From Salegentibacter tibetensis (GTDB lineage: Bacteria > Bacteroidota > Bacteroidia > Flavobacteriales > Flavobacteriaceae): a DNA stretch of 64,000 nucleotides. Below the pieces are notes generated by a model, which did no database searches, was not told the origin of the DNA, and saw only the letters and a program-made list of their open reading frames with translations. A program made the translations under genes and the position numbers. Below are positions 1 through 64,000 of this stretch, piece after piece (the stretch's first letter is position 1; each line of letters opens with the position of its first letter). The stretch is taken from NCBI RefSeq assembly GCF_020164485.1, contig NZ_JAIQZA010000001.1, forward strand, positions 1-64,000, read 5' to 3'.

Positions 1-304
1 GCTGTGCAAATTCAGCATAAATACGCCAATCCCGTTTTTCATTGGCGTCTGATAAGGTGGAGCGCTTCACTTTACTTTTCACTCCGCTGTGATAGAGTTT
101 ACCAGAGATTGCAGCCAAACACGACTCTATATCTCGTAAGCTTTCACGATAGGTAAACTGGGCAAACATCATCACGATAAATTGTTCCCAGCAAGTAAAA
201 CTCCTGACCCTATAATTGCCATTATACTTCGCTACACATTTGTCAAACTCATATTTGGATATAAAATCCAAAACCTGTGATAAAATTGTCCTGCCTGTGT
301 TCAT
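1..304 (-). CDS. IS4-type transposase, N-terminal part, cut by window edge
   Basis: Reading the minus strand from an ATG at 304 gives an uninterrupted frame of 101 residues that runs off the window. It begins MNTGRTILSQVLDF and contains CWEQFIVMMFAQ and DANEKRDWRIYAEFAQ, which I recognise as the N-terminal domain (DUF4372-like) of IS4-family transposases common in Bacteroidetes. The catalytic DDE residues would lie outside the window, so I cannot tell whether the gene is intact. It lies divergent to the cyanophycin cluster. Confidence 0.8.
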   Translation of the reverse strand, partial: MNTGRTILSQVLDFISKYEFDKCVAKYNGNYRVRSFTCWEQFIVMMFAQFTYRESLRDIESCLAAISGKLYHSGVKSKVKRSTLSDANEKRDWRIYAEFAQ

Positions 305-408
305 CCGGCAAAGCTCCAATCATTTCCCCTAATTTAATTTCAAATCGAAAAATATTTCAATGAACGTTTATCCTTTATATAGTCATACTTCCCAATGATT
401 CACATACT

Positions 409-428
409 CCTTAACCGGACACTAGTAA
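409..428. repeat. Possible terminal inverted repeat of the IS element
   Basis: About 105 bases upstream of the transposase start is the motif TTAACCGGACACTAGT. Its position and sequence resemble the ends of Bacteroidetes IS4-type elements. The other end is outside the window, so neither the inverted repeat nor a target duplication can be confirmed. Confidence 0.35.
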
Positions 429-872
429 TTATGAATATTTAACTACAACCTGTAAATACTTAATAACGGGTAAATTACCAACATAGTTTTATCAAAGTTT
501 TACAATTCGGTACAACACTAATCATCCTCTTGGAAACATTTCTACGGAAGGTGCATTCGGCACTCTATTTTTAAATTGACGCACATCCCTAATTGCCCGG
601 TATTATAGTGTCCTATCTACTCTGCTTTAGCAGCTTACTCTTTTAAATTTACAAATGCTTTAACACTAATTACCAAATAATTAACTGAAAATCAATGGTT
701 TAAAATTTATTTTCAATAGATTAATCTGATACGCTTTCCTCTTGGGTACGCGTGGGATTAAAAGCAAAATCATTTTTTTTCTAAGGAAGGTCACACCGGA
801 AACCATAATAGTTTTTCCAATTATTTGAGTTCTCCCTGGTAATTTGAATAAAAAATTTATTCATAAATAACA
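429..872. other. Intergenic stretch before cphA, no gene seen
   Basis: This AT-rich stretch lies between the presumed IS end and cphA. I found no credible reading frame, tRNA or strong TAnnTTTG promoter in it. It probably holds the cphA promoter and perhaps insertion debris. Confidence 0.4.
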
Positions 873-3527
873 ATGGAAATATTAGAAATTAAAGTTACAC
901 GCGGCCCTAATTACTGGTCAGGATACAGGAAAAATCTTATTGTCATGAAACTTGACATTGGAGATTGGGAACAACGGCCTACTAACAAAATTGCTGGTTT
1001 TGGTGAATCCATGGAACGGCTGTTACCCTCTTTAAAAAGTCATACGTGTTCAGTGGGAGTTGAAGGTGGTTTCCTAATGCGTGTAAAAGAAGGTACCTGG
1101 CTCGGGCACGTGGTAGAACACATTGCTCTTGAATTGCAGACCCTTGCTGGAATGGATTGTGGTTTTGGACGGACACGTTCTACCAATGTAAAGGGAATTT
1201 ACCACGTAATATTTTCCTATATTATTGAAAAGGCTGGAATATACGCTGCCAGGGCGGCTGTAAATTTGGTGGAATGCCTCCTTAGCGAATTAGATTACAA
1301 GGTGGATAATGATATACAGGAGTTGCAACGACTGTATAATAGAGAAAAATTAGGACCAACCACACTCTCTATAGTTAGAGAAGCTGAGCGTAGGAACATT
1401 CCTTACACCAGACTTAATAATGATTCTTTGTTAATGTTGGGACAGGGATGCAATCAAAAAATAATTTGTGCATCCGTTGCAAGTACTACGAGCAGCATGG
1501 CAGTTGACTTAGCCTCCAACAAAAATGCTACCCGCAACTTATTATCCCAGTCACATATTCCGGTACCAATAGGTACACTGATCAACGATTTAGCTGAACT
1601 CGAAGAAGCTGTAAAAGAAATTGGATTTCCACTTGTCACCAAACCAGTAAACGGTAATCATGGCAGGGGCATCACTACGCGTATAACCACTATAGATCAG
1701 GCAATAAATGGTTTCATTGAAGCGAAAAAAATTTCGGAAGATGTTATAGTTGAACGCTATATAAACGGAATGGATTATCGGTTTTTGGTTATCAATTACA
1801 AACTGGCAGCCGTAGCCAGACGCACTCCGGCCATGATAATGGGCGATGGCGCTTCATCTATTATAGAATTAATTAACGAAACAAACAAGGATCCCCGAAG
1901 AGGGGAAGATCATGAAAATGTCCTGACCAAAATAAAAATGGATGCATTAACACAATCGATTTTAATAGAGAAAGCACTTACCCAAGATTCTATCTTACCT
2001 AGTGGAGAAATTTTATTTTTAAAAGACACCGCCAACTTAAGTTCAGGAGGAACAGCAACAGATGTAACTAATATGGTGCATCCGCAAAACATCTTTATGG
2101 CTGAGCGGGCTGCTAGATTGATGAATTTAGATATATGTGGTATTGATGTGATGGCAGAGCATATTCATCTCCCGATCACCGAAAAAAATGGAGCTGTACT
2201 GGAAGTTAATGCCGGTCCGGGTTTTAGAATGCATCTTTCTCCTGCAAAAGGTTTAGCAAGAAATGTTGCAGAGCCATTAGTAAACATGCTCTATCCTGAC
2301 AATGCAAGTGCACGTATTCCAGTTGTAGCCGTTACGGGTACAAATGGAAAAACCACTGTTACAAGATTGATTGCCCATATGGCACAGGTAGCCGGCCACC
2401 ATACAGGCTATACTACAACGGACGGTATTTATATAGATGGAACCAAAATTTGTAAAGGGGATTGCAGTGGTCCAACAAGTGCAGCTGCTGTGCTACGTGA
2501 CCCCCTTGTGGAGTTTGCAGTCCTGGAAACCGCACGGGGTGGCATCCTTAGGGCCGGCTTAGGCTTTGATAAGTGTAATATTAGCGTGGTAACCAATGTT
2601 ACTAATGATCACCTGGGATTGAACGATATAGATACCATTGAACAAATGGCAAATGTGAAAGCAGTGGTTCCGCAGAGTACCTTTGATAAAGGTTATGCAA
2701 TTCTCAATGCTGATGATGATCTGGTTTTTGAAATGAAAAATAATCTGGATTGCAATATTGCATTGTTCAGTATGGAAGCAAATAATCCCCGCATAAAAAA
2801 ACATTGCGGTAACGGAGGCTTAGCTGCTTTTATTGAAAATGATTATTTTGTAATAAGCAAAGGGCAATGGAAAACAAGAATAGCAGAAGTCTCCAAAGTG
2901 CCGCTTACATTTTCGGGCAAATGCGATTTTATGGTGAAAAATATTTTACCTGCTTTGTTAGCCGCTTCAATAAGTAATTTTCCCCTGGAAATAATTAATG
3001 CTGCGCTTAAATCCTTCATCCCTTCCCCTACTCTCACCCCTGGTAGAATGAATCTGTTCCGGTTTAAGGATTTTCAGGTACTGGTCGATTATGCTCATAA
3101 TACTGACGGATATATTCAGATAAAAAAATATCTGGAACAAGTTAATGCAACCCAAATTACAGGAATTATTACAGTCCCTGGTGACCGGCGTCTAGAAGAT
3201 ATAAAAAATATAGGGCGTTATGCAGCTCAAATGTTTGATAAAATAATAATAAAGCATGACAGGGACCAAAGAGGAAAGGCCAAGGAAGAGATAAGCGGTT
3301 TTCTTACCAAGGGTATTCGGGAAATTAATGACTATACCCCGGTAGTTATAATTTCAGATGAAATAGAATCTATTCAATATGCCATCGATAATGCTGGAAA
3401 GGGGGAATTAATTTTTGTGTCTGTCGATGATGTTCAAAATACGCTTGCCTATGTGCAACAACAAATGCAAACAGAAAAAATATCTATTGATTTTATACCA
3501 GAGACCTTAAATAAGCGGCAGTTATGA
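873..3527 (+). CDS. cphA: Cyanophycin synthetase
   Basis: Makes cyanophycin (multi-L-arginyl-poly-L-aspartate), a nitrogen and carbon store, by ATP-dependent addition of Asp to the backbone and Arg to its side chains. The 884 residues match the usual CphA size. An N-terminal CphA domain (about 1-160) is followed by an ATP-grasp domain (about 210-480, with KPVNGNHGRGI) and a Mur-ligase domain whose P-loop VTGTNGKTT begins near residue 486. The ATG at 873 gives the expected N-terminus MEILEIKVTRGPNYWS. Its stop overlaps the cphB start by four bases (ATGA), so the two are translationally coupled. No frameshift or missing motif was seen. Confidence 0.95.
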   Translation: MEILEIKVTRGPNYWSGYRKNLIVMKLDIGDWEQRPTNKIAGFGESMERLLPSLKSHTCSVGVEGGFLMRVKEGTWLGHVVEHIALELQTLAGMDCGFGRTRSTNVKGIYHVIFSYIIEKAGIYAARAAVNLVECLLSELDYKVDNDIQELQRLYNREKLGPTTLSIVREAERRNIPYTRLNNDSLLMLGQGCNQKIICASVASTTSSMAVDLASNKNATRNLLSQSHIPVPIGTLINDLAELEEAVKEIGFPLVTKPVNGNHGRGITTRITTIDQAINGFIEAKKISEDVIVERYINGMDYRFLVINYKLAAVARRTPAMIMGDGASSIIELINETNKDPRRGEDHENVLTKIKMDALTQSILIEKALTQDSILPSGEILFLKDTANLSSGGTATDVTNMVHPQNIFMAERAARLMNLDICGIDVMAEHIHLPITEKNGAVLEVNAGPGFRMHLSPAKGLARNVAEPLVNMLYPDNASARIPVVAVTGTNGKTTVTRLIAHMAQVAGHHTGYTTTDGIYIDGTKICKGDCSGPTSAAAVLRDPLVEFAVLETARGGILRAGLGFDKCNISVVTNVTNDHLGLNDIDTIEQMANVKAVVPQSTFDKGYAILNADDDLVFEMKNNLDCNIALFSMEANNPRIKKHCGNGGLAAFIENDYFVISKGQWKTRIAEVSKVPLTFSGKCDFMVKNILPALLAASISNFPLEIINAALKSFIPSPTLTPGRMNLFRFKDFQVLVDYAHNTDGYIQIKKYLEQVNATQITGIITVPGDRRLEDIKNIGRYAAQMFDKIIIKHDRDQRGKAKEEISGFLTKGIREINDYTPVVIISDEIESIQYAIDNAGKGELIFVSVDDVQNTLAYVQQQMQTEKISIDFIPETLNKRQL

Positions 3528-4387
3528 TACCAAAAGGAACTTTACTCATTATTGGAGGAGCGGAACATAAAGGAGATAATAATCTTGATATGGAAACAAA
3601 AAACCTTGAGTTTAAACAATTTGAAATTTTGAAATTACTATTAAAAGAGAAAAAAAAAGTTGAGGTAATCACAACGGGTTCTGAGATAAAGCAGGAAGTA
3701 AAAAAAGAATATAAGCAAACATTCGATAAAATAGGATTTAATGATACTGGCTTTCTACCCATTGAAGACAAGAATGAAGCACGGCTTAGTAAGTACATTA
3801 ATCGAATAGAAAAAGCAAATACCATTTTTTTTAGTGGGGGAGACCAATTCCGCTTAGCAACCATTTTGGGAGGAACGCCAGTCACTGATATAATATTGAA
3901 ACGCTACTTTGAAGAGGAAGACTTTGTGATCGCAGGCACAAGCGCTGGAGCAATGGTAATGTCAAAAATTATGATCAGCGGAGGCGGAACTAATGAAGCA
4001 TTACTTAAGAATGATATAAATACTTCTTCAGGCTTTGGATTACTTGAACATTGTATCATAGACACTCATTTTATAAAACGCGGGAGGTTTGGACGGCTTG
4101 CACATGCTGTAATAATTAATCCAGAACAACTTGGCGTTGGACTTGGAGAAGACACTGCACTCATAGTAAAAAATGGAAAGGATGCTGAATGTTTAGGTTC
4201 AGGAATGGTAGTGATAATAGATGGTTCAGGAATTGAACAAACAAACATTGCTGAGGTGGAAGCTGAATATGGTGTTTTTGTTGAAAACTTAAAAGTGCAT
4301 TTGTTGGTAAAAGGTTGCCGCTTCGATTTAAAAACCCGAACTCTTGCCAATCCTGCCATAAGCCAAAGAAAAAAGAATGATGGCTGA
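3524..4387 (+). CDS. cphB: Cyanophycinase
   Basis: Serine exopeptidase of family S51 that cuts cyanophycin to beta-Asp-Arg dipeptides. The 287-residue length is normal for CphB. The nucleophile motif GTSAGAMVMS lies near residue 140; earlier motifs are IIGGAEHK at the N-terminus and FFSGGDQFRL near residue 103. It overlaps cphA by four bases, as in other cphAB operons. The product lacks an evident signal peptide, which fits an intracellular store. Polymer synthesis and breakdown genes therefore sit in one transcription unit. Confidence 0.95.
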   Translation: MIPKGTLLIIGGAEHKGDNNLDMETKNLEFKQFEILKLLLKEKKKVEVITTGSEIKQEVKKEYKQTFDKIGFNDTGFLPIEDKNEARLSKYINRIEKANTIFFSGGDQFRLATILGGTPVTDIILKRYFEEEDFVIAGTSAGAMVMSKIMISGGGTNEALLKNDINTSSGFGLLEHCIIDTHFIKRGRFGRLAHAVIINPEQLGVGLGEDTALIVKNGKDAECLGSGMVVIIDGSGIEQTNIAEVEAEYGVFVENLKVHLLVKGCRFDLKTRTLANPAISQRKKNDG

Positions 4388-4574
4388 TCTAATCACAAGC
4401 GATTATTTGCGCGCTGGTGTTTCAAAAGTTGCAATTATTATTTCCTGTTCTTCAGTTGAGGATTGATAAAAAGTGATCAAGTATGAAATGAGCATAACGG
4501 GATCCCTTTACAAACTCCAATGAACCTGCAGGCAAGCAGGCAGACAGACAGGGGTATTCGAATTACATCTGACC
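4388..4574. other. Intergenic stretch between cphB and iaaA
   Basis: No gene is visible. Around 4528-4555 lies a low-complexity run of CAGG/CAAG/CAGA units, followed by the three-hairpin repeat described separately. Transcription could continue from cphAB to the dipeptidase, because I see no classical hairpin plus T-run. Confidence 0.4.
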
Positions 4575-4698
4575 AATCAAGAACCTCGGGGCAAGCCCAC
4601 GAGGTATGAATTGGAAAACTATTTTATAATCTCGAGGCAAGCCCGCCTGAATGATTCGGGCAGGCCTCGGGGAATTAAACCCTCAATGAGGGATTAAA
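4575..4698 (+). repeat. Three-hairpin dispersed repeat, copy A
   Basis: About 122 bases that recur almost exactly in inverted orientation at 21797-21918, and in a diverged form at 47318-47427. Three stems follow each other: CCTCG/CGAGG near the start, a larger GC-rich stem around GCCTG/CAGGC in the middle, and CCCTC/GAGGG at the end. The copy ends 20 bases before the ATG of the isoaspartyl peptidase, so it would form the 5' untranslated region of that gene if transcribed from cphAB. Confidence 0.9.
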
Positions 4699-4717
4699 AA
4701 ACAATAAAAATCTGGAT

Positions 4718-5632
4718 ATGAATAATATTTCAATAGCTGTCCAAGGAGGAGCCGGAGAGGATTCTGAATTTATCAAATCGCATCAGTCGGGTTATAAAAA
4801 AGGCTTGGAAGACGCTGTTAATACAGGATATAAAATCTTAAAAGGAGGAGGCAGTGCACTGGATGCTGTTGAAAATGCAGTTCGATCCTTAGAAGATAAT
4901 CCACTTTTTAATTCAGGCCGTGGTTCAGCGCTTAATAACAAAGGGGAAGTTGAAATGGATGCTTCCATTATGGATGGCAAAAAAAATAATGCTGGTGCAG
5001 TTTCTATGGTTCGAAATGTCAAAAACCCCGTTACACTAGCTCGGTTTATTATGGAAAATACTTCGCACGTTTTTTTATCCGGGGCGGGTGCTCTTGAAAT
5101 TGCAAAAGAAGAAGATTTGGCCCTTGAAGGGGATTCTTATTTTATCACGGAACATCAGGTAGAGGAATTCATTAAAGACAGGAAGCAGGATGATTACAAT
5201 GCTATTCTGAAAAAACGCATTCACGGAACAGTGGGTGCAGTTGCTTTGGATAAAGCAGGGAATCTAGCAGCTGCGACATCAACAGGCGGCACTCCCAATT
5301 GTTTGGACGGTCGTATTGGTGATAGCTGTGTGATTGGAGCGGGATGTTATGCTAATAATTCTTCCTGCGCCGTATCCGGAACCGGGGATGGGGAATTACT
5401 TATCATTAATGTTATAGCCTACAGCATTGCCTTTTATATGGAATTAAAAAATTGCAGTTTACAGGATGCCTGTGATTATGTGATTCATCAGCGAAATATG
5501 GATGTTGAAGGTGATATAGGGGTAATTGCTGTAGATACCAGGGGAAACCTTGGGGTATGTTTTAACAGCGAACGCATGCACAGGGCCTGGAAAAATAATG
5601 AGGAAAAAATTACAGTGAAAATTTATAAATAA
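4718..5632 (+). CDS. iaaA: Isoaspartyl peptidase / L-asparaginase (Ntn hydrolase)
   Basis: Plant-type asparaginase family (T2), which self-cleaves to expose a catalytic threonine and hydrolyses beta-aspartyl dipeptides. The cleavage site is visible in HGTVGAVALD, with the Thr near residue 171, followed by STGGTPNCLDGRIGDS. The length of 304 residues is typical. Lying 330 bases after cphB on the same strand, it is the expected enzyme to split the beta-Asp-Arg released by cyanophycinase into Asp and Arg. That role is inferred from context; the family also accepts other isoaspartyl peptides. The symbol iaaA is used for the family. Confidence 0.9.
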   Translation: MNNISIAVQGGAGEDSEFIKSHQSGYKKGLEDAVNTGYKILKGGGSALDAVENAVRSLEDNPLFNSGRGSALNNKGEVEMDASIMDGKKNNAGAVSMVRNVKNPVTLARFIMENTSHVFLSGAGALEIAKEEDLALEGDSYFITEHQVEEFIKDRKQDDYNAILKKRIHGTVGAVALDKAGNLAAATSTGGTPNCLDGRIGDSCVIGAGCYANNSSCAVSGTGDGELLIINVIAYSIAFYMELKNCSLQDACDYVIHQRNMDVEGDIGVIAVDTRGNLGVCFNSERMHRAWKNNEEKITVKIYK

Positions 5633-6086
5633 TAGTTTTTGATCATCGAAAGCATCTTTTCTCTGTTCTCATTGGGATCTCTAAAAAACTAAATAAAAAC
5701 AAGCTCCACACATTGAAAAAGACAATTGTTAGGCTTCAGTAAGACGACATAGGAAACTTTACTTTTTAGGAGTTTCCGTAGTAATGCTCATTATAGGTTA
5801 CCTGATTGTAAATAAAAAGAATGCAACAATATGAAAATGATATAGTTCGATTCCAATCAAACAAGAGCAAGTAAAAATATGGTTTAAAGGAAATTTGATG
5901 AATTTGGTTATAGAAATCATTCCAGAAATTTATTTAAGATACTGTAATACAATAAATTATAGTTAAATAATTTTACTCACTGTTAGATTTTCGTAATTTC
6001 AAGAAGCCTTAAATTGACTGCAAAGTTTATTAGATAATAAACAATAACCTACTGGTAATTACTAATTTAATTTATAACTAAAACAG
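5633..6086. other. Intergenic stretch, no supported gene
   Basis: Between iaaA and the alcohol dehydrogenase. A short open stretch near 5755-5831 could encode a membrane-like peptide (FLGVSVVMLIIGYLIVNKK), but it has no start codon in frame after the preceding stop. I treat it as chance or a remnant. The rest is AT-rich and featureless. Confidence 0.35.
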
Positions 6087-6095
6087 AAAGGAGGA
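6087..6095 (+). promoter_or_regulatory. Strong Shine-Dalgarno site AAAGGAGGA
   Basis: A near-perfect AGGAGG lies about six bases before the ATG at 6101. Genes elsewhere in this window lack such sites, as is usual in Flavobacteriia. It fixes the start of the alcohol dehydrogenase and hints that the gene came from a lineage that uses SD-led initiation. Confidence 0.8.
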
Positions 6096-6100
6096 CCATT

Positions 6101-7258
6101 ATGTTAGCAATGAACTTTCGCGGAGCTTTTAAGGTACGTGCAGATTACGATATGCCATACCCTGAGATTGAACATCCGGGCGATGCAATAGTTAGAGTTT
6201 TGAGATCGTGTATATGTGGGTCTGACCTGCACCTGTATCACGGTTTGGTGCCCGATACCCGGGTAGGAATGACTTTTGGCCACGAATTCGTGGGAGAAAT
6301 TGTGGATATAGGATCCGATGTAAAGAATGTAAAAACAGGGGATAAGGTAATCGTTCCCTTTAATATTTCCTGTGGTAAATGTGTTTTTTGCAAGCAGGAA
6401 CTGTATGGAAACTGTCACGAAGCAAATCCGCAGGCTACAGCTGTGGGTGGAATATTTGGGTATTCTCATACCGCGGGTGGTTATAATGGAGGCCAGGCAG
6501 AATATGTGAGAGTTCCCTATGCCGATGTGGGGCCCACAGTGATCCCAGAGTGGATGGATTTGGATGACGCCGTATTATTAACAGACATTGTTCCTACAGG
6601 TTACCAGGCTGCTGAAATGGGGGGAATCCAGAAAGGAGATACCGTTGTTGTGTTTGGTGCCGGACCAATTGGTATAATGGCTGCGAAATGCGCCTGGCTA
6701 TTTGGAGCAGGAAGAGTAATAGTTATAGATGAATTGGAATATCGACTTGAATTTGTGAAAAAATACGCCCAATGTGAAGTCTACAATTTTAAATCGCTTG
6801 AGGATCCCGTGGTGTTCATTAAGAAAACTACCGATTCTCTTGGGGCAGATGTTTGTATTGATGCTGTAGGTGCTGAAGCGGCAGGAGATGCCATGAACAC
6901 CCTGCTGGGCAGAAAATTATTGCTCCAGGGGGGATCTACCACTGCTCTTCATTGGGCTATAAATTCAGTAAAAAAGGGAGGCATAGTTTCAATTGTAGGC
7001 ATTTATGGCCCCACAGCATGTCTTGTACCTATGGGAAATGTAGTCAATAAGGGAATTACAATTCGTGCAAACCAGGCAGCAGTAAAAAGATTATTACCCA
7101 GGTTGATTGAGCACGTTAAGAACGGTGTAATTGATCCGAAACAACTTATAACGCACCGTATTCCTCTTGAGGAGGTGGCAGAAGGCTACCATATTTTCTC
7201 TACCAAACTTGATAATTGTATTAAGCCGGTATTAATACCACCCACGGCTAACTCTTAA
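6101..7258 (+). CDS. Zinc-dependent alcohol dehydrogenase (MDR family)
   Basis: Medium-chain NAD(P)-dependent dehydrogenase of 385 residues. Catalytic-zinc residues are visible at C39 (CGSD) and in GHE at 60-62. The structural-zinc lobe has Cys 91, 94, 97 and 105. The nucleotide-binding GAGPIG motif is near residue 186. The sequence resembles the threonine/formaldehyde dehydrogenase-like branch, but I cannot name the substrate. The strong SD site fixes the start. The gene is followed 34 bases later by a conserved small protein and may be co-transcribed with it. Confidence 0.85.
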   Translation: MLAMNFRGAFKVRADYDMPYPEIEHPGDAIVRVLRSCICGSDLHLYHGLVPDTRVGMTFGHEFVGEIVDIGSDVKNVKTGDKVIVPFNISCGKCVFCKQELYGNCHEANPQATAVGGIFGYSHTAGGYNGGQAEYVRVPYADVGPTVIPEWMDLDDAVLLTDIVPTGYQAAEMGGIQKGDTVVVFGAGPIGIMAAKCAWLFGAGRVIVIDELEYRLEFVKKYAQCEVYNFKSLEDPVVFIKKTTDSLGADVCIDAVGAEAAGDAMNTLLGRKLLLQGGSTTALHWAINSVKKGGIVSIVGIYGPTACLVPMGNVVNKGITIRANQAAVKRLLPRLIEHVKNGVIDPKQLITHRIPLEEVAEGYHIFSTKLDNCIKPVLIPPTANS

Positions 7259-7292
7259 TAAATTGCTTACATAACCTTATAAATAATACATT

Positions 7293-7829
7293 ATGGAATC
7301 GGACGAAAATAAATCTAAAGATTTTAAAAACATCAGGGGAGGTGACCATAGCCATATTAAAGGCTGGGGAATAGATGCAGATTCAAAAAATGATCCCACC
7401 TACCCAATCAAGAAAAGAACAGATGAAGAGCATGAAGGCTATGAATGGGAAAGGCCCACACAACAAAAGGTTGATGTAGAAATTTTAAAATCTATTGAGA
7501 GGCCTAATATAACTGCTGTATTTGGCACTTCTGTACCTCCATCGGGCTTAAGTGGTGCAATACGCAGGAAGGCATTTGAAAAAGGCGAAGGTAGTTACGG
7601 TCGTTGGCTTCCCTTAATTCTTGCAGATAGAATTGGAGTTTATGAAGGTATTATTGACGATTTAAAGAAGGGAATTATGCCTAATACCTTTGCCGAAAGA
7701 GGATGGGGTGCGGAATGGAAATATAACCGAAAGAATTTTTTAATTAAAACTGCAGTAGGAGCCTTGGTAGTTGCGGGGTCTGTAGCCATATTAATTTCTT
7801 CAAACCGGGAGAAGTCGTATAGCAAATAA
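7293..7829 (+). CDS. Conserved protein of unknown function with C-terminal membrane segment
   Basis: 178 residues. The body carries recognisable conserved strings (GWGIDADSKNDPTYP, FGTSVPPSGLSGAIRR, AERGWGAEWKYNRK) that I have seen in an unnamed family often found with stress or dehydrogenase genes. Residues about 152-168 form one hydrophobic segment, so the protein is probably anchored by its C-terminus with the hydrophilic body in the cytoplasm. Function unknown. It lies 34 bases after the alcohol dehydrogenase. Confidence 0.75.
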   Translation: MESDENKSKDFKNIRGGDHSHIKGWGIDADSKNDPTYPIKKRTDEEHEGYEWERPTQQKVDVEILKSIERPNITAVFGTSVPPSGLSGAIRRKAFEKGEGSYGRWLPLILADRIGVYEGIIDDLKKGIMPNTFAERGWGAEWKYNRKNFLIKTAVGALVVAGSVAILISSNREKSYSK

Positions 7830-8111
7830 TTTCATACTTACTAGACAATTATTTATAATTACCTTAAACCCCCAGGTTTTAAATAAACTTGAGGCCAATC
7901 TAAATGTGTAAATACTTTATCCGGTTCCACTAACTACCAAATCAATATTTTGGGCATTGAAATGGGTGGTTTTATTAATGAAATGCTGTCCAATAAAATC
8001 CGCAGGAATGAACCTACAGACGTCATCTAACAAAATTAAACACGGGGCACAGCAAAAAAACTGACTGCCTTAAAAAAAATTGTTTCAATTCTAAGCTGAA
8101 CTAAATAAAAT

Positions 8112-8567
8112 ATGATGCATCTTGGTAAAATACTTATTTCTGCAATTGTCGGAACTTCTGCTATGACGCTGTTCAGTTATTTGATATCCAACAAAAAAAA
8201 TAGAAACTTCCGTGAGCCCCAAGTACTGGGTCAACTTATAAAACGTTTACCAAAAAGTGGCTCAAAGAAGTCCGCCCAAATAGCAGGATGGGGATTGCAT
8301 TACGCTATTGGAACTTTATTTGTGGTTTGTTATAGTGAATTATGGCAGCAAACAAAGGTAAAACCATCTCTGACTTCCGGTACGCTGCTGGGCGCTGGAA
8401 GCGGACTTATAGGTATTGGGGGATGGAAGCTTATGTTTGAAGCTCATCCCAATCCACCGGCAAAAAATCTCAAACCATATTTTGGTCATCTCATCCTTGC
8501 CCATATTGTATTTGGGATTTTCTGCGCCATCACTTATAAAATAACAGATGGGAATAAAAGGGCTTGA
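8112..8567 (+). CDS. Small multi-pass membrane protein, function unknown
   Basis: 151 residues with about four hydrophobic segments (near 5-24, 58-78, 92-108 and 124-144). Loops contain GWGLHYAIGT and FEAHPNPPAKN. It resembles small uncharacterised membrane proteins of Bacteroidetes; I do not recognise a function. Two ATG codons stand in tandem at 8112 and 8115. It is followed directly by the decayed DUF72 gene. Confidence 0.65.
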   Translation: MMHLGKILISAIVGTSAMTLFSYLISNKKNRNFREPQVLGQLIKRLPKSGSKKSAQIAGWGLHYAIGTLFVVCYSELWQQTKVKPSLTSGTLLGAGSGLIGIGGWKLMFEAHPNPPAKNLKPYFGHLILAHIVFGIFCAITYKITDGNKRA

Positions 8568-8597
8568 TTGTGAATACTGTTCCTGGTTTCCAGCATC

Positions 8598-9175
8598 ATT
8601 TTATTCAGGTCTTAGCGGCTTACAGTGCCTATTCCGAAATACTTATTTCCGCCTCCGTATGAAAATACGAGTAGGTGGAACTATCAAGCAACTTTATTTA
8701 GTAGCATAGAATTCAATAGTTCGTTTTACAAAATTCCACGATCGGCAACAGTTTCTAAATGGGCTAAATCAATGCCAGACCATTTTAATTATGGAAAGGA
8801 ATTACACACAATAAAGGTTTAAATTTTAATATTGAGGATGTTGTTACCTTTTTTAATTCTATCAATGCTGTCAATGAAAAGAAAGGATGCATGCTCATTC
8901 AGTTCCCTCCCAGTATAGGTAAGGAATACACCATTCAATTAGAAAAACTTTTAAGCAATATCAAAGAAGCAGATACTACACAAGACTGGAAAGTTGCTGT
9001 TAAGTTTCGGAATACATTATATTATTGTGACGATGTTTATGACCTGTTGAATTTTTACAAAGCGCAATGGTTACACAAGCATACCAGAGTCGGCAACACC
9101 TTTAGATATTTTTACGATGGCCGCAAAGGTGTGACGGGCTAAATGGGTAGTAAGATTCTTTTTAATGTTACAAAC
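8598..9175 (+). pseudogene. DUF72 (YecE-like) gene, frameshifted and truncated
   Basis: Pieces of a DUF72 TIM-barrel protein appear in order in different frames: FYSGLSGLQ (from 8598), then KYLFPPPYENTSRWNYQATLFSSIEFNSSFYKIP (given here only as position 8634-8745), then GLNFNIEDVV and MLIQFPPSIG, then VAVKFRNTLYY, then IPESATP. At least three frame changes are needed (about 8628, 8818 and 9085). The C-terminal third after the SATP motif is absent. No single frame is long enough to be functional, so this is a decayed gene. Confidence 0.85.
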
Positions 9176-9392
9176 GTCCGCTATTTCCTTTAAATAAGAA
9201 TTGGTTTTACTTGGAAGTACCTTAACGTTAGAAAGCTTACCTAATTACTTATTAAGGATTTTCCAGGCCATCATTTTCAAACTGAGAATATTTTTTTCTT
9301 ATTTGCTTTATTTTCAGTAATTTAAGTAGACAAAAGCTATACTTCTAGAATTTAGCTGATGAAAAATTAATTAACCACTTAAATCTTTAATT

Positions 9393-9824
9393 ATGAAAAA
9401 TTTTAAAATTGTATTCCCGCTGATTGCTTTGTTTTTTTGCTTCAATATTCTTTCAGCTCAGGAGATGACAGCTGAGAAACATGAAAATCTTAAATGGTAC
9501 ACCATTACTTATTTTGATTTCCACGATGGTAAGATAGATGAGGCAATGAAATTAGTCAATGAATATTTTAAACCCACGGATCAGGATCTTGGTGAAGATG
9601 TAATGGATTTTGAGCTACTTTATAATGAATGGGACCATATGGTAATCTTTCCCATGAAGGAAGGACTTGAAGTTTTTGAATGGAAAACAAGTCCACACGA
9701 AATTGAATGGATGAAAGCTCTAGAAAAACATGCTGGCAGTAAGGAAAAAGTAAAAGAAATTATGGAAGAGTGGGAATCTTATGTCAAGAAATCTAAAAGT
9801 CACCTTGCAAGAACTAAATCATAG
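9393..9824 (+). CDS. Small secreted protein of unknown function
   Basis: 143 residues. An N-terminal signal peptide (hydrophobic from about residue 6 to 20, cleavage after ILSAQ) is followed by an acidic, helical domain rich in Trp, Glu and Lys. No cysteine follows the signal, so it is periplasmic or secreted rather than a lipoprotein. I do not recognise the family. It stands alone and is closed by a clear terminator at 9851. Confidence 0.75.
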   Translation: MKNFKIVFPLIALFFCFNILSAQEMTAEKHENLKWYTITYFDFHDGKIDEAMKLVNEYFKPTDQDLGEDVMDFELLYNEWDHMVIFPMKEGLEVFEWKTSPHEIEWMKALEKHAGSKEKVKEIMEEWESYVKKSKSHLARTKS

Positions 9825-9850
9825 ACTGTAATAATTTTTAACAAAAAAGA

Positions 9851-9886
9851 TAAGGGCACAGAACATTGTGCCTTTATTTTTATTTT
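9851..9886 (+). terminator. Rho-independent terminator after the secreted protein
   Basis: The stem AAGGGCACA/TGTGCCTTT, with a short loop, is followed by a T-rich run, 27 bases after the stop codon at 9824. Confidence 0.8.
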
Positions 9887-10850
9887 GTCATCTCCTCCTC
9901 TACTTCCATAATTTGGCCATACAAACTCTTCTGCAGAATCTTTCAATGCAAAGATAAAAGCGTTTAGGGCTCAGTTTAGAGGAGTTAAAAATGTAGAATT
10001 CTTTTTGTACAGATTAACTACAATTTTTGCATAAACACAACAATTGGGCTTAATCCTTGATCCTTGATCCGGCGTTCCCATAATTTCATGAGAAATTACC
10101 CCATAAAAAAGCCTCTCATTTCTGAAAGGCTTTTGCAACTTTGCGGTCTGGGAGACTCGAACTATTTGTAAAATCCTTATTTTAAAGGCCTTCCCGGAGG
10201 GTCTTTTTTCGCACTCACCGAATTCGGCACCTTTAATATATTTTAATGTTTGACTTTTAGTTTTGGTTAATCAACTCCTAAGGTCACTCATTTCTTTAAA
10301 TTTATAAAGTCTTAATGGCGCAAAGATTATTTTGCAAGGCTGGCTACAGTACTTCCGTCTGGCACAAATGAAAAAGAAACTCCAGCGAATTGTAATCTGG
10401 TAATGAATGCTTTATACCAAATACTTATTACTATTGACAAAGATTTATTCTTTTTTCTACGATTTTTTTCAGAAAAATAGCGTAAATTTAAGATAGAATT
10501 TATCCCCAAAATCTTTTATAGGAACTTTGTTGGGAAGATTACCTGCCCGATTAAATTGTTTCAATAAGAGCACTTTATAAAAATGTCCTAAGTCTACTGG
10601 AAGAATAGCCTGAACTAAAATTATCGATTTTTTTAGGGTTAGGAATTAGGAAACTTTTTACCGCCGACACTAAACTTTAAGAGATGGAATAGATTTGATG
10701 AGGTCAAACCTATCAGGTTTATACCGGAAACATCGCTTATCCTTATCTCAGGAAAGGCCCTACATGATGATAAGGTAAAACGAGAAAAATCACCCCTAAT
10801 TCTCTTTAAACATCTGCGAAGAAAATTTCAAATGTTAAAGTAATATTTTT
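9887..10850. other. Long gene-free stretch holding a tRNA fragment
   Basis: Nearly 1 kb without a credible gene. It contains the tRNA-Asp 3'-end copy at 10101-10163. A small minus-strand frame at 10327-10509 has no family features. A short hairpin (AAACCT/AGGTTT) lies near 10707. The stretch looks like decayed DNA at the boundary of the sigma-factor region. Confidence 0.5.
10101..10163 (-). repeat. Displaced copy of the tRNA-Asp 3' end and its terminator
   Basis: This segment repeats 14499-14561 in the same orientation: the AAAGCCT/AGGCTTT terminator hairpin, the spacer, and the acceptor plus T-arm part of tRNA-Asp. A two-base gap lies in the acceptor/T-arm junction, and similarity stops abruptly at GACTCGAACT. 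The tRNA 5' part is missing, so it is not a functional tRNA. The layout resembles the distal attachment site of an element that entered the tRNA 3' end. Confidence 0.85.
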
Positions 10851-10925
10851 TTGGAACGTTTAGGCTTCCTGAGTTGTCTATATAAATATACGGTGCATAC
10901 AATCTTTAAAAAATCTGTCTTAAAA

Positions 10926-11486
10926 GTGAAGATAATATCTATTTATTATAATGAACGATTGCTGATACGAAAGGCAGCGAGGAGGGACAGGAATGCACAA
11001 TATAAATTATATGAAAAATACGCTCCTAAAATGTTGGCAGTATGCAGGAGCTATGTGAAAGATCTGCAATTTGCGGAAGATGTTATGCAAAAAGGTTTTT
11101 TAAAGGCTTTTACGCGCATAGGAAGTTTTCTTGGACAAGGGAGTTTTGAAGCTTGGGTTAGACGGATTATGATACATGAATCCATAAACTTTCTTAAAAA
11201 AAAACACTGGTTGTTATACGATAGCAACGTTATGGAGCATGAGGATTTAAGCAGTTCCAATATAGCTTCAAAAAGCGACGTAGATTTTCTGCTTAAGTTG
11301 ATAGACCAGCTTCCCAATGGATTTAGGTTGGTGTTTATGCTCCATGCTATTGAAGGTTATACCCATAAAGAAATATCCAGGGTGCTGAACATCCCGGAAA
11401 ATACATCAAGATCAAAACTTTCTAAAGCACGTAAGATTCTTCAGGAAAAAGTTGAACTCATTAGAAAAAAAAATGAAGCGCTATGA
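10926..11486 (+). CDS. ECF-type RNA polymerase sigma factor
   Basis: Sigma-70 family extracytoplasmic-function factor. Region 2 is visible in AQYKLYEKYAPKMLAVCRSY and FAEDVMQKGFLKAF, and region 4 in LPNGFRLVFMLHAIEGYTHKEIS with a helix-turn-helix. There is no in-frame ATG. I chose the GTG at 10926; a TTG at 10851 and a TTG at 10959 are alternatives. An ATG at 10951, exactly where the family N-terminus MNERLLIRKA would be expected, is out of frame. The gene overlaps the next gene by 14 bases and heads a sigma/anti-sigma/outer-membrane unit. Confidence 0.8.
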   Translation: MKIISIYYNERLLIRKAARRDRNAQYKLYEKYAPKMLAVCRSYVKDLQFAEDVMQKGFLKAFTRIGSFLGQGSFEAWVRRIMIHESINFLKKKHWLLYDSNVMEHEDLSSSNIASKSDVDFLLKLIDQLPNGFRLVFMLHAIEGYTHKEISRVLNIPENTSRSKLSKARKILQEKVELIRKKNEAL

Positions 11487-12156
11487 TATTGAATTATTCG
11501 TCAAGTCCACTCTGAGAGAGTATACTTTAACACCAAAAAGAAATGCCTGGCTGCAACTTTTGGATAAACTTCAGGAACAGGAGCAGAAGAGGGATCAAAA
11601 GATCTTTTTTAGGAAGGCTGTCCTCCTTATAACTGTTTTTCTGGCTGGATTTGGTACTGTAAGAAATAAAAGCATTCAGCATTTGGATATTTCCCTGGTA
11701 GAGAACAGCGGAACTATTATACCTACAGCTGATACTGAAGTTGAAAAAGGCAAAATAGTTTCCTTGGTAACCAGCAATAATGCGCCAACCTACAAGAATG
11801 AACAGGTAATTGTGCAGGAAAAAATACCTCAGCGCGATGTACTTTCAAATGAGGTAAGGAGTGCAGGATTAGATGAAGTTTTGACAGCTAACAAGAGAGC
11901 TCCTGAGGATCTCAACTTAAGCCCCGGGATAGAGGTTACTGATGCCGAAATTGAATCTTTAATGCGAGAAGCTCGTAAAAATATAGATATAAAAAGAATC
12001 TTATTAGAACAACAGGAAATATTACTGGCACGGGAGTTTCTGGTAGATGCAATAGATATCGAAGAAGAAAGAGAACCTAAGAGAAATAACACGGAGGTGG
12101 CTTTCAATAGCCTTTTAAGGGACTTTTTGAAGATCAAATCTGCATTTGCAAACTGA
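11473..12156 (+). CDS. Probable anti-sigma factor (single-pass membrane protein)
   Basis: 228 residues from the ATG at 11473, which lies inside the sigma gene and gives MKRYDIELFVKSTLREY. A short cytoplasmic N-terminal part of about 45 residues is followed by one membrane segment (AVLLITVFLAGFGTV) and a long periplasmic, charged, helical region ending in a coiled-coil-like stretch. The arrangement (small N-domain, one membrane helix, overlap with an ECF sigma gene) is typical of anti-sigma factors. I do not see a clear zinc-binding ZAS motif, so the role rests on context. Confidence 0.65.
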   Translation: MKRYDIELFVKSTLREYTLTPKRNAWLQLLDKLQEQEQKRDQKIFFRKAVLLITVFLAGFGTVRNKSIQHLDISLVENSGTIIPTADTEVEKGKIVSLVTSNNAPTYKNEQVIVQEKIPQRDVLSNEVRSAGLDEVLTANKRAPEDLNLSPGIEVTDAEIESLMREARKNIDIKRILLEQQEILLAREFLVDAIDIEEEREPKRNNTEVAFNSLLRDFLKIKSAFAN

Positions 12157-12242
12157 AGGTTATAGATTGATATATGCGCTCCCATAAGGTCCAGTGCCAG
12201 AGGCAACAATAATCTTTATTATACATGTAGAACGGTAAAAAA

Positions 12243-13358
12243 ATGGATATGAAAAAAATTGTATTTCTGACGCTTACCTTATTGTTCACTTTACAGATTG
12301 ATGCACAGGAACAAACCATTGCTGTATTGCGTAACCAGTTGGACGTTATTGAAACAGAAGAAAAAAATGAACTAAAAAAGCAAATTGAGGATATTAACAG
12401 CATGTTTGAAAACAGGGTCATTAATGCTGAAGAGGCTAAGAGGCTCAAAATTAAGGCTGCAGAGGCAAGAGCATGGAAAATACAAGAACGGCAGGCAGTG
12501 ATTCTTGAAACCATCGCTATTCTGGAAAAGAAACAATCAGAACAGGAACAACCTGTCAGGGATCCGAATATTTTCCTTGACATTGATTCCTATTTTAGTG
12601 GTGATGTAGAACCCCAACAACAACCTTTACCTAAAAGAGACACCTTATCTGTCGTACCTGCACGGGTTAAGCCCCAGCCTGTTATACCTTTGAAAGAGGG
12701 GGAAGTAAAAAGTCCTACCACTCTGGACCTGGTGGTCGCTTTTGGCTTTAACAATGCGATAGGAGAAGGTAGGTGGCAGGATCTCGAGGAGGATAGGGAT
12801 TATGCATTATACAACTCCAAGTTTATGGAAATAGGACTAGTTTTAAAAACCCCTCTTACCAAAAAAAATGGTCTACGACTGAAGTATGGACTTTCATATC
12901 AATCCAATAGGTTAAGACCTAATTATAACCGTTTTTTTGCAGAAGTAGACGGCCAGACACAGCTGCGGGCAGACCACCGCCTTACTGCCTCGGGTTTCCA
13001 TGTTAATAACCTGGTATTGCCCCTGCATTTGGAATTTGGACCTACCAGGAAAAAGCAAAATAGAGATTACACTTACTACTCTTCCAGTAATCAGTTGAAA
13101 TTTGGCATTGGTGGATATATGGGTATTAACCTGAGTGCAAAACAATGGGTGGAGCGTCCCTATTATTACCGTGGTTTTTACTGGATTGGAAGAGAGGAAT
13201 TTAAGGGCTATAATATAAATAAGGAAATTTACGGCCTTAGCGCATATGTTGGAATTGGGGCTTTTTCTATCTATGGAAAATATGATCTCAATACCATTTT
13301 TCAGAATGCTGCGAATGAACAGCAGTTTGTCTCCCTGGGTATCCGTTTAGATCTCTAG
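12243..13358 (+). CDS. Outer-membrane beta-barrel protein with N-terminal coiled coil
   Basis: 371 residues. The signal peptide ends near LQIDAQ. It is followed by a Glu/Lys-rich coiled coil (about 25-100), a Pro/Gln-rich linker (about 115-155), and a C-terminal domain of alternating aromatic strands ending in SLGIRLDL, as expected of an outer-membrane barrel. The start may be ATG 12243 or the second ATG at 12249 (MKKIVFLTL). It follows the sigma/anti-sigma pair and is probably a regulon member or signal-related partner. Confidence 0.7.
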   Translation: MDMKKIVFLTLTLLFTLQIDAQEQTIAVLRNQLDVIETEEKNELKKQIEDINSMFENRVINAEEAKRLKIKAAEARAWKIQERQAVILETIAILEKKQSEQEQPVRDPNIFLDIDSYFSGDVEPQQQPLPKRDTLSVVPARVKPQPVIPLKEGEVKSPTTLDLVVAFGFNNAIGEGRWQDLEEDRDYALYNSKFMEIGLVLKTPLTKKNGLRLKYGLSYQSNRLRPNYNRFFAEVDGQTQLRADHRLTASGFHVNNLVLPLHLEFGPTRKKQNRDYTYYSSSNQLKFGIGGYMGINLSAKQWVERPYYYRGFYWIGREEFKGYNINKEIYGLSAYVGIGAFSIYGKYDLNTIFQNAANEQQFVSLGIRLDL

Positions 13359-13428
13359 AAGTGAAATGTCCACTTATAAGGCCATATTATTTAAAAATTC
13401 GTTATGTAATAATTTAAATTTATCTAAA

Positions 13429-14280
13429 ATGAAAAAATTACTATTTGTTTTAAGTTTCTTCTTTTGCGCAAACCTCTTTGCTCAGCAAAATGATTTAAAA
13501 AATGATATTATTGTGACCACTGATGGCCAATTTCTGCAAGTGAAGGTCATAAAGGTAGGCGCTGACCTGTTAACTTTCAGCTATCCAGGTGAAAGTGTTG
13601 TTTATGAATTAAAACCCGATGGAATAAATAAAATAGTTTTTGCCAGCGGGAGGACGCAAAATTTCAATAGCGCTAACGCAGCCATAATCAATGGTTCTGG
13701 AATGAGCGAGTCATTGGTACCACAGGTACCTAAAACTCCCGGATTCGTAGAAAATACTTTAGCTATCATACCATTAGTGTTCGAACTGAACGGATCTGAT
13801 GAAAAGAATCTGGCCAGCAAGGCAACAGATTATATAATGGATTTGACATCAGGACAAGCTAAAAATCATGGGATTGAGGTATTGCCTAATGATAAGGCCA
13901 TTGAAAAATTATTGGAAGCCGGGATAAATTATGACGATTTAAGACAATCCTCTCCGGCCCGGTTAAGAGAGATAATGGGTACGGAATATATTTTGTATGT
14001 TTCAATCAATGAAACAAATAAAGACAGTACTAAGATTGACAAGTCAAATTATATGGCTGAGGACTCGGTTTCCGGAAATATTGGGCAAATACAAAGAGCT
14101 ATTGATTTGAATGTATATAATCCCGACAGCAAGGAAAAGGCTTATGGAATGGATTTTTCAGAACAGGTATTTATAAGGAAATCTCAGGATAACCAACAGT
14201 CGGTTCCTGCTGATGATGGCTGGAAATCGTCTTTGAATTACCTTGTAGAACAAATGTTTTCTTCTCCTGTATTTCAGTAG
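13429..14280 (+). CDS. Secreted protein of unknown function
   Basis: 283 residues from the ATG at 13429, which begins a good signal peptide (MKKLLFVLSFFFCANLFAQ). The longer frame from 13366 adds residues without signal character. The mature part starts with a beta-rich domain (IIVTTDGQFLQVKVIKV, VYELKPDGINKIVFASG), often seen in Bacteroidetes secreted proteins, and continues with a mixed domain. No catalytic motif is recognised. It is the last gene of the ECF sigma group and is followed by a hairpin terminator. Confidence 0.7.
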   Translation: MKKLLFVLSFFFCANLFAQQNDLKNDIIVTTDGQFLQVKVIKVGADLLTFSYPGESVVYELKPDGINKIVFASGRTQNFNSANAAIINGSGMSESLVPQVPKTPGFVENTLAIIPLVFELNGSDEKNLASKATDYIMDLTSGQAKNHGIEVLPNDKAIEKLLEAGINYDDLRQSSPARLREIMGTEYILYVSINETNKDSTKIDKSNYMAEDSVSGNIGQIQRAIDLNVYNPDSKEKAYGMDFSEQVFIRKSQDNQQSVPADDGWKSSLNYLVEQMFSSPVFQ

Positions 14281-14299
14281 CAGTAGGCAGCAATTTCTT

Positions 14300-14358
14300 G
14301 AGCCTTGTTGAGTGAAGTTCCTTTTTATGCGCTATGAACAAGGCTCTAACTTTTGTTC
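14300..14358 (+). terminator. Terminator of the sigma-factor operon
   Basis: The perfect 10-base stem GAGCCTTGTT/AACAAGGCTC with a 27-base loop lies 19 bases after the stop at 14280 and is followed by a T-rich stretch. Confidence 0.6.
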
Positions 14359-14500
14359 TAAGATATCTCCAGCCTTTAAAAATTATAGAGGTGAGTAATC
14401 TCATTAAGAATGCCAGAGATACTTAATCTCTAAAGAAGATGGAGATGCAGCAATTGCAGTAAACTGAGGAAGTTTGAGATTTTACCAGAATTTTAGGCAT

Positions 14501-14532
14501 AAAAAAAAGCCTCTCATTTCTGAAAGGCTTTT
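14501..14532 (-). terminator. Terminator of tRNA-Asp
   Basis: On the minus strand the stem AAAAGCCT/AGGCTTTT is followed by a run of T residues, just after the tRNA-Asp 3' end. The same hairpin is duplicated at 10103-10134. Confidence 0.8.
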
Positions 14533-14541
14533 GCAACTTTG

Positions 14542-14615
14542 CGGTCTGGACGAGACTCGAACTCGCGACCCCCTGCGTGACAGGCAGGTATTCTAACCAA
14601 CTGAACTACCAGACC
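14542..14615 (-). tRNA. tRNA-Asp (GTC)
   Basis: Minus-strand cloverleaf of 74 bases. The acceptor stem GGTCTGG pairs with CCAGACC, the D-loop contains AGTTGGTTA, the anticodon loop CTGTCAC carries GTC, and the T-loop is TTCGAGT. CCA is not encoded. A partial copy of its 3' end lies 4.4 kb away at 10101. Confidence 0.97.
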
Positions 14616-14724
14616 GTTGCTTTATTGCTTGCCTATCATTTTCTGTTAGGCGAGTGCAAATATACATCTGTTTTATTATTACACAAACCTTTTTTTGAAG
14701 TTTTTTCAGCATTATTTTAAGTTT

Positions 14725-15657
14725 TCAGGCAAACTTTTGTCTTTCAATAAAATAGGTTGTCAAAATTTTATCAAAGTTTTTATTAATATCAGCTTCAACA
14801 TAGCTGATCTTATATTTAGCACACTCTAATTTCAGATCTTCCACATACTTTTGCACTGCCTCCTGGTAACTTTCCCGAATGTTTTCCGAATAAAGGTCTA
14901 TTTCAGCCCCGGTTTCCACATCGGTAAAGCGTTTAGGAATGTTTTCAAAGTCAAAGTCGAATTCCCGCTTTTTATCCATCACGTGGAACAGTACCACTTC
15001 ATGCCGGTTGTATTTTAAATGCCGTAAAGCTTCAAAAAGCGCTGCTTCTTCGGTATCGGCCTGGAACATATCGGTAAACAAAAAAACCAGCGAACGCCTT
15101 TTTAGTTTTTCAGCAATTTGATGTAGAAAAGTATAGGTTTTGGTCTCTTTATGATCTGTTTTCTTTTCCAGGCTTTTATTGAGAGCGTCCAGTAACATAT
15201 GCTGATGCCGGTCACTGCCTTTTTCAGGTGCGTAGAACTCAAATTCATCGCTATATATGCTAAGCCCCACCGCGTCACGTTGGCGTTTTAAAACCTGCAT
15301 AATACTGGCGATAGATAATACCGAAAATCCAATCTTATTAAGCGAATCTGCCGAAAATTTTTTCACTTCAGGATAATGCATCGAAGCCGAATTGTCCATT
15401 ATAAAATGGCAACGCAAATTGGTTTCCTCTTCGTAACGTTTTGTATAGAGCTTATCGGTTTTAGCAAAAAGCTTCCAGTCTATATGTTTGGTGCTTTCGC
15501 CGTTATTGTAAATTTTATGCTCGGCAAATTCCGCAGAAAAACCGTGAAACGGACTCTTGTGAATCCCCGAAATATAACCTTCCACCACCTGCTTCGCCAA
15601 AAGTTCCAGTTGTATAAAACCCGCAGCCGAACTATATATTTCCTCCTTTAAATTCAT
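14725..15657 (-). CDS. DUF58 / von Willebrand A-like domain protein
   Basis: 310 residues. The N-terminal DUF58 signature is visible (GYISGIHKSPFHGFSAEFAEH, then ESTKHIDWKLFAKTD). The A-type fold has a metal-site-like DNSASMHYPE string. Such proteins usually sit in operons with a MoxR-type AAA+ ATPase and Bat membrane proteins and are thought to take part in metal- or chaperone-linked assembly. Here no moxR or bat gene is adjacent; thioredoxin lies upstream, separated by a terminator. Confidence 0.88.
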   Translation of the reverse strand: MNLKEEIYSSAAGFIQLELLAKQVVEGYISGIHKSPFHGFSAEFAEHKIYNNGESTKHIDWKLFAKTDKLYTKRYEEETNLRCHFIMDNSASMHYPEVKKFSADSLNKIGFSVLSIASIMQVLKRQRDAVGLSIYSDEFEFYAPEKGSDRHQHMLLDALNKSLEKKTDHKETKTYTFLHQIAEKLKRRSLVFLFTDMFQADTEEAALFEALRHLKYNRHEVVLFHVMDKKREFDFDFENIPKRFTDVETGAEIDLYSENIRESYQEAVQKYVEDLKLECAKYKISYVEADINKNFDKILTTYFIERQKFA

Positions 15658-15710
15658 ACTCCACTAAGATAAATAAAAGCCGCTGTATTTAAACTAAAAA
15701 GCATCCAATA

Positions 15711-15737
15711 AAAAACCCGGCACAAGACCGGGTTTTT
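15711..15737 (-). terminator. Terminator after trxA
   Basis: The stem AAAACCCGG/CCGGGTTTT with a short loop and T-run is symmetric, so it can act on both strands. It separates trxA from the DUF58 gene. Confidence 0.85.
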
Positions 15738-15761
15738 CAAATTATATAAAATGCTAAAAAC

Positions 15762-16079
15762 TTATAGTAATTCGTCTAAAGCTTCAGCGTAAGTATTTTT
15801 TGGCGCTACTCCTACCTGGCGGCCTACTACTTCTCCATTTTGAAAAATAAGTACAGTCGGGATATTTCTCACTCCATACTTCGCAGCAAACTCCTGGTTA
15901 GCATCAACATCCAGTTTTCCTACAACGGCTTTCCCATCATATTCAGTACTGATTTCCTCAATAATTGGTCCTACCATTCTACAAGGTCCGCACCATGCAG
16001 CCCAAAAATCTACCATTACAGGCTTGTCGCTTTTTAGCACCTGTTCTTCAAAATTCGCATCAGTTATTTCAATAGCCAT
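15762..16079 (-). CDS. trxA: Thioredoxin
   Basis: 105-residue cytoplasmic thioredoxin, the general disulfide reductant. The active site WCGPC is at residues 29-33, and the cis-proline region NIPTVLIF follows near residue 73. Size and motifs are standard. The gene is transcribed alone, with its own terminator. A second thioredoxin-fold gene at 51631 lacks the cysteines. Confidence 0.95.
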   Translation of the reverse strand: MAIEITDANFEEQVLKSDKPVMVDFWAAWCGPCRMVGPIIEEISTEYDGKAVVGKLDVDANQEFAAKYGVRNIPTVLIFQNGEVVGRQVGVAPKNTYAEALDELL

Positions 16080-16520
16080 AATTATGTATTTTTAATTTCT
16101 GTTATTATCATTAAAGTGTAAAATTAGTCAAATATTTTTGCTTTCCTTACACAAGTGATATTGTATTTGGTTATACGCTTATTCAGGTCGTTTATTTGGC
16201 GGTTCCACCGCGCTCGTAGCGCGGGGTCGGGCTTTCAGCGCTACACGGTAGCTTGCTTCAATCCCTAACCCGAAAAATTCAGTTGGCAGGCTTCAGTAGG
16301 TAGTGGGCAGTGGGCAGTTTTCAGTTCTCAGTTTCCAGTCGGCAGGTAAAAATATTCGTGTATTCGTGGCTTATATAGATAACTGCAAATTACCCATGGA
16401 GAACAAAATAACAGATAACAAAAGATTGCCGCACCCGGTTAAAAAACCGGCCTATTCGTGCATTCGTGGCTTCAAAAAATTTATTACTATCTACTGCCAC
16501 TGCAAAACTGCTAACTGAAA
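16080..16520. other. Intergenic repeats of several small families
   Basis: No gene is supported. The stretch holds a perfect hairpin CCGCGCT/AGCGCGG at 16208-16224 followed by GTCGGGCTTTC and CGGTAGCTTGCTTC. A G-rich GGCAG/GTGGGCAG degenerate run lies near 16280-16345. Two direct copies of ATTCGTGYATTCGTGGCTT lie at 16353-16372 and 16453-16472. These are patterns I recognise from Flavobacteriaceae intergenic DNA. The trxA promoter should lie near 16130-16155, but I see only an imperfect match. Confidence 0.55.
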
Positions 16521-19500
16521 TCAATTCAGCTTATACATCACCTGTTCATCTTCCAGGGTTTGTAATAATTCCTGTGAAATCTTTACTTTTTGCTTTTTAC
16601 TCGGCATATGCAGTTTGACCTGCTCTTTCATTTCATAAACCACAAAATTCAACTTATGCTCCCCGCGGTGGGTTCTAAAAATATCTTTAAACCAGGTGAT
16701 TTTCTCTTCCTGAAGATCGGCAATATCAAGTTGTATAGTGAGTTTTTTCGCGAACTGGTCCATTACATCGTGCAATAAATAAATATTATTAAACTGAATT
16801 CTAGGATCGCCTTTTTTACCGGTTTCTTTATTGGTCCAGCCTTCTTTCACGAAAATCTTGATATGCACAAAAGAATTCGGCACCAAAAAATGCCTGAATT
16901 TCAAATATTCCTCTCCAAACATTCTAAATTCATAGGTGTCAGTATAGTCTTCTACGCTAAACATCGCCCAGCCTTTCCCCATTTTTGAAACCCTATGCTG
17001 CACATCGCTTATCACACCACCAAAAGTAAGGTCGCGATTTACGCATTTTTCCAGATCATTAAACTCGCCTAATTTCGAATTGCAAAAATAATCCATCTCA
17101 TACCTGAAATCATCCAGCGGGTGGCCCGAAATATAAATTCCTACCACTTCGCGTTCCCGCCTAAGTTTTTCCATAGTTCCCCACTCTTCACAAGGCGGCA
17201 CCACCGGTTCCGGAATTTGTACTTCACTGGCTTCCCCGAACAAACTCACCTGGGAAGAATTTTCATTTTCCTGGAACTTCGCAGCATATTTTATCACTTT
17301 CTCTAAAAAGGTAATTCCATCGCCATCATCATGAAAATACTGTGCGCGGTGGGTATCTCCAAATCCATCGAAACCGCCGGCAAGAGCCAGGTTTTCAAAA
17401 GCTTTCTTATTGGCCGATCGTAAATCAATACGTTTCGCCATATCAAAAATCGATTTATAATGTCCGGCTTCGGTTTTTCTATTTTCCACAATAGTTGCTA
17501 CCGCACCAGATCCTACTCCTTTTATAGCACCCATTCCAAAGCGTACCGCGTAATCTTTATTTACCGAAAATTTATAAAAAGATTCGTTTACATCCGGGCC
17601 AAGTACATCAAGCTTCATTCGTTTACATTCTTCCATAAAGAAAGTAACCTGCTTAATGTCGTTCATATTATTGGAAAGTACCGCCGCCATATATTCCGCA
17701 GGATAATGCGCTTTTAGATAAGCGGTCTGGTATGCGATCCAGGCGTAACAGGTAGAGTGGGATTTGTTAAAAGCATAGGCCGCAAAAGCTTCCCAGTCTT
17801 TCCAAATCTTCTCCAAAACATCACGCGGATGCCCTTTAGCCTCTCCCCCATCTAAAAATTTAGGCTTGAGTTGCTCCAGTAAAGCAAAGATTTTTTTACC
17901 CATCGCTTTACGCAAAACATCGGCTTCACCTTTACTAAAGCCGGCCAGCTTTTGCGAAAGTAACATCACCTGCTCCTGGTAAACCGTAATCCCATAAGTC
18001 TCCTGGAGGTATTCCTCCATTTCGGGTAAATCATAGGCTATTTCCTCGCTCCCGTGTTTACGGGCAATAAAACTCGGAATATATTCCATAGGTCCAGGGC
18101 GATATAGGGCGTTCATCGCAATAAGATCATCAAAAACCGTAGGTTTCAGGTCTTTCATATGCTTCTGCATTCCCGGCGATTCATACTGAAAAATTCCTAC
18201 CGTTTCCCCACGCTGGAAAAGTTTGTAGGTTTCTTCATCATCCAACGGAAATTCATCAGGCACCAAATCTATATTATGCCTGCCTTTTACAATCTGAACC
18301 GTATCTTTAATTAGGGTTAGCGTTTTTAACCCCAGGAAGTCCATTTTTAGCAGTCCGGCGCTTTCTACAACCGAGTTGTCAAACTGCGTAACATAAAGAT
18401 CGGAATCCTTAGCTACCGAAACCGGCACGTAATTAGTAATATCACCGGGAGTAATAATTACACCACAGGCATGAATCCCGGTATTCCTAACCGAACCTTC
18501 CAAAACCCGTGCCTGATTTACGGTTTGTGCTTCCAGGTCGTCTCCCTCAGCGATATTTAAAAGCTCATTTACTTTTTCTAGATCTTCACTCCTGAATTTC
18601 TTTTTAAGTTCCTTTTCATCCATTCCAAAGATCTTCCCGAGCTTGGACATGGTAGGGATCAATTTTGAAATCCTATCGGCATCACCTAACGGAAGATCCA
18701 AAACCCTGGCCGTATCCCGAATGGAAGATTTCGCCGCCATGGTTCCGTAGGTAATAATTTGCGCAACCTGGTTGGCACCGTATTTTTTAATCACGTAATC
18801 CATAACCCGGCTTCGACCTTCATCATCAAAATCGATATCAATATCGGGCATACTCACACGATCGGGATTTAAGAAACGCTCAAAAAGCAGATCGTACTTA
18901 ATGGGGTCTATATTGGTAATTCCCAAACAATAGGCCACGGCACTTCCTGCCGCAGAACCCCTTCCCGGCCCCACCGAAACATCGAGGTTCCTGGCTTCGC
19001 GAATAAAATCTTCCACAATAAGGAAATACCCGGGATACCCGGTATTTTCAATTACCGAAAGCTCAAAATTAAGTCGTTCTTCAATATCCGGTGTAAGTTC
19101 ACCATACCGCTTTTTAGCCCCAACAAAAGTGATATGCTTCAGGTAAGCATTTTCACCACGTTTCCCGCCGTCATGTTTGTCTTCTTCAACTAAAAATTCG
19201 TCAGGAATGGTAAATGCCGGAAGTAAAACATCCCGAGCAAGTTCAAACGGCTCGATTTTATCTACCACTTCCTGCACGTTGCTTATGGCCTGAGGCAGGT
19301 CTTTAAAGAGATTTTTCATCTCTTCCCCACTCTTAAAATAATATTCCTGGTTAGGCAAACCATAGCGATAACCCCGGCCGCGACCAATTGGCGTAGCCTG
19401 CTTTTCCCCATCCTTTATACACAATAAAATATCGTGGGCATTGGCATCTTCTTTGGCGCAGTAATAAGTATTGTTGGTAGCCACCAGGTTTATCTTATGT

Positions 19501-20912
19501 TTTTTCGCAAAATCCACTAAAACAGTATTTACCCGGTCTTCGTCTTCCTGATCGTGGCGCATGATCTCGATATAAAGATCGTCACCAAATTCTTCTTTCC
19601 ACCACAGCAAAGCTTCTTCGGCCTGGTTTTCCCCAACATTTAAAACTTTGCTTGGCACTTCTCCATAAAGGTTACCGGTAAGCACAATAATATCTTCTTT
19701 GTACTGCTTTACAATTTCCTTATCAATTCGCGGAACATAATAAAACCCATCGGTATAGGCTTTAGAAGACATCTTTGCCAGGTTATGATAACCTTTTTTA
19801 TTCTTGGCCAACATCACCACCTGGTAGCCGTTGTCTTTTCGGGATTTATCGGCGTGATTTTCACATACAAAAAACTCACAGCCTACAATAGCTTTTAATT
19901 CCCTGGCCTCGGCAGGCTCGTTATTGGCAAGCGCCGCTTCGTTCTTTTCTTTAACCGACTTATTATAATCCCCAATTTCTTTCACAAAATGAAAAGCGCC
20001 CATCATATTCGCATGATCAGTAAGCGCTACCGCAGGCATATCATTTTCTGCAGCAACATTTACCAAATCCTTTATGCTGATGGTAGATTGTAGTACCGAA
20101 AATTGCGAGTGATTGTGCAAATGTGTAAAAGGAACCTCATCAAGTTTTTCAAGGTTTTCCTCGATCTCCTCGGTGGTGATTTCTGAGGAAGGTTGTTGCT
20201 TCTGAAGCCTTTTTCTTATTTCTTCGGAAGCTTTTTTAAGATTGATATGCTTTAATCCAATCAGTTCTATGCGCTGTGGATTCGCTTCTGAAAAATTCTC
20301 AAAATAATCTGCAGGTACATCCAGCTGTTCTTTGGTGAAAACGCGCTGTCTTAAAAGTTCCAAAAAACAACGGGTAGTTGCTTCCACATCGGCTGTAGCA
20401 TTGTGGGCTTCCCCAAAAGGCTCATCAAATAAAAATTCGTGCAGTTCAGTTAAAGTGGGTAATTTAAATTTTCCGCCTCGTCCACCGGGAATTTCACACA
20501 TCCTGGCAGTAACTTCAGTACAGGTATCTAAAACCGGCAACTGCTGCAGCGTATTTTCCATCGCTTCCCTATGGAATTCCGCACCCATAATATTCAGGTC
20601 AAAACCTACGTTTTGCCCGACCACAAATTTGGTTTTATTTAAGGCTTCCTGAAATTTCTCCAGCATTTCAGAAAGAGGAACACCTTCTTCTGCAGCTAGC
20701 TCGGTAGAAATTCCGTGGACTTTCTCGGCATCATAAGGAATATTGAAACCTTCAGGCTTTACCAGGTAATCCTGACTTTCGATTAAATTCCCCATCCCGT
20801 CGTGTAACTGCCAGGCAATTTGTATACATCTTGGCCAGTTGTCAGAATCGGTTAAGGGAGCATCCCAGCGTTTGGGAAGACCGGTAGTTTCAGTATCAAA
20901 AATTAGGTACAT
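16521..20912 (-). CDS. dnaE: DNA polymerase III alpha subunit with fused N-terminal proofreading exonuclease
   Basis: Replicative polymerase of 1463 residues, about 300 longer than E. coli DnaE because a DnaQ-like DEDDh exonuclease occupies residues 1-190 (FDTETTG at 5-11, NVGFDLN, and HNATADVEAT). A PHP domain follows from about 260 (FTHLHNHSQFSVLQ). The family-C catalytic core has PDIDIDFDD near residue 688, and an OB-fold lies near 1290-1340. All exonuclease acidic residues and the PHP His motif look intact. Proofreading and synthesis therefore reside in one chain, as I recall for many Bacteroidetes. Confidence 0.96.
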   Translation of the reverse strand: MYLIFDTETTGLPKRWDAPLTDSDNWPRCIQIAWQLHDGMGNLIESQDYLVKPEGFNIPYDAEKVHGISTELAAEEGVPLSEMLEKFQEALNKTKFVVGQNVGFDLNIMGAEFHREAMENTLQQLPVLDTCTEVTARMCEIPGGRGGKFKLPTLTELHEFLFDEPFGEAHNATADVEATTRCFLELLRQRVFTKEQLDVPADYFENFSEANPQRIELIGLKHINLKKASEEIRKRLQKQQPSSEITTEEIEENLEKLDEVPFTHLHNHSQFSVLQSTISIKDLVNVAAENDMPAVALTDHANMMGAFHFVKEIGDYNKSVKEKNEAALANNEPAEARELKAIVGCEFFVCENHADKSRKDNGYQVVMLAKNKKGYHNLAKMSSKAYTDGFYYVPRIDKEIVKQYKEDIIVLTGNLYGEVPSKVLNVGENQAEEALLWWKEEFGDDLYIEIMRHDQEDEDRVNTVLVDFAKKHKINLVATNNTYYCAKEDANAHDILLCIKDGEKQATPIGRGRGYRYGLPNQEYYFKSGEEMKNLFKDLPQAISNVQEVVDKIEPFELARDVLLPAFTIPDEFLVEEDKHDGGKRGENAYLKHITFVGAKKRYGELTPDIEERLNFELSVIENTGYPGYFLIVEDFIREARNLDVSVGPGRGSAAGSAVAYCLGITNIDPIKYDLLFERFLNPDRVSMPDIDIDFDDEGRSRVMDYVIKKYGANQVAQIITYGTMAAKSSIRDTARVLDLPLGDADRISKLIPTMSKLGKIFGMDEKELKKKFRSEDLEKVNELLNIAEGDDLEAQTVNQARVLEGSVRNTGIHACGVIITPGDITNYVPVSVAKDSDLYVTQFDNSVVESAGLLKMDFLGLKTLTLIKDTVQIVKGRHNIDLVPDEFPLDDEETYKLFQRGETVGIFQYESPGMQKHMKDLKPTVFDDLIAMNALYRPGPMEYIPSFIARKHGSEEIAYDLPEMEEYLQETYGITVYQEQVMLLSQKLAGFSKGEADVLRKAMGKKIFALLEQLKPKFLDGGEAKGHPRDVLEKIWKDWEAFAAYAFNKSHSTCYAWIAYQTAYLKAHYPAEYMAAVLSNNMNDIKQVTFFMEECKRMKLDVLGPDVNESFYKFSVNKDYAVRFGMGAIKGVGSGAVATIVENRKTEAGHYKSIFDMAKRIDLRSANKKAFENLALAGGFDGFGDTHRAQYFHDDGDGITFLEKVIKYAAKFQENENSSQVSLFGEASEVQIPEPVVPPCEEWGTMEKLRREREVVGIYISGHPLDDFRYEMDYFCNSKLGEFNDLEKCVNRDLTFGGVISDVQHRVSKMGKGWAMFSVEDYTDTYEFRMFGEEYLKFRHFLVPNSFVHIKIFVKEGWTNKETGKKGDPRIQFNNIYLLHDVMDQFAKKLTIQLDIADLQEEKITWFKDIFRTHRGEHKLNFVVYEMKEQVKLHMPSKKQKVKISQELLQTLEDEQVMYKLN

Positions 20913-21083
20913 GTACGGCGAAAATTAGGAATTAAGCTGAATTTCAGGCGATTATTTCAGAAGAAAAAACACCTGCTTCGAGGCTAAAATTACATATAAT
21001 TTAGCGCAGCCTCAAGTTAATTTTTCAGGAATTATTAACGATTCATATTCCGCGTTTCACGAACCGATTATGTTTTTCAGCAA

Positions 21084-21127
21084 TAAAAAAAGCCTCACAA
21101 ATACCGTTTCCGGGAACCTGTGAGGCC
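21084..21127 (-). terminator. Terminator after the PA2169-like gene
   Basis: On the minus strand GGCCTCACAG pairs with the GTGAGGC before a run of seven T residues. It lies 70 bases beyond the stop of the 21199-21645 gene and before dnaE. Confidence 0.75.
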
Positions 21128-21198
21128 TATACGAACACTAAAAACTACTACTTCAATCAAACATCTGTTCGTACACTATTAATTTTCCAGTCTTATAA

Positions 21199-21645
21199 TC
21201 AACTCTGCAGCTCCATACTTTTTAGTTTATTAAGTGCGGCAGCAATTTTGTTTTTTTGCTTTAATAATATGTTTGCAGTAGACGGCGGAACATCCGGGTC
21301 TTTTATAACCTCTTCATATTCTTCCACTGCTGCTTTTTCACCTCTAATTGCTTCTTCTAATACTGATTCGTCTTTATCAGAAGAAAGGCTTGCCTTAAGA
21401 TTTAACCAGGTACGATGAGCATCACCGGCCAAACTGGAGCCTTTATCGGGACTTTCCCCGAAATTGCGGATTTCAGTTTTAAGCTCGTGGCCAAAATCGT
21501 AACGCTCCTGAGCCCTTTCAGAAAAAAAAGCCTTCAATTGAGGATTCTTAACGTTTTCAGCAGCATCTTTATAACCCTTTTCAGCATCATAATTCTTTTC
21601 AAGCAGTTCGTTAAGCGATTTTCCTAATTTTTCCGAATATTTCAT
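21199..21645 (-). CDS. PA2169 / DUF2383 family four-helix protein
   Basis: 148 residues, almost entirely helical. The pattern of paired helices (LNELLEKNYDAEKGYKDAAENV, then RAQERYDFGHEL, then EAIRGEKAAVEEYEEVI) is that of the ferritin-like DUF2383/PA2169 group, whose members are linked to stress responses but have no settled activity. Glu/His positions that might bind metal are present. No signal peptide is seen. It is transcribed alone toward dnaE, with a terminator between. Confidence 0.8.
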   Translation of the reverse strand: MKYSEKLGKSLNELLEKNYDAEKGYKDAAENVKNPQLKAFFSERAQERYDFGHELKTEIRNFGESPDKGSSLAGDAHRTWLNLKASLSSDKDESVLEEAIRGEKAAVEEYEEVIKDPDVPPSTANILLKQKNKIAAALNKLKSMELQS

Positions 21646-21796
21646 AGTTGATATATTTTAAGTAAAAAATTTTATTTCCTACCGGTAAATATAAAACCGA
21701 AAAACCACAGCAACAATCTGTTTAACAGGGTTTAGCACTAATTAACTGCTTTTAACAGCCGACTGCGATTTTAACCAAAAAACTTCCTAATTTTCT

Positions 21797-21918
21797 TTAT
21801 CCCTCATTGAGGGTTTAATCCCCCGAGGCCTGCCCGAATCATTCAGGCGGGCTTGGCTCGAAATTATAAAATAGTTTTCCAATTCATACCTCGTGGGCTT
21901 GCCCCGAGGTTCTTGATT
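21797..21918 (-). repeat. Three-hairpin dispersed repeat, copy B (inverted)
   Basis: Reverse complement of copy A at 4575-4698 with only about four differences over 122 bases. All three stems are kept. It lies about 40 bases upstream of the rpsP promoter, in the gap between the PA2169-like gene and rpsP. Confidence 0.9.
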
Positions 21919-21959
21919 TTGCGTAGTTCAAAGCATTAAATATATTTCCAGCCAACTCC

Positions 21960-21988
21960 TTGTGAAATAGAAAAATATAGTATCTTTG
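21960..21988 (+). promoter_or_regulatory. Promoter of rpsP-rimM
   Basis: A TATCTTTG -7 element at 21981-21988 matches the Bacteroidetes consensus TAnnTTTG. A TTG at 21960-21962 lies at about the usual -33 distance. The transcript would start near 21995 and include the short hairpin leader. Confidence 0.75.
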
Positions 21989-22005
21989 CAGCCTTATTAA
22001 TAACC

Positions 22006-22020
22006 GGGGTCGGGAACCCC
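22006..22020 (+). promoter_or_regulatory. Hairpin in the rpsP leader
   Basis: The GGGGT/ACCCC stem closes a CGGGA loop in the rpsP 5' untranslated region, just 14 bases before the ATG. A leader for S16 has been proposed in Flavobacteria; whether this matches that model needs a covariance search. A similar GGGAAC motif is in the rplM leader. Confidence 0.5.
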
Positions 22021-22034
22021 ACAATTTAATTTTT

Positions 22035-22613
22035 ATGCCAGTAAAATTAAGATTACAAAGACACGGTAAAAAAGGAAAACCTTTTTTCTGGATCGTAGCC
22101 GCAGATGCGCGCTCAAAAAGAGATGGTAAATTCTTAGACAAACTAGGAATCTACAATCCAAACACCAACCCAGCTACTATCGAGCTAGATGTAGACGGAG
22201 CGGTAAAATGGTTAGAAAATGGAGCACAGCCAACAGATACGGCACGTGCTATTCTTTCTTACAAAGGAGCTTTGCTTAAAAAACACCTTGCTGGTGGCGT
22301 TAAAAAAGGCGCTTTAACTGAAGAAGAAGCTGAGAAGAAATTCGAAGCCTGGTTGGAAGAAAAAGAAGCTAAAATCGCTGCTAAGAAAGATAACCTTTCT
22401 AAAGAAGAACAAGAAGTAAGAAAGAAAGCTCTTGATGCTGAAAAAGAGGTGAACGCTAAGCGTGAAGCTGAAGCAAAAGAAGCCGACGCGGCAGCTGCTG
22501 CTGAAGCTGAAGGTGCTGCAGTAACCGAAGAAGGTGAACCAGAGGCAAATGTGGAAAAGGAAGTTGATCAAGAGACTGCCGAAGAAGCAAAAACAGAAGA
22601 GAAAAAAGACTAA
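22035..22613 (+). CDS. rpsP: 30S ribosomal protein S16 with long charged tail
   Basis: The first 85 residues are a standard S16 (MPVKLRLQRHGKKGKPFFWIV, then YNPNTNPATIELD). The total is 192 residues, so about 105 extra residues follow. This tail is very rich in Ala, Glu and Lys, is predicted helical, and becomes strongly acidic near the C-terminus. Long S16 tails are, to my knowledge, usual in this class. rimM follows after 13 bases, the classic rpsP-rimM pairing, but trmD and rplS are absent. Confidence 0.97.
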   Translation: MPVKLRLQRHGKKGKPFFWIVAADARSKRDGKFLDKLGIYNPNTNPATIELDVDGAVKWLENGAQPTDTARAILSYKGALLKKHLAGGVKKGALTEEEAEKKFEAWLEEKEAKIAAKKDNLSKEEQEVRKKALDAEKEVNAKREAEAKEADAAAAAEAEGAAVTEEGEPEANVEKEVDQETAEEAKTEEKKD

Positions 22614-22626
22614 TTCTTAGGCGGCG

Positions 22627-23154
22627 ATGACTAAAGATGAATGTTTCTATTTAGGAAAAATCGTTGCTAAATTTAGTTTTAAAGGGGAGGTGCTCATCAA
22701 ACTGGACACTGATGAACCTGAAGCTTACACAGAAATGGAATCAGTGCTCATTGAATATAATGAGAACCTGGTTCCATTTTTTATTGAAAGAAGTAATTTG
22801 CAAAAAAGCACTTTGCTTCGCGTTAAATTTGAAGATATTGAAACCGAGCAGGATGCTGAAGACCTTATAGGGGCACATACTTATCTTCCCCTCACCATGC
22901 TCCCCGATCTGGACGACGACCAGTTCTACTTTCACGAAATTATAGGTTTTGATGTAATAGATGCCACCCACGGCAATATTGGCAAAATCACCTCCATAAA
23001 TGACAGTACCGCCCAGGCTCTTTTTGAAATTCAGAAAGGCGAAAAGCAAATCCTTATCCCTATGAACGATGAGTTTATAGAAAAAATAGACAAGGAAAAC
23101 AATACTATTTATTTAACTACACCTGAGGGATTGGTGGAGTTGTATCTTGGGTAG
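22627..23154 (+). CDS. rimM: Ribosome maturation factor RimM
   Basis: 175-residue 30S assembly factor that binds S19 and helps mature the 16S 3' domain. The N-terminal beta-barrel starts at CFYLGKIVAKFSFKGEVLIKL and the PRC-barrel at FYFHEIIGFDVID. Length is normal. It is co-transcribed with rpsP, with 13 bases between the genes. Confidence 0.95.
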   Translation: MTKDECFYLGKIVAKFSFKGEVLIKLDTDEPEAYTEMESVLIEYNENLVPFFIERSNLQKSTLLRVKFEDIETEQDAEDLIGAHTYLPLTMLPDLDDDQFYFHEIIGFDVIDATHGNIGKITSINDSTAQALFEIQKGEKQILIPMNDEFIEKIDKENNTIYLTTPEGLVELYLG

Positions 23155-23208
23155 CAGACTCTAGTTGGCAGGTTTTTAGTTGGCAGTAGGCAGATTTCAA
23201 TACTCAAA

Positions 23209-23529
23209 TTACAAAGCAAAGGCCTCTTTTAGCTTTGTATTTAAGTGCTCTTTTTCCATTTCAGTTAATTCACCTAACTTACCAACAATCAAATTCTTAT
23301 CTAACGTACAGATTTTTGTAGTTTTAATTAGGGAAGGTTTTTTTAATCTATTAGTTTCAGAAGGATTTATTAATAACTCGAAAGAAGAGATTATAGCGAT
23401 TCGGGAAGTTATAAAAGCTGCAACAACATCCATTTCTCCAATATAAAGAATTACCGCCGGCCTTCGTTTGCTACCTTTCAAATTGGTAAAAGGAAAGGAA
23501 ACCAGTACAATGTCTCCTTTATTGATCAA
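23209..23529 (-). CDS. PemK/MazF-family toxin
   Basis: 106 residues with the PemK/MazF beginning GDIVLVSFPFTNLKGSKRRPAVIL and the later TSRIAI and KICTLDKNLIVGKLG strings. Such toxins are ribonucleases. The start overlaps the antitoxin stop by four bases, the usual coupling of type II toxin-antitoxin operons. Both genes look intact. Confidence 0.88.
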   Translation of the reverse strand: MINKGDIVLVSFPFTNLKGSKRRPAVILYIGEMDVVAAFITSRIAIISSFELLINPSETNRLKKPSLIKTTKICTLDKNLIVGKLGELTEMEKEHLNTKLKEAFAL

Positions 23530-23750
23530 AATTTTTCAGTTAGATCTTCATCACTATACAAGTCTTCCTCTTCCTCCAAAAAATGTAAAGACTTAGATTT
23601 TGCCGCGTTGTTTTGAAGGTCATTAACCAACTCCTTTTCTTCACTTTTTTGTAGCAAGAATTCAACAAAATCTGATACTTCTTGAATCCTCCATTCTGGA
23701 AGTCTGGAAATATCCTGCATTGTCTTTTTTAAAATCGTTTGCTTTTCCAT
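23526..23750 (-). CDS. Antitoxin of the PemK/MazF-type pair (DUF2281-like)
   Basis: 74 residues, first gene of the pair. The N-terminal half (ISRLPEWRIQEVSDFVEFLLQKSEEKE) resembles DUF2281 antitoxins. The C-terminal part is acidic and probably disordered until bound to the toxin. It should neutralise the toxin and bind the operon promoter; the latter is inference. Confidence 0.8.
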   Translation of the reverse strand: MEKQTILKKTMQDISRLPEWRIQEVSDFVEFLLQKSEEKELVNDLQNNAAKSKSLHFLEEEEDLYSDEDLTEKF

Positions 23751-23849
23751 AATGAGACAATTTCAAATAAATATAAGGATTTTTACGGTAATTATATTTT
23801 ACAACTTAGACCCTGAAATAAATTCAATGTGACAAAATATTCAAATACA

Positions 23850-23885
23850 AAAAATCCGCTCCCAAACCAGGAAACGGATTCTTTC
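23850..23885 (-). terminator. Terminator after leuS
   Basis: On the minus strand the stem AATCCG/CGGATT is followed by a T-run, 34 bases beyond the leuS stop. Confidence 0.75.
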
Positions 23886-23918
23886 AAATCTTCAAATTAA
23901 AAAATCTTCAAATCGCTT

Positions 23919-26777
23919 TTAGCCTACAATATTCACAATCTTACCGGGAACTACAATCACTTTTTTAGGTGCTCGTCCGTTTAATTGTTTTTGAGTTCGT
24001 TCATCTTCCATTACCGTTTTTTCGATTTCCTCTTTCGGCATATCCAAAGGAAGCTCCATGGTAAATCGCATTTTCCCGTTAAAGGAAATAGGATAATTCT
24101 TAGTACTTTCCACCAGATATTTTTCTTCATAAACCGGATATTCAGCGGTAACTACAGATTCAGAATATCCCAACTTACTCCACAGTTCCTCGGCAATATG
24201 CGGTGCGTATGGAGCGATAAGTATCGCCAGGGGCTCTAATATCTTCCGACTATTACATTTTTGTGCCGATAGCTCATTTACACAAATCATAAAAGTAGAA
24301 ACCGAGGTATTAAAACTAAATTCCTCAATATCTTCAGTCACTTTTTTAATGGTCTTATGAAAAGTTTTCAAAGAGTCGGCTGAAGGCTTTTCTTCGGAAA
24401 CCTCAAATTGTTCTCCGTTGTGATACAGCTTCCAAAGCTTTTTAAGGAAATTATGCACGCCTGTGATTCCTGCGGTATTCCAGGGTTTCGCCTGTTCTAA
24501 AGGTCCAAGAAACATCTCGTACATTCTTAAAGTATCGGCGCCGTAATCCTCACAAATATCATCGGGGTTTACCACATTGTATTTGGATTTCGACATTTTT
24601 TCGACTTCGCGTCCAACGATATACGCTCCATCTTTCTCGGTTAAAAATTTGGCATCCTTAAACTCAGGTCGCCATTTTTTAAAGCCTTCGACATCTAGTT
24701 CATCAGAATGATTTACCAAAGAAACATCAGCGTGAATTGGCTGCACATTATTTTTCCCTATCAAATTTTTAGAGACAAAAACATTTTCTCCTTCCAGTCT
24801 ATAAACAAAAGCACTCTGCCCCAGGATCATCCCCTGGTTAATAAGCTTTTTAAAAGGCTCTTCTACAGAAAGCTGTCCGCGATCGTGTAAAAACTTCGTC
24901 CAGAATCGGGAATATAATAAGTGGCCGGTAGCGTGCTCGCTTCCGCCTATATATAAATCGACATTTTCCCAGTATTTTTGCGCTTCTTTGGAAACAAACT
25001 CTTCATCGTTTCCGGCATCCATATATCTAAACAGGTACCAGGAACTCCCGGCCCAACCAGGCATGGTGTTCAATTCTAACGGGAAAACTGTTTTATCGTC
25101 AATTTCCTCATTGCTTACTACCTCGTTCGATTTGGTGTTCCAGGCCCAGGTAGTTGCGTTACCCAATGGCGGTTCTCCGGTTTCGGTAGGTAAGTATTTT
25201 TCAACTTCGGGAAGTCGCAAAGGCAAATGCCGGGCATCTATCATTTGTGGCATTCCGTTTACGTAATACACCGGGAATGGTTCACCCCAGTATCGTTGCC
25301 TGCTAAAAACTGCATCCCGTAAACGGTAATTAGTTTTACCGTAGCCGTGACCGGTTTTTTCCAGTTCCAAAATCACTTTTTGAAGTGCTTCTTTATATTC
25401 TAATCCGCTGAGGAAATCGGAATTCGCTATCACGGTTCCTTCTTTTCCTGCAAAAGCTTCCTGGGAAATATCAACGTTTTCAAAAATATTAGGGATCGGA
25501 ATTTCAAAATGCTTCGCAAAATCATAATCCCGCTGATCACCGCAGGGAACAGCCATTACTGCCCCGGTTCCGTAGCCGGCAAGTACGTAATCACCAATCC
25601 AAATTGGGATAGGTTCTTGAGTGAAGGGATGTTCAGCATAAGCCCCGGTAAACACACCGGTAATACTTTTCACATCGGCCATACGCTCACGCTCACTGCG
25701 CTTTGCACTAGTCGCGATATAAGCTTCAACTTCTTCTTTTTGCTGTGGTGTGGTGATCTTTTTAACCAAATCATGTTCCGGCGCTAAAGTCATAAAACTA
25801 ACTCCGAAAATAGTATCAGGCCGTGTAGTAAAAGCAGATATTCTTGCCTGATGTTCGGAAAGACTGCCGTCCTCCTTAACTTTTTTCAGGGTCTCACCAT
25901 ATAAATTGAAATGGACCATCGCGCCAACAGATTTTCCGATCCAGTTACGCTGACTTTCCTTTAAGCTTTCGCTCCAATCCAGTTGATTCAAGCCTTGCAA
26001 CAAACGCTCTGAAAATGCAGAAATCCGCATACTCCATTGCGTCATTTTTTTACGAACCACAGGATAACCGCCACGTTCAGAAACTCCGTTTACAATCTCA
26101 TCGTTGGCTAAAACTGTTCCCAGCTGCGGGACCCAGTTCACTTCGGTTTCGGCTAAATAAGTAAGTCGGTATTTAAGTAATATTCTTTGTTTTCCTTCCG
26201 AAGAAAAATTATTCCAGGTTTCTGCTGAAAATTCTTCTACATCATCATCACAAGCAGCATTTACCCGGGAATTCCCTTCCGAAGCAAAAATTTCCTCTAA
26301 TTCAGAAATAGCTCTAGATTTCTCAGCTTCCAGATCATACCAGGATTCAAAAAGTTGGATAAAGATCCACTGCGTCCATTTATAATATTCGGGATCGCTG
26401 GTACGCACTTCCCTACTCCAATCGAAAGAAAAACCGATTTTATCCAGTTGCTCCCTATATCTTTTAATATTCTTTGCTGTGGTAAGCGCCGGATGTTGAC
26501 CCGTTTGAATCGCGTATTGCTCTGCCGGCAACCCAAAACTATCGTAACCTTGTGGGTGCAAAACATTAAAACCTGAGTGACGTTTGTAACGCGCATAAAT
26601 ATCACTGGCAATATAACCCAGCGGGTGCCCTACGTGAAGTCCGGCGCCCGAGGGATATGGGAACATATCCAGTACGTAATATTTAGGCTTATCTGATGAA
26701 TTGCTGGCGCGAAAAGTTTGATTTTCGGCCCAGTATTTTTGCCATTTGGCTTCAATTTCGTTAAAGTTGTAACTCAT
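23919..26777 (-). CDS. leuS: Leucyl-tRNA synthetase
   Basis: 952 residues. The class I HIGH-type motif is HVGHP near residue 49 and the KMSKS motif is near residue 727. The editing CP1 domain lies between (GTGAVMAVPCGDQRDYDFA). An insertion of about 80 residues after WSREVRTSDPEYYKWTQWIF appears where many LeuRS enzymes have the zinc domain; it is acidic and fits the longer Bacteroidetes form. A terminator follows the gene, and it is flanked by toxin-antitoxin loci on both sides. Confidence 0.97.
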   Translation of the reverse strand: MSYNFNEIEAKWQKYWAENQTFRASNSSDKPKYYVLDMFPYPSGAGLHVGHPLGYIASDIYARYKRHSGFNVLHPQGYDSFGLPAEQYAIQTGQHPALTTAKNIKRYREQLDKIGFSFDWSREVRTSDPEYYKWTQWIFIQLFESWYDLEAEKSRAISELEEIFASEGNSRVNAACDDDVEEFSAETWNNFSSEGKQRILLKYRLTYLAETEVNWVPQLGTVLANDEIVNGVSERGGYPVVRKKMTQWSMRISAFSERLLQGLNQLDWSESLKESQRNWIGKSVGAMVHFNLYGETLKKVKEDGSLSEHQARISAFTTRPDTIFGVSFMTLAPEHDLVKKITTPQQKEEVEAYIATSAKRSERERMADVKSITGVFTGAYAEHPFTQEPIPIWIGDYVLAGYGTGAVMAVPCGDQRDYDFAKHFEIPIPNIFENVDISQEAFAGKEGTVIANSDFLSGLEYKEALQKVILELEKTGHGYGKTNYRLRDAVFSRQRYWGEPFPVYYVNGMPQMIDARHLPLRLPEVEKYLPTETGEPPLGNATTWAWNTKSNEVVSNEEIDDKTVFPLELNTMPGWAGSSWYLFRYMDAGNDEEFVSKEAQKYWENVDLYIGGSEHATGHLLYSRFWTKFLHDRGQLSVEEPFKKLINQGMILGQSAFVYRLEGENVFVSKNLIGKNNVQPIHADVSLVNHSDELDVEGFKKWRPEFKDAKFLTEKDGAYIVGREVEKMSKSKYNVVNPDDICEDYGADTLRMYEMFLGPLEQAKPWNTAGITGVHNFLKKLWKLYHNGEQFEVSEEKPSADSLKTFHKTIKKVTEDIEEFSFNTSVSTFMICVNELSAQKCNSRKILEPLAILIAPYAPHIAEELWSKLGYSESVVTAEYPVYEEKYLVESTKNYPISFNGKMRFTMELPLDMPKEEIEKTVMEDERTQKQLNGRAPKKVIVVPGKIVNIVG

Positions 26778-26833
26778 TGTTTTGTTTTTCTTAGCTGCAG
26801 GTTAAGCGCAAAGCGACTCCACATTATTGGCTG

Positions 26834-26841
26834 CAAATTTA
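26834..26841 (-). promoter_or_regulatory. -7 element of the leuS promoter
   Basis: On the minus strand TAAATTTG matches TAnnTTTG exactly, 57 bases upstream of the leuS ATG. No clear TTG -33 box is seen. Confidence 0.5.
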
Positions 26842-26970
26842 CAATTTTAAACCACTTATGGGAATTTAGACAGAAGGGATTAGAAGCTTATTTGAAATCT
26901 GAAAAAATTCTTTTAAAATACTGGTTTAAAGCTAATTTCTTATCTTAGTATTCTTCTAAAAATGCTATAA

Positions 26971-27192
26971 ATGAATATTCAGGAAGAAAAAATATCGCTT
27001 GCCCAATTATTAATGGAGACTAATGATCCTGAATTAATTAGGTCTATTCGGGAAATTTTAAGCAAGAATAAACCTATGGATTTTTGGGATGAACTTTCTC
27101 GCGACGAAAAAGCTGAAATTCAAGCGGCTGATAAGGAAATAGCGCGGGAAGAAACAACTTCTTATGAAAAATTCATTAAAAAACACAGATAG
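26971..27192 (+). CDS. Putative antitoxin of a ParE/RelE-type pair
   Basis: 73 residues. The helical, charged sequence (SLAQLLMETNDPELIRSIREILSKN, then DFWDELSRDEKAEIQAADKEIA) matches the small antitoxins that precede ParE/RelE toxins in Bacteroidetes. The stop is immediately followed by the broken toxin frame, whose GTG overlaps it by one base. With the toxin broken, it may be an orphan antitoxin. Confidence 0.75.
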   Translation: MNIQEEKISLAQLLMETNDPELIRSIREILSKNKPMDFWDELSRDEKAEIQAADKEIAREETTSYEKFIKKHR

Positions 27193-27493
27193 TGATTCGA
27201 ACGGTCATTATCACCAAAACTGCTGAGAGGAAACTTAATAAGTTATTTGATTATTTGAGTGTAAACTGGTCTGAAAAGTAAAGAAAGAATTCATTGAAAA
27301 ATTAGACCACGACCTTGAAATTATTAAAACTTATCCCGAAATTTTTCCTGAATCCTCCGCAAAACCCGGATTACATCGCGCTGTAATCACAAAACAAACC
27401 ACAGTTTTCTACCGATTTAATTCCACTGAAATTAAGATAGTCACAGTATTCGATACACGGCAACACCCAAATAAATTACACAAAGATTTATAA
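27192..27493 (+). pseudogene. ParE/RelE-type toxin, frameshifted
   Basis: Reading from GTG 27192 gives IRTVIITKTAERKLNKLFDYL, the usual ParE beginning, up to a stop at 27279-27281. In the next frame the protein continues (VKKEFIEKLDHDLEI, then GLHRAVITKQTTVFYRF, then DTRQHPNKLHKDL) to the stop at 27491. One base lost near 27275-27280 explains the break. The C-terminal half is otherwise well preserved, so the mutation may be recent. Confidence 0.85.
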
Positions 27494-27708
27494 CCCGGTA
27501 ATCTGATTTTTTTATACCCTAATTCTTCACCAAAGCAAATATGAAATTATTTTCCGTATTCATTAATATGGGGAATCCCTTTATTTTACTAAATTTATAG
27601 AGAATTGGCGATAAACGGGGTCTAAATTTAGATGCTTTACAAAATTTAAACCTTGAAAATCGCTAATAGACAACCTGATTAACTCAATTTTTTTTCTAAA
27701 ATTTCTAT

Positions 27709-29118
27709 ATGAACGTGATACACGTAAGCGCTGAATGTTACCCAATCGCAAAAGTTGGAGGTTTGGGGGATGTTGTAGGTTCTTTACCAAAATACCAGCA
27801 TGAGGCCGGAGTTAGCGCCAAAGTGGTGATGCCACTTTATGACAATAAATTCACTGCTGCTCACAAATTTGAAAGTATTTACGAATCAAAATTGGTTTTG
27901 GGAGAAGATACGCATCCTTATAAAATCCTGAAATTAAAAGAAGACGTTCTAGATATTGAAGTCATTTTTGTGGATATGCCAGAGCTATTATTTAAGGATT
28001 TCGTTTATTCAGAAGATGATACCGAGCGCTTTGTAGCTTTTCAGATCGCAGTAATGGATTGGTTTCTCACCTTAAAAGAAAAACCTTCCATAATTCATTG
28101 TCACGACCATCACACAGGATTAATCCCTTTTATGGCGCAGGAATGTATGAAATATAAAAAGCTCAACCGAATTCCGGTAATCCTTACTATTCATAACGCG
28201 CAATATCAGGGATGGTTTTCGCATGATAAAGTACACTATCTCCCAGCATTTGATATTTCCCATAACGGTTTACTCGATTGGGATGGAATGATAAATCCCT
28301 TAGCGGCGGGAATAAAATGCGCCTGGCAGGTAACCACGGTTTCGCCAAGTTACATGGAGGAATTGCAAGAAGCTGCAAACGGTTTGGAAGGTTTACTGAG
28401 CCATGAAAATGAAAAATGCGTTGGCATTCTAAATGGAATAGACTCAAAAGTCTGGAACCCGGAAACCGATGAGTTTATCGCAAAAAATTATTCAGCTAAA
28501 AATATTCAAACCGGGAAAACAGCCAACAAAAAATGGCTTTGCAAAGAGTTTGGTTTTTCAGCTTCAAAACCTTTATTCGCTTTTATTGGTAGATTGGTCT
28601 ACGAAAAAGGAGCCGATCTTTTACCGGCAGTTTTAGATAAAGTCCTGGTTAAAAAAGATTGCAGCATCCTTATTTTAGGATCGGGCAATCCAGAAGTGGA
28701 AAGCGAATTAGAAAGCCTGAAGAAAAAACATAAAGGCGTTTACAATACTTTTATTGGTTATGATGAAAAACTCTCGCACCTCATCTATGCCGGCGCCGAT
28801 TTCCTGTTAATGCCATCCCGGGTGGAACCCTGCGGGCTAAATCAGTTGTATTCCCTTCGCTATGGCACAATCCCCGTGGTGAGAAGTATTGGCGGTTTAA
28901 AAGATACCGTAATAGATATTGAAGATGGTGGTTTCGGATTTTCTCACCCGGAAGCTTCAGAAAATGATATTCTTAAAACTTTAAACAGAGCTATTGCATT
29001 TTATAAGGATCCACCTTCATTTAAAAAAACCAGAAAGCATATTATGGGCATTGACCATTCCTGGAATGTTTCGGCTCAACAATATATCGATTTGTATAAC
29101 TCACTTAAAACCGGCTAA
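27709..29118 (+). CDS. glgA: Glycogen synthase
   Basis: GT5 glycosyltransferase of 469 residues that extends alpha-1,4-glucan from ADP-glucose. The ADP-glucose-binding KVGGLGD motif is at residues 15-21. The C-terminal lobe has FIGRLVYEKGADLL and PSRVEPCGLNQLY. It is the first gene of a closely spaced glycogen operon, with glgC starting two bases after its stop. Confidence 0.95.
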   Translation: MNVIHVSAECYPIAKVGGLGDVVGSLPKYQHEAGVSAKVVMPLYDNKFTAAHKFESIYESKLVLGEDTHPYKILKLKEDVLDIEVIFVDMPELLFKDFVYSEDDTERFVAFQIAVMDWFLTLKEKPSIIHCHDHHTGLIPFMAQECMKYKKLNRIPVILTIHNAQYQGWFSHDKVHYLPAFDISHNGLLDWDGMINPLAAGIKCAWQVTTVSPSYMEELQEAANGLEGLLSHENEKCVGILNGIDSKVWNPETDEFIAKNYSAKNIQTGKTANKKWLCKEFGFSASKPLFAFIGRLVYEKGADLLPAVLDKVLVKKDCSILILGSGNPEVESELESLKKKHKGVYNTFIGYDEKLSHLIYAGADFLLMPSRVEPCGLNQLYSLRYGTIPVVRSIGGLKDTVIDIEDGGFGFSHPEASENDILKTLNRAIAFYKDPPSFKKTRKHIMGIDHSWNVSAQQYIDLYNSLKTG

Positions 29119-29120
29119 AT

Positions 29121-30389
29121 ATGTTAAACGACAAAGTATTATCTATTATTCTTGGAGGCGGTCAGGGCACCAGGCTCCACCCATTAACAGAAAGCAGATC
29201 TAAGCCTGCAGTTCCAATCGCAGGTAAATATCGCCTGGTAGATATTCCAATCTCCAACTGTATTAATGCAAACCTTAAAAGGATGTACGTGTTAACGCAG
29301 TTTAATTCGGCTTCGTTGAATAAGCATATTAAAAATACTTATCATTTCAGTTTTTTTAGTCCGGCTTTTGTAGATGTTTTGGCGGCAGAACAAACCCCAA
29401 ATAACAAAACCTGGTATCAGGGCACCGCAGATGCGGTTAGACAGGGAATGCATCATTTCAAGAAACACAAATTCGATTATTTCCTAATCCTTTCGGGAGA
29501 TCAATTGTATCATATGGATTACAATAAAATGGTCCAGCAGCATATAGATAGCTGCGCCGATATTACTATTGGCACTGTTCCTGTTAATGCGAAAGATGCC
29601 CCGAGTTTCGGTATTATGAAAACCGATAAGGATAATAACATCACTTCTTTTATTGAAAAACCGAAATCTGAACTTTTACCAGATTGGACTTCGCCAACGA
29701 GCCCTGAAATGGAAGCTGAAGGCCGATCATATTTAGGTTCTATGGGAATTTACGTCTTTAACCGCAAATTGCTGGTTGAATTGATGGACGATCCTAATAC
29801 GGTAGATTTTGGTAAAGAAATAATTCCGCAGGCCATAGGAAAGAAAAAAGTTTGTGGATATCAATTTGAAGGTTACTGGACCGACATTGGAAATATAGAA
29901 TCCTTTTTTGAAGCGAATATTGGTTTAACTGAAGACATTCCTAAGTTCAATCTATATGATATGGAAAACCGGGTTTATACCCGCGCGAGGATTCTCCCAA
30001 CTTCAAAAATTTCAGGAACTAATCTGAAAAAAGCGGTTATTGCTGAAGGTTGTATTATACACGCTAAGGAAATTGAGTCTTCGGTAATCGGTGTTAGGTC
30101 TAGAATCGGAAAAGGTTCAGTTATAAAAAACTGTTATATGATGGGATGCGATTTTTATGAATCTTTAGAAGAAATTGAAGGAAATAAAATTCGAAATCTT
30201 GCCGGAATAGGTGAAAATTGTAATATTAACAACGCCATAATCGATAAAAATTGTAGAATTGGAGACAACACCACTATCAACGGCGGACCCCATTTAGAAG
30301 ATGACGAAACCGATGCTTATGTAATAAAAGAGGGTATTGTAGTGCTTAAAAAAGATGCAGTACTTCCCCCAGGAACAACTATAGGATAA
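29121..30389 (+). CDS. glgC: Glucose-1-phosphate adenylyltransferase
   Basis: 422 residues. Makes ADP-glucose, the committed step of glycogen synthesis. The nucleotidyltransferase motif ILGGGQGTRLHPLT is at the N-terminus. Substrate-binding strings (YQGTADAVRQ, FIEKPKSE) follow, and the C-terminal third is a hexapeptide left-handed helix (IGKGSVIKNCYMMGCDF, IIDKNCRIGDNTTING). It lies between glgA and glgB with gaps of one or two bases. Confidence 0.96.
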   Translation: MLNDKVLSIILGGGQGTRLHPLTESRSKPAVPIAGKYRLVDIPISNCINANLKRMYVLTQFNSASLNKHIKNTYHFSFFSPAFVDVLAAEQTPNNKTWYQGTADAVRQGMHHFKKHKFDYFLILSGDQLYHMDYNKMVQQHIDSCADITIGTVPVNAKDAPSFGIMKTDKDNNITSFIEKPKSELLPDWTSPTSPEMEAEGRSYLGSMGIYVFNRKLLVELMDDPNTVDFGKEIIPQAIGKKKVCGYQFEGYWTDIGNIESFFEANIGLTEDIPKFNLYDMENRVYTRARILPTSKISGTNLKKAVIAEGCIIHAKEIESSVIGVRSRIGKGSVIKNCYMMGCDFYESLEEIEGNKIRNLAGIGENCNINNAIIDKNCRIGDNTTINGGPHLEDDETDAYVIKEGIVVLKKDAVLPPGTTIG

Positions 30390-30390
30390 T

Positions 30391-32301
30391 ATGACAAAAG
30401 TTATAACGCACAGTTTATTTTCAGAATTTGATATTAACCTGTTTAAGTCGGGAAAACATTTTCGTTTGTACGAGAAATTTGGTTCCCACCCAATCACTCT
30501 CGATAAGGTTAAAGGAACTTATTTTTCGGTTTGGGCACCAGGCGCCAAACAGGTTTCGGTTATTGGAGACTTTAATCACTGGCAGGATGGCGAACATCAA
30601 CTAAATGTACGTTGGGACGGCAGCGGGATCTGGGAAGGTTTTATTCCGAATGTTGGAAAAGGAAATTTATATAAGTATAAAATTCATAGTAATCATGACG
30701 AAATCATTACCGAAAAAGCCGATCCTTATGCAAGACGTTGTGAGCATCCGCCCAATACAGCTTCTGTTGTTTGGGAAGATGATTACAAATGGAAAGATAA
30801 ATCCTGGCTGAAAAAGCGGAAAAAACATAATTCCTTAAATGCTCCTTTTTCGGTTTATGAAGTGCATTTATCTTCCTGGAAGAAGAAAACTGAAGAAAAC
30901 CGGTCACTTTCTTACTGGGAACTCGCTACAGATCTGGTTTCCTATGTAAAAGAAATGGGGTTTACGCACGTAGAATTAATGCCGGTCATGGAATATCCGT
31001 ATGACCCGAGTTGGGGGTATCAAATTACAGGGTATTTCGCGCCCACCTCGCGATTTGGTTATCCGGATGAATTCAAATATTTGGTAGATAAACTTCACGA
31101 AAATGATATTGGAGTAATCCTGGATTGGGTACCTTCACACTTTCCGGAGGACAACCACGGACTCGGTTATTTTGACGGAACACATCTTTATGAACATCCC
31201 GATCCAAAAAGAGGCTATCATCCCGACTGGAAAAGTTTGATCTTTAATTATAACCGAAATGAAGTAAGAGCATTTTTAATCAGTAATGCTTTATATTGGC
31301 TAGAGCAGTTCCATATTGATGGGATACGGGTAGATGCCGTAGCTTCTATCCTTTACCTCGATTATTCCCGGGAAGAAGGTGAATGGGAGCCAAATCAGTT
31401 TGGCGGAAATCAAAATTTGGAGGCGATATCCTTTTTGCAAGAACTTAATAAAGAAGTTTATGCTTCATTTCCCGATGTACAAACCATTGCCGAAGAATCT
31501 ACTGCCCACAGCGGGGTTTCAAAACCTGTTTTCTTGGGCGGACTCGGTTTTGGGATGAAATGGATGATGGGTTGGATGCACGATACGCTTCAGTATTTTA
31601 CTAAAGAACCTATTTACCGAAAACATCACCAAAATAATATCACTTTTTCCCTTACCTACGCTTTTACTGAAAATTTTATGCTTCCGTTATCCCACGATGA
31701 AGTGGTTTACGGCAAACATTCTATTTTAGGAAGAATGCCGGGAGACGAATGGCAGCGCTTTGCTAATTTACGCTTGCTTTATGCTTATATGTTCACTCAT
31801 CCCGGAACAAAATTGTTGTTTCAGGGATGTGAATTTGGGCAAAGTGAAGAATGGGATTTTCAAAAGAGTTTAGACTGGCATTTACTGGAATACGACTCTC
31901 ACAAAGGAATGAAGGAATTGATAAAAGCTTTAAATGAATTCTATAAATCGGAGCCCGCTTTGTATGAAAAACAATTCGTACCCGAAGGTTTTGAATGGAT
32001 TGATTACAGTGATGCCGAGAATTCGGTAATAAGCTTTATCAGAAAAGGAGATCAACCTAAAGACAATCTGATAATTGTTTGTAATCTAACTCCAATTCCG
32101 CGGGAAAACTACCGAATTGGCTTATCTAAAGCCGGAAAACTTAAAGAGGTTTTTAATAGTAATAAAAAGAAATTCTACGGAACAGGAGATTACGAAAATT
32201 CCAGCAAGAAAATTACCAAAGAAGCCTGGCATTCAAGGGAATATTCAACAGTGATAGATATTCCGCCTTTGGCAATGCTTGCCTTCAAATATTCCGGTTA
32301 G
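30391..32301 (+). CDS. glgB: 1,4-alpha-glucan branching enzyme
   Basis: GH13 enzyme of 636 residues that introduces alpha-1,6 branches. An N-terminal CBM48-like domain (about 20-120) precedes the barrel. The nucleophile is D315 (GIRVDAVAS) and the acid/base E368 (IAEEST), with LSHDEVVYGKHS later. It starts one base after the glgC stop. The order synthase-adenylyltransferase-branching enzyme gives a complete glycogen synthesis operon. Confidence 0.95.
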   Translation: MTKVITHSLFSEFDINLFKSGKHFRLYEKFGSHPITLDKVKGTYFSVWAPGAKQVSVIGDFNHWQDGEHQLNVRWDGSGIWEGFIPNVGKGNLYKYKIHSNHDEIITEKADPYARRCEHPPNTASVVWEDDYKWKDKSWLKKRKKHNSLNAPFSVYEVHLSSWKKKTEENRSLSYWELATDLVSYVKEMGFTHVELMPVMEYPYDPSWGYQITGYFAPTSRFGYPDEFKYLVDKLHENDIGVILDWVPSHFPEDNHGLGYFDGTHLYEHPDPKRGYHPDWKSLIFNYNRNEVRAFLISNALYWLEQFHIDGIRVDAVASILYLDYSREEGEWEPNQFGGNQNLEAISFLQELNKEVYASFPDVQTIAEESTAHSGVSKPVFLGGLGFGMKWMMGWMHDTLQYFTKEPIYRKHHQNNITFSLTYAFTENFMLPLSHDEVVYGKHSILGRMPGDEWQRFANLRLLYAYMFTHPGTKLLFQGCEFGQSEEWDFQKSLDWHLLEYDSHKGMKELIKALNEFYKSEPALYEKQFVPEGFEWIDYSDAENSVISFIRKGDQPKDNLIIVCNLTPIPRENYRIGLSKAGKLKEVFNSNKKKFYGTGDYENSSKKITKEAWHSREYSTVIDIPPLAMLAFKYSG

Positions 32302-32412
32302 TTAAATGAACAACAACGTTATAGTTAATAAACGCTTATAATATTATGTGAATTCTAACTTGAATATGAAAACTATTCTGTTCTTTTATCGCATAGTAAT
32401 CCATTATATAAT

Positions 32413-34827
32413 ATGATCACAAATACCGAGTTAGAACAAAAGGGAAATGCATTCCCTTCTAACGTAATTTCCTTTAGTAAAGATGTTGATACGCTTTACT
32501 TTACCACAGAAAACGATGTGGCTTTGCAAATCACGATCCTTAGGGATGGTTTGCTGCGTTTTAGATATTCTACTACCGGCAGGTTCGCCAAAGATTTTTC
32601 TTATGCCATCTCCAAATATGCCAGCGCTGGATATAATCACTTAGATATTGAGGAGAAGGAAGATTGTTACAGTATCACCACTACCAAAATTATATGCGAA
32701 GTCTCCAAAAAAGGATTATTAATAAAGATTTATGATCGTGCAGACGGAACATTGATCAACGAAGACGAACTGGGTTTTCATTGGGAAGATAGCTACGAAT
32801 TTGGTGGCGATATCGTGAAAATGAGTAAAGTTTCTCACGATGGCGAAAGTTATTTTGGCCTTGGTGACAAACCGGGACATTTAAACCTTAAAGGAAAACG
32901 CATTGAAAACTGGGTAACCGATTCTTATGCTTACGGAAAAGACACCGATCCTATTTATAAAACTATTCCATTTTACACCGGGCTTCATAATAAGAAGGCC
33001 TACGGAATATTCTTTGACAATACCTTTAGATCTTATTTCGATTTTGCGCAGGAACGGCGTTTTGTAACCAGTTTTTGGGCACAAGGTGGTGAAATGAATT
33101 ATTACTTTATCTACGGCCCGAAAATGACTGATGTTGTGGAATATTACACCGATCTAACCGGAAAACCGGATCTGCCTCCACTTTGGGCTTTGGGCTTTCA
33201 TCAATGTAAATGGAGCTATTATCCTGAAAGCAAGGTAAAAGAAGTCACTTCTAAATTCAGGGAGCTGCAAATTCCTTGTGATGCTATTTACCTGGATATT
33301 GATTATATGGAAGGTTTCAGGTGTTTTACCTGGAACAAAGAATATTTTCCCGACCCAAAACGAATGGTAAAGGAACTTGAAGAGGATGGTTTTAAAACGG
33401 TGGCGATAATCGATCCGGGAATTAAAATTGATAAAAATTACTGGGTTTATAAAGAAGGGCTTGAAAACGATTATTTCTGTAAACGAGCAGATGGGCCTTA
33501 TGTAAAAGGAAAAGTTTGGCCCGGAGAATGTTATTTCCCCGATTATACCAATCCGAAAGTTAGGGAATGGTGGTCTGGATTATTCAAAGAACTAATTGAA
33601 GATATAGGAGTTAAAGGGATTTGGAACGATATGAACGAGCCTGCGGTGATGGAAGTTCCGAATAAAACTTTCCCCCACGATGTAAGACACGACTACGACG
33701 GTAACACCTGCAGCCATAGAAAAGCCCATAATATTTATGGGATGCAAATGGCAAGGGCAACCTACCAGGGTGTAAAGAAATTTTCACATCCAAAAAGACC
33801 ATTTGTGATTACAAGAGCGGCCTATTCGGGAACTCAACGATATACCTCAACCTGGACCGGAGACAATATCGCCAGTTGGGAACATTTATGGATTGCCAAT
33901 ATACAAGTACAGCGTCTCGCAATGTCTGGCTTTTCTTTTGCCGGGAGTGATATTGGCGGTTTTGCCGAACAACCCCACGGTGAACTTTTTACCAGGTGGA
34001 TTCAGTTAGCAACTTTTCATCCGTTTTTTAGGGTGCATTCTTCCGGAGATCACGGCGACCAGGAACCCTGGACTTTTGATGAAGATATTACCGATATCGT
34101 ACGTAAATTTATTGAACTGCGCTATCAGTTGTTGCCTTATCTATATACCGCATTCTGGGATTATACCGAAAGAGGCGTGCCTTTAATAAAATCGCTGGTG
34201 ATGTTTGACCAGGAAGACGTAAACACGCACTATAGAATAGATGAATTTATTTTTGGCGACAGCATTCTTGCCTGCCCGGTTATAGAGCCGAACGCCAAAG
34301 GAAGACGTATGTATGTGCCACAAGGCCAATGGTATAACTACTGGACCGACGAGCTGGTGAAAGGAGGTAAAGAAATGTGGGTAAATGCAGATATAGATAG
34401 TATGCCGGTCTTTATTAAAGAAGGCGCCATTATCCCGAAATATCCAATACAACAGCATGTAGGTGAAAAGAAGATAGAAGAAATCACCTTAGAGATTTAT
34501 TACAAAAAAGGTAAGGAAAATTCTCAATTTTTTGAAGATGCCCACGATGGCTACGACTATACGAAAGGCCGTTTTTGTCTAAGGAGTTTTAAGCTTACAG
34601 GAAGGAAAAATCAACTAATTATTCAACAGCATAAAGAAGGCTCTTTTGACTCGGACTGTAAAAATTTCAAATTGAAAATTCACGGATTACCATTTGAAGT
34701 TAAGACTATCCAATTGGATAATGAAACGAAATCTTTGGATCATTTACAAGTTAACGGATGCCTCACGATGATTATCGATGAAAACTTTACAGAATTGGAT
34801 TTCAATGGAGAAAACGGGAATAGCTAA
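32413..34827 (+). CDS. GH31 alpha-glucosidase
   Basis: 804 residues of glycoside hydrolase family 31. The nucleophile is D406 in WNDMNEP and the acid/base D484 in WTGDN. Flanking motifs are GFHQCKWSYYPESKV and FRVHSSGDHG. There is no signal peptide, so it is probably cytoplasmic and hydrolyses maltodextrins from glycogen turnover. It follows glgB after 111 bases without a terminator. Its stop overlaps the stop of the convergent panE (CTAA). Confidence 0.93.
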   Translation: MITNTELEQKGNAFPSNVISFSKDVDTLYFTTENDVALQITILRDGLLRFRYSTTGRFAKDFSYAISKYASAGYNHLDIEEKEDCYSITTTKIICEVSKKGLLIKIYDRADGTLINEDELGFHWEDSYEFGGDIVKMSKVSHDGESYFGLGDKPGHLNLKGKRIENWVTDSYAYGKDTDPIYKTIPFYTGLHNKKAYGIFFDNTFRSYFDFAQERRFVTSFWAQGGEMNYYFIYGPKMTDVVEYYTDLTGKPDLPPLWALGFHQCKWSYYPESKVKEVTSKFRELQIPCDAIYLDIDYMEGFRCFTWNKEYFPDPKRMVKELEEDGFKTVAIIDPGIKIDKNYWVYKEGLENDYFCKRADGPYVKGKVWPGECYFPDYTNPKVREWWSGLFKELIEDIGVKGIWNDMNEPAVMEVPNKTFPHDVRHDYDGNTCSHRKAHNIYGMQMARATYQGVKKFSHPKRPFVITRAAYSGTQRYTSTWTGDNIASWEHLWIANIQVQRLAMSGFSFAGSDIGGFAEQPHGELFTRWIQLATFHPFFRVHSSGDHGDQEPWTFDEDITDIVRKFIELRYQLLPYLYTAFWDYTERGVPLIKSLVMFDQEDVNTHYRIDEFIFGDSILACPVIEPNAKGRRMYVPQGQWYNYWTDELVKGGKEMWVNADIDSMPVFIKEGAIIPKYPIQQHVGEKKIEEITLEIYYKKGKENSQFFEDAHDGYDYTKGRFCLRSFKLTGRKNQLIIQQHKEGSFDSDCKNFKLKIHGLPFEVKTIQLDNETKSLDHLQVNGCLTMIIDENFTELDFNGENGNS

Positions 34828-35750
34828 CTATTCCTTGCTTCTCTTTCCATAGGCATCAAACACTCGTAGATCATTTTATTTACGGGTGTTGAAATGTTTA
34901 ATTTTTTAGCTTCTTTTACAATAAACCCGTTGAAATTTTCTAATTCTGAAGGCCGCCCCGCCATAATATCGCGTTGTGTAGATGCAGTAGTGTCCGGTGG
35001 TTGATTTTGGATAATTTCAAAAGTCTTTTCCAGATGTTCCTCTTCCAAAGAAATTCCCTTTGCATTTGCTACCAACTTAATTTCTCGCGCGGTTTTTTGC
35101 AATAAATCATATAGATATTCGCTTTCCCTTATTTTATCTATAGAAACCCGTGTTAATCCGCCAAGGGCGCTAACAGTTGCGATATACAAAAACTTCTTCC
35201 AGATTTCCAGCTGAATATTTTCGGGATTAAAATTGGTAATTCCCGCTTTCTCAAAAACCGATTTTAATTGTTGAATTCTTTCTGATTTTGAATTATCAAC
35301 TTCTCCAAATGTGATACGCGGTTCAAAGGAAACGTGTTTTATATTCCCTGGTTTTTCTACAAAACTTACAATATGGCAAAGCCCCGCCAGTATATTTTTC
35401 TTCGGAAGGATTTCCAGTAGTTTTTCAACATTATTAGCACCGTTTTGTAAAGGTAAAATCATCGTTTCAGCTGTAATAATAGGCTTCAATTGCTTTGCTA
35501 CATCCTGAATTTGCCAGGATTTTACACCTAAAATCACCAGGTCTGGGGTAGGAACTTCAGCTAAATTATCGGTCGCTAAATTGGGCTTTACTTTGAAATT
35601 CCCGTTGATGCTTTCAACTTCGAGTCCGTTTTTGTTAATCGCTTCCAGGTGTTTTCCGCGGGCAATCATGCTAACGTCAAAACCTGCCTGGGCTAGTTTG
35701 CCGCCAAAATAACCGCCTACACCACCAATTCCGAAGATTAGAATGTTCAT
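34824..35750 (-). CDS. panE: 2-dehydropantoate 2-reductase
   Basis: NADPH-dependent ketopantoate reductase of coenzyme A biosynthesis. I prefer the ATG at 35750, giving MNILIFGIGGVGGYFGGKLAQ with the Rossmann motif at once; an upstream ATG at 35768 adds six residues. About 308 residues. Motifs ILPLQNGANNVEKL and IWKKFLYIATVSALGGLTR fit the family. Paralogous 2-oxoacid reductases exist, so the exact substrate is inferred. It is convergent with the GH31 gene, with overlapping stops and no terminator. Confidence 0.85.
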   Translation of the reverse strand: MNILIFGIGGVGGYFGGKLAQAGFDVSMIARGKHLEAINKNGLEVESINGNFKVKPNLATDNLAEVPTPDLVILGVKSWQIQDVAKQLKPIITAETMILPLQNGANNVEKLLEILPKKNILAGLCHIVSFVEKPGNIKHVSFEPRITFGEVDNSKSERIQQLKSVFEKAGITNFNPENIQLEIWKKFLYIATVSALGGLTRVSIDKIRESEYLYDLLQKTAREIKLVANAKGISLEEEHLEKTFEIIQNQPPDTTASTQRDIMAGRPSELENFNGFIVKEAKKLNISTPVNKMIYECLMPMEREARNS

Positions 35751-35832
35751 ATTATTTGTGTTTTTCATTACAAAAATAAAATATGTCTAAATTCTAAATT
35801 TATTATCACATCTAAGTTAGTGAACATGTTAG

Positions 35833-35856
35833 AAGCTGAAACAAGTTCAGCTTGAC
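35833..35856. repeat. GTCA-type palindromic repeat, copy 1
   Basis: The stem AAGCTGAA/TTCAGCTT with loop ACAAG is followed by GAC. The core TGAAACAAGTTCA is shared with the copy at 41904. It is a REP-like intergenic hairpin common in Flavobacteriaceae. Confidence 0.6.
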
Positions 35857-36005
35857 GAAATTAGATTTTTAGAGATAATTTATAGTTATTCCTTCTATTC
35901 CTGGCTAAAAAAATTTTGTCTTTGCTAATTTTTTTAAACTTTAAACGTTTTAAAGATATTGCAAGCTTATCTTTTTTATTTTTACAAAAAATCTGAGATC
36001 GCCCT

Positions 36006-36884
36006 ATGAGCACATCTTTTGAAAAGTACCAGAGACGCCGTTTGATATCGTCTTATTTTTCGGTAGTGATTAGTATTGCTTTAGTACTTTTTTTATTGGG
36101 AATGCTGGGATTGCTGGTCTTGAATACCAAAAAAGTAGCCGATCATTTTAAAGAGCAAATCGCCCTCACCGTATATTTAAAAGATACCGCCAAAGAAGTT
36201 GAAATTGAACAACTCAAGAAAAGCCTGGCGATGGCCGATTATACAAAATCTTCTACCTACGTTTCAAAAGAAGAAGCAGCCGAAGCGCACAGCAAAGAAA
36301 TAGGCGAGGATTTTATGGAGTTTTTAGGTTATAATCCTTTACAGAATTCCATAGATGTTTATATGAATGCCGACTTCGTCTCTGGTGAACAGGTAGATGA
36401 AATCGCCTCCGATCTTACTTCCAAAAACTTTGTTGATGAAGTGGTTTATGATAAACCGCTTATCGCACTTTTAAACGAAAACGTAAAGAAGATAAGCCTT
36501 TGGGTGCTTATTGCCAGCGGGGTCTTTACTTTTATCGCGGTGTTGCTTATAAACAGTTCTATTAGACTTTCAGTATATTCCAAACGATTTATTATAAAGA
36601 CCATGCAAATGGTAGGCGCTACCAAAGGTTTTATTCGCAGGCCATTTATCTGGCAAAGCGTAAAATTGGGTATAATAGGTGCCACAATCGCGCTTATTGG
36701 TATGGCCGGGGCGCTGTATTACCTCAACAGTAGTTTCCCTGAACTCTCACTTACCTCTGACGTAAAACTACTCACTGCGTTATTTATAGGCGTTTTTGTT
36801 ATGGGGATCCTTATCACCTGGCTAAGCACCTTTTTCGCTACTTCAAGGTTCCTAAACCTTAAAACTGACGAGCTTTATTACTAA
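36006..36884 (+). CDS. ftsX: Cell division protein FtsX
   Basis: 292 residues with four membrane segments: one near residues 17-40, and three in the C-terminal half (about 165-185, 218-240, 258-282). The extracytoplasmic domain between the first two has the FtsX-type TVYLKDTAKEVEIEQLKK string. FtsX works with the ATPase FtsE to control septal peptidoglycan hydrolases. No ftsE is adjacent, which is usual in this class. Confidence 0.9.
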   Translation: MSTSFEKYQRRRLISSYFSVVISIALVLFLLGMLGLLVLNTKKVADHFKEQIALTVYLKDTAKEVEIEQLKKSLAMADYTKSSTYVSKEEAAEAHSKEIGEDFMEFLGYNPLQNSIDVYMNADFVSGEQVDEIASDLTSKNFVDEVVYDKPLIALLNENVKKISLWVLIASGVFTFIAVLLINSSIRLSVYSKRFIIKTMQMVGATKGFIRRPFIWQSVKLGIIGATIALIGMAGALYYLNSSFPELSLTSDVKLLTALFIGVFVMGILITWLSTFFATSRFLNLKTDELYY

Positions 36885-37147
36885 TAAAAACGGGGAATTC
36901 CTTTTTCTTTTTAAGAAAAATCTTTTAGAATAATCTTTCCTGAATTTTGCAGTTTTATTCTGCAAAAACCCCTTTTTATTTTTTGAAAAACGCAAACGTT
37001 TTAGTTTTCGAAAACCCTTGAAAACACTATAAACCCTTTGTCGTGTCTCTCAAAATTCTTTCTACCAAATACTCTCAAACCTGACTCCCGTCATAGATTC
37101 TGCTGTATTTCCGCCCCAACTTTGTACCAAACTTAAAACCAAATATC

Positions 37148-37735
37148 ATGAGAGTTTTAAAATCATATCAAGTAATACTAACAGGAGTATTTTTTATGTT
37201 GCTAACCGCAGGCAGCATGTTCGGACAAAACTTTAGAATGGATGATTCTTCAGAAATTATTGTGGAAGGAACTTCTAATATCCACGATTGGGAAATGAAA
37301 GCAACTTCCAAACAAGGAGGAGCTACAATTACCACCGAAGATGGAAAACTTACCGGAATTTCCAGCTTACAAGTTACAGTGCCTGCTGAGAGTTTGGAAA
37401 GCGGAAAAGGTGCAATGGACAAAAACACTTACAAGGCGCTTAACACCAAACAACATAAAAACATAGAGTTTAAATTGGATGAGGTTAAGAAAATCGAGGC
37501 CAGGGATAGCAATTCTTATAAAGTAACTGGCCTTGCTACACTACAGATTTCAGGAGTTTCTAAACAGGTCCCAGTGGAATTTACCGCAAAACTTAATGGA
37601 AACAAATTGGAAATTAATGGCGAAGAAAGCCTCAACATGACCCACTACAAGGTAGATCCTCCTACTGCTATGTTTGGAACAATTACCACAGGAGAAGACG
37701 TAACTATTAAATTCAAATCAACATTTTCTAAATAA
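37148..37735 (+). CDS. YceI family periplasmic protein
   Basis: 195 residues with a signal peptide ending at GSMFGQ. The lipocalin-like YceI fold is shown by IIVEGTSNIHDWEMKA, AMDKNTYKALNTKQHKNIEF and the C-terminal VTIKFKSTF. The family binds long isoprenoids or similar lipids. It stands 24 bases before the porin-like gene, and a second YceI gene follows that one. Confidence 0.9.
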   Translation: MRVLKSYQVILTGVFFMLLTAGSMFGQNFRMDDSSEIIVEGTSNIHDWEMKATSKQGGATITTEDGKLTGISSLQVTVPAESLESGKGAMDKNTYKALNTKQHKNIEFKLDEVKKIEARDSNSYKVTGLATLQISGVSKQVPVEFTAKLNGNKLEINGEESLNMTHYKVDPPTAMFGTITTGEDVTIKFKSTFSK

Positions 37736-37759
37736 CTATTCAATTTAAAAATTATCACA

Positions 37760-39043
37760 ATGAAAAATTCAATCAAATATTTCGGTATTGCTCTTATGAT
37801 GGCCATGGGCTTTCAGACACAAGCACAAGACGTAGATATAGAGAAACAATCTATATGGGATAGAGACCTTCCTAACTTTAGAGCACCAGACCAGCGTGGT
37901 ATCAATGATTTCGAACCAACGAAAGATACTTATACTAATTTTGACGGTGTACAGGTAAGATTGGGTGGAGCTTCCACCATACAATTACAAGGATTAAGCC
38001 AGGAAAACGCTTCGGGTGCACCTGCACTTCACGACCTAGGAACTAATTTCAACCTTGCTACCGCCAACCTTGTATTAGATGTGCTTTTGGCTGATGGAAT
38101 GAGGATGCACCTTACCACCTATTTGTCTTCTTTACACCACACTGAAGCATATGTAAAAGGCGGTTATATTCAAATCGACGGTCTTGACTGGATCAGCAAA
38201 GATTTATCCGGTGTTATGGATAACTGGAGGGTGAAAATTGGACACATGGAAAACAACTATGGTGATGCCCACTTCAGAAGATCTGACAATGCCCAGGCAA
38301 TTTACAACCCATTCGTAGGTAACTATTTGATGGACAGCTTTACAACTGAAGTTGGTGCAGAGGTTTACTACTTCAACGGACCCTGGTTAGCCATGGCAGG
38401 TTTTACAAACAGTACTATCAACCAAAGTTCCTTAGCAACTGACAGAGATCCTTCATACCTTGCAAAAATTGGTTTTGACAAGCAAATTAATGAAGATTTC
38501 AGATTTAGATTAACAGGATCTGTTTTCCACTCTGGATTCAGACCTAACTCTTCACGCGGAAGTACTCAGTACCTTTACAGCGGTGACCGCGCAGGAACAA
38601 GATACTACAACGTAATGCAGGGAAATGTAGAAGGAGTTCGTTATGACACCGACTTTAGAGCAGGTAGACTTAACCCTAACTTTGGAGAAGAGCTGACTGC
38701 TTTCATGATCAACCCTTTCATCAAAGTAGGCGGACTTGAGTTCTTTGGAATCTATGAAAATGCATCAGGTTCTGATGACGAGACCTGGAACCACTATTCA
38801 GGTGAGCTTATCTACCGCTTTGGTGCAACAGAAGATTTCTACCTAGGTACACGTTATAACACTGCAAACAATGATGATGTTTCTGTCAACCGTTTTAACG
38901 TAGGTGGCGGATGGTTTATGACCAAAAACGTTCTTGCAAAAATTGAGTATATAAACCAGCAGTATAACGACTACCCTACGGGAACCTACCGCGACGACGC
39001 AAATTTCAACGGATTCAACATTGAGGCAGTAATTAGTTTTTAA
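37760..39043 (+). CDS. Porin-like outer-membrane protein
   Basis: 427 residues. The signal peptide ends near QTQAQ. The mature part is a run of amphipathic strands with aromatic ends, closing in FNGFNIEAVISF with the terminal Phe typical of barrel proteins. The pattern resembles Bacteroidetes phosphate-porin-like proteins, but I cannot assign a solute. It is co-transcribed with the upstream YceI gene and ends at a strong terminator. Confidence 0.75.
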   Translation: MKNSIKYFGIALMMAMGFQTQAQDVDIEKQSIWDRDLPNFRAPDQRGINDFEPTKDTYTNFDGVQVRLGGASTIQLQGLSQENASGAPALHDLGTNFNLATANLVLDVLLADGMRMHLTTYLSSLHHTEAYVKGGYIQIDGLDWISKDLSGVMDNWRVKIGHMENNYGDAHFRRSDNAQAIYNPFVGNYLMDSFTTEVGAEVYYFNGPWLAMAGFTNSTINQSSLATDRDPSYLAKIGFDKQINEDFRFRLTGSVFHSGFRPNSSRGSTQYLYSGDRAGTRYYNVMQGNVEGVRYDTDFRAGRLNPNFGEELTAFMINPFIKVGGLEFFGIYENASGSDDETWNHYSGELIYRFGATEDFYLGTRYNTANNDDVSVNRFNVGGGWFMTKNVLAKIEYINQQYNDYPTGTYRDDANFNGFNIEAVISF

Positions 39044-39054
39044 GTTGAATTTTA

Positions 39055-39097
39055 TGCCCCCGGATGCTATCTCTTAGAGATTCGCCGGGGCTTTTTA
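39055..39097 (+). terminator. Terminator after the porin-like gene
   Basis: The stem GCCCCCGG/CCGGGGC followed by T5 lies just after the stop at 39043. Confidence 0.88.
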
Positions 39098-39173
39098 TTT
39101 CCTGTTTTCAGCAATTTTTTAGTTCAAATTACGATTGCTTACACTTATAATAATGCTCCATAATTCAATCAGG

Positions 39174-39752
39174 ATGAAAACTTACTTTCTATTTCTCTTC
39201 GCTTTTTGTTTTGCTAATGCAGGCATGGCTCAAGCGGGTTTGGAAACCAAAGAAATTACTATCCTTCCAGATAGTAACCTGAGTATTTCTGGCACTACCA
39301 ACATCAACGATTTTGAATGTGATTTTAATACACTTTATTTTAAAAACGAAAGCTTTAAAGCGCATTATATAGAAAAAAAAGGTATTCTAGATTTTAAAAA
39401 TAGTGTGCTACCACTGGAAAATTCGAAATTTGACTGTGGAAACCGAAAAATAAACAAAGATTTTCAAGAACTCCTTAAAACTAAAAAGCATCCAAAAATC
39501 CTGTTGAAACTTAAAAAAATAGATCTGAGCCGGGAAGGAAACCCAATGGTTACCATAAGTTTTAATATTGCGGGTGTTGATAAGGATTACAAGTTTCCGG
39601 TAGAAATTACCAGGGATAAACAACTTTGTTTTGATGGAAAACTTCAGCTAAATATTAAAGATTTTAACCTGGAAGCACCCAGCAAAATTTTCGGTTTGAT
39701 TGTATTGGATGAAGAAATTGAGATCAATTTTAATCTAAATATTCAAACTTAA
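39174..39752 (+). CDS. YceI-like secreted protein
   Basis: 192 residues from the ATG at 39174, which starts the signal peptide MKTYFLFLFAFCFANAGMAQ. The 13 residues upstream do not look like signal. The fold is shared with the gene at 37148 (LSISGTTNINDFECDF, LLKTKKHPKILLKLKKIDL), but the sequence is diverged and more basic. It is followed four bases later by the CoA-transferase pseudogene. Confidence 0.8.
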   Translation: MKTYFLFLFAFCFANAGMAQAGLETKEITILPDSNLSISGTTNINDFECDFNTLYFKNESFKAHYIEKKGILDFKNSVLPLENSKFDCGNRKINKDFQELLKTKKHPKILLKLKKIDLSREGNPMVTISFNIAGVDKDYKFPVEITRDKQLCFDGKLQLNIKDFNLEAPSKIFGLIVLDEEIEINFNLNIQT

Positions 39753-39756
39753 AAGT

Positions 39757-41031
39757 GTGAAAAAACTAAAAATACTATCAGTAGAAGATGCGGTTGCCAA
39801 AGTAAAATCTGGTGACCGTGTTTTTATTCAGGGTGCTGCAATGACCCCGGTGACACTAATTGATGCCTTATGTGATCGTTATAATGAATTATCTGAGGTA
39901 GAAATTATTCAAATTCATACCGAAGGAAAAGCAAAATACACCGAAGAGCCGTACGCAAGCGCCTTTAGTATAAACACATGTTTTGTAGCCGGTAATGTTA
40001 GAAATGCAGTTAACTCAAATAAGGGTACCTATATTCCAATATTTTTAAGTGAAATACATAACCTTTTCCGCAGGGATATTTTGCCTTTAGATGTAGTTTT
40101 TATACAGGTTTCCCCACCCGACAAACATGGGTATTGCTCCCTTGGAGTTTCAATAGACATTACCTTACCGGCTATTCAAAAAGCAAATAAAGTAATTGCC
40201 CAGATAAATCCCCAGGTGCCGAGAACACACGGTGACGGGATAATTCATAGCAGCCAGATTGATGCGGCCATAGAGGTAGATGAGCCCATTTTTGCTTCCA
40301 CAATTACAACACCTACCGAGATTGAACAGTAAATTGGAAAACACGTAGCCGAATTAATTGAAGATGGCGCTACTTTGCAAATGGGTATCGGCGGTATTCC
40401 CAACGTGGTTTTACACAACTTGAAAAACCACAAAAACCTGGGTATCCATACTGAAATGTTTTCTGACGGAATTTTGCCACTGGTTAAATCTGGAGTGATA
40501 ACCGGAGCAAATAAAGAGATAAAAACCGGTAAACTGGTTACCTGTTTTGCTATAGGCTCACCTGAATTGTACGATTTTATAGACGATAATCCCAGCGTTC
40601 ATTTTAAAGAAGCCGCTTATACCAATGATACTGCCATAATTAGGAAAAACCCTAAAGTAACGGCTATAAATTCAGCAATAGAAATTGATCTTACCGGCCA
40701 GGTTTGCGCCGATACTATTGGAAAATTTCAATTTTCGGGAGTTGGTGGGCAAATGGATTTTATAAGAGGTGCAGCCCTTTCTGAAGGCGGCAAACCAATT
40801 ATTGCAATGCCTTCTATCACTAAAAACGGAATTTCCAAAATTGTACCTTTTTTAAAAGAAGGCGCCGGTGTAACCACTACCAGGGCCCACGTACACTATA
40901 TCGCTACAGAATACGGAGTAGTGAACCTGTATGGAAAAAACCTTAAACAAAGAGCAAAAGAACTTATTTCTATATCACATCCCGATCACCGGGAACAATT
41001 GGAAATAGATTCATTTAGTCATTTCAGATAA
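39757..41031 (+). pseudogene. Acetyl-CoA hydrolase/CoA-transferase with one in-frame TAA
   Basis: Starting at GTG 39757, one frame encodes a complete family protein of about 424 codons, except for TAA at 40330-40332. The part before it ends TTPTEIEQ and the part after resumes in the same frame as IGKHVAELIEDGATLQMGIGGIPN. The codon is one base away from AAA (Lys). The active-site Glu is in NSAIEIDLTGQV, and GGQMDFIRGA follows. Without readthrough, an N-terminal half (191 residues) and perhaps a second half from a start near 40375 would be made, neither expected to be active. Confidence 0.9.
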
Positions 41032-41049
41032 AGATATTTACTTTGTTTT

Positions 41050-41090
41050 TAAAGCCTGAAGAAACTTATTTTTCTTCAGGCTTTTTTTTT
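41050..41090 (+). terminator. Terminator after the CoA-transferase pseudogene
   Basis: The long stem AAAGCCTGAAGAA/TTCTTCAGGCTTT is followed by more than eight T residues. Confidence 0.93.
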
Positions 41091-41163
41091 GCATTTATGA
41101 TTTTGCTCATAAAAATACCGTAACCTGAACGCTAATTTTACTTCAGAATTAAAAACTAAAATC

Positions 41164-41445
41164 ATGAAACTTTACAAGACTTTACTGGCAGATTTTGAAG
41201 AGATGAGTTTGGGATACTCAGCAATTGGGATTATCGCTTCCAGTTGTTTGGGATCTGTAGCCGCGATGCTAATTTTAATGAACGGGCATACCTTTGTTGA
41301 AATGTTTCAACTGTTTATTGTAGTTGTGGTCTGTATGGGGTTTAATACGGTAATTTTGGCTCAGTTTAAACCAAAAATTGTATTTAATGCACTCTTGTTA
41401 AGCCTTGCCATTTCCTCTATCTTTATTCTTATAAATATTTTCTAA
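41164..41445 (+). CDS. Small membrane protein of unknown function
   Basis: 93 residues with three hydrophobic segments (about 20-38, 43-65 and 73-92) and the starting string MKLYKTLLADFEEMSLGYSAIG. No known motif is seen. It lies nine bases before the truncated haemoglobin, so the two are probably co-transcribed. Confidence 0.7.
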   Translation: MKLYKTLLADFEEMSLGYSAIGIIASSCLGSVAAMLILMNGHTFVEMFQLFIVVVVCMGFNTVILAQFKPKIVFNALLLSLAISSIFILINIF

Positions 41446-41454
41446 AGCCTTTTT

Positions 41455-41847
41455 ATGAAAAATGATATTAAAACCCGGGAAGATGTTTTTTTACTGGTTT
41501 CCGGATTTTATAAAAAAGTAAGGCAAAACCCTGAAATTGGTCATTTTTTTAATGGGGTTATAAAAGACTGGGATGCTCATTTTGAGAAATTAACCGATTT
41601 CTGGGAGAGCAACCTCTTTTTTAAAGCAACCTATAAGGGTAATCCTCAAAAGGTTCACGTAAAAGTAGATCAGGAAAATAACCAGGAGGTTTCCTCATAT
41701 CACTTTGGGATCTGGCTGAATTTATGGTTTGAAACCATAGACGATTTATATGAAGGCGAGATGGCAAATCGGGCTAAAAATAACGCTCGTAAAATGTCTT
41801 CGCATCTATATTTGAAGATCTTCCAGGCCCGCGAAAACCACCAATAA
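41455..41847 (+). CDS. Group III truncated haemoglobin
   Basis: 130 residues of the 2-on-2 globin fold. The proximal haem ligand is His83 in SSYHFGIWLNLWF. Features of group III are FYKKVRQNPEIGHFF and HFEKLTDFWESNLFF. Such globins bind oxygen or nitric oxide, and their physiological role is not settled. The context of a small membrane protein, carbonic anhydrase and a redox-type regulator suggests oxygen or NO stress; this is inference. Confidence 0.9.
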   Translation: MKNDIKTREDVFLLVSGFYKKVRQNPEIGHFFNGVIKDWDAHFEKLTDFWESNLFFKATYKGNPQKVHVKVDQENNQEVSSYHFGIWLNLWFETIDDLYEGEMANRAKNNARKMSSHLYLKIFQARENHQ

Positions 41848-41903
41848 AAAAACATCGAAAAAGTCTTCTTTAACAATACTCGATTTAACTATCATCGAAT
41901 TAT

Positions 41904-41927
41904 ATCCTGAAACAAGTTCAGGATGAC
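41904..41927. repeat. GTCA-type palindromic repeat, copy 2
   Basis: The stem ATCCTGAA/TTCAGGAT with loop ACAAG is followed by GAC. It shares its core with the copy at 35833, with compensating stem bases (GCT/AGC against TCC/GGA). Confidence 0.65.
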
Positions 41928-41970
41928 GATAATACTACTTTTCTGAATTCAATCTTAAAAAACTGAACAT

Positions 41971-42006
41971 AAAAAAAGCCCTAAAGGCCTTAGCTTTTAG
42001 GGCTTT
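41971..42006 (-). terminator. Terminator of the carbonic anhydrase gene
   Basis: The stem AAAGCCCTAAA/TTTAGGGCTTT has a T-run on both strands, so it may serve the convergent globin and carbonic anhydrase genes alike. Confidence 0.88.
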
Positions 42007-42025
42007 CTCAAATATTAAATTCTAG

Positions 42026-42592
42026 TTATAGAAAATCTACTTTTCCGGAATCTAAATTGTAATAAGCAGATACAATTTTCACTTTTCCGCTATCGGCAGC
42101 TTCTTTAATAATAGTAGAGCGTGTCTTAAGCTCTTCAGCAGTTAGTTGTGCATTTTTCTTTACTACATCATTTACGGGAGCATCCTTGCCTGAAGCAGCG
42201 ATGGCCGGTGCAATATGAGAAACCAGGTGATTAAGATTGTAACCATTATCTCCTCCGCTCATGGCGGCAGTAACAGCACCACAGCTTTCGTGACCCATTA
42301 CTACAATAATTTCAGTACCCAAATGTGCTACCGCGTATTCCATACTGGCAATAGAAGAGCTATTTGCGATATTTCCGGCTACACGCACGGTAAATAATTC
42401 GCCCAGTCCTGCATCAAAAGCAAGTTCCGGTACTACGCGGCTATCGGCACAGCTTAAAACAATCGCGTAAGGCGATTGCCCTTTGGTTAATTCTTCTCTA
42501 CGAGATTTATCCTGTAATTTACCTTCTTTATTATCGGCAGTGAAACGCCCATTACCTTCTTTAAGTCTATTTAATACTTCGTCTTTAGTCAT
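42026..42592 (-). CDS. Beta-class carbonic anhydrase
   Basis: 188-residue zinc enzyme interconverting CO2 and bicarbonate. Zinc ligands are visible: C48 and the catalytic D50 in CADSRVVPE, and H101 and C104 in GHESCGAV. There is no signal peptide, so it is cytoplasmic. It is transcribed alone toward the globin gene from a likely promoter at 42661-42692. Confidence 0.93.
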   Translation of the reverse strand: MTKDEVLNRLKEGNGRFTADNKEGKLQDKSRREELTKGQSPYAIVLSCADSRVVPELAFDAGLGELFTVRVAGNIANSSSIASMEYAVAHLGTEIIVVMGHESCGAVTAAMSGGDNGYNLNHLVSHIAPAIAASGKDAPVNDVVKKNAQLTAEELKTRSTIIKEAADSGKVKIVSAYYNLDSGKVDFL

Positions 42593-42660
42593 AATTCCCT
42601 ATTTAAATTTATTATTTTTCTTCTGAAAAAAAAGTCGGAAAGGACTTTTACATCGAACTA

Positions 42661-42692
42661 TAAACATAGGGATTTCTACCATATTTAGCAAA
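42661..42692 (-). promoter_or_regulatory. Probable promoter of the carbonic anhydrase gene
   Basis: On the minus strand TATGTTTA (7 of 8 to TAnnTTTG) lies 20 bases after a TTTG box, about 70 bases upstream of the ATG. Confidence 0.45.
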
Positions 42693-42756
42693 AATGTGAT
42701 CGTTTAAAGCTGTGATTTTAATAGGTTAGCAAAAACTTTAACCAAATTTTACGAGT

Positions 42757-43500
42757 TTACCCATGCAGAATAAGCACCGGGAGTCTTTGCTGTTTGGTTT
42801 TGGCAGCCGAGAGCCTGTTGAGAAGTTTTTCGGTAATATGAAGTTGACGGGCAAAAAACACAATAAGATTGGCGTTAGCATTTGCATCTGGCCAGAATTT
42901 TTCTAAAAAATCTGATTCTTTTTTGAGGGTTTGCCGGCAGAGTTTATAATTAGGCAACCTGAAATCTTCAATTTTTGTACCCGAATTATTTAAATCAAAT
43001 TCCCAAACATCCAAAGTTACATCTTCTGTAACCGGCAACTTCTGTAACAATTGTAAAGCTTCTGTATGAACCGGAAATCGCAAATCTAAAGGAAGGTATA
43101 ATTTTCTCCATTGTTTAAAATCGCAATTTGGCACTACCAAAACGGGACATTTTACTTTTTTTGCCACATTACAGGTATTGCCACCTAAACCCTGGAAGTT
43201 GGAAGTGTTTTTTCCTGAAGCCCCCATTACAATAAGGTCTATCTTTTTTTCAACAACAGTTTTTCGGGTGGCATTTATTAGATTATCGGTAAAAGGAAGA
43301 GCTGAAAAAGTATGATTTTTCGCAGCAAGTTCTTTCTGAAGTCTAGCTACCAGTTTTAAAAGCGCTTCCTTCATTAGTGCCATTTCAGCCGTTGAAGCAT
43401 GAAGAACATAAAATTTAGAAGACCCCGAAGTTAAATTCAGGGCATACCTCGCGGCATTATAAGCCTGAGCAGAAAAATCTGTAAGTATTAAAACATTCAT
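42757..43500 (-). CDS. Universal stress protein family protein
   Basis: 247 residues. The N-terminal half is a clear UspA fold (MNVLILTDFSAQAYNAARYAL, then IDLIVMGASGKNTSNFQGLGG, then CPVLVVPN). The second half is a diverged repeat of about 110 residues without the ATP-binding glycines. It is likely involved in stress or low-energy states. It lies 84 bases downstream of the response-regulator gene on the same strand, with its own promoter-like site between. Confidence 0.85.
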   Translation of the reverse strand: MNVLILTDFSAQAYNAARYALNLTSGSSKFYVLHASTAEMALMKEALLKLVARLQKELAAKNHTFSALPFTDNLINATRKTVVEKKIDLIVMGASGKNTSNFQGLGGNTCNVAKKVKCPVLVVPNCDFKQWRKLYLPLDLRFPVHTEALQLLQKLPVTEDVTLDVWEFDLNNSGTKIEDFRLPNYKLCRQTLKKESDFLEKFWPDANANANLIVFFARQLHITEKLLNRLSAAKTKQQRLPVLILHG

Positions 43501-43529
43501 GGGCTTGAAATTTCAGCACTAATTTTGGC

Positions 43530-43557
43530 CAAAAATAGCGTGAAAGATCAATCACAA
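43530..43557 (-). promoter_or_regulatory. Promoter and possible operator of the universal stress protein gene
   Basis: On the minus strand TATTTTTG (43530-43537) matches TAnnTTTG exactly. Just upstream lies the dyad GTGAAAGATCAATCAC (43540-43555), whose GTGA/TCAC arms resemble CRP/FNR half sites but with an 8-base centre instead of 6. The neighbouring gene encodes a CRP-type regulator, so it could be its target. Confidence 0.45.
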
Positions 43558-43584
43558 ATATGATTCCCGTCAGGTCTTTAAAAA

Positions 43585-44616
43585 TTAACTGATACGCTCC
43601 AGTTTTTCGGCGTCTAAAAGCTTTACATTTCTGCCTTCAATCTCTATAAGCCCTTCTTTCTTAAAATCGGAAAGAGTTCTTATTAGCGTTTCTGAAGCTA
43701 TACCGGCAACTCCGGCAAGATCGGCGCGGGAAATCCTAATGCTATGTAGAGGATTTTTCTTTATTTTATGCGCAAAAAGTAGAATGGTACGAGCGGTTTT
43801 TCTTCTTACCGACGCATAAGCGATTTCAATAAGCTGCTCTTTCACTCCCATTAAATGATCGCCCATTTCCTGCAGCAATTCCATACTAATATTGCTATTA
43901 TTTTTCAGGATTTCGCGTAAATCGTCTTTAGAAACCACGTAAAGTACACTATCTTCTAATGCCGTGGCATACTCCCCGTATGCTGTGTTTTTATTAAAGC
44001 TAAGATTTCCGAAGAAATCACCTTCTTTGTATAATTCAGTAATCATTTCTTTGCCGCGACTATCAAATTTATGAGCTTTTACCACCCCGCGTTCTACCAT
44101 ATAAAAATGCAGTGAAGATTTTCCTTCTTCATAAATATTTTCCCCGGCTTTAAAACTCATTTGCTCCCGGCTTCTCATCATTTCGCGAAAAGCCGTTAGA
44201 TTCTGAACAGCCTCCGCCCCATTATTATTATTCTGTGCCTGTAAAATTTCTACTTTTGCCAACCTGCTTTCAATAGCGCTTAAAAGATCTTCTTCTTCAA
44301 AAGGCTTGGTTAAATAATCGTCGGCGCCAAGATCCATTCCCCTTCTCACATCTTTGTGCTCGGTTTTTGCCGAAAGAAAAATAAAAGGAATTCCTTTAGT
44401 TTCTGGATCTTCCGATAGTCTGCTAAGCACATCATAGCCATCAAGCTCAGGCATCATAATATCGCAAACAATTATATCGGGTAGTTCTTCTTTGGCTTTA
44501 TCTACTCCCTTTTTTCCGTCGGGTGCGGTTACTACTTCATAATTTGAGAGTTCCAACAATTCTGCAGTATTCTCTCTAACGGTCACATCGTCTTCAATTA
44601 AAAGTATTTTTTTCAT
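43585..44616 (-). CDS. Response regulator fused to a CRP/FNR-type regulator
   Basis: 343 residues with three parts. A receiver domain (1-120) has phosphoacceptor D52 in CDIMMPELDG and the conserved K in TKPF. A cyclic-nucleotide-binding-like barrel (about 150-260) follows with GDFFGNLSFN. A winged helix-turn-helix (about 293-322, ADLAGVAGIASETLIRTLSDFKKEGLIE) completes it. The barrel lacks an obvious arginine/serine cAMP phosphate cassette, so it may not bind cAMP. The kinase gene lies 37 bases upstream, so the pair is a two-component system. Confidence 0.93.
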   Translation of the reverse strand: MKKILLIEDDVTVRENTAELLELSNYEVVTAPDGKKGVDKAKEELPDIIVCDIMMPELDGYDVLSRLSEDPETKGIPFIFLSAKTEHKDVRRGMDLGADDYLTKPFEEEDLLSAIESRLAKVEILQAQNNNNGAEAVQNLTAFREMMRSREQMSFKAGENIYEEGKSSLHFYMVERGVVKAHKFDSRGKEMITELYKEGDFFGNLSFNKNTAYGEYATALEDSVLYVVSKDDLREILKNNSNISMELLQEMGDHLMGVKEQLIEIAYASVRRKTARTILLFAHKIKKNPLHSIRISRADLAGVAGIASETLIRTLSDFKKEGLIEIEGRNVKLLDAEKLERIS

Positions 44617-44653
44617 AAGGTATTTTCAATTTCCCCAAAAGTAGACCTGGTGG

Positions 44654-45886
44654 TCATCTATTTTGGTTAGGTAATGTTACGGTAAATTTAGTGCCTTTAT
44701 TTTCTACGCTTTCAAAAAATATAGTGCCTCCCATATTTTCCACATGCACTTTAACTATATTAAGCCCGATGCCGGTTCCCTGATTTAGCAAGGCATTTTC
44801 GGCCCTAAAATAACGTTCAAAAATATGTTTTTGATCTTTCTGCGGAATTCCCATTCCTTCATCTTCCACTTCAAAAACAACCTGCTTATCCTTCGGAAAT
44901 ATTCGAAAAAATATCGTGGAATCTTCTGGTGAGTATTTAATGGAGTTTCCAATTAAATTTGAAAGAATGAGCTCCAATATCTTTTCATCCTGATACAGGG
45001 TTACATCTTCCATCTCATTGTCATATTCAATCTCCTGCCCATATTTTAAAGTCACATTTGCGTTGTAGATCACTTCGTTAACCAGCTTATTGAGACTAAA
45101 AGCAGTGTATTTGTAATTTACATTTCCAGATTCCAATCTTTCCAACGAAAGGAAATCGTTAAGGATATTATTCAAATAATGCACCTTATTTTTTATGGTT
45201 GTAAGATGTTTTGTTCTTTTTTCCTGCTGTTCGGTTTTGGTATATTTTTCAGCTAAAATAGCCGAAGTAAGGATTCCGCTTAGCGGAGTTTTAAATTCGT
45301 GGGAAACAAGGGAGAGAAATTTTGTTTTTAACTCATTGAGTTCCTTTTCCTGTTTTAGTGCGAGTTTAATGCGCTTTTCAGCTTCCTTTCTCTTTGTGAT
45401 TTCTTTTTCTAAGTCATTAACAGTTTTTCTAAGTTCCCGGGTTCGTATTTTGATCTTATCTTCCAGCTCAGCATTGAGCTCTCGAATACGCCGCTGATTT
45501 TCTTTTCTAACGGTAATATCTACTATCAAAGACATTACAAAACGCTCCCCATCTACCTTAAACGGGTTTAAACCTGCCTCTACCGGAAATTGCGTTCCAT
45601 TCTTTTTTACACCAAACAAATCCCTGCCGTGGCCCATTTGTCTTTTTTCACTATGCTCCATAAACCTATCAAAATGTTCATGGTGATTGGCTTTGTACCG
45701 CATTGGGATAAGAATATTTAAATGCGCCCCCAAAAGCTCTTCTTTTTCATAGCCAAACATAGCTAATGCAGCCTTATTCCCAGTGACGATTATTTGCTCA
45801 CTATCTACTACGATAACGCCTTCTGAAGCCGCCTCGAATAAGGTATCAAATATTTGTTCGTTCTCTCTAAAAAATTCTAAAGCCAC
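44654..45886 (-). CDS. PAS-domain sensor histidine kinase
   Basis: 410 residues and no membrane segment. A PAS domain (about 10-125), a coiled linker (about 125-185), a HisKA domain with H196 in SHEFKTP, and a HATPase domain (N-box LIGNSIKYS, G-box GMGIPQKDQ, GTGIGLNIV) follow. The PAS domain might bind haem, a flavin or another cofactor; the sequence alone does not show which. It is the first gene of the operon with the receiver-CRP protein. Confidence 0.92.
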   Translation of the reverse strand: MALEFFRENEQIFDTLFEAASEGVIVVDSEQIIVTGNKAALAMFGYEKEELLGAHLNILIPMRYKANHHEHFDRFMEHSEKRQMGHGRDLFGVKKNGTQFPVEAGLNPFKVDGERFVMSLIVDITVRKENQRRIRELNAELEDKIKIRTRELRKTVNDLEKEITKRKEAEKRIKLALKQEKELNELKTKFLSLVSHEFKTPLSGILTSAILAEKYTKTEQQEKRTKHLTTIKNKVHYLNNILNDFLSLERLESGNVNYKYTAFSLNKLVNEVIYNANVTLKYGQEIEYDNEMEDVTLYQDEKILELILSNLIGNSIKYSPEDSTIFFRIFPKDKQVVFEVEDEGMGIPQKDQKHIFERYFRAENALLNQGTGIGLNIVKVHVENMGGTIFFESVENKGTKFTVTLPNQNR

Positions 45887-46069
45887 AATTTATTGGTTAG
45901 GTTTTATGGAAACTAAATTACGAAGTGTTGAACGAATTAATAAGAAAAGAAGATTTTAATTTTCTTTTCTAAATAAGAGGAAAGTCAATGTGATTTTTAT
46001 TATCCAGTTAAAATCTAAGGCTTAGCGATTTAAAACTTTCAGCTTTTTTCGCTAATATCCCTTAGTTAT

Positions 46070-46077
46070 TATCTTTG
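46070..46077 (+). promoter_or_regulatory. Promoter -7 element before the DUF481-type gene
   Basis: TATCTTTG fits TAnnTTTG exactly. The transcript would begin near 46084, which rules out the upstream TTG at 46080 and supports the ATG at 46095. Confidence 0.6.
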
Positions 46078-46094
46078 TCTTGCAAATAGCTGAA

Positions 46095-46853
46095 ATGTTT
46101 CAAAAATTTCTTTTTTTATTCTTATTCTTTCCTGTTCTTGGACAGGCACAATTGGTGAATATTGAAACTAAACGCCTTCAAACCGATTCTACCCGATTTG
46201 TATTAGATGCCGATTTTGCTTTTAACCACTCAAACAACGACGGACTAACGGTAAATCAGTTAAACGGGACCCTAACCACCCAATTAAAATCTAAGGATTT
46301 CAAAAAGACCTATCTCTTTTTAGGAAATTACCGATTAATCGATGCAGATGAGGGAAATTTGCAAAATTCCTGGTTCCTCCATACACGCTTTAATTATAAA
46401 TTCAACACACAGTTAAGCTTTGAAGCCTTTTTGCAGGGTCAATACAACCAACTTTTGGTGGTGGAGCAAAGAAACCTTGTAGGTGCTGGGTTACGAATGA
46501 ATTGGGTAGACCGGGAAAATTTCACGGGTTACCTGGGAAACAGCTATATGTATGAAGTAGAATATAGTGATAGAGCCGGTACTACTGATTACAATCACCG
46601 CAATAGCACTTATTTTTCTGTATCCTATCTTTCAAAATCGAAAAAGTTTTCTATAACCAATACCGTTTATTATCAGCCTCTTTATAAAAACCTGAAAGAT
46701 TACAGGATCCTGGAACAATTTCGCCTGGACATTCCCCTCGCGGCATGGTTTAAAGTCTTTATGATTTACGATTATTATTTTGACAGTAAGACTCCTTTAA
46801 ACACCAGGGAATATACATCGCAGTTACAGGTTGGGATAGGATTTAGTTTTTAA
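46095..46853 (+). CDS. DUF481-type outer-membrane protein
   Basis: 252 residues from the ATG at 46095. The signal peptide MFQKFLFLFLFFPVLGQAQ is followed by an amphipathic beta-rich sequence (LTTQLKSKDFKKTYLFLGNYRLI, VGAGLRMNWV) ending in QLQVGIGFSF with a terminal Phe. This pattern fits DUF481-like outer-membrane barrels; the function is unknown. It is transcribed alone. Confidence 0.75.
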   Translation: MFQKFLFLFLFFPVLGQAQLVNIETKRLQTDSTRFVLDADFAFNHSNNDGLTVNQLNGTLTTQLKSKDFKKTYLFLGNYRLIDADEGNLQNSWFLHTRFNYKFNTQLSFEAFLQGQYNQLLVVEQRNLVGAGLRMNWVDRENFTGYLGNSYMYEVEYSDRAGTTDYNHRNSTYFSVSYLSKSKKFSITNTVYYQPLYKNLKDYRILEQFRLDIPLAAWFKVFMIYDYYFDSKTPLNTREYTSQLQVGIGFSF

Positions 46854-46914
46854 AGATTGCCACGAGTGACAAGTATTTATTTATATAACTTCCTGCCTGA
46901 AAAACCATCCTAAA

Positions 46915-46972
46915 AACAAAAAACCGAACTGTTTTCACAATCCGGTTAATTCTATTGGCCTACTAGGGCTCC
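46915..46972 (-). repeat. Displaced copy of the tRNA-Gln 3' end and terminator
   Basis: TTGGCCTACTAGGGCTC (46955-46971) equals the acceptor and T-arm part of the tRNA-Gln at 47061. It is preceded by a diverged version of the same terminator hairpin (AACCG/CGGTT, 46922-46947). After the shared block the sequence is unrelated. The distance to the intact tRNA is only about 104 bases. Confidence 0.8.
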
Positions 46973-47020
46973 CTCGACAGCGCCTCCAGGCTTCTCGCCG
47001 TAAAAACTTCCGTATAATAA

Positions 47021-47050
47021 AAAAACCGAATTCTTTTCAGAATTCGGTTT
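47021..47050 (-). terminator. Terminator of tRNA-Gln
   Basis: On the minus strand AAACCGAATT/AATTCGGTTT is followed by a T-run just after the tRNA 3' end. Confidence 0.85.
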
Positions 47051-47060
47051 CACATTTTAG

Positions 47061-47133
47061 TTGGCCTACTAGGGCTCGAACCTAGACTCTTCTGGACCAA
47101 AACCAGACGTGTTGCCAGTTACACCATAGGCCA
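47061..47133 (-). tRNA. tRNA-Gln (TTG)
   Basis: Minus-strand cloverleaf of 73 bases. The acceptor stem TGGCCTA pairs with TAGGCCA. The anticodon loop TTTTGGT carries TTG between TCTGG and CCAGA. The T-loop contains TTCGAGC. CCA is not encoded. Confidence 0.95.
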
Positions 47134-47317
47134 TTGCTGTAATGCGGATGCAAATTTAAAACAAACTTTCTATTGCGCAAACTTTTTCTGTAAAAAATAA
47201 AACCAATTTTTCCTGAAGCCTATTTTCGCCGAAATATCTATTAAAATTAGAGTCCTGAAACAGCTTTATTTTCAGTCTTATCAGAAAATATTCTGTTTTA
47301 AAGTCCGTTACTGAACT

Positions 47318-47427
47318 ACCTCGGGCTAAGCCCCTAGAGGCATTAATGAAAAAATATCTTGACTTCAAGGCAAGCCCGCTTGAATGATTCGGGCAAGCCT
47401 CGAAGCATTTAAATCTCGATTATCGAG
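47318..47427 (+). repeat. Three-hairpin dispersed repeat, copy C (diverged)
   Basis: About 110 bases in the orientation of copy A. The middle block GCCCGCTTGAATGATTCGGG is almost the same. The stems are kept with changed bases: CCTC/GAGG first, GCTTG/CAAGC where copies A and B have GCCTG/CAGGC, and CTCGA/TCGAG where they have CCCTC/GAGGG. It ends about 53 bases before the DUF2723 gene. Confidence 0.8.
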
Positions 47428-47480
47428 CATTCATAATTTTATTATTAAATTCGCCACATAAGACTCAACATCACGCGCAA

Positions 47481-50400
47481 ATGACAGATTTTAGCTTTAG
47501 GAAGTGGAATAAAATATTAGGATGGCTGGTATTTTTAATTGCACTCACTACTTATACCCTCACCTTAGAACCCACAGCAAGTTTTTGGGATGCAGGAGAA
47601 TACATTTCAACTTCCGCAAATCTTGAAGTAGGACACCCACCGGGAGCGCCAATGTATCAAATGCTTGGAGCATTCTTTTCAACTTTTGCGCCAGATAAAT
47701 CGCAAGTTGCACTTATGGTTAACTTCATGTCTGGAGCCGCCAGTGCTTTTGCAGTTTTATTTATGTTCTGGTCTATAAGTATACTGGTTTTAAAGGTTGC
47801 CGGGCCTGTTGAAAAACTAAAACCCGCTAATAAAATAGCCGTTTTGGGTAGCGCCCTGGTTGGGTCTTTAGCATTTACTTTCACCGATAGTTTCTGGTTT
47901 AGTGCCGTTGAAGCCGAAGTTTACGCAATGGCCGCCTGTCTTATGGCGCTTATGTTCTATTTAGGTTTACTTTGGGAACGCGATATGTTTAAGCCAAGAG
48001 GTAATCGTTGGCTGATACTTATTTCGCTGGTTGTAGGCCTTTCTTTTGGAGTTCATTTCATGGGGTTGCTTACCATTCCTGCTATCGGGTTTTTATACTT
48101 CTTTAAAAATTATAAAAAGGTTACGGTCAAGAATTTTATTGTTGCCAATATTGTTGTGGTGGCTGTTTTGATGTTTATTTTCAAGTTACTTCTGCCCTAC
48201 ACGCTTACTTTCTTTGCTGCTTCTGAATTGTTCTTTACCAATTCGCTGGGGCTACCATTCAATACCGGTACAATAATCGCACTTTTAGTGATCGTGGCGG
48301 CTTTCTACTTCGGAATAAACTACACCCGAAAGAAAGATTATTTTCAGCTAAATACTTTATTCCTGTGCATTCTTTTTATCCTCATCGGGTTTTCAAGCTG
48401 GGTAATGCTCCCTATAAGATCTAACGCACCCACGGTAATAAATGAGAACAGTCCCGATAATGCCCGTGAATTATTAGCTTATTATAACCGGGAACAATAC
48501 GGGGAAACACATTTATTTTACGGCCCTCAGTTTTCTGAAGTGTATGCAGGTTTAGATGAAGACAATCCCTATACCGATGCTAAACCTAAATATGAAAAAG
48601 ACGAGGAAGCCGGGAAATATATTATTGTAAACGACTATAAAAATGCAAAACAAAACCTGGACGATTCCCATAAGGGATTCTTACCTAGGCTTTGGAGTTC
48701 CCAGCACGCAGCCAATTATATGGATTTCACCGGCCCGTTGGATTTCACTATAAAACAGGAATACCAGGGTGAAGAAAGATTAGTAAGTGCGGTAAACGAA
48801 TTTCAAAACAGGTATGCTCAGGGAGAACTGGATAATACCGATTATCACAGCTTTTTAAGGCAATTTGGAGATTATCTAAATATAGAAAAACCATCTTTCG
48901 CTTCTAATATTTCTTATTTATTGGAGTACCAGATTGGATATATGTATTGGCGCTATTTTATGTGGAATTTTGTAGGACGCCAGGACGATAATCAGGGAAA
49001 ATATACCGATACGCACGGAAACTGGCTTAGCGGTATCAAGTTTATAGACGAGATGCATATTGGTCCGCAAGACAATCTCCCAAGCGATGTTAAAAATAAT
49101 AAAGCCCGAAACACCTATTATTTTCTGCCTTTAATTCTAGGCTTAATCGGACTCGTTTTTCATTTTAAACGCGATAAGAATAATTTCTGGGTCTTAATCG
49201 TGTTTTTCCTCTTTACGGGAATCGCCCTGAAAATATACCTGAACGAAAGGCCTTTCGAGCCCCGGGAACGGGATTATGCATTAGTTGGATCTTTCTATGT
49301 ATTTGCGATCTGGATTGGCTTCGGAGCTTACGCCCTCTTTGACTGGGCCAAAAAATTCCTAAAACCAAAACTCGCAGCACCAATAGTAATTGCTGCTTCA
49401 ATTTTAGCGGTTCCGGTACTTTTAGCTTCAGAAAACTGGGACGACCACGACCGGAGCGGAAGGGATTCTACCCTTACTATGGCAAAAATGTACCTGGATT
49501 CTGTAGACAAAAACGGTATTATATTCACCATTGGTGACAATGACACTTTCGCGCTATGGTATGTGCAGCAAATTGAACGCTACCGAACCGATGTAAGGGT
49601 AGTAAATACAAGCCTTTTTGCAACCGACTGGTATATAGACCAGATGAAGCGAAAAGCTTTTGATAGCGACCCAATTCCGTCTCAATTTGAGAACGAAGAT
49701 TACAACGGCGTCAACGATGCGGTTTTTGCGAGAGAAGTCACCAAAGATACGCTCCCTATAAAAACCTGGTTGAATTATATTCAAAACAATGATCCAAGAA
49801 CCAAAGCTGAGCTGCAAAGCGGCCAGATGATAAGCACTTTTCCTTCCAAAAACATCAGTATTCCGGTAGATAAGGAGACGGTTATAGCAAATGGGATCGT
49901 AGATGAACGTTTTGCCGATCAAATTGTAGATGAAATTGTGATCAACATAGATTCTCAGGTTATTTATAAGAATACACTACTGATGCTGGATCTTCTGGGT
50001 AATAATAACTGGGAAAGACCAATTTATTTTTCTGGCGGAAGCTTTAACGATGAAGATTTCCTTTGGATGAAGGAATATCTTCAGCTTGAAGGTGTGGCCT
50101 ACAAACTGGTGCCTATAAAAACTCCAGTAGATCCCAGAAACCCTTACGATATGGGTCGTATCAATACCGACAAGATGTACGATATTGTAATGAACTGGGA
50201 TTGGGGTAATATGGGATCAGACGATATTTATCACGATACCGAAACGCGTAGAAATTCAATTACCTACAGGAGCAACCTGGCCAGACTTGTAGAAAGCCTG
50301 TTAAACGAACAGGACACCACCCGTGCTAAAGAAGTTCTTGATCTGGCTATGGAAAATATGCCTGTAGAGCATTACAAATATTACGCACTGTTAGAACCTT

Positions 50401-50783
50401 ATGTTAGCGGTTATTATGAAGTCGGAGAACCCGAAAAAGCCAGGGAACTCTGGGAGAAAATCGCGACTAATTACCAGGAATATTTAGAATATTACAGCAG
50501 TTGGGATATAGACCGGCAGTATCGCAATTTCAATGAAATTGTATCAAATATTGAACGCTACCGTGCACTGGTAGATTTATTAGTAGTGCATCAGGACGAA
50601 GAAATCCTCAAGGAAAAAGCCGATGAGTTTAATGAACACCTGGAAATGTTCCGCCATTTTTATGGTGAGGAAGAAGAAATAACTCCGACAGATCCTCAAG
50701 AAACACTACTTGAAGAAGGAGTGAACCCGGAACTAAATCAGGGCAGCAATTCGCTTAGAATAGATTCTTCAGAAGAAAACTAA
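47481..50783 (+). CDS. DUF2723 / GT117 family membrane glycosyltransferase
   Basis: 1100 residues. The N-terminal part has a dozen or so membrane segments and begins with FLIALTTYTLTLEPTASFWD and EVGHPPGAPMYQMLG, the DUF2723 signature with its luminal acidic residue. The C-terminal part (about 650-1100) is hydrophilic, with helical repeats. Related proteins (GT117) have been connected with protein O-glycosylation in Bacteroidetes, probably using a lipid-linked mannose-type donor at the inner membrane; the substrate here is not known. It stands alone and is closed by a terminator. Confidence 0.88.
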   Translation: MTDFSFRKWNKILGWLVFLIALTTYTLTLEPTASFWDAGEYISTSANLEVGHPPGAPMYQMLGAFFSTFAPDKSQVALMVNFMSGAASAFAVLFMFWSISILVLKVAGPVEKLKPANKIAVLGSALVGSLAFTFTDSFWFSAVEAEVYAMAACLMALMFYLGLLWERDMFKPRGNRWLILISLVVGLSFGVHFMGLLTIPAIGFLYFFKNYKKVTVKNFIVANIVVVAVLMFIFKLLLPYTLTFFAASELFFTNSLGLPFNTGTIIALLVIVAAFYFGINYTRKKDYFQLNTLFLCILFILIGFSSWVMLPIRSNAPTVINENSPDNARELLAYYNREQYGETHLFYGPQFSEVYAGLDEDNPYTDAKPKYEKDEEAGKYIIVNDYKNAKQNLDDSHKGFLPRLWSSQHAANYMDFTGPLDFTIKQEYQGEERLVSAVNEFQNRYAQGELDNTDYHSFLRQFGDYLNIEKPSFASNISYLLEYQIGYMYWRYFMWNFVGRQDDNQGKYTDTHGNWLSGIKFIDEMHIGPQDNLPSDVKNNKARNTYYFLPLILGLIGLVFHFKRDKNNFWVLIVFFLFTGIALKIYLNERPFEPRERDYALVGSFYVFAIWIGFGAYALFDWAKKFLKPKLAAPIVIAASILAVPVLLASENWDDHDRSGRDSTLTMAKMYLDSVDKNGIIFTIGDNDTFALWYVQQIERYRTDVRVVNTSLFATDWYIDQMKRKAFDSDPIPSQFENEDYNGVNDAVFAREVTKDTLPIKTWLNYIQNNDPRTKAELQSGQMISTFPSKNISIPVDKETVIANGIVDERFADQIVDEIVINIDSQVIYKNTLLMLDLLGNNNWERPIYFSGGSFNDEDFLWMKEYLQLEGVAYKLVPIKTPVDPRNPYDMGRINTDKMYDIVMNWDWGNMGSDDIYHDTETRRNSITYRSNLARLVESLLNEQDTTRAKEVLDLAMENMPVEHYKYYALLEPYVSGYYEVGEPEKARELWEKIATNYQEYLEYYSSWDIDRQYRNFNEIVSNIERYRALVDLLVVHQDEEILKEKADEFNEHLEMFRHFYGEEEEITPTDPQETLLEEGVNPELNQGSNSLRIDSSEEN

Positions 50784-50802
50784 TTGAACTTACTAAGAAA
50801 GA

Positions 50803-50836
50803 TGCCTGCAAGGTTTAAAATCTTGCGGGTTTACTT
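50803..50836 (+). terminator. Terminator after the DUF2723 gene
   Basis: The stem CCTGCAAG/CTTGCGGG is followed by a T-rich stretch, about 20 bases after the stop. Confidence 0.65.
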
Positions 50837-50938
50837 CTTATTCAAAACGGAGTCGCAAAAAATCTTCCAGAAATACTAGAATCTGCTACTTTTAAAAAAC
50901 ACCTGGACTCCACTCTCTGCTGAAATAGCTCATTTCCT

Positions 50939-51634
50939 ATGAACCGGTTTTTTATAAAATACCCTTCAATCTTAAGAAAACTCTACCCAAACCGAATTAC
51001 ACGGCTCGAGGAAGAAAAAAGTATTTACCTAACTTTTGATGATGGCCCTGTTCCCCAAATCACGCCCTGGGTTTTAGCTGAACTAAAGAAATATGATGCA
51101 AAGGCCACTTTCTTTTGTATAGGTGATAATATCAGGAAAAACCCTGAAACATTTCAGCAACTAATAAAGGAAAGCCATAGCATAGGGAATCATACCTTTA
51201 ATCATTTAAACGGCTGGAAAAACAAAACCGATGTGTATGTTGAGAATGTACTTAAGGCAGAAGAAATAATTTTAGAAATAAGAAAAGAGTGCAGGAGGAA
51301 TAGAGATAAAATGCAAGAATCAAGAATCAAGAATCAAGATATTACAAAAGCAAACCTGAAACTCTTCCGCCCCCCTTACGGGAAAATCAAAAATTCACAG
51401 GCCTCAGAACTTATAGAACTGGATTATAAAATTGTAATGTGGGATGTATTAAGCGGGGATTTTGATTCCCGGATTTCTGAAGAAAACTGTTTTAAAAACG
51501 TGATAAAAAATGCTTCAGCAGGAAGCACCATTGTTTTTCACGATAGTCAGAAAGCCTTTAAAAATTTAAACTATACATTACCAAAAGTTCTGGAATATTA
51601 TGCTGAAAAGGGATTCAGCTTTAAGGCACTTTAA
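50939..51634 (+). CDS. Polysaccharide deacetylase family protein (CE4)
   Basis: 231 residues with the NodB-type fold: TFDDGP at 32-37 (catalytic Asp pair), GNHTFNHLNG (metal-binding His pair) and RPPYGK. Substrates of the family include chitooligosaccharides and peptidoglycan. Between the second and third motif is an extra basic stretch of roughly 20 residues, encoded in part by a three-copy 7-base repeat (51314-51339). There is no signal peptide. Its TAA overlaps the stop of the convergent thioredoxin-like gene. Confidence 0.87.
   Translation: MNRFFIKYPSILRKLYPNRITRLEEEKSIYLTFDDGPVPQITPWVLAELKKYDAKATFFCIGDNIRKNPETFQQLIKESHSIGNHTFNHLNGWKNKTDVYVENVLKAEEIILEIRKECRRNRDKMQESRIKNQDITKANLKLFRPPYGKIKNSQASELIELDYKIVMWDVLSGDFDSRISEENCFKNVIKNASAGSTIVFHDSQKAFKNLNYTLPKVLEYYAEKGFSFKAL
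51314..51339 (+). repeat. Tandem 7-base repeat (CAAGAAT)3 inside the deacetylase gene
   Basis: CAAGAAT occurs three times in a row, followed by CAAGA. The unit is not a multiple of three, so gain or loss of a unit would shift the reading frame. Confidence 0.85.
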
Positions 51635-51927
51635 ACATATTCTTTAAGAATACCTACCAGCGTTGAAGCATCCTGTTCGCCACTTTGACGCCATTTCATT
51701 TCACCGGATTTATAGATCATAAGGGTTGGCAAGGCTTTTACCCTAAGAGCCTCGGCGAGTTGGGAATTTTTATCTACATCAATTTTAATCACTTTCGCCT
51801 TATTACCCATAGAAGCGGCAACTTCGCGTAAAACCGGATTCATAGCCTTTGAATCCTCGTTCCATTCGGTATAAAAATCCAACAACACCGGAATATTGAG
51901 ATCTATTAATTCACCAAATTTTGACAT
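51631..51927 (-). CDS. Thioredoxin-fold protein without active-site cysteines
   Basis: 98 residues with the thioredoxin pattern (VLLDFYTEWNEDSKAMNPVLREVA, then IDVDKNSQLAEALRVKALPTLMIYKSGE), including the cis-Pro region. The CxxC site is replaced by WNEDS, and there is no cysteine at all in the protein. It cannot act as a dithiol reductase; a binding or chaperone role is possible. Its stop overlaps that of the deacetylase. Confidence 0.85.
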   Translation of the reverse strand: MSKFGELIDLNIPVLLDFYTEWNEDSKAMNPVLREVAASMGNKAKVIKIDVDKNSQLAEALRVKALPTLMIYKSGEMKWRQSGEQDASTLVGILKEYV

Positions 51928-52055
51928 GTAGTTTTTCTTTAAAATTCAATTTTATACCTCAACCTGACTTACTAAAGTGAGACTTGATATACATAAGTTC
52001 ACTTCATAATTTTCTCCGGAGAAATCACTAACTCAAATATAGTAAATTCTGCAGA

Positions 52056-53282
52056 TTATGCCGGTTTTGAGCCTTTTTTGAGTTCAATCACACTTATCTC
52101 GGGCCAAATCCCCACTCTTCCGGGAAAAGCCAAATAGCCAAATCCGCGGTTTACATTAATATAACGTCCAAATTCCTCATATATTCCTGCCCAGTTTTCG
52201 TAACGGTATTGTACGGGGCTCCATTTAAACCACCCGGGAATTTCAATGCCAAACTGCATCCCGTGAGTATGCCCACTAAGCGTTAAATGATAGTTCTTTT
52301 TATCTTTCTTTATCTTTTCCTGCCAGTATGAAGGATCGTGACTTAGCAATACTTTAAAATCCTTTTCACTTAGCCCATTCCCGGCTTTATCGAGATCACC
52401 TTCTTTTTTAAATCCGCCGGCACCCCAATTCTCAACACCTACTAAAGCGATCCTTTCCCCATTTCGCTCAATAATTTTATGCTCATTAAGCAAAAGTTTC
52501 CAGCCCATTTTGGCATGGGTTTCCTTTAAAGTATCCAGGTTTTGTTTTTTTTCTTCAGAAGTACTCCAATCTTTATAATCTCCGTAATCGTGATTTCCCA
52601 ATATGGAGTAAACTCCGTCTTTTGCCTTAATTTCCCCAAACATTTCTTTCCAGGGTTCCATTTCTGAAGCTTCATTATTTACAAGATCCCCCGTAAAAAC
52701 AACCATATCGCTTTCCTGCTCATTAAGCAGGTCTATACCATATTTTATCTTGTTTTTATTATCGAAACTCCCACTGTGAACGTCACTTATCTGGCTGAGA
52801 CGGTAACCATCAAAAGCATCGGGCAGATCTTCAAAATAAAGCGTATAATTGAGCACTCTAAAATTGTACTTTCCCTGGTACATTCCGTATAAAACCGAAG
52901 CCAGAGGAATAGCTGCAATACCCATTGCTAACTGACTTAAAAATTTTCTACGCGATGGCAGGGAAAAACTATCTTCTGAAGAAAACAATTTTTCAAAGCC
53001 TCCTACTCCTAATCTAAACATGTCTTCCCCGAACATCATTAAAGTTAGAAATAGTTTAAAAAGCATTACCGAGAGCAAAAACCCAAAAGCATAGCCCCGT
53101 GCCCCGGTAAGTACACTACCTTCAACCGGTGTTAACCACTGATACAAAAAATTTCCCAGGACCGCTGCGGTGACTAAAAAATATACAATCACCACCCAAT
53201 AGTTTCGGGTTAGTGTTTTTAAAGCCTGGTAGGCATAAATTTCTATGAAAAGAAAAAAAACTATGAATATAATCCAACGCAT
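52056..53282 (-). CDS. Membrane-anchored metallophosphoesterase
   Basis: 408 residues from the ATG at 53282 (a TTG at 53288 would add two). About three to four N-terminal membrane segments (within 1-135) are followed by a calcineurin-like phosphoesterase domain. Its motifs are ISDVHSG, FTGDLVNNE, LGNHDYGDY and LSGHTHGMQFG. It resembles YkuE/YaeI-type enzymes, which act on phospholipid precursors or similar phosphodiesters near the membrane; the exact substrate is unknown. It is transcribed alone. Confidence 0.88.
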   Translation of the reverse strand: MRWIIFIVFFLFIEIYAYQALKTLTRNYWVVIVYFLVTAAVLGNFLYQWLTPVEGSVLTGARGYAFGFLLSVMLFKLFLTLMMFGEDMFRLGVGGFEKLFSSEDSFSLPSRRKFLSQLAMGIAAIPLASVLYGMYQGKYNFRVLNYTLYFEDLPDAFDGYRLSQISDVHSGSFDNKNKIKYGIDLLNEQESDMVVFTGDLVNNEASEMEPWKEMFGEIKAKDGVYSILGNHDYGDYKDWSTSEEKKQNLDTLKETHAKMGWKLLLNEHKIIERNGERIALVGVENWGAGGFKKEGDLDKAGNGLSEKDFKVLLSHDPSYWQEKIKKDKKNYHLTLSGHTHGMQFGIEIPGWFKWSPVQYRYENWAGIYEEFGRYINVNRGFGYLAFPGRVGIWPEISVIELKKGSKPA

Positions 53283-53485
53283 GAGCAAGCTAAATTTTTT
53301 GCGAATATACTTTTAATCATAACTTTATAAATTTCGTTTAGGTTTAATTTAACGCCTGTGTTAGACTTAAAACTTATGACTTTTCGCTCCTAAATAGTGC
53401 CAGAGATGTTGTTGAGCTATAAAATTTGACTATACCGGTAATAAGAAGTATTTTTAAAGATTTTTGAACAGATATTAAATTTAAA

Positions 53486-54457
53486 ATGAAACGAAGAAAT
53501 TTTATTAAAGCTACCGGAATAGCAGGAGCAGGTGCCGGGCTTCTCCCAGGAACCCTAAATTTAAATGCTGCTACTTTTAGAAAAGAAGGAAAAACTACGC
53601 CTATTTGTATAGCCACCTGGAACTTTCCCAATGCCAGCATCAGGGCCGGTGAAATGCTTGAGCAGGGCGCGACTGCGCTGGATGCAGTTGAACAAGGAGT
53701 CATGGTTGAGGAGGCCAACCTTAAAAATACCACCGTGGGAAAGGGAGGCGCACCAGACAGAGAAGGAAATGTCACCCTGGACGCCTGTATTATGGCACCC
53801 AACGGAGACGCAGGAGCAGTAGTGTACTTAAAAAATAACACCCACGCAGTTTCAGTTGCTAGGAAGGTTATGGAAGAAACCCCGCATGTGATGCTCGCAG
53901 GAGAAGGCGCCGACCAGTTCGCCAGGCAACATGGTTTTGAACAGGAAAACCTCCTGACCCCCGAATCTGCAAAAGCCTATAAAGAATGGCTGAAAAATAA
54001 GGAATACAAACCTCTTATCAATATCGAAAATCACGATACCATAGGAATGCTTTGCCTGGATGAAAAAGGCGATATTGCCGGTGCTTGTACAACTTCAGGC
54101 CTATCTTATAAAATGAACGGACGCGTAGGCGATTCTCCTATTATTGGTGCAGGCTTATTTCTGGATAATGAAATAGGCGGCGCCGTTGGCACAGGAATGG
54201 GCGAAGCAATTATGAAAAGTGTAGGAAGTTTTCTTATTGTTGAATTAATGCGACAGGGCAAAAGCCCGCAGGAAGCCTGTGAAATAACTGTAAATCGAAT
54301 CGTTAAACAAAACCCCAATTATAAAGATTTCCAGGTGGCTTTCTTAGCTTTGGACAAAAATGGGGAAATAGGTTCCTATTGCCTTCATAAAGGCTATTCC
54401 TATGTGAAGTATAAGGACAACAAAAATACAAATATACCCAGCCAATATTATTTATAA
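53486..54457 (+). CDS. N4-(beta-N-acetylglucosaminyl)-L-asparaginase, Tat-exported
   Basis: 323-residue Ntn hydrolase of the glycosylasparaginase type, which splits the GlcNAc-Asn bond. The twin-arginine signal is KRRNFIKATGIAGAGAGLL. The autocleavage site is HDT-IGMLCLDEKG with catalytic Thr near 185. Later motifs are MNGRVGDSPIIGAG and GTGMGEAIMK. Periplasmic location and the following sugar transporter suggest use of N-glycans. It is distinct from the isoaspartyl peptidase at 4718, although both are in the same superfamily. Confidence 0.92.
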   Translation: MKRRNFIKATGIAGAGAGLLPGTLNLNAATFRKEGKTTPICIATWNFPNASIRAGEMLEQGATALDAVEQGVMVEEANLKNTTVGKGGAPDREGNVTLDACIMAPNGDAGAVVYLKNNTHAVSVARKVMEETPHVMLAGEGADQFARQHGFEQENLLTPESAKAYKEWLKNKEYKPLINIENHDTIGMLCLDEKGDIAGACTTSGLSYKMNGRVGDSPIIGAGLFLDNEIGGAVGTGMGEAIMKSVGSFLIVELMRQGKSPQEACEITVNRIVKQNPNYKDFQVAFLALDKNGEIGSYCLHKGYSYVKYKDNKNTNIPSQYYL

Positions 54458-54491
54458 TGCTTATCCGTTTAGAAACCTAAAAACAGTTTTT

Positions 54492-54550
54492 GTCACCCTG
54501 AGCGCAGTCGAAGGGTCAAACATAAACGTCTCGACTGCGCTCGACGTGAC
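54492..54550. repeat. Large inverted repeat of the GTCAC...GTGAC type
   Basis: GTCACCCTGAGCGCAGTCGA and its near-complement TCGACTGCGCTCGACGTGAC face each other across about 20 bases. The stem (GTCAC, GAGCGCAGTCGA) is nearly perfect. It is a double form of the GTCA-type repeat and may also act as a terminator of the glycosylasparaginase gene, although no T-run follows. Confidence 0.75.
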
Positions 54551-54606
54551 ACTTTATTTCAATTTTGCCTTTTGGGTCTCTTAGCGAGATATACAATTAT
54601 TTATGT

Positions 54607-55920
54607 ATGGAACAGAAAAAATCCTATCGCACCGCATTTATATTTGTAACCATACTTTTCTTCCTGTGGGGTTTTATCACCGTGCTCGTTGACTCTCTTA
54701 TCCCGAGACTTCGGGAGGTTTTTACGCTTTCATATTTTCAGGCAGGAATGGTACAATTTGCCTTTTTTGGTGCCTATTTTTTACTTTCCATTCCCGCAGG
54801 ATATATTTTATCTAAAATAGGATATAAACGGGGAATCATTCTTGGTTTAGGTACAATGGCACTGGGCTGCCTCCTATTCTATCCGGCAGCTTCCTATCGC
54901 GTCTTCGGAATCTTTATGTTAGGTTATTTTACGCTCGCTGCGGGAATCACGATTCTTCAGGTGGCGGCCAATCCTTATGTAACCATTCTTGGCCCCGAAA
55001 AAACCGCTTCCAGCAGATTAAACCTTTCACAGGCTTTTAATTCCCTCGGAACCGCTATCGCCCCGGCTTTGGGAGCACTTTTTATTCTTCAGGATAAAGT
55101 AAAAACAAGCGTAGAAATTGAAGCCCTGGATACTCCCGCTCAGGAAAGTTATTTAGTGGCTGAAGCTGCAGCAGTGCAAACCCCGTTTTTAGGAATTGCA
55201 GCTTTTATTGGAATAATTGCCCTGGTTTTCTTTTTTGTAAAACTTCCGAAAGTTGGCGACAAAGAAGCCTCTAATGACTATCGAAAAATTCTAAAGAACA
55301 GAAACCTTATTCTCGGCGCTATTGGCTTGTTTTGTTATGTAGGCGCCGAAGTTTCTCTTGGAAGTTATATGGTAAACTATTTTTTAAGTCTTGATCTTGC
55401 CGCCACGGTTAGAGAAACTTCTTTTATGAGAACCATCGCAGAATGGATCTTAACTTCAGGTGTTTCAGCTTCCAGCGATATGGCCGTTGTAGGGGTCTTT
55501 GTCACTTTCTACTGGACCGGTGCAATGGTTGGTAGGTTTATTGGCTCTTACCTCACTTCAATATTTAATCCTGCAAAAATCCTAAGTATTTTCGCAATTG
55601 GGGCTATCGGGATGATCTTAATCTCAAATTTCTCAGTTGGCCTGGCCGCTATGTGGACTATAATCGCAGTTGGATTATTCAACTCCATTATGTTCCCTAC
55701 AATTTTCAGCCTTGCTTTAGACGGATTAGGTGATGATAAAGCGCAGGGATCTGGAGTACTATGTACTATGATCGTTGGTGGCGCTATAATTCCGCCGGCT
55801 TATGGTTTTTTAACCGATTCTTATAATTTCAACGTTGCCTTAATCCTGGTAATGGCCTGCTATGCTTACATTTTCTATTATGCTTACACCAATAAAAGAA
55901 GAAAAATAGCAGTAACCTAA
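54607..55920 (+). CDS. Sugar MFS transporter (FucP/NagP-like)
   Basis: 437 residues from the ATG at 54607; the longer frame from TTG 54565 crosses the repeat and is unlikely. Twelve membrane segments are visible. The first has FFLWGFITVLVDSLIPRLR, the FucP-type signature, with AANPYVTILGPEKTASSRLNLSQAFNSLG (position about residue 120-150) typical of fucose/glucose-galactose/NAG transporters. The upstream glycosylasparaginase releases GlcNAc-type sugar, so uptake of GlcNAc is plausible, but substrate assignment is inference. Confidence 0.88.
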   Translation: MEQKKSYRTAFIFVTILFFLWGFITVLVDSLIPRLREVFTLSYFQAGMVQFAFFGAYFLLSIPAGYILSKIGYKRGIILGLGTMALGCLLFYPAASYRVFGIFMLGYFTLAAGITILQVAANPYVTILGPEKTASSRLNLSQAFNSLGTAIAPALGALFILQDKVKTSVEIEALDTPAQESYLVAEAAAVQTPFLGIAAFIGIIALVFFFVKLPKVGDKEASNDYRKILKNRNLILGAIGLFCYVGAEVSLGSYMVNYFLSLDLAATVRETSFMRTIAEWILTSGVSASSDMAVVGVFVTFYWTGAMVGRFIGSYLTSIFNPAKILSIFAIGAIGMILISNFSVGLAAMWTIIAVGLFNSIMFPTIFSLALDGLGDDKAQGSGVLCTMIVGGAIIPPAYGFLTDSYNFNVALILVMACYAYIFYYAYTNKRRKIAVT

Positions 55921-55921
55921 T

Positions 55922-55945
55922 CATCTCAATTGCTGAGATTTTAAT
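55922..55945 (+). terminator. Small terminator after the MFS gene
   Basis: The six-base stem ATCTCA/TGAGAT with a five-base loop is followed by TTTT. Confidence 0.5.
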
Positions 55946-55983
55946 GAACAAGTTTTTAGGAACGCCTAAAGCCCGTATGATAA

Positions 55984-55991
55984 TATCTTTG
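55984..55991 (+). promoter_or_regulatory. Promoter -7 element of polA
   Basis: TATCTTTG fits TAnnTTTG, 40 bases upstream of the ATG. No clear TTG -33 box is seen. Confidence 0.55.
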
Positions 55992-56030
55992 TAGTTTTGG
56001 AATATTCAAAAAAATAATATTCCAAAATAC

Positions 56031-58862
56031 ATGGCAGCTCAAAAACGCTTATTTTTACTGGACGCTTACGCACTTATATTTCGTGGTTACTACGCTTTCA
56101 TTAAAAACCCCAGGATCAATTCTAAAGGCTTTGATACTTCGGCAATAATGGGTTTTATGAATTCCCTTTTTGATGTAATAAGACGCGAAAAACCAGATCA
56201 TCTTGCGGTTTGTTTCGATAAAGAAGGCAGCCAGGTAAGAACAGAGATGTTTGCTGAATACAAAGCAAATCGCGATGCCACACCAGAACCTATAAAAGAT
56301 GCCATCCCAATTATCCAGGATATTTTAAACGCAATGCACATTCCCGTGGTTGTACTGCCCGGATGTGAAGCCGATGATATTATCGGAACTCTTGCCCAGC
56401 AGGCCGAAAAAGAAAATTACCAGGTTTTTATGGTAACTCCAGATAAGGATTTCGCCCAATTGGTAACCGAAAACATTTTTATGTACCGCCCGGCAAGAAT
56501 GGGCAACGGTATTGAAATTTGGGGAATTCCAGAAGTTCAGAAAAAATTTGGAGTGGAGCGACCAGAGCAGGTGATAGATTTTCTTGGGATGATGGGCGAT
56601 GCCGTAGATAATATCCCGGGGCTTCCAGGTGTAGGTGAAAAAACCGCTAAAAAATTCCTGAAGCAATTTGGAAGTATGGAGGAATTACTGGCTAATACAG
56701 ACCAGTTAAAAGGAAAAATGAAAGAAAAGGTAGAAAGCCACGCTGAGCAGGGAATACTTTCTAAAAAACTTGCGGCTATTCTTACCGATTGTGATGTGAA
56801 GTTTCACGCTGAAGATTATGAACTTTCCCAACCAGATGCCGATAAGGTTCAGGAGATCTTTGATGAACTCGAATTTAGGAGACTAAGGGATCAGTTTATA
56901 AAATTATTTAGGGGTGAAGAAGACCAGCAACAAACCCAGGTTACAAATTCTCCTTCAGCCAAAAAAGTTTCCAACACAGCCGGGGAAGGACAATTTTCTT
57001 TATTTGGTAGCGATAATTCAGAAAAAATTGAAGCTAGCACAGGCGGGAGGAAATCCTTACAAGATACCGCTCACGTATACCAAAGCCTGAATACAAAAAT
57101 GGCCAGGCAGTTATTTCTTCAGAATTTAATGAAACAAAGCAGCGTTTGTATAGATACTGAAACGACCAGCTTAAATGCCCTGGAAGCAAAACTTGTTGGG
57201 ATCGCTTTTTCCTGGGAAACCGGCAAAGGTTTTTACCTGCCTTTTCCCGAAGAACGCGACAAGGCACAGGAACTTATTGAAGAATTAAGACCATTTTTTG
57301 AAGATGAAAAGATTGAAAAAATTGGGCAAAACCTTAAATATGACATTAAGGTTTTAGCAAAATATAATATTGAAATAAAAGGAAAACTTTTTGACACGAT
57401 GATCGCACATTATCTGATAAATCCAGATATGCGACATAATATGGATATCCTTGCGGAAACCTATTTAAATTACAGTCCGCAGCCTATTTCAGAATTAATT
57501 GGCAAAAAAGGAAAGAATCAAAAATCAATGCGGGATGTTCCCCTGGAAGAGCAAACCGAATATGGGGTTGAAGATGCCGATGTTACCCTTCAGCTTAAAA
57601 AATTCTTTGAGCAGGAATTAAAAGAAGCCGAAACCCGAAAGCTTTTTGATGAAATTGAAATTCCGCTGGTTAGAGTCTTAGCAGCAATGGAACTGGAGGG
57701 CATAAAGCTGGACGAAAATTTCCTGAAATCCCTTTCTGATGCTCTCGATAGCGACATTAAAGAGCTGGAGCAAAGTATTTATAAAGAAGCCGGGGAAGAA
57801 TTTAAAATTAGTTCCCCAAAACAATTAGGCCTTATCCTTTTTGAAAAAATGGAATTGGTTAAAAAGCCAAAAAAGACCAAAACCGGCCAGTATTCTACCA
57901 GTGAAGATGTTCTTTCTTATTTGGTAAAAGAACACAAAATCGTAGAAGATGTTTTGATGTATCGTGCTTTGATGAAATTGCAGAATACCTATGTAGATTC
58001 TTTGCCTAATCAGGTACAAAAAGCAACCGGCAGGATCCATACTGATTATGTGCAAACCATTGCGGCTACAGGGAGACTAAGTTCCAACAACCCAAACCTC
58101 CAGAATATTCCAATTAGAACCGAGCGCGGTCGGCAGGTAAGAAAAGCTTTTGTTCCGCGGGACGAAAATCACATTCTTCTCGCTGCCGATTATTCTCAAA
58201 TTGAATTACGCATTATCGCCGCCCTTAGTCAGGAAGATAATATGATAAAAGCCTTTAAGGATGGTAAGGATATTCATGCTTCTACGGCAGCACAGGTTTT
58301 TAATGTGAATATAGATGAAGTAACCCGTGAGCAAAGAAGTAACGCCAAAACCGTGAATTTTGGGATTATCTACGGCGTTTCGGCATTTGGATTGAGCAAC
58401 CAGACCAACTTATCCCGATCTGAAGCTAAAGAACTTATTGACACCTATTATAAAACCTACCCAAAACTAACTGGCTACATTGCTGACCAGGTGGATTTTG
58501 CCAGGGAAAATGGATATGTGCAAACTGTTTTAGGCAGAAGACGCTATTTAAAAGATATTAATTCACAAAATGCCGTGGTTAGAGGTGCAGCCGAAAGAAA
58601 TGCAGTCAATGCACCAATACAGGGAAGCGCTGCCGATATTATAAAACTGGCAATGATTAATATCTACAGAAAATTAGATGAAGGAAAATTTAAGACCAAA
58701 ATGCTGTTGCAGGTGCATGATGAACTGGTTTTTGACGCCCATAAAGAGGAAGTCCAGGAAGTGAAGAAAATGATCCAGTACGAAATGGAAAATGCCTATA
58801 AGCTGGAAGTTCCTTTAGACGTAGAACTTGGGGAAGGTAATAACTGGCTGGAAGCGCATTAA
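56031..58862 (+). CDS. polA: DNA polymerase I
   Basis: 943 residues with all three activities. The 5'-3' exonuclease is at about 1-290 (LLDAYALIFRGYYAF, DNIPGLPGVGEKTA). The 3'-5' exonuclease is at about 350-530, with DTET at about 375, GQNLKYD and YGVEDADVTLQL. The polymerase domain has DYSQIELR at about 720 and QVHDELVFD at about 893. The proofreading residues are intact, unlike in Taq-type enzymes. A low-complexity linker at about 300-345 joins the first two domains. It has its own promoter at 55984. Confidence 0.97.
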   Translation: MAAQKRLFLLDAYALIFRGYYAFIKNPRINSKGFDTSAIMGFMNSLFDVIRREKPDHLAVCFDKEGSQVRTEMFAEYKANRDATPEPIKDAIPIIQDILNAMHIPVVVLPGCEADDIIGTLAQQAEKENYQVFMVTPDKDFAQLVTENIFMYRPARMGNGIEIWGIPEVQKKFGVERPEQVIDFLGMMGDAVDNIPGLPGVGEKTAKKFLKQFGSMEELLANTDQLKGKMKEKVESHAEQGILSKKLAAILTDCDVKFHAEDYELSQPDADKVQEIFDELEFRRLRDQFIKLFRGEEDQQQTQVTNSPSAKKVSNTAGEGQFSLFGSDNSEKIEASTGGRKSLQDTAHVYQSLNTKMARQLFLQNLMKQSSVCIDTETTSLNALEAKLVGIAFSWETGKGFYLPFPEERDKAQELIEELRPFFEDEKIEKIGQNLKYDIKVLAKYNIEIKGKLFDTMIAHYLINPDMRHNMDILAETYLNYSPQPISELIGKKGKNQKSMRDVPLEEQTEYGVEDADVTLQLKKFFEQELKEAETRKLFDEIEIPLVRVLAAMELEGIKLDENFLKSLSDALDSDIKELEQSIYKEAGEEFKISSPKQLGLILFEKMELVKKPKKTKTGQYSTSEDVLSYLVKEHKIVEDVLMYRALMKLQNTYVDSLPNQVQKATGRIHTDYVQTIAATGRLSSNNPNLQNIPIRTERGRQVRKAFVPRDENHILLAADYSQIELRIIAALSQEDNMIKAFKDGKDIHASTAAQVFNVNIDEVTREQRSNAKTVNFGIIYGVSAFGLSNQTNLSRSEAKELIDTYYKTYPKLTGYIADQVDFARENGYVQTVLGRRRYLKDINSQNAVVRGAAERNAVNAPIQGSAADIIKLAMINIYRKLDEGKFKTKMLLQVHDELVFDAHKEEVQEVKKMIQYEMENAYKLEVPLDVELGEGNNWLEAH

Positions 58863-59013
58863 AAAAGCTTCAGCTCATTAATGATTTTGTTTTTAACAAT
58901 TACCAGAAATTTTTAAAACTTTTATTACGCAGAAAGAAAATTAAAAATTTTAGATTAGATCCAGTAAAACTTCAATACCTTGATATTCAGTATAAATCAA
59001 AACGTTGTCAAAA

Positions 59014-60060
59014 ATGTCTGCACAACAAAGGGAACAAACTGAATACTCTTTTGTCCAAAAAGTCTGGATTGTAGGCCTTATATTCTCTTTGATAGCGATA
59101 ATTCTTCTAATTTTTGAGGCCACCTTCAATATTCTTATCCTTGTCCTTGCAGGAAGTCTTATTGCCTGCTTTTTTAGAGGATTAAGCTCCTATATTAAAG
59201 ATAAGGCAGGATGGAACGAGAAAATCACCTTATCAATATCGGTTATTGGACCGCTACTGATCATTGCTGGAACTTTTTGGCTTATTGGAGCAACAATTTC
59301 CTCGCAGGCTTCTCAAATTGAAAAAACCCTTCCGAGCCTCATAGAGGAGGCCCAAAATTCCCTTAGTGGCAGCCGTGTTGGGCGGGAGATAACAGTACAA
59401 CTGGAACAATTACAATCCACAAAAAAAATCCCGGAATACCTTTCAAAATTCTTCATGACTACTTTTGGCGGGATAGGAGATGTTTATATCATACTACTTA
59501 TAGGTATTTTCTTCACTATTTCCCCACAGCTTTATAAAAACGGGATTATTCAAATGGTTCCACCCAGAAAAAGGGAAAAGGCGCAAGAAGTGCTAACACA
59601 TTTAGGATCGGACCTTACAAAATGGCTGGCAGGAAAATTCATTGCCATGTTTGCAGTATTCTGCTTAACATCCATTGGCTTGGTCATTATGGGTATCCCT
59701 ATGTGGCTTATACTAGCGATTATGGCAGGTGTTTTAAATTTCATACCAAACTTTGGGCCTTTAGCAGCAATGATTCCGGCAGTGCTAGTAGCCATAGCAA
59801 TTAGCCCTACTACCGCTCTAATTATAGTAATAATGTACACTGTCATACAACTAATAGAAAGCAGTTTTATAACACCAAAGGCCCAGCAAAAATTAGTAAA
59901 TATTCCGCCGGCATTAATTATCATTTCCCAAATTTTTGTGGGTGCGATGACAGGGATTTGGGGATTGATATTTGCCACTCCTTTAGTTTTGATTCTCATT
60001 ATTCTTGTACAGGACCTATATGTGAAACCCATGGAAGAAAAAAAACAGCATTCCGATTGA
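59014..60060 (+). CDS. AI-2E family transporter (PerM-like permease)
   Basis: 348 residues from the ATG at 59014 (TTG 59005 would add three). About seven to eight membrane segments, with the family's long central hydrophilic loop at about 90-150 and the C-terminal motif PNFGPLAAMIPAVLVAI (near 245). Family members export autoinducer-2 or act as Na+/H+ exchangers; the specific role here is not known. A strong terminator follows at 60096. Confidence 0.85.
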   Translation: MSAQQREQTEYSFVQKVWIVGLIFSLIAIILLIFEATFNILILVLAGSLIACFFRGLSSYIKDKAGWNEKITLSISVIGPLLIIAGTFWLIGATISSQASQIEKTLPSLIEEAQNSLSGSRVGREITVQLEQLQSTKKIPEYLSKFFMTTFGGIGDVYIILLIGIFFTISPQLYKNGIIQMVPPRKREKAQEVLTHLGSDLTKWLAGKFIAMFAVFCLTSIGLVIMGIPMWLILAIMAGVLNFIPNFGPLAAMIPAVLVAIAISPTTALIIVIMYTVIQLIESSFITPKAQQKLVNIPPALIIISQIFVGAMTGIWGLIFATPLVLILIILVQDLYVKPMEEKKQHSD

Positions 60061-60095
60061 AGCAGTTGTATAATTTTAATAAAGAAACAGAAATG

Positions 60096-60127
60096 AAAAA
60101 CCTCGCAGACAAAGCTGCGAGGTTTTT
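60096..60127 (+). terminator. Terminator between AI-2E gene and lipoprotein gene
   Basis: The stem AAAACCTCGCAG/CTGCGAGGTTTT is followed by a T-run on the plus strand. It serves the AI-2E gene and may also end the convergent lipoprotein gene. Confidence 0.92.
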
Positions 60128-60163
60128 CTATTTAACACTTAACACTAAAAAACTATTAGGTTG

Positions 60164-60754
60164 CTAATTTACTCTAGTGTATTCTAAGGATAAAACGGTA
60201 ACATCCTGGGCATCAGTTCCGTCTGGATTCCCATAATATTGTTCAGATTCAAATTTACTAACATTAAAAGCAAAAGTATTGGTGGTTCTTTCCAATACCC
60301 GTTTGTGGGTACGAGTATCTCCATCAATCGTCATTGTTATGATCAGCCTTTCTTCATTATCCTGGTTTTCAACATCCCAAATACCAGAATCTATCCTCCC
60401 GGAAAGACATTTAAAATCATCATTGGTCTCCCCTGCCTTAAAATCGAGTCTAGAATTAGTTGTTGTCATATCACCCCCCTGGTAAAAAACAACTCCCATA
60501 TCCTGGAAACAATCGGTTTCCAGTAAAATATTTGAATTAAATACTCCATCGTTGTTAAGGTCTACAACAGTATCGGTATTCATAGCTGAAAGTTTCCATT
60601 CCCCTACAAGATCTTCAGTAGTTATAGTTGCGGTAGCATCGGTAGCGGAAATTTCAGTTTCGGCAACGTGATCCTGATTAGCCTCACAGGATACTATAAA
60701 CAGCATCAGCCCAAAAACTGCACTAATGCTTTTTAATCTTAGTAGGTTTTTCAT
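60164..60754 (-). CDS. Lipoprotein with lipocalin-like domain
   Basis: 196 residues from the ATG at 60754; the 12 residues upstream lack signal character. A signal of type II ends at FIVSC, so the Cys would be lipidated. The mature part has LVGEWKLSAMNTDTVVDLN, the beginning of lipocalin-like (DUF5004/DUF4923-type) domains, and VLERTTNTFAFNV. The function is unknown. It is transcribed alone, toward the AI-2E gene. Confidence 0.75.
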   Translation of the reverse strand: MKNLLRLKSISAVFGLMLFIVSCEANQDHVAETEISATDATATITTEDLVGEWKLSAMNTDTVVDLNNDGVFNSNILLETDCFQDMGVVFYQGGDMTTTNSRLDFKAGETNDDFKCLSGRIDSGIWDVENQDNEERLIITMTIDGDTRTHKRVLERTTNTFAFNVSKFESEQYYGNPDGTDAQDVTVLSLEYTRVN

Positions 60755-60790
60755 AGCTAAATCAATTTGAGCTACAAAGATAAGATACAT

Positions 60791-60992
60791 TAGAGGATTT
60801 TTGTGACTTTATTAACATAAATATTACTGTTTAACGTTCGTTTATAGCGTTTTGCCGATACAATACAGATTTCGGAAGTAGGAATTTTACTTCAAAAACC
60901 TAAAAAAATATTAGAAATTAAAAAGGAAAAAGCTTAATCCTAAATTTCTGGCATACAGCTATCTTCCTCAAAATAAATTAATTAATTTCCGA
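60791..60992. other. Intergenic stretch before the rplM promoter
   Basis: About 200 AT-rich bases between the divergent lipoprotein gene and the rplM promoter. No gene is visible. The promoter of the lipoprotein gene should be here, but I cannot point to it. Confidence 0.4.
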
Positions 60993-61023
60993 TTTGCTAT
61001 ATGAATTTATAATTGTACATTTG
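60993..61023 (+). promoter_or_regulatory. Promoter of rplM-rpsI
   Basis: A -33 TTTG (60993-60996) and a -7 TACATTTG (61016-61023) with 19 bases between them fit the Bacteroidetes consensus in both boxes and spacing. Confidence 0.8.
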
Positions 61024-61025
61024 CA

Positions 61026-61062
61026 CCCCGATTTCCCGACATGATTCATGTAGGGAACGGGG
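61026..61062 (+). promoter_or_regulatory. Hairpin leader of rplM (candidate L13 autoregulatory RNA)
   Basis: CCCCG pairs with CGGGG, TTCCC with GGGAA and ACATG with CATGT, stacking into one long stem interrupted by small bulges and closed by an ATT loop. It begins at the expected transcript start, about 36 bases before the GTG. A leader for L13 in Bacteroidia has been proposed; the match needs a covariance search. Confidence 0.65.
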
Positions 61063-61097
61063 AATGGAATGTTTAATAATAAGTAAATTTAATTAGT

Positions 61098-61553
61098 GTG
61101 GACACATTAAGCTACAAAACAGTATCAGCCAACAAGGCTACCGTGACCAAAGAATGGGTACACGTAGATGCTGAAGGACAGACGTTGGGCCGCCTATCAT
61201 CTAAAGTAGCCAAGCTACTAAGAGGTAAGCACAAACCTAACTTCACCCCGCACGTTGATTGTGGTGATAACGTAATCGTTACCAACGCAGAGAAGATCAA
61301 CTTAACCGGTAAGAAATGGGATTCGAAAGAATACATTCGTCACACCGGCTACCCGGGTGGACAAAAAAGTCTAACAGCCGCTGAATTATTCGAAAAGAAT
61401 CCAGAGAGACTTATCGAAAAATCAGTAAAAGGAATGCTACCAAAGAACAAACTTGGAGCTGACCTATTTAGAAATTTAAAGGTTTACGCAGGAACAGATC
61501 ACGATCATACTGCACAAAAACCTAAAACTATTAACTTAAACGATCTTAAGTAA
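61098..61553 (+). CDS. rplM: 50S ribosomal protein L13
   Basis: 151 residues with the standard L13 motifs ([25 protein letters not shown], then HTGYPGG, then GMLPKNKLG). The start is GTG at 61098, with no better ATG nearby. The stop and the rpsI start share one base (TAATG), so the two genes are coupled. Confidence 0.97.
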
Positions 61554-61939
61554 TGGAGGTTATTCACAAAATTGGCCGTAGAAAAACGGCGGTTGCGCGT
61601 GTTTACGTTTCTGAAGGAAGCGGGAAATTCAGCGTTAACAAAAAAGACCTTAAAGACTACTTTACCACAGGTCCTTTACTTTACAAAGTAAACCAGGCCC
61701 TTAACCTTACCGGTAATGACGATAACTTCGACATTATTGCTAATGTTTACGGTGGTGGAATTACAGGACAGGCAGAAGCTATTCGTCTTGCACTAGCAAG
61801 AGCAATGGTAGAACTGGATGCAGAGAACAGAGCGGTGTTAAAGCCAGAAGGTTTAATGACCAGAGACCCAAGAATGGTAGAGCGTAAGAAATTCGGACAG
61901 AAGAAAGCCCGTAAGAAATTTCAGTTCTCTAAGCGTTAA
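61553..61939 (+). CDS. rpsI: 30S ribosomal protein S9
   Basis: 128 residues. The N-terminal VIHKIGRRKTAVARVYV and the C-terminal basic tail KKFGQKKARKKFQFSKR, which reaches the P-site tRNA, are both present. It is translationally coupled to rplM. Confidence 0.97.
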   Translation: MEVIHKIGRRKTAVARVYVSEGSGKFSVNKKDLKDYFTTGPLLYKVNQALNLTGNDDNFDIIANVYGGGITGQAEAIRLALARAMVELDAENRAVLKPEGLMTRDPRMVERKKFGQKKARKKFQFSKR

Positions 61940-62019
61940 TTTTTATTGGAATCTATATTCCAAAGTTCATTTAATATTAAAAAGAATTTTGTTGTTATCC
62001 CAAATGCTATCGGGAGTTA

Positions 62020-62069
62020 GTTTAGCATCTAAACAGGTAAGGCCGTGTTTATAAAAAACAGCCACTTAC
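62020..62069 (+). promoter_or_regulatory. Structured leader of rpsB
   Basis: Two hairpins lie before rpsB: GTTTAG/CTAAAC with a CAT loop (62020-62034), and GTAAG...TGTTT pairing with AAACA...CTTAC (62037-62069), whose internal loop has GCC on both sides. They lie about 40 bases before the ATG. An S2 autoregulatory leader is possible. Confidence 0.45.
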
Positions 62070-62107
62070 TTGTTGCTATCTTCAACAGAAAGTAAACTAT
62101 TACAAAA

Positions 62108-63001
62108 ATGGCAAACAAAGTAGAAGTAAAAGAATTACTTGATGCAGGTGTACATTTTGGACACCTTACCAGAAGATGGAACCCAAATATGGCCCCATAT
62201 ATCTATATGGAGCGTAACGGGATTCACATCATCAATTTATATAAGAGTGCTGCTAAAATGCAGGAGGCAGGTGATGCCCTTGCAAAAATTGCAGCCAGCG
62301 GCAGAAAAATACTTTTCGTAGCTACCAAGAAACAAGCTAAAGAAATTGTATCTGAACAAGCTGAAAAAGCTAATATGCCATACATTACCGAGCGTTGGCC
62401 CGGTGGTATGCTTACCAATTTCGTGACTATTCGTAGAGCTGTTAAGAAAATGGCCTCTATAGATAGAATGAAAAAAGATGGTACCTTTAATACACTTTCT
62501 AAAAAAGAACGCCTTCAGGTAGATCGTTTAAGAGCTAAATTAGAAAAGAACCTTGGTTCTATTTCTGATATGAGCAGACTTCCAGGAGCACTTTTTGTAG
62601 TTGATATCACTCGTGAACACATTGCTATTAAAGAAGCTCAAAAATTAAACATTCCAATTTTCGCTATGGTAGATACAAACTCAGATCCTCGTGAGGTTGA
62701 GTACGTAATTCCATCTAATGACGATGCTTCAAAGTCTATCAACAAAGTGGTTTCTTATGTTGCTGATTCTATTGTAGACGGCCTTTCTGAAAGAAAAGCT
62801 TCTAAAGAATCTAAAAAAGAGAAAGCAGAAGATGAAGAAAAAGAGCCAAAAGCACCAAAGGCTGCTGTAAAGCAACCAGAAGCTGAAGCTCCTTCTAAAG
62901 ATGCTGAAGATAAAAAGGCAATGCAAGAAGCCAAGAAAGATGTAAAACTTGAATCTAAGAAAGAAACCTTAGACAAAGCTTCATCTAACGAAGAAGAATA
63001 A
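62108..63001 (+). CDS. rpsB: 30S ribosomal protein S2 with extended C-terminus
   Basis: 297 residues. The core (VKELLDAGVHFGHLTRRWNP, then FVATKKQAKEIVSEQAE, then PGALFVVDITREH) ends near residue 230. About 65 extra residues follow, made almost entirely of Lys, Glu, Ala and Ser. This is the same type of tail as in S16. A hairpin terminator lies between rpsB and tsf. Confidence 0.97.
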   Translation: MANKVEVKELLDAGVHFGHLTRRWNPNMAPYIYMERNGIHIINLYKSAAKMQEAGDALAKIAASGRKILFVATKKQAKEIVSEQAEKANMPYITERWPGGMLTNFVTIRRAVKKMASIDRMKKDGTFNTLSKKERLQVDRLRAKLEKNLGSISDMSRLPGALFVVDITREHIAIKEAQKLNIPIFAMVDTNSDPREVEYVIPSNDDASKSINKVVSYVADSIVDGLSERKASKESKKEKAEDEEKEPKAPKAAVKQPEAEAPSKDAEDKKAMQEAKKDVKLESKKETLDKASSNEEE

Positions 63002-63021
63002 AACAACATTTTATAACATCC

Positions 63022-63072
63022 AAAAAGTCGTTTAGTTTCTTTCCTAACAGTTGGTCTCTAAGCGACTTTTTT
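63022..63072 (+). terminator. Hairpin with T-run between rpsB and tsf
   Basis: AAAAAGTCG-TTTAG pairs with CTAAG-CGACTTTTTT. The T-run follows at once. It is a likely partial terminator that sets the ratio of S2 to EF-Ts. Confidence 0.75.
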
Positions 63073-63089
63073 AAATAAAACACAATACT

Positions 63090-63917
63090 ATGGCTAAAAT
63101 AACCGCCGCAGAAGTAAACAAATTAAGAAAAGCTACCGGTGCCGGTATGATGGATTGCAAAAAGGCACTTGTAGAAGCAGATGGTGATTTTGATAAAGCT
63201 ATTGAAGTACTTCGCAAAAAAGGTCAAAAGGTTGCCGCAAAGAGAGCCGATAGAGATTCAGCCGAAGGGGCTGCAATTGCTAAGGTAAACGAAGATAACA
63301 CTAAAGGTGTTATTATCTCTCTTAACTGTGAAACCGACTTTGTTGCTAAAAACGATGACTTCGTAAAAATGGCCAACGGTTTCGCAGATATCGCCTTAAC
63401 TGTTTCTTCAAAAGAAGAATTGCTTAAAGCAGATTACAACGGGGTTTCAGTTCAGGATAAATTGACTGAACAAACCGGTGTAATTGGTGAGAAAATAGAA
63501 ATCGGTGCCTTTAAAACTTTAGAAGCTCCCTTTGTAGGTTCTTACATTCACGCAGGAAACAAAATTGCTGTAATCACCGGCCTTTCAAAACAAACTGAAG
63601 GCGCTGAAGAAGCTGCAAAAAATGTTTCTATGCAAGCTGCCGCTATGAATCCAATCGCACTTAACGAAGAGGGTGTAGACCAGGAAACCATAGACAAAGA
63701 AGTTGAGATCGCTAAAGATACCCTCCGCCAGGAAGGAAAACCTGAAGATATGCTAGATAAAATAGCAAAAGGAAAGATTCAGCGTTACTTTAAAGACAAC
63801 ACTTTGGTTAACCAGGCTTTTATTAAAGATGGAAAACAAAGCGTAGCCGATTACGTAAAATCTGTAGATTCAGATCTTAAAGTTGTAGCTTTTGAAAGAG
63901 TTGCTTTAGGAGAATAA
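63090..63917 (+). CDS. tsf: Translation elongation factor Ts
   Basis: 275 residues. It recycles EF-Tu from the GDP form. The N-terminal UBA-like domain has VNKLRKATGAGMMDCKKALVEADGDFDKAIEVLRKKG (residues about 9-45), and the core has ISLNCETDFVAKNDDF. Length is normal. It follows rpsB after 88 bases, past the hairpin described above, and ends at a strong terminator. Confidence 0.97.
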   Translation: MAKITAAEVNKLRKATGAGMMDCKKALVEADGDFDKAIEVLRKKGQKVAAKRADRDSAEGAAIAKVNEDNTKGVIISLNCETDFVAKNDDFVKMANGFADIALTVSSKEELLKADYNGVSVQDKLTEQTGVIGEKIEIGAFKTLEAPFVGSYIHAGNKIAVITGLSKQTEGAEEAAKNVSMQAAAMNPIALNEEGVDQETIDKEVEIAKDTLRQEGKPEDMLDKIAKGKIQRYFKDNTLVNQAFIKDGKQSVADYVKSVDSDLKVVAFERVALGE

Positions 63918-63921
63918 TATA

Positions 63922-63944
63922 GTCATTTCCGCGCAGGCGGAAAT
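63922..63944. repeat. GTCA-type palindromic repeat, copy 4
   Basis: GTCA followed by the stem TTTCCGC/GCGGAAA and TC. It is the same architecture as the repeats at 35833, 41904 and 54492, with a different stem sequence. Confidence 0.6.
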
Positions 63945-63960
63945 CTCTCTAATAAACCCA

Positions 63961-63993
63961 AAAACCGCTTCTCTATTCAGAAGCGGTTTTTTT
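63961..63993 (+). terminator. Terminator after tsf
   Basis: The stem AACCGCTTC/GAAGCGGTT is followed by seven T residues. Confidence 0.93.
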
Positions 63994-64000
63994 ATGCTGA

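Follow-up and report, generated by a model that had tools for sequence, protein, structure and literature searches.

In a 64,000-nt stretch of Salegentibacter tibetensis DNA (GCF_020164485.1, NZ_JAIQZA010000001.1, positions 1 to 64,000; hereafter the window), three copies of a repeat with three hairpins were noted (A, B and C). A first-pass annotation had proposed that the repeat is kept by selection on folded RNA or single-stranded DNA. What the repeat is, and why its stems stay paired, was analysed by genome comparison. A, B and C are very probably copies of one non-autonomous IS200/IS605-type element, i.e. a palindrome-associated transposable element (PATE). Support comes from the element's anatomy and relatives, from empty sites, from the match between guides and sites, from a strand bias and from an intact partner in the genus.

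Anatomy of the three copies

The three-copy, three-hairpin family was borne out by sequence reading, alignment, folding and genome search. Folded as DNA, the copies gave z scores against shuffles of -5.4 (A), -3.5 (B) and -2.7 (C). The inverted pair A/B is 96% complementary across 127 nt. Copy limits had been placed roughly and were revised to 4576–4693 (A), 21800–21917 (B) and approximately 47311–47426 (C). Element length was about 95–120 nt among the copies examined.

The repeat was read on the opposite strand, with hairpin 2 as left-end palindrome (IP-L) and hairpin 1 as right-end palindrome (IP-R), because near-identical palindromes are present in a tnpA-bearing relative. This relative (L371) is an IS200-type element with an open tnpA frame in a genome of the same genus; its IP-R is identical to that of the repeat at 20/21 bases and its IP-L core at 16/17.

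Copy A lies on the minus strand (IS orientation), with its ends taken from the empty sites of sister copies. It carries the right cleavage site C_R (TGAT, final 4 nt of the element, 4576–4579), IP-R (4584–4604), the right guide G_R (CATA, 4605–4608), IP-L (4632–4669) and the left guide G_L (AATT, 4673–4676), all on the minus strand. The IP-L loop is enlarged by a nested GC-rich hairpin (4642–4664), and a third hairpin, H3 (CCCTCAATGAGGG, 4680–4692), is separated from the left tip by one base; neither was assigned a strand. The host target C_L (TTAA, 4694–4697, minus strand) is outside the element. Copy B is on the plus strand (IS orientation), with H3 at 21801–21813 (no strand assigned), IP-L at 21824–21861 (nested hairpin at 21829–21851) and IP-R at 21889–21909, both palindromes on the plus strand. 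Copy C is on the minus strand, as are its IP-R (47319–47340) and IP-L (47363–47405, nested hairpin at 47375–47397); H3 (CTCGATTATCGAG) is at 47415–47427 (no strand assigned). C is in a different subfamily (guide AATG) from A and B.

Autonomous relatives

For the encoded enzyme, open reading frames adjoining the repeat were followed in other genomes. In a Seonamhaeicola genome, the C-terminus of an ORF adjoins hairpin 1 at three contig ends. By itself, the 37-aa C-terminus gave no match in a Pfam scan; it was present in 14/299 genomes of the family, in the best cases within ORFs of about 150–165 aa with matching element ends on both flanks. The protein of these tnpA-bearing relatives (about 150 aa) matched Pfam Y1_Tnp (E 2.7e-35 and 1.7e-34) and NCBIfam transpos_IS200 (124.6 bits, cut-off 55), and stayed below the cut-off of REP_Tyr_transpos (28.4, cut-off 80). 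In a further match, to structure 2xm3 (titled TRANSPOSASE; E 2.3e-17), the alignment took in the HUH and Tyr regions. We take 2xm3 to be the TnpA of ISDra2. As judged from these profile and structure matches, the protein is an IS200-type TnpA.

The position of H3 held no hairpin in 9/10 tnpA-bearing copies compared; the tnpA-bearing copy L237 has CTCTTAGGG there, in which three pairs are possible. A search of the genome of S. tibetensis (4.21 Mb) for the TnpA C-terminus gave 0 matches (2 candidates scored), and a search with the whole TnpA gave only three weak matches (26–32% identity, best E 9.5e-5) and hence no cognate tnpA.

Empty sites

For detection of empty sites, a single joined-flank query was run for each of nine sites against 15 genomes of the genus. 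Among the sites whose junctions were aligned, L003 and L006 included, L010, B and C could be read on both flanks and L024 on the left alone; these sites show insertion 3' of a fixed target without duplication. At L010, TTTAA in the empty site runs on into the right flank, and nothing is duplicated. At L024, the empty site is consistent on the left side. The empty site of B agrees except for one extra T relative to the expected junction; it is empty in 12 of the 14 other genomes of the genus, which match straight across the junction. Terminal inverted repeats and target duplication, the classical traits of MITEs served by DDE transposases, were not found in the repeat.

Of ten genomes of the genus scored at site C, six were filled (this one, G000, and G002, G004, G005, G009 and G012) and four empty (G007, G010, G013 and G014). 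In the six filled genomes the left flank is short by about 5 nt including TTAC, and the host target TTTAC of copy C is apparently gone. Since these nucleotides are missing, the left cleavage site has probably been lost and C is probably frozen in place. The nested hairpin at site C was present only in G000 among the six filled orthologs.

Guide/cleavage-site matching

According to PMC5934647, the foot of each IS608 hairpin carries a tetranucleotide that pairs with the cleavage site. From the IS608 sequences and the two pairs stated there, the rule g1:c2, g2:c1, g4:c4 was derived as our own reading (PMC5934647).

At the right end, all three guide positions were satisfied in 106/136 distinct copies with near-intact hairpin 1 and violated in 30/136. 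In 2000 shuffles, the rule was satisfied by a mean of 55 and a maximum of 71 of 136; the set was drawn partly with a pattern that fixes Y-A-T next to the hairpin, and the same composition was kept in the shuffles. Of 22 distinct right site/guide combinations, 10 satisfied the full rule, and it also held in 9 of 10 hand-picked tnpA-bearing copies.

For the left end, a list of H3 forms compiled by hand allowed 84/128 copies to be parsed (44 unparsed). Position g4 was complementary to host c4 in 79/84 (shuffles: mean 28, max 44) and violated in 5/84; g1 and g2 are near-invariant and hence uninformative. Guide/target classes were AATA/TTAT (27), AATG/TTAC (21) and AATT/TTAA (19). As the empty sites identify the left site as host DNA, the g4/c4 match reflects target choice. 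In both guide tests, left and right, the sequences are related and so not independent of one another.

Replication-strand bias

For strand assignment, the replicated strand was deduced from third-codon GC skew, with the leading strand assumed to be G-rich. Skew zones were used because dnaA was rejected as an origin marker: in none of the three complete genomes does it coincide with the minimum of the skew. In the genome of S. tibetensis, one 20-kb sample was taken per contig (the entire 16-kb contig for C135); in each complete genome, 20 stretches of 20 kb were sampled and the zones delimited by eye, with copy positions already seen.

Orientation followed the lagging-strand template in 30 of 35 own-genome copies, and in 20/23 where skew exceeded 0.05. 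Together, the three complete genomes gave 57/72 (G035 20/22, G011 20/24, G010 17/26), with G010 not significant by itself (p 0.23). Within the window, A and C agree with the lagging-template rule and B disagrees; C is outside the 35 copies and was judged from the skew of the same contig. A survey of IS605 elements in Halanaerobium gave no strand preference in the counts cited from PMC7290912 (10/22).

Stem pairing

Paired stem changes had been taken as the sign of selection. They are real between subfamilies. The change GCCTG/CAGGC to GCTTG/CAAGC is present, but sits in the nested hairpin of the hairpin 2 loop, outside the core; and differences between A/B and C are not changes at one locus, because C belongs to another subfamily.

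For analysis of pairing, 63 copies were aligned; hairpin 1 is invariant in this alignment owing to the search pattern. IP-L was paired in 95.6% of 315 cells. Both-side changes occupied 14 cells, compared with 4.3 in shuffles, and included a GC to CG change in 13/63 copies. Two pairs with both-side change (equalled in 29/500 shuffles) and three further pair types (equalled in 499/500) were unexceptional. H3 occurs as several unrelated hairpin sequences.

At site C, the one site tested, the overall fold has decayed after insertion. Better folding than in shuffles was confined to the G000 copy, the one with the nested hairpin (z -3.2, DNA); copies of the five other species gave z -0.06 to -1.56 as DNA, with the same outcome under DNA or RNA parameters. 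H3 was part of the predicted DNA fold in 4/6 orthologs and its arms are complementary in 6/6.

Paired changes alone are no proof of selection, since template switching in replication (quasipalindrome correction) can also yield them, even with several bases changed in a single step, as described in PMC8794818. Such an origin of the stem changes is compatible with the PATE reading, and it fits H3, whose changes are paired also at site C despite the decay of the remaining fold there. It is less easily reconciled with the IP-L pairing, which is kept across the 63 copies and lost in the fixed copies at site C, with the caveat that two of the IP-L measures are not above shuffles. We consider template switching in place of selection rather unlikely. 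Because stem pairing is kept across copies and lost at the fixed site C, the data point to selection on the stems while the element moves rather than in place.

Copy number and gene context

A search with copy A gave matches at no fewer than 40 places plus 7 side fragments in the own genome (47 rows; 40 of 117 candidates scored); the diverged copy C was absent from the scored matches. The hairpin 1 25-mer with up to 3 mismatches gave 35 sites, C not included, and its reversed control 0 sites. Among 60 genomes searched (own included), 18 matched the repeat, all 14 other genomes of the genus among them, and an exact scan of the named genomes gave at least 110 matching stretches. Among the 80 matches listed, most were from Flavobacteriaceae (Salegentibacter, Maribacter, Gillisia, Aquimarina, Leeuwenhoekiella, Zunongwangia and others). 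The many copies, paired substitutions and intergenic positions that the first-pass annotation had named as support were thus largely found.

For gene context, 30 loci from the own-genome search with A were compared with crude ORF calls (≥80 aa). No ORF of this size spans any of the 30 copies. The neighbouring gene on the H3 side was co-oriented in 17, opposed in 12 and unassigned in 1, and no gene-orientation bias was found among these copies. All three copies had been said to end just upstream of a gene. This is correct for A and C, which end 24 and 54 nt ahead of start codons; for B, 117 nt separate the element from the downstream rpsP ATG (22035), and it is the opposite end of the element that faces rpsP. 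Because H3-side genes were co-oriented 17 times and opposed 12 times, the position is not a general rule.

If the hairpins were instead a folded RNA (a leader, terminator or sRNA) that had been copied to positions upstream of genes and maintained by selection on RNA, this would agree with the lack of spanning ORFs, with the short distances of A and C to start codons and with the complementary H3 arms in all six filled site-C orthologs. The repeat reached the gathering score of no Rfam family, and the window gave only two tRNAs and an S16 leader. This Rfam result, the mixed gene orientation and the loss of fold at site C led to its rejection as a leader or sRNA; the absence of B from most of the genus also speaks against it, and guide/target matching and strand bias would be left without reason. 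We regard an RNA origin as highly improbable. An RNA regulator role for the three-hairpin repeat is improbable. Of the two substrates first proposed for selection, single-stranded DNA is well supported, the hairpins being IS200/IS605 ends, and RNA is unsupported.

Equally remote is a REP/REPIN origin with a RAYT (TnpA_REP) as enzyme, which would suit a palindromic, intergenic, high-copy repeat in a genome with nine Y1_Tnp loci, but was rejected as no RAYT gene flanked by the repeat's palindromes was found at these loci (neither palindrome has a close match there, with 8/21 and 5/17 mismatches at best; L031 and L032 bear other palindromes), the cognate protein scores as IS200 rather than as REP_Tyr_transpos, and the repeat has two unlike hairpins, fixed polarity and, at each end, a guide that matches the cleavage site.

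Proposed mechanism

For the PATE reading, the following model is proposed. IP-L and IP-R would fold on the top strand during the time that the lagging-strand template is exposed in single-stranded form. TnpA (HUH/Y1), presumably encoded by a related IS200-type element and acting in trans, would bind both palindromes, and guide tetranucleotides at the hairpin feet would pair with the cleavage sites (left, host TTAA, TTAT or TTAC; right, TGAT, TTAC or TTAT). Excision would then release the element in single-stranded form, and it would insert on the 3' side of another target tetranucleotide and leave no duplication. We infer TnpA binding and cutting, a circle intermediate and the identity of the TnpA that moves, or once moved, the copies of this genome. 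Stems would be kept because movement needs them, and a fixed copy would be free to decay. H3 may shorten or shield the linker from the left cleavage site to IP-L.

Relation to known systems

PATEs are a kind of element already known; the repeat is a newly recognised, widespread flavobacterial one. PATEs of Haloquadratum walsbyi resemble it, according to PMC3119063, in being transposase-free, with neither terminal inverted repeats nor duplication of the target; in having IS605-type-like palindromes near both ends and high copy number; and in short forms by repeat-mediated deletion and small repeats nested in palindromes. In contrast to these, the repeat occurs in Flavobacteriaceae, is about 95–120 nt long and has a third left-tip hairpin and several guide/target classes. 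IP-L and IP-R in subterminal position, guides on the 5' side of the hairpin feet and insertion 3' of a short target are shared with IS608/ISDra2 in the account of PMC5934647, and lagging-template preference with IS200/IS605 in those of PMC7290912 and PMC6006769; unlike IS608/ISDra2, the repeat is without tnpA or tnpB, targets TTAA/TTAT/TTAC and has the extra H3. REPIN/RAYT systems have in common with it, according to PMC6006769, the Y1 enzyme family and palindromes scattered through intergenic DNA, but the repeat has no opposite-orientation REP pair, is associated with an IS200-class enzyme, and no RAYT was found at the copies examined. A literature search among open-licence PMC papers found no earlier description of a flavobacterial three-hairpin family, and two MITE papers (PMC9769881, PMC10969869) gave no IS200/IS605 content when searched for the term.

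Tentatively, and with more doubt than assurance, two features may be new: natural retargeting across a family-wide enzyme-less radiation (guides AATT/AATA/AATG to sites TTAA/TTAT/TTAC), and sequence-unrelated H3s, lacking in nearly all autonomous copies seen, as a new part of the transposition complex. As a warning, paired stem changes among dispersed repeats may reflect transposon ends instead of RNA function. The natural guide/target series makes DNA-guided target choice of IS200/IS605 elements testable on evolved, not only engineered, variants, and the PATE reading accounts for a hairpin repeat that is dispersed in marine Flavobacteriaceae.

Insertion sites and short forms

Copy A of the PATE element (4576-4693) appears to lie inside another dispersed repeat, at about 4481-4574 and 4698-4720 of the window. 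In sequence searches, the joined flank of this copy matched several other places in the S. tibetensis genome and in relatives. Loci L006 and L363 (G012:C5:346150-346700, in another genome of the same genus) occupy the same spot in two species with copies in opposite orientation, and were apparently independent insertions. The short forms at L028 and C24:89926-90002 of the S. tibetensis genome look like products of repeat-mediated deletion: in them the left part of hairpin 1 runs directly into the right part of hairpin 2.

Other palindromes and repeats

Among the matches listed for hairpin 1 are also 8 viral contigs and a MAG that bears the label Verrucomicrobia (L153, L160; L198-L205), which may reflect mislabelling or transfer. 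Two S. tibetensis Y1 transposase genes (L031, L032) are each flanked by their own, different, REP-like palindromes. Within the window, an exact 47-nt direct repeat was located at 10105-10151 and 14503-14549; its second unit and the end of a tRNA (14542-14615) overlap. Copy B is separated from rpsP by an S16-Flavobacteria ribosomal leader (RF03138, 21996-22030).

GC-rich nested hairpin

Many element copies carry a GC-rich hairpin (CCCGCCTGAAT..ATTCGGGCAGG), placed inside the loop of the left-end palindrome IP-L or between IP-L and the third hairpin, H3. It was recorded at 4642-4664 (copy A), 21829-21851 (copy B) and 47375-47397 (copy C), and further at loci L021, L024, L013 and L019. This appears to be a second mobile hairpin, with palindromes as its targets.
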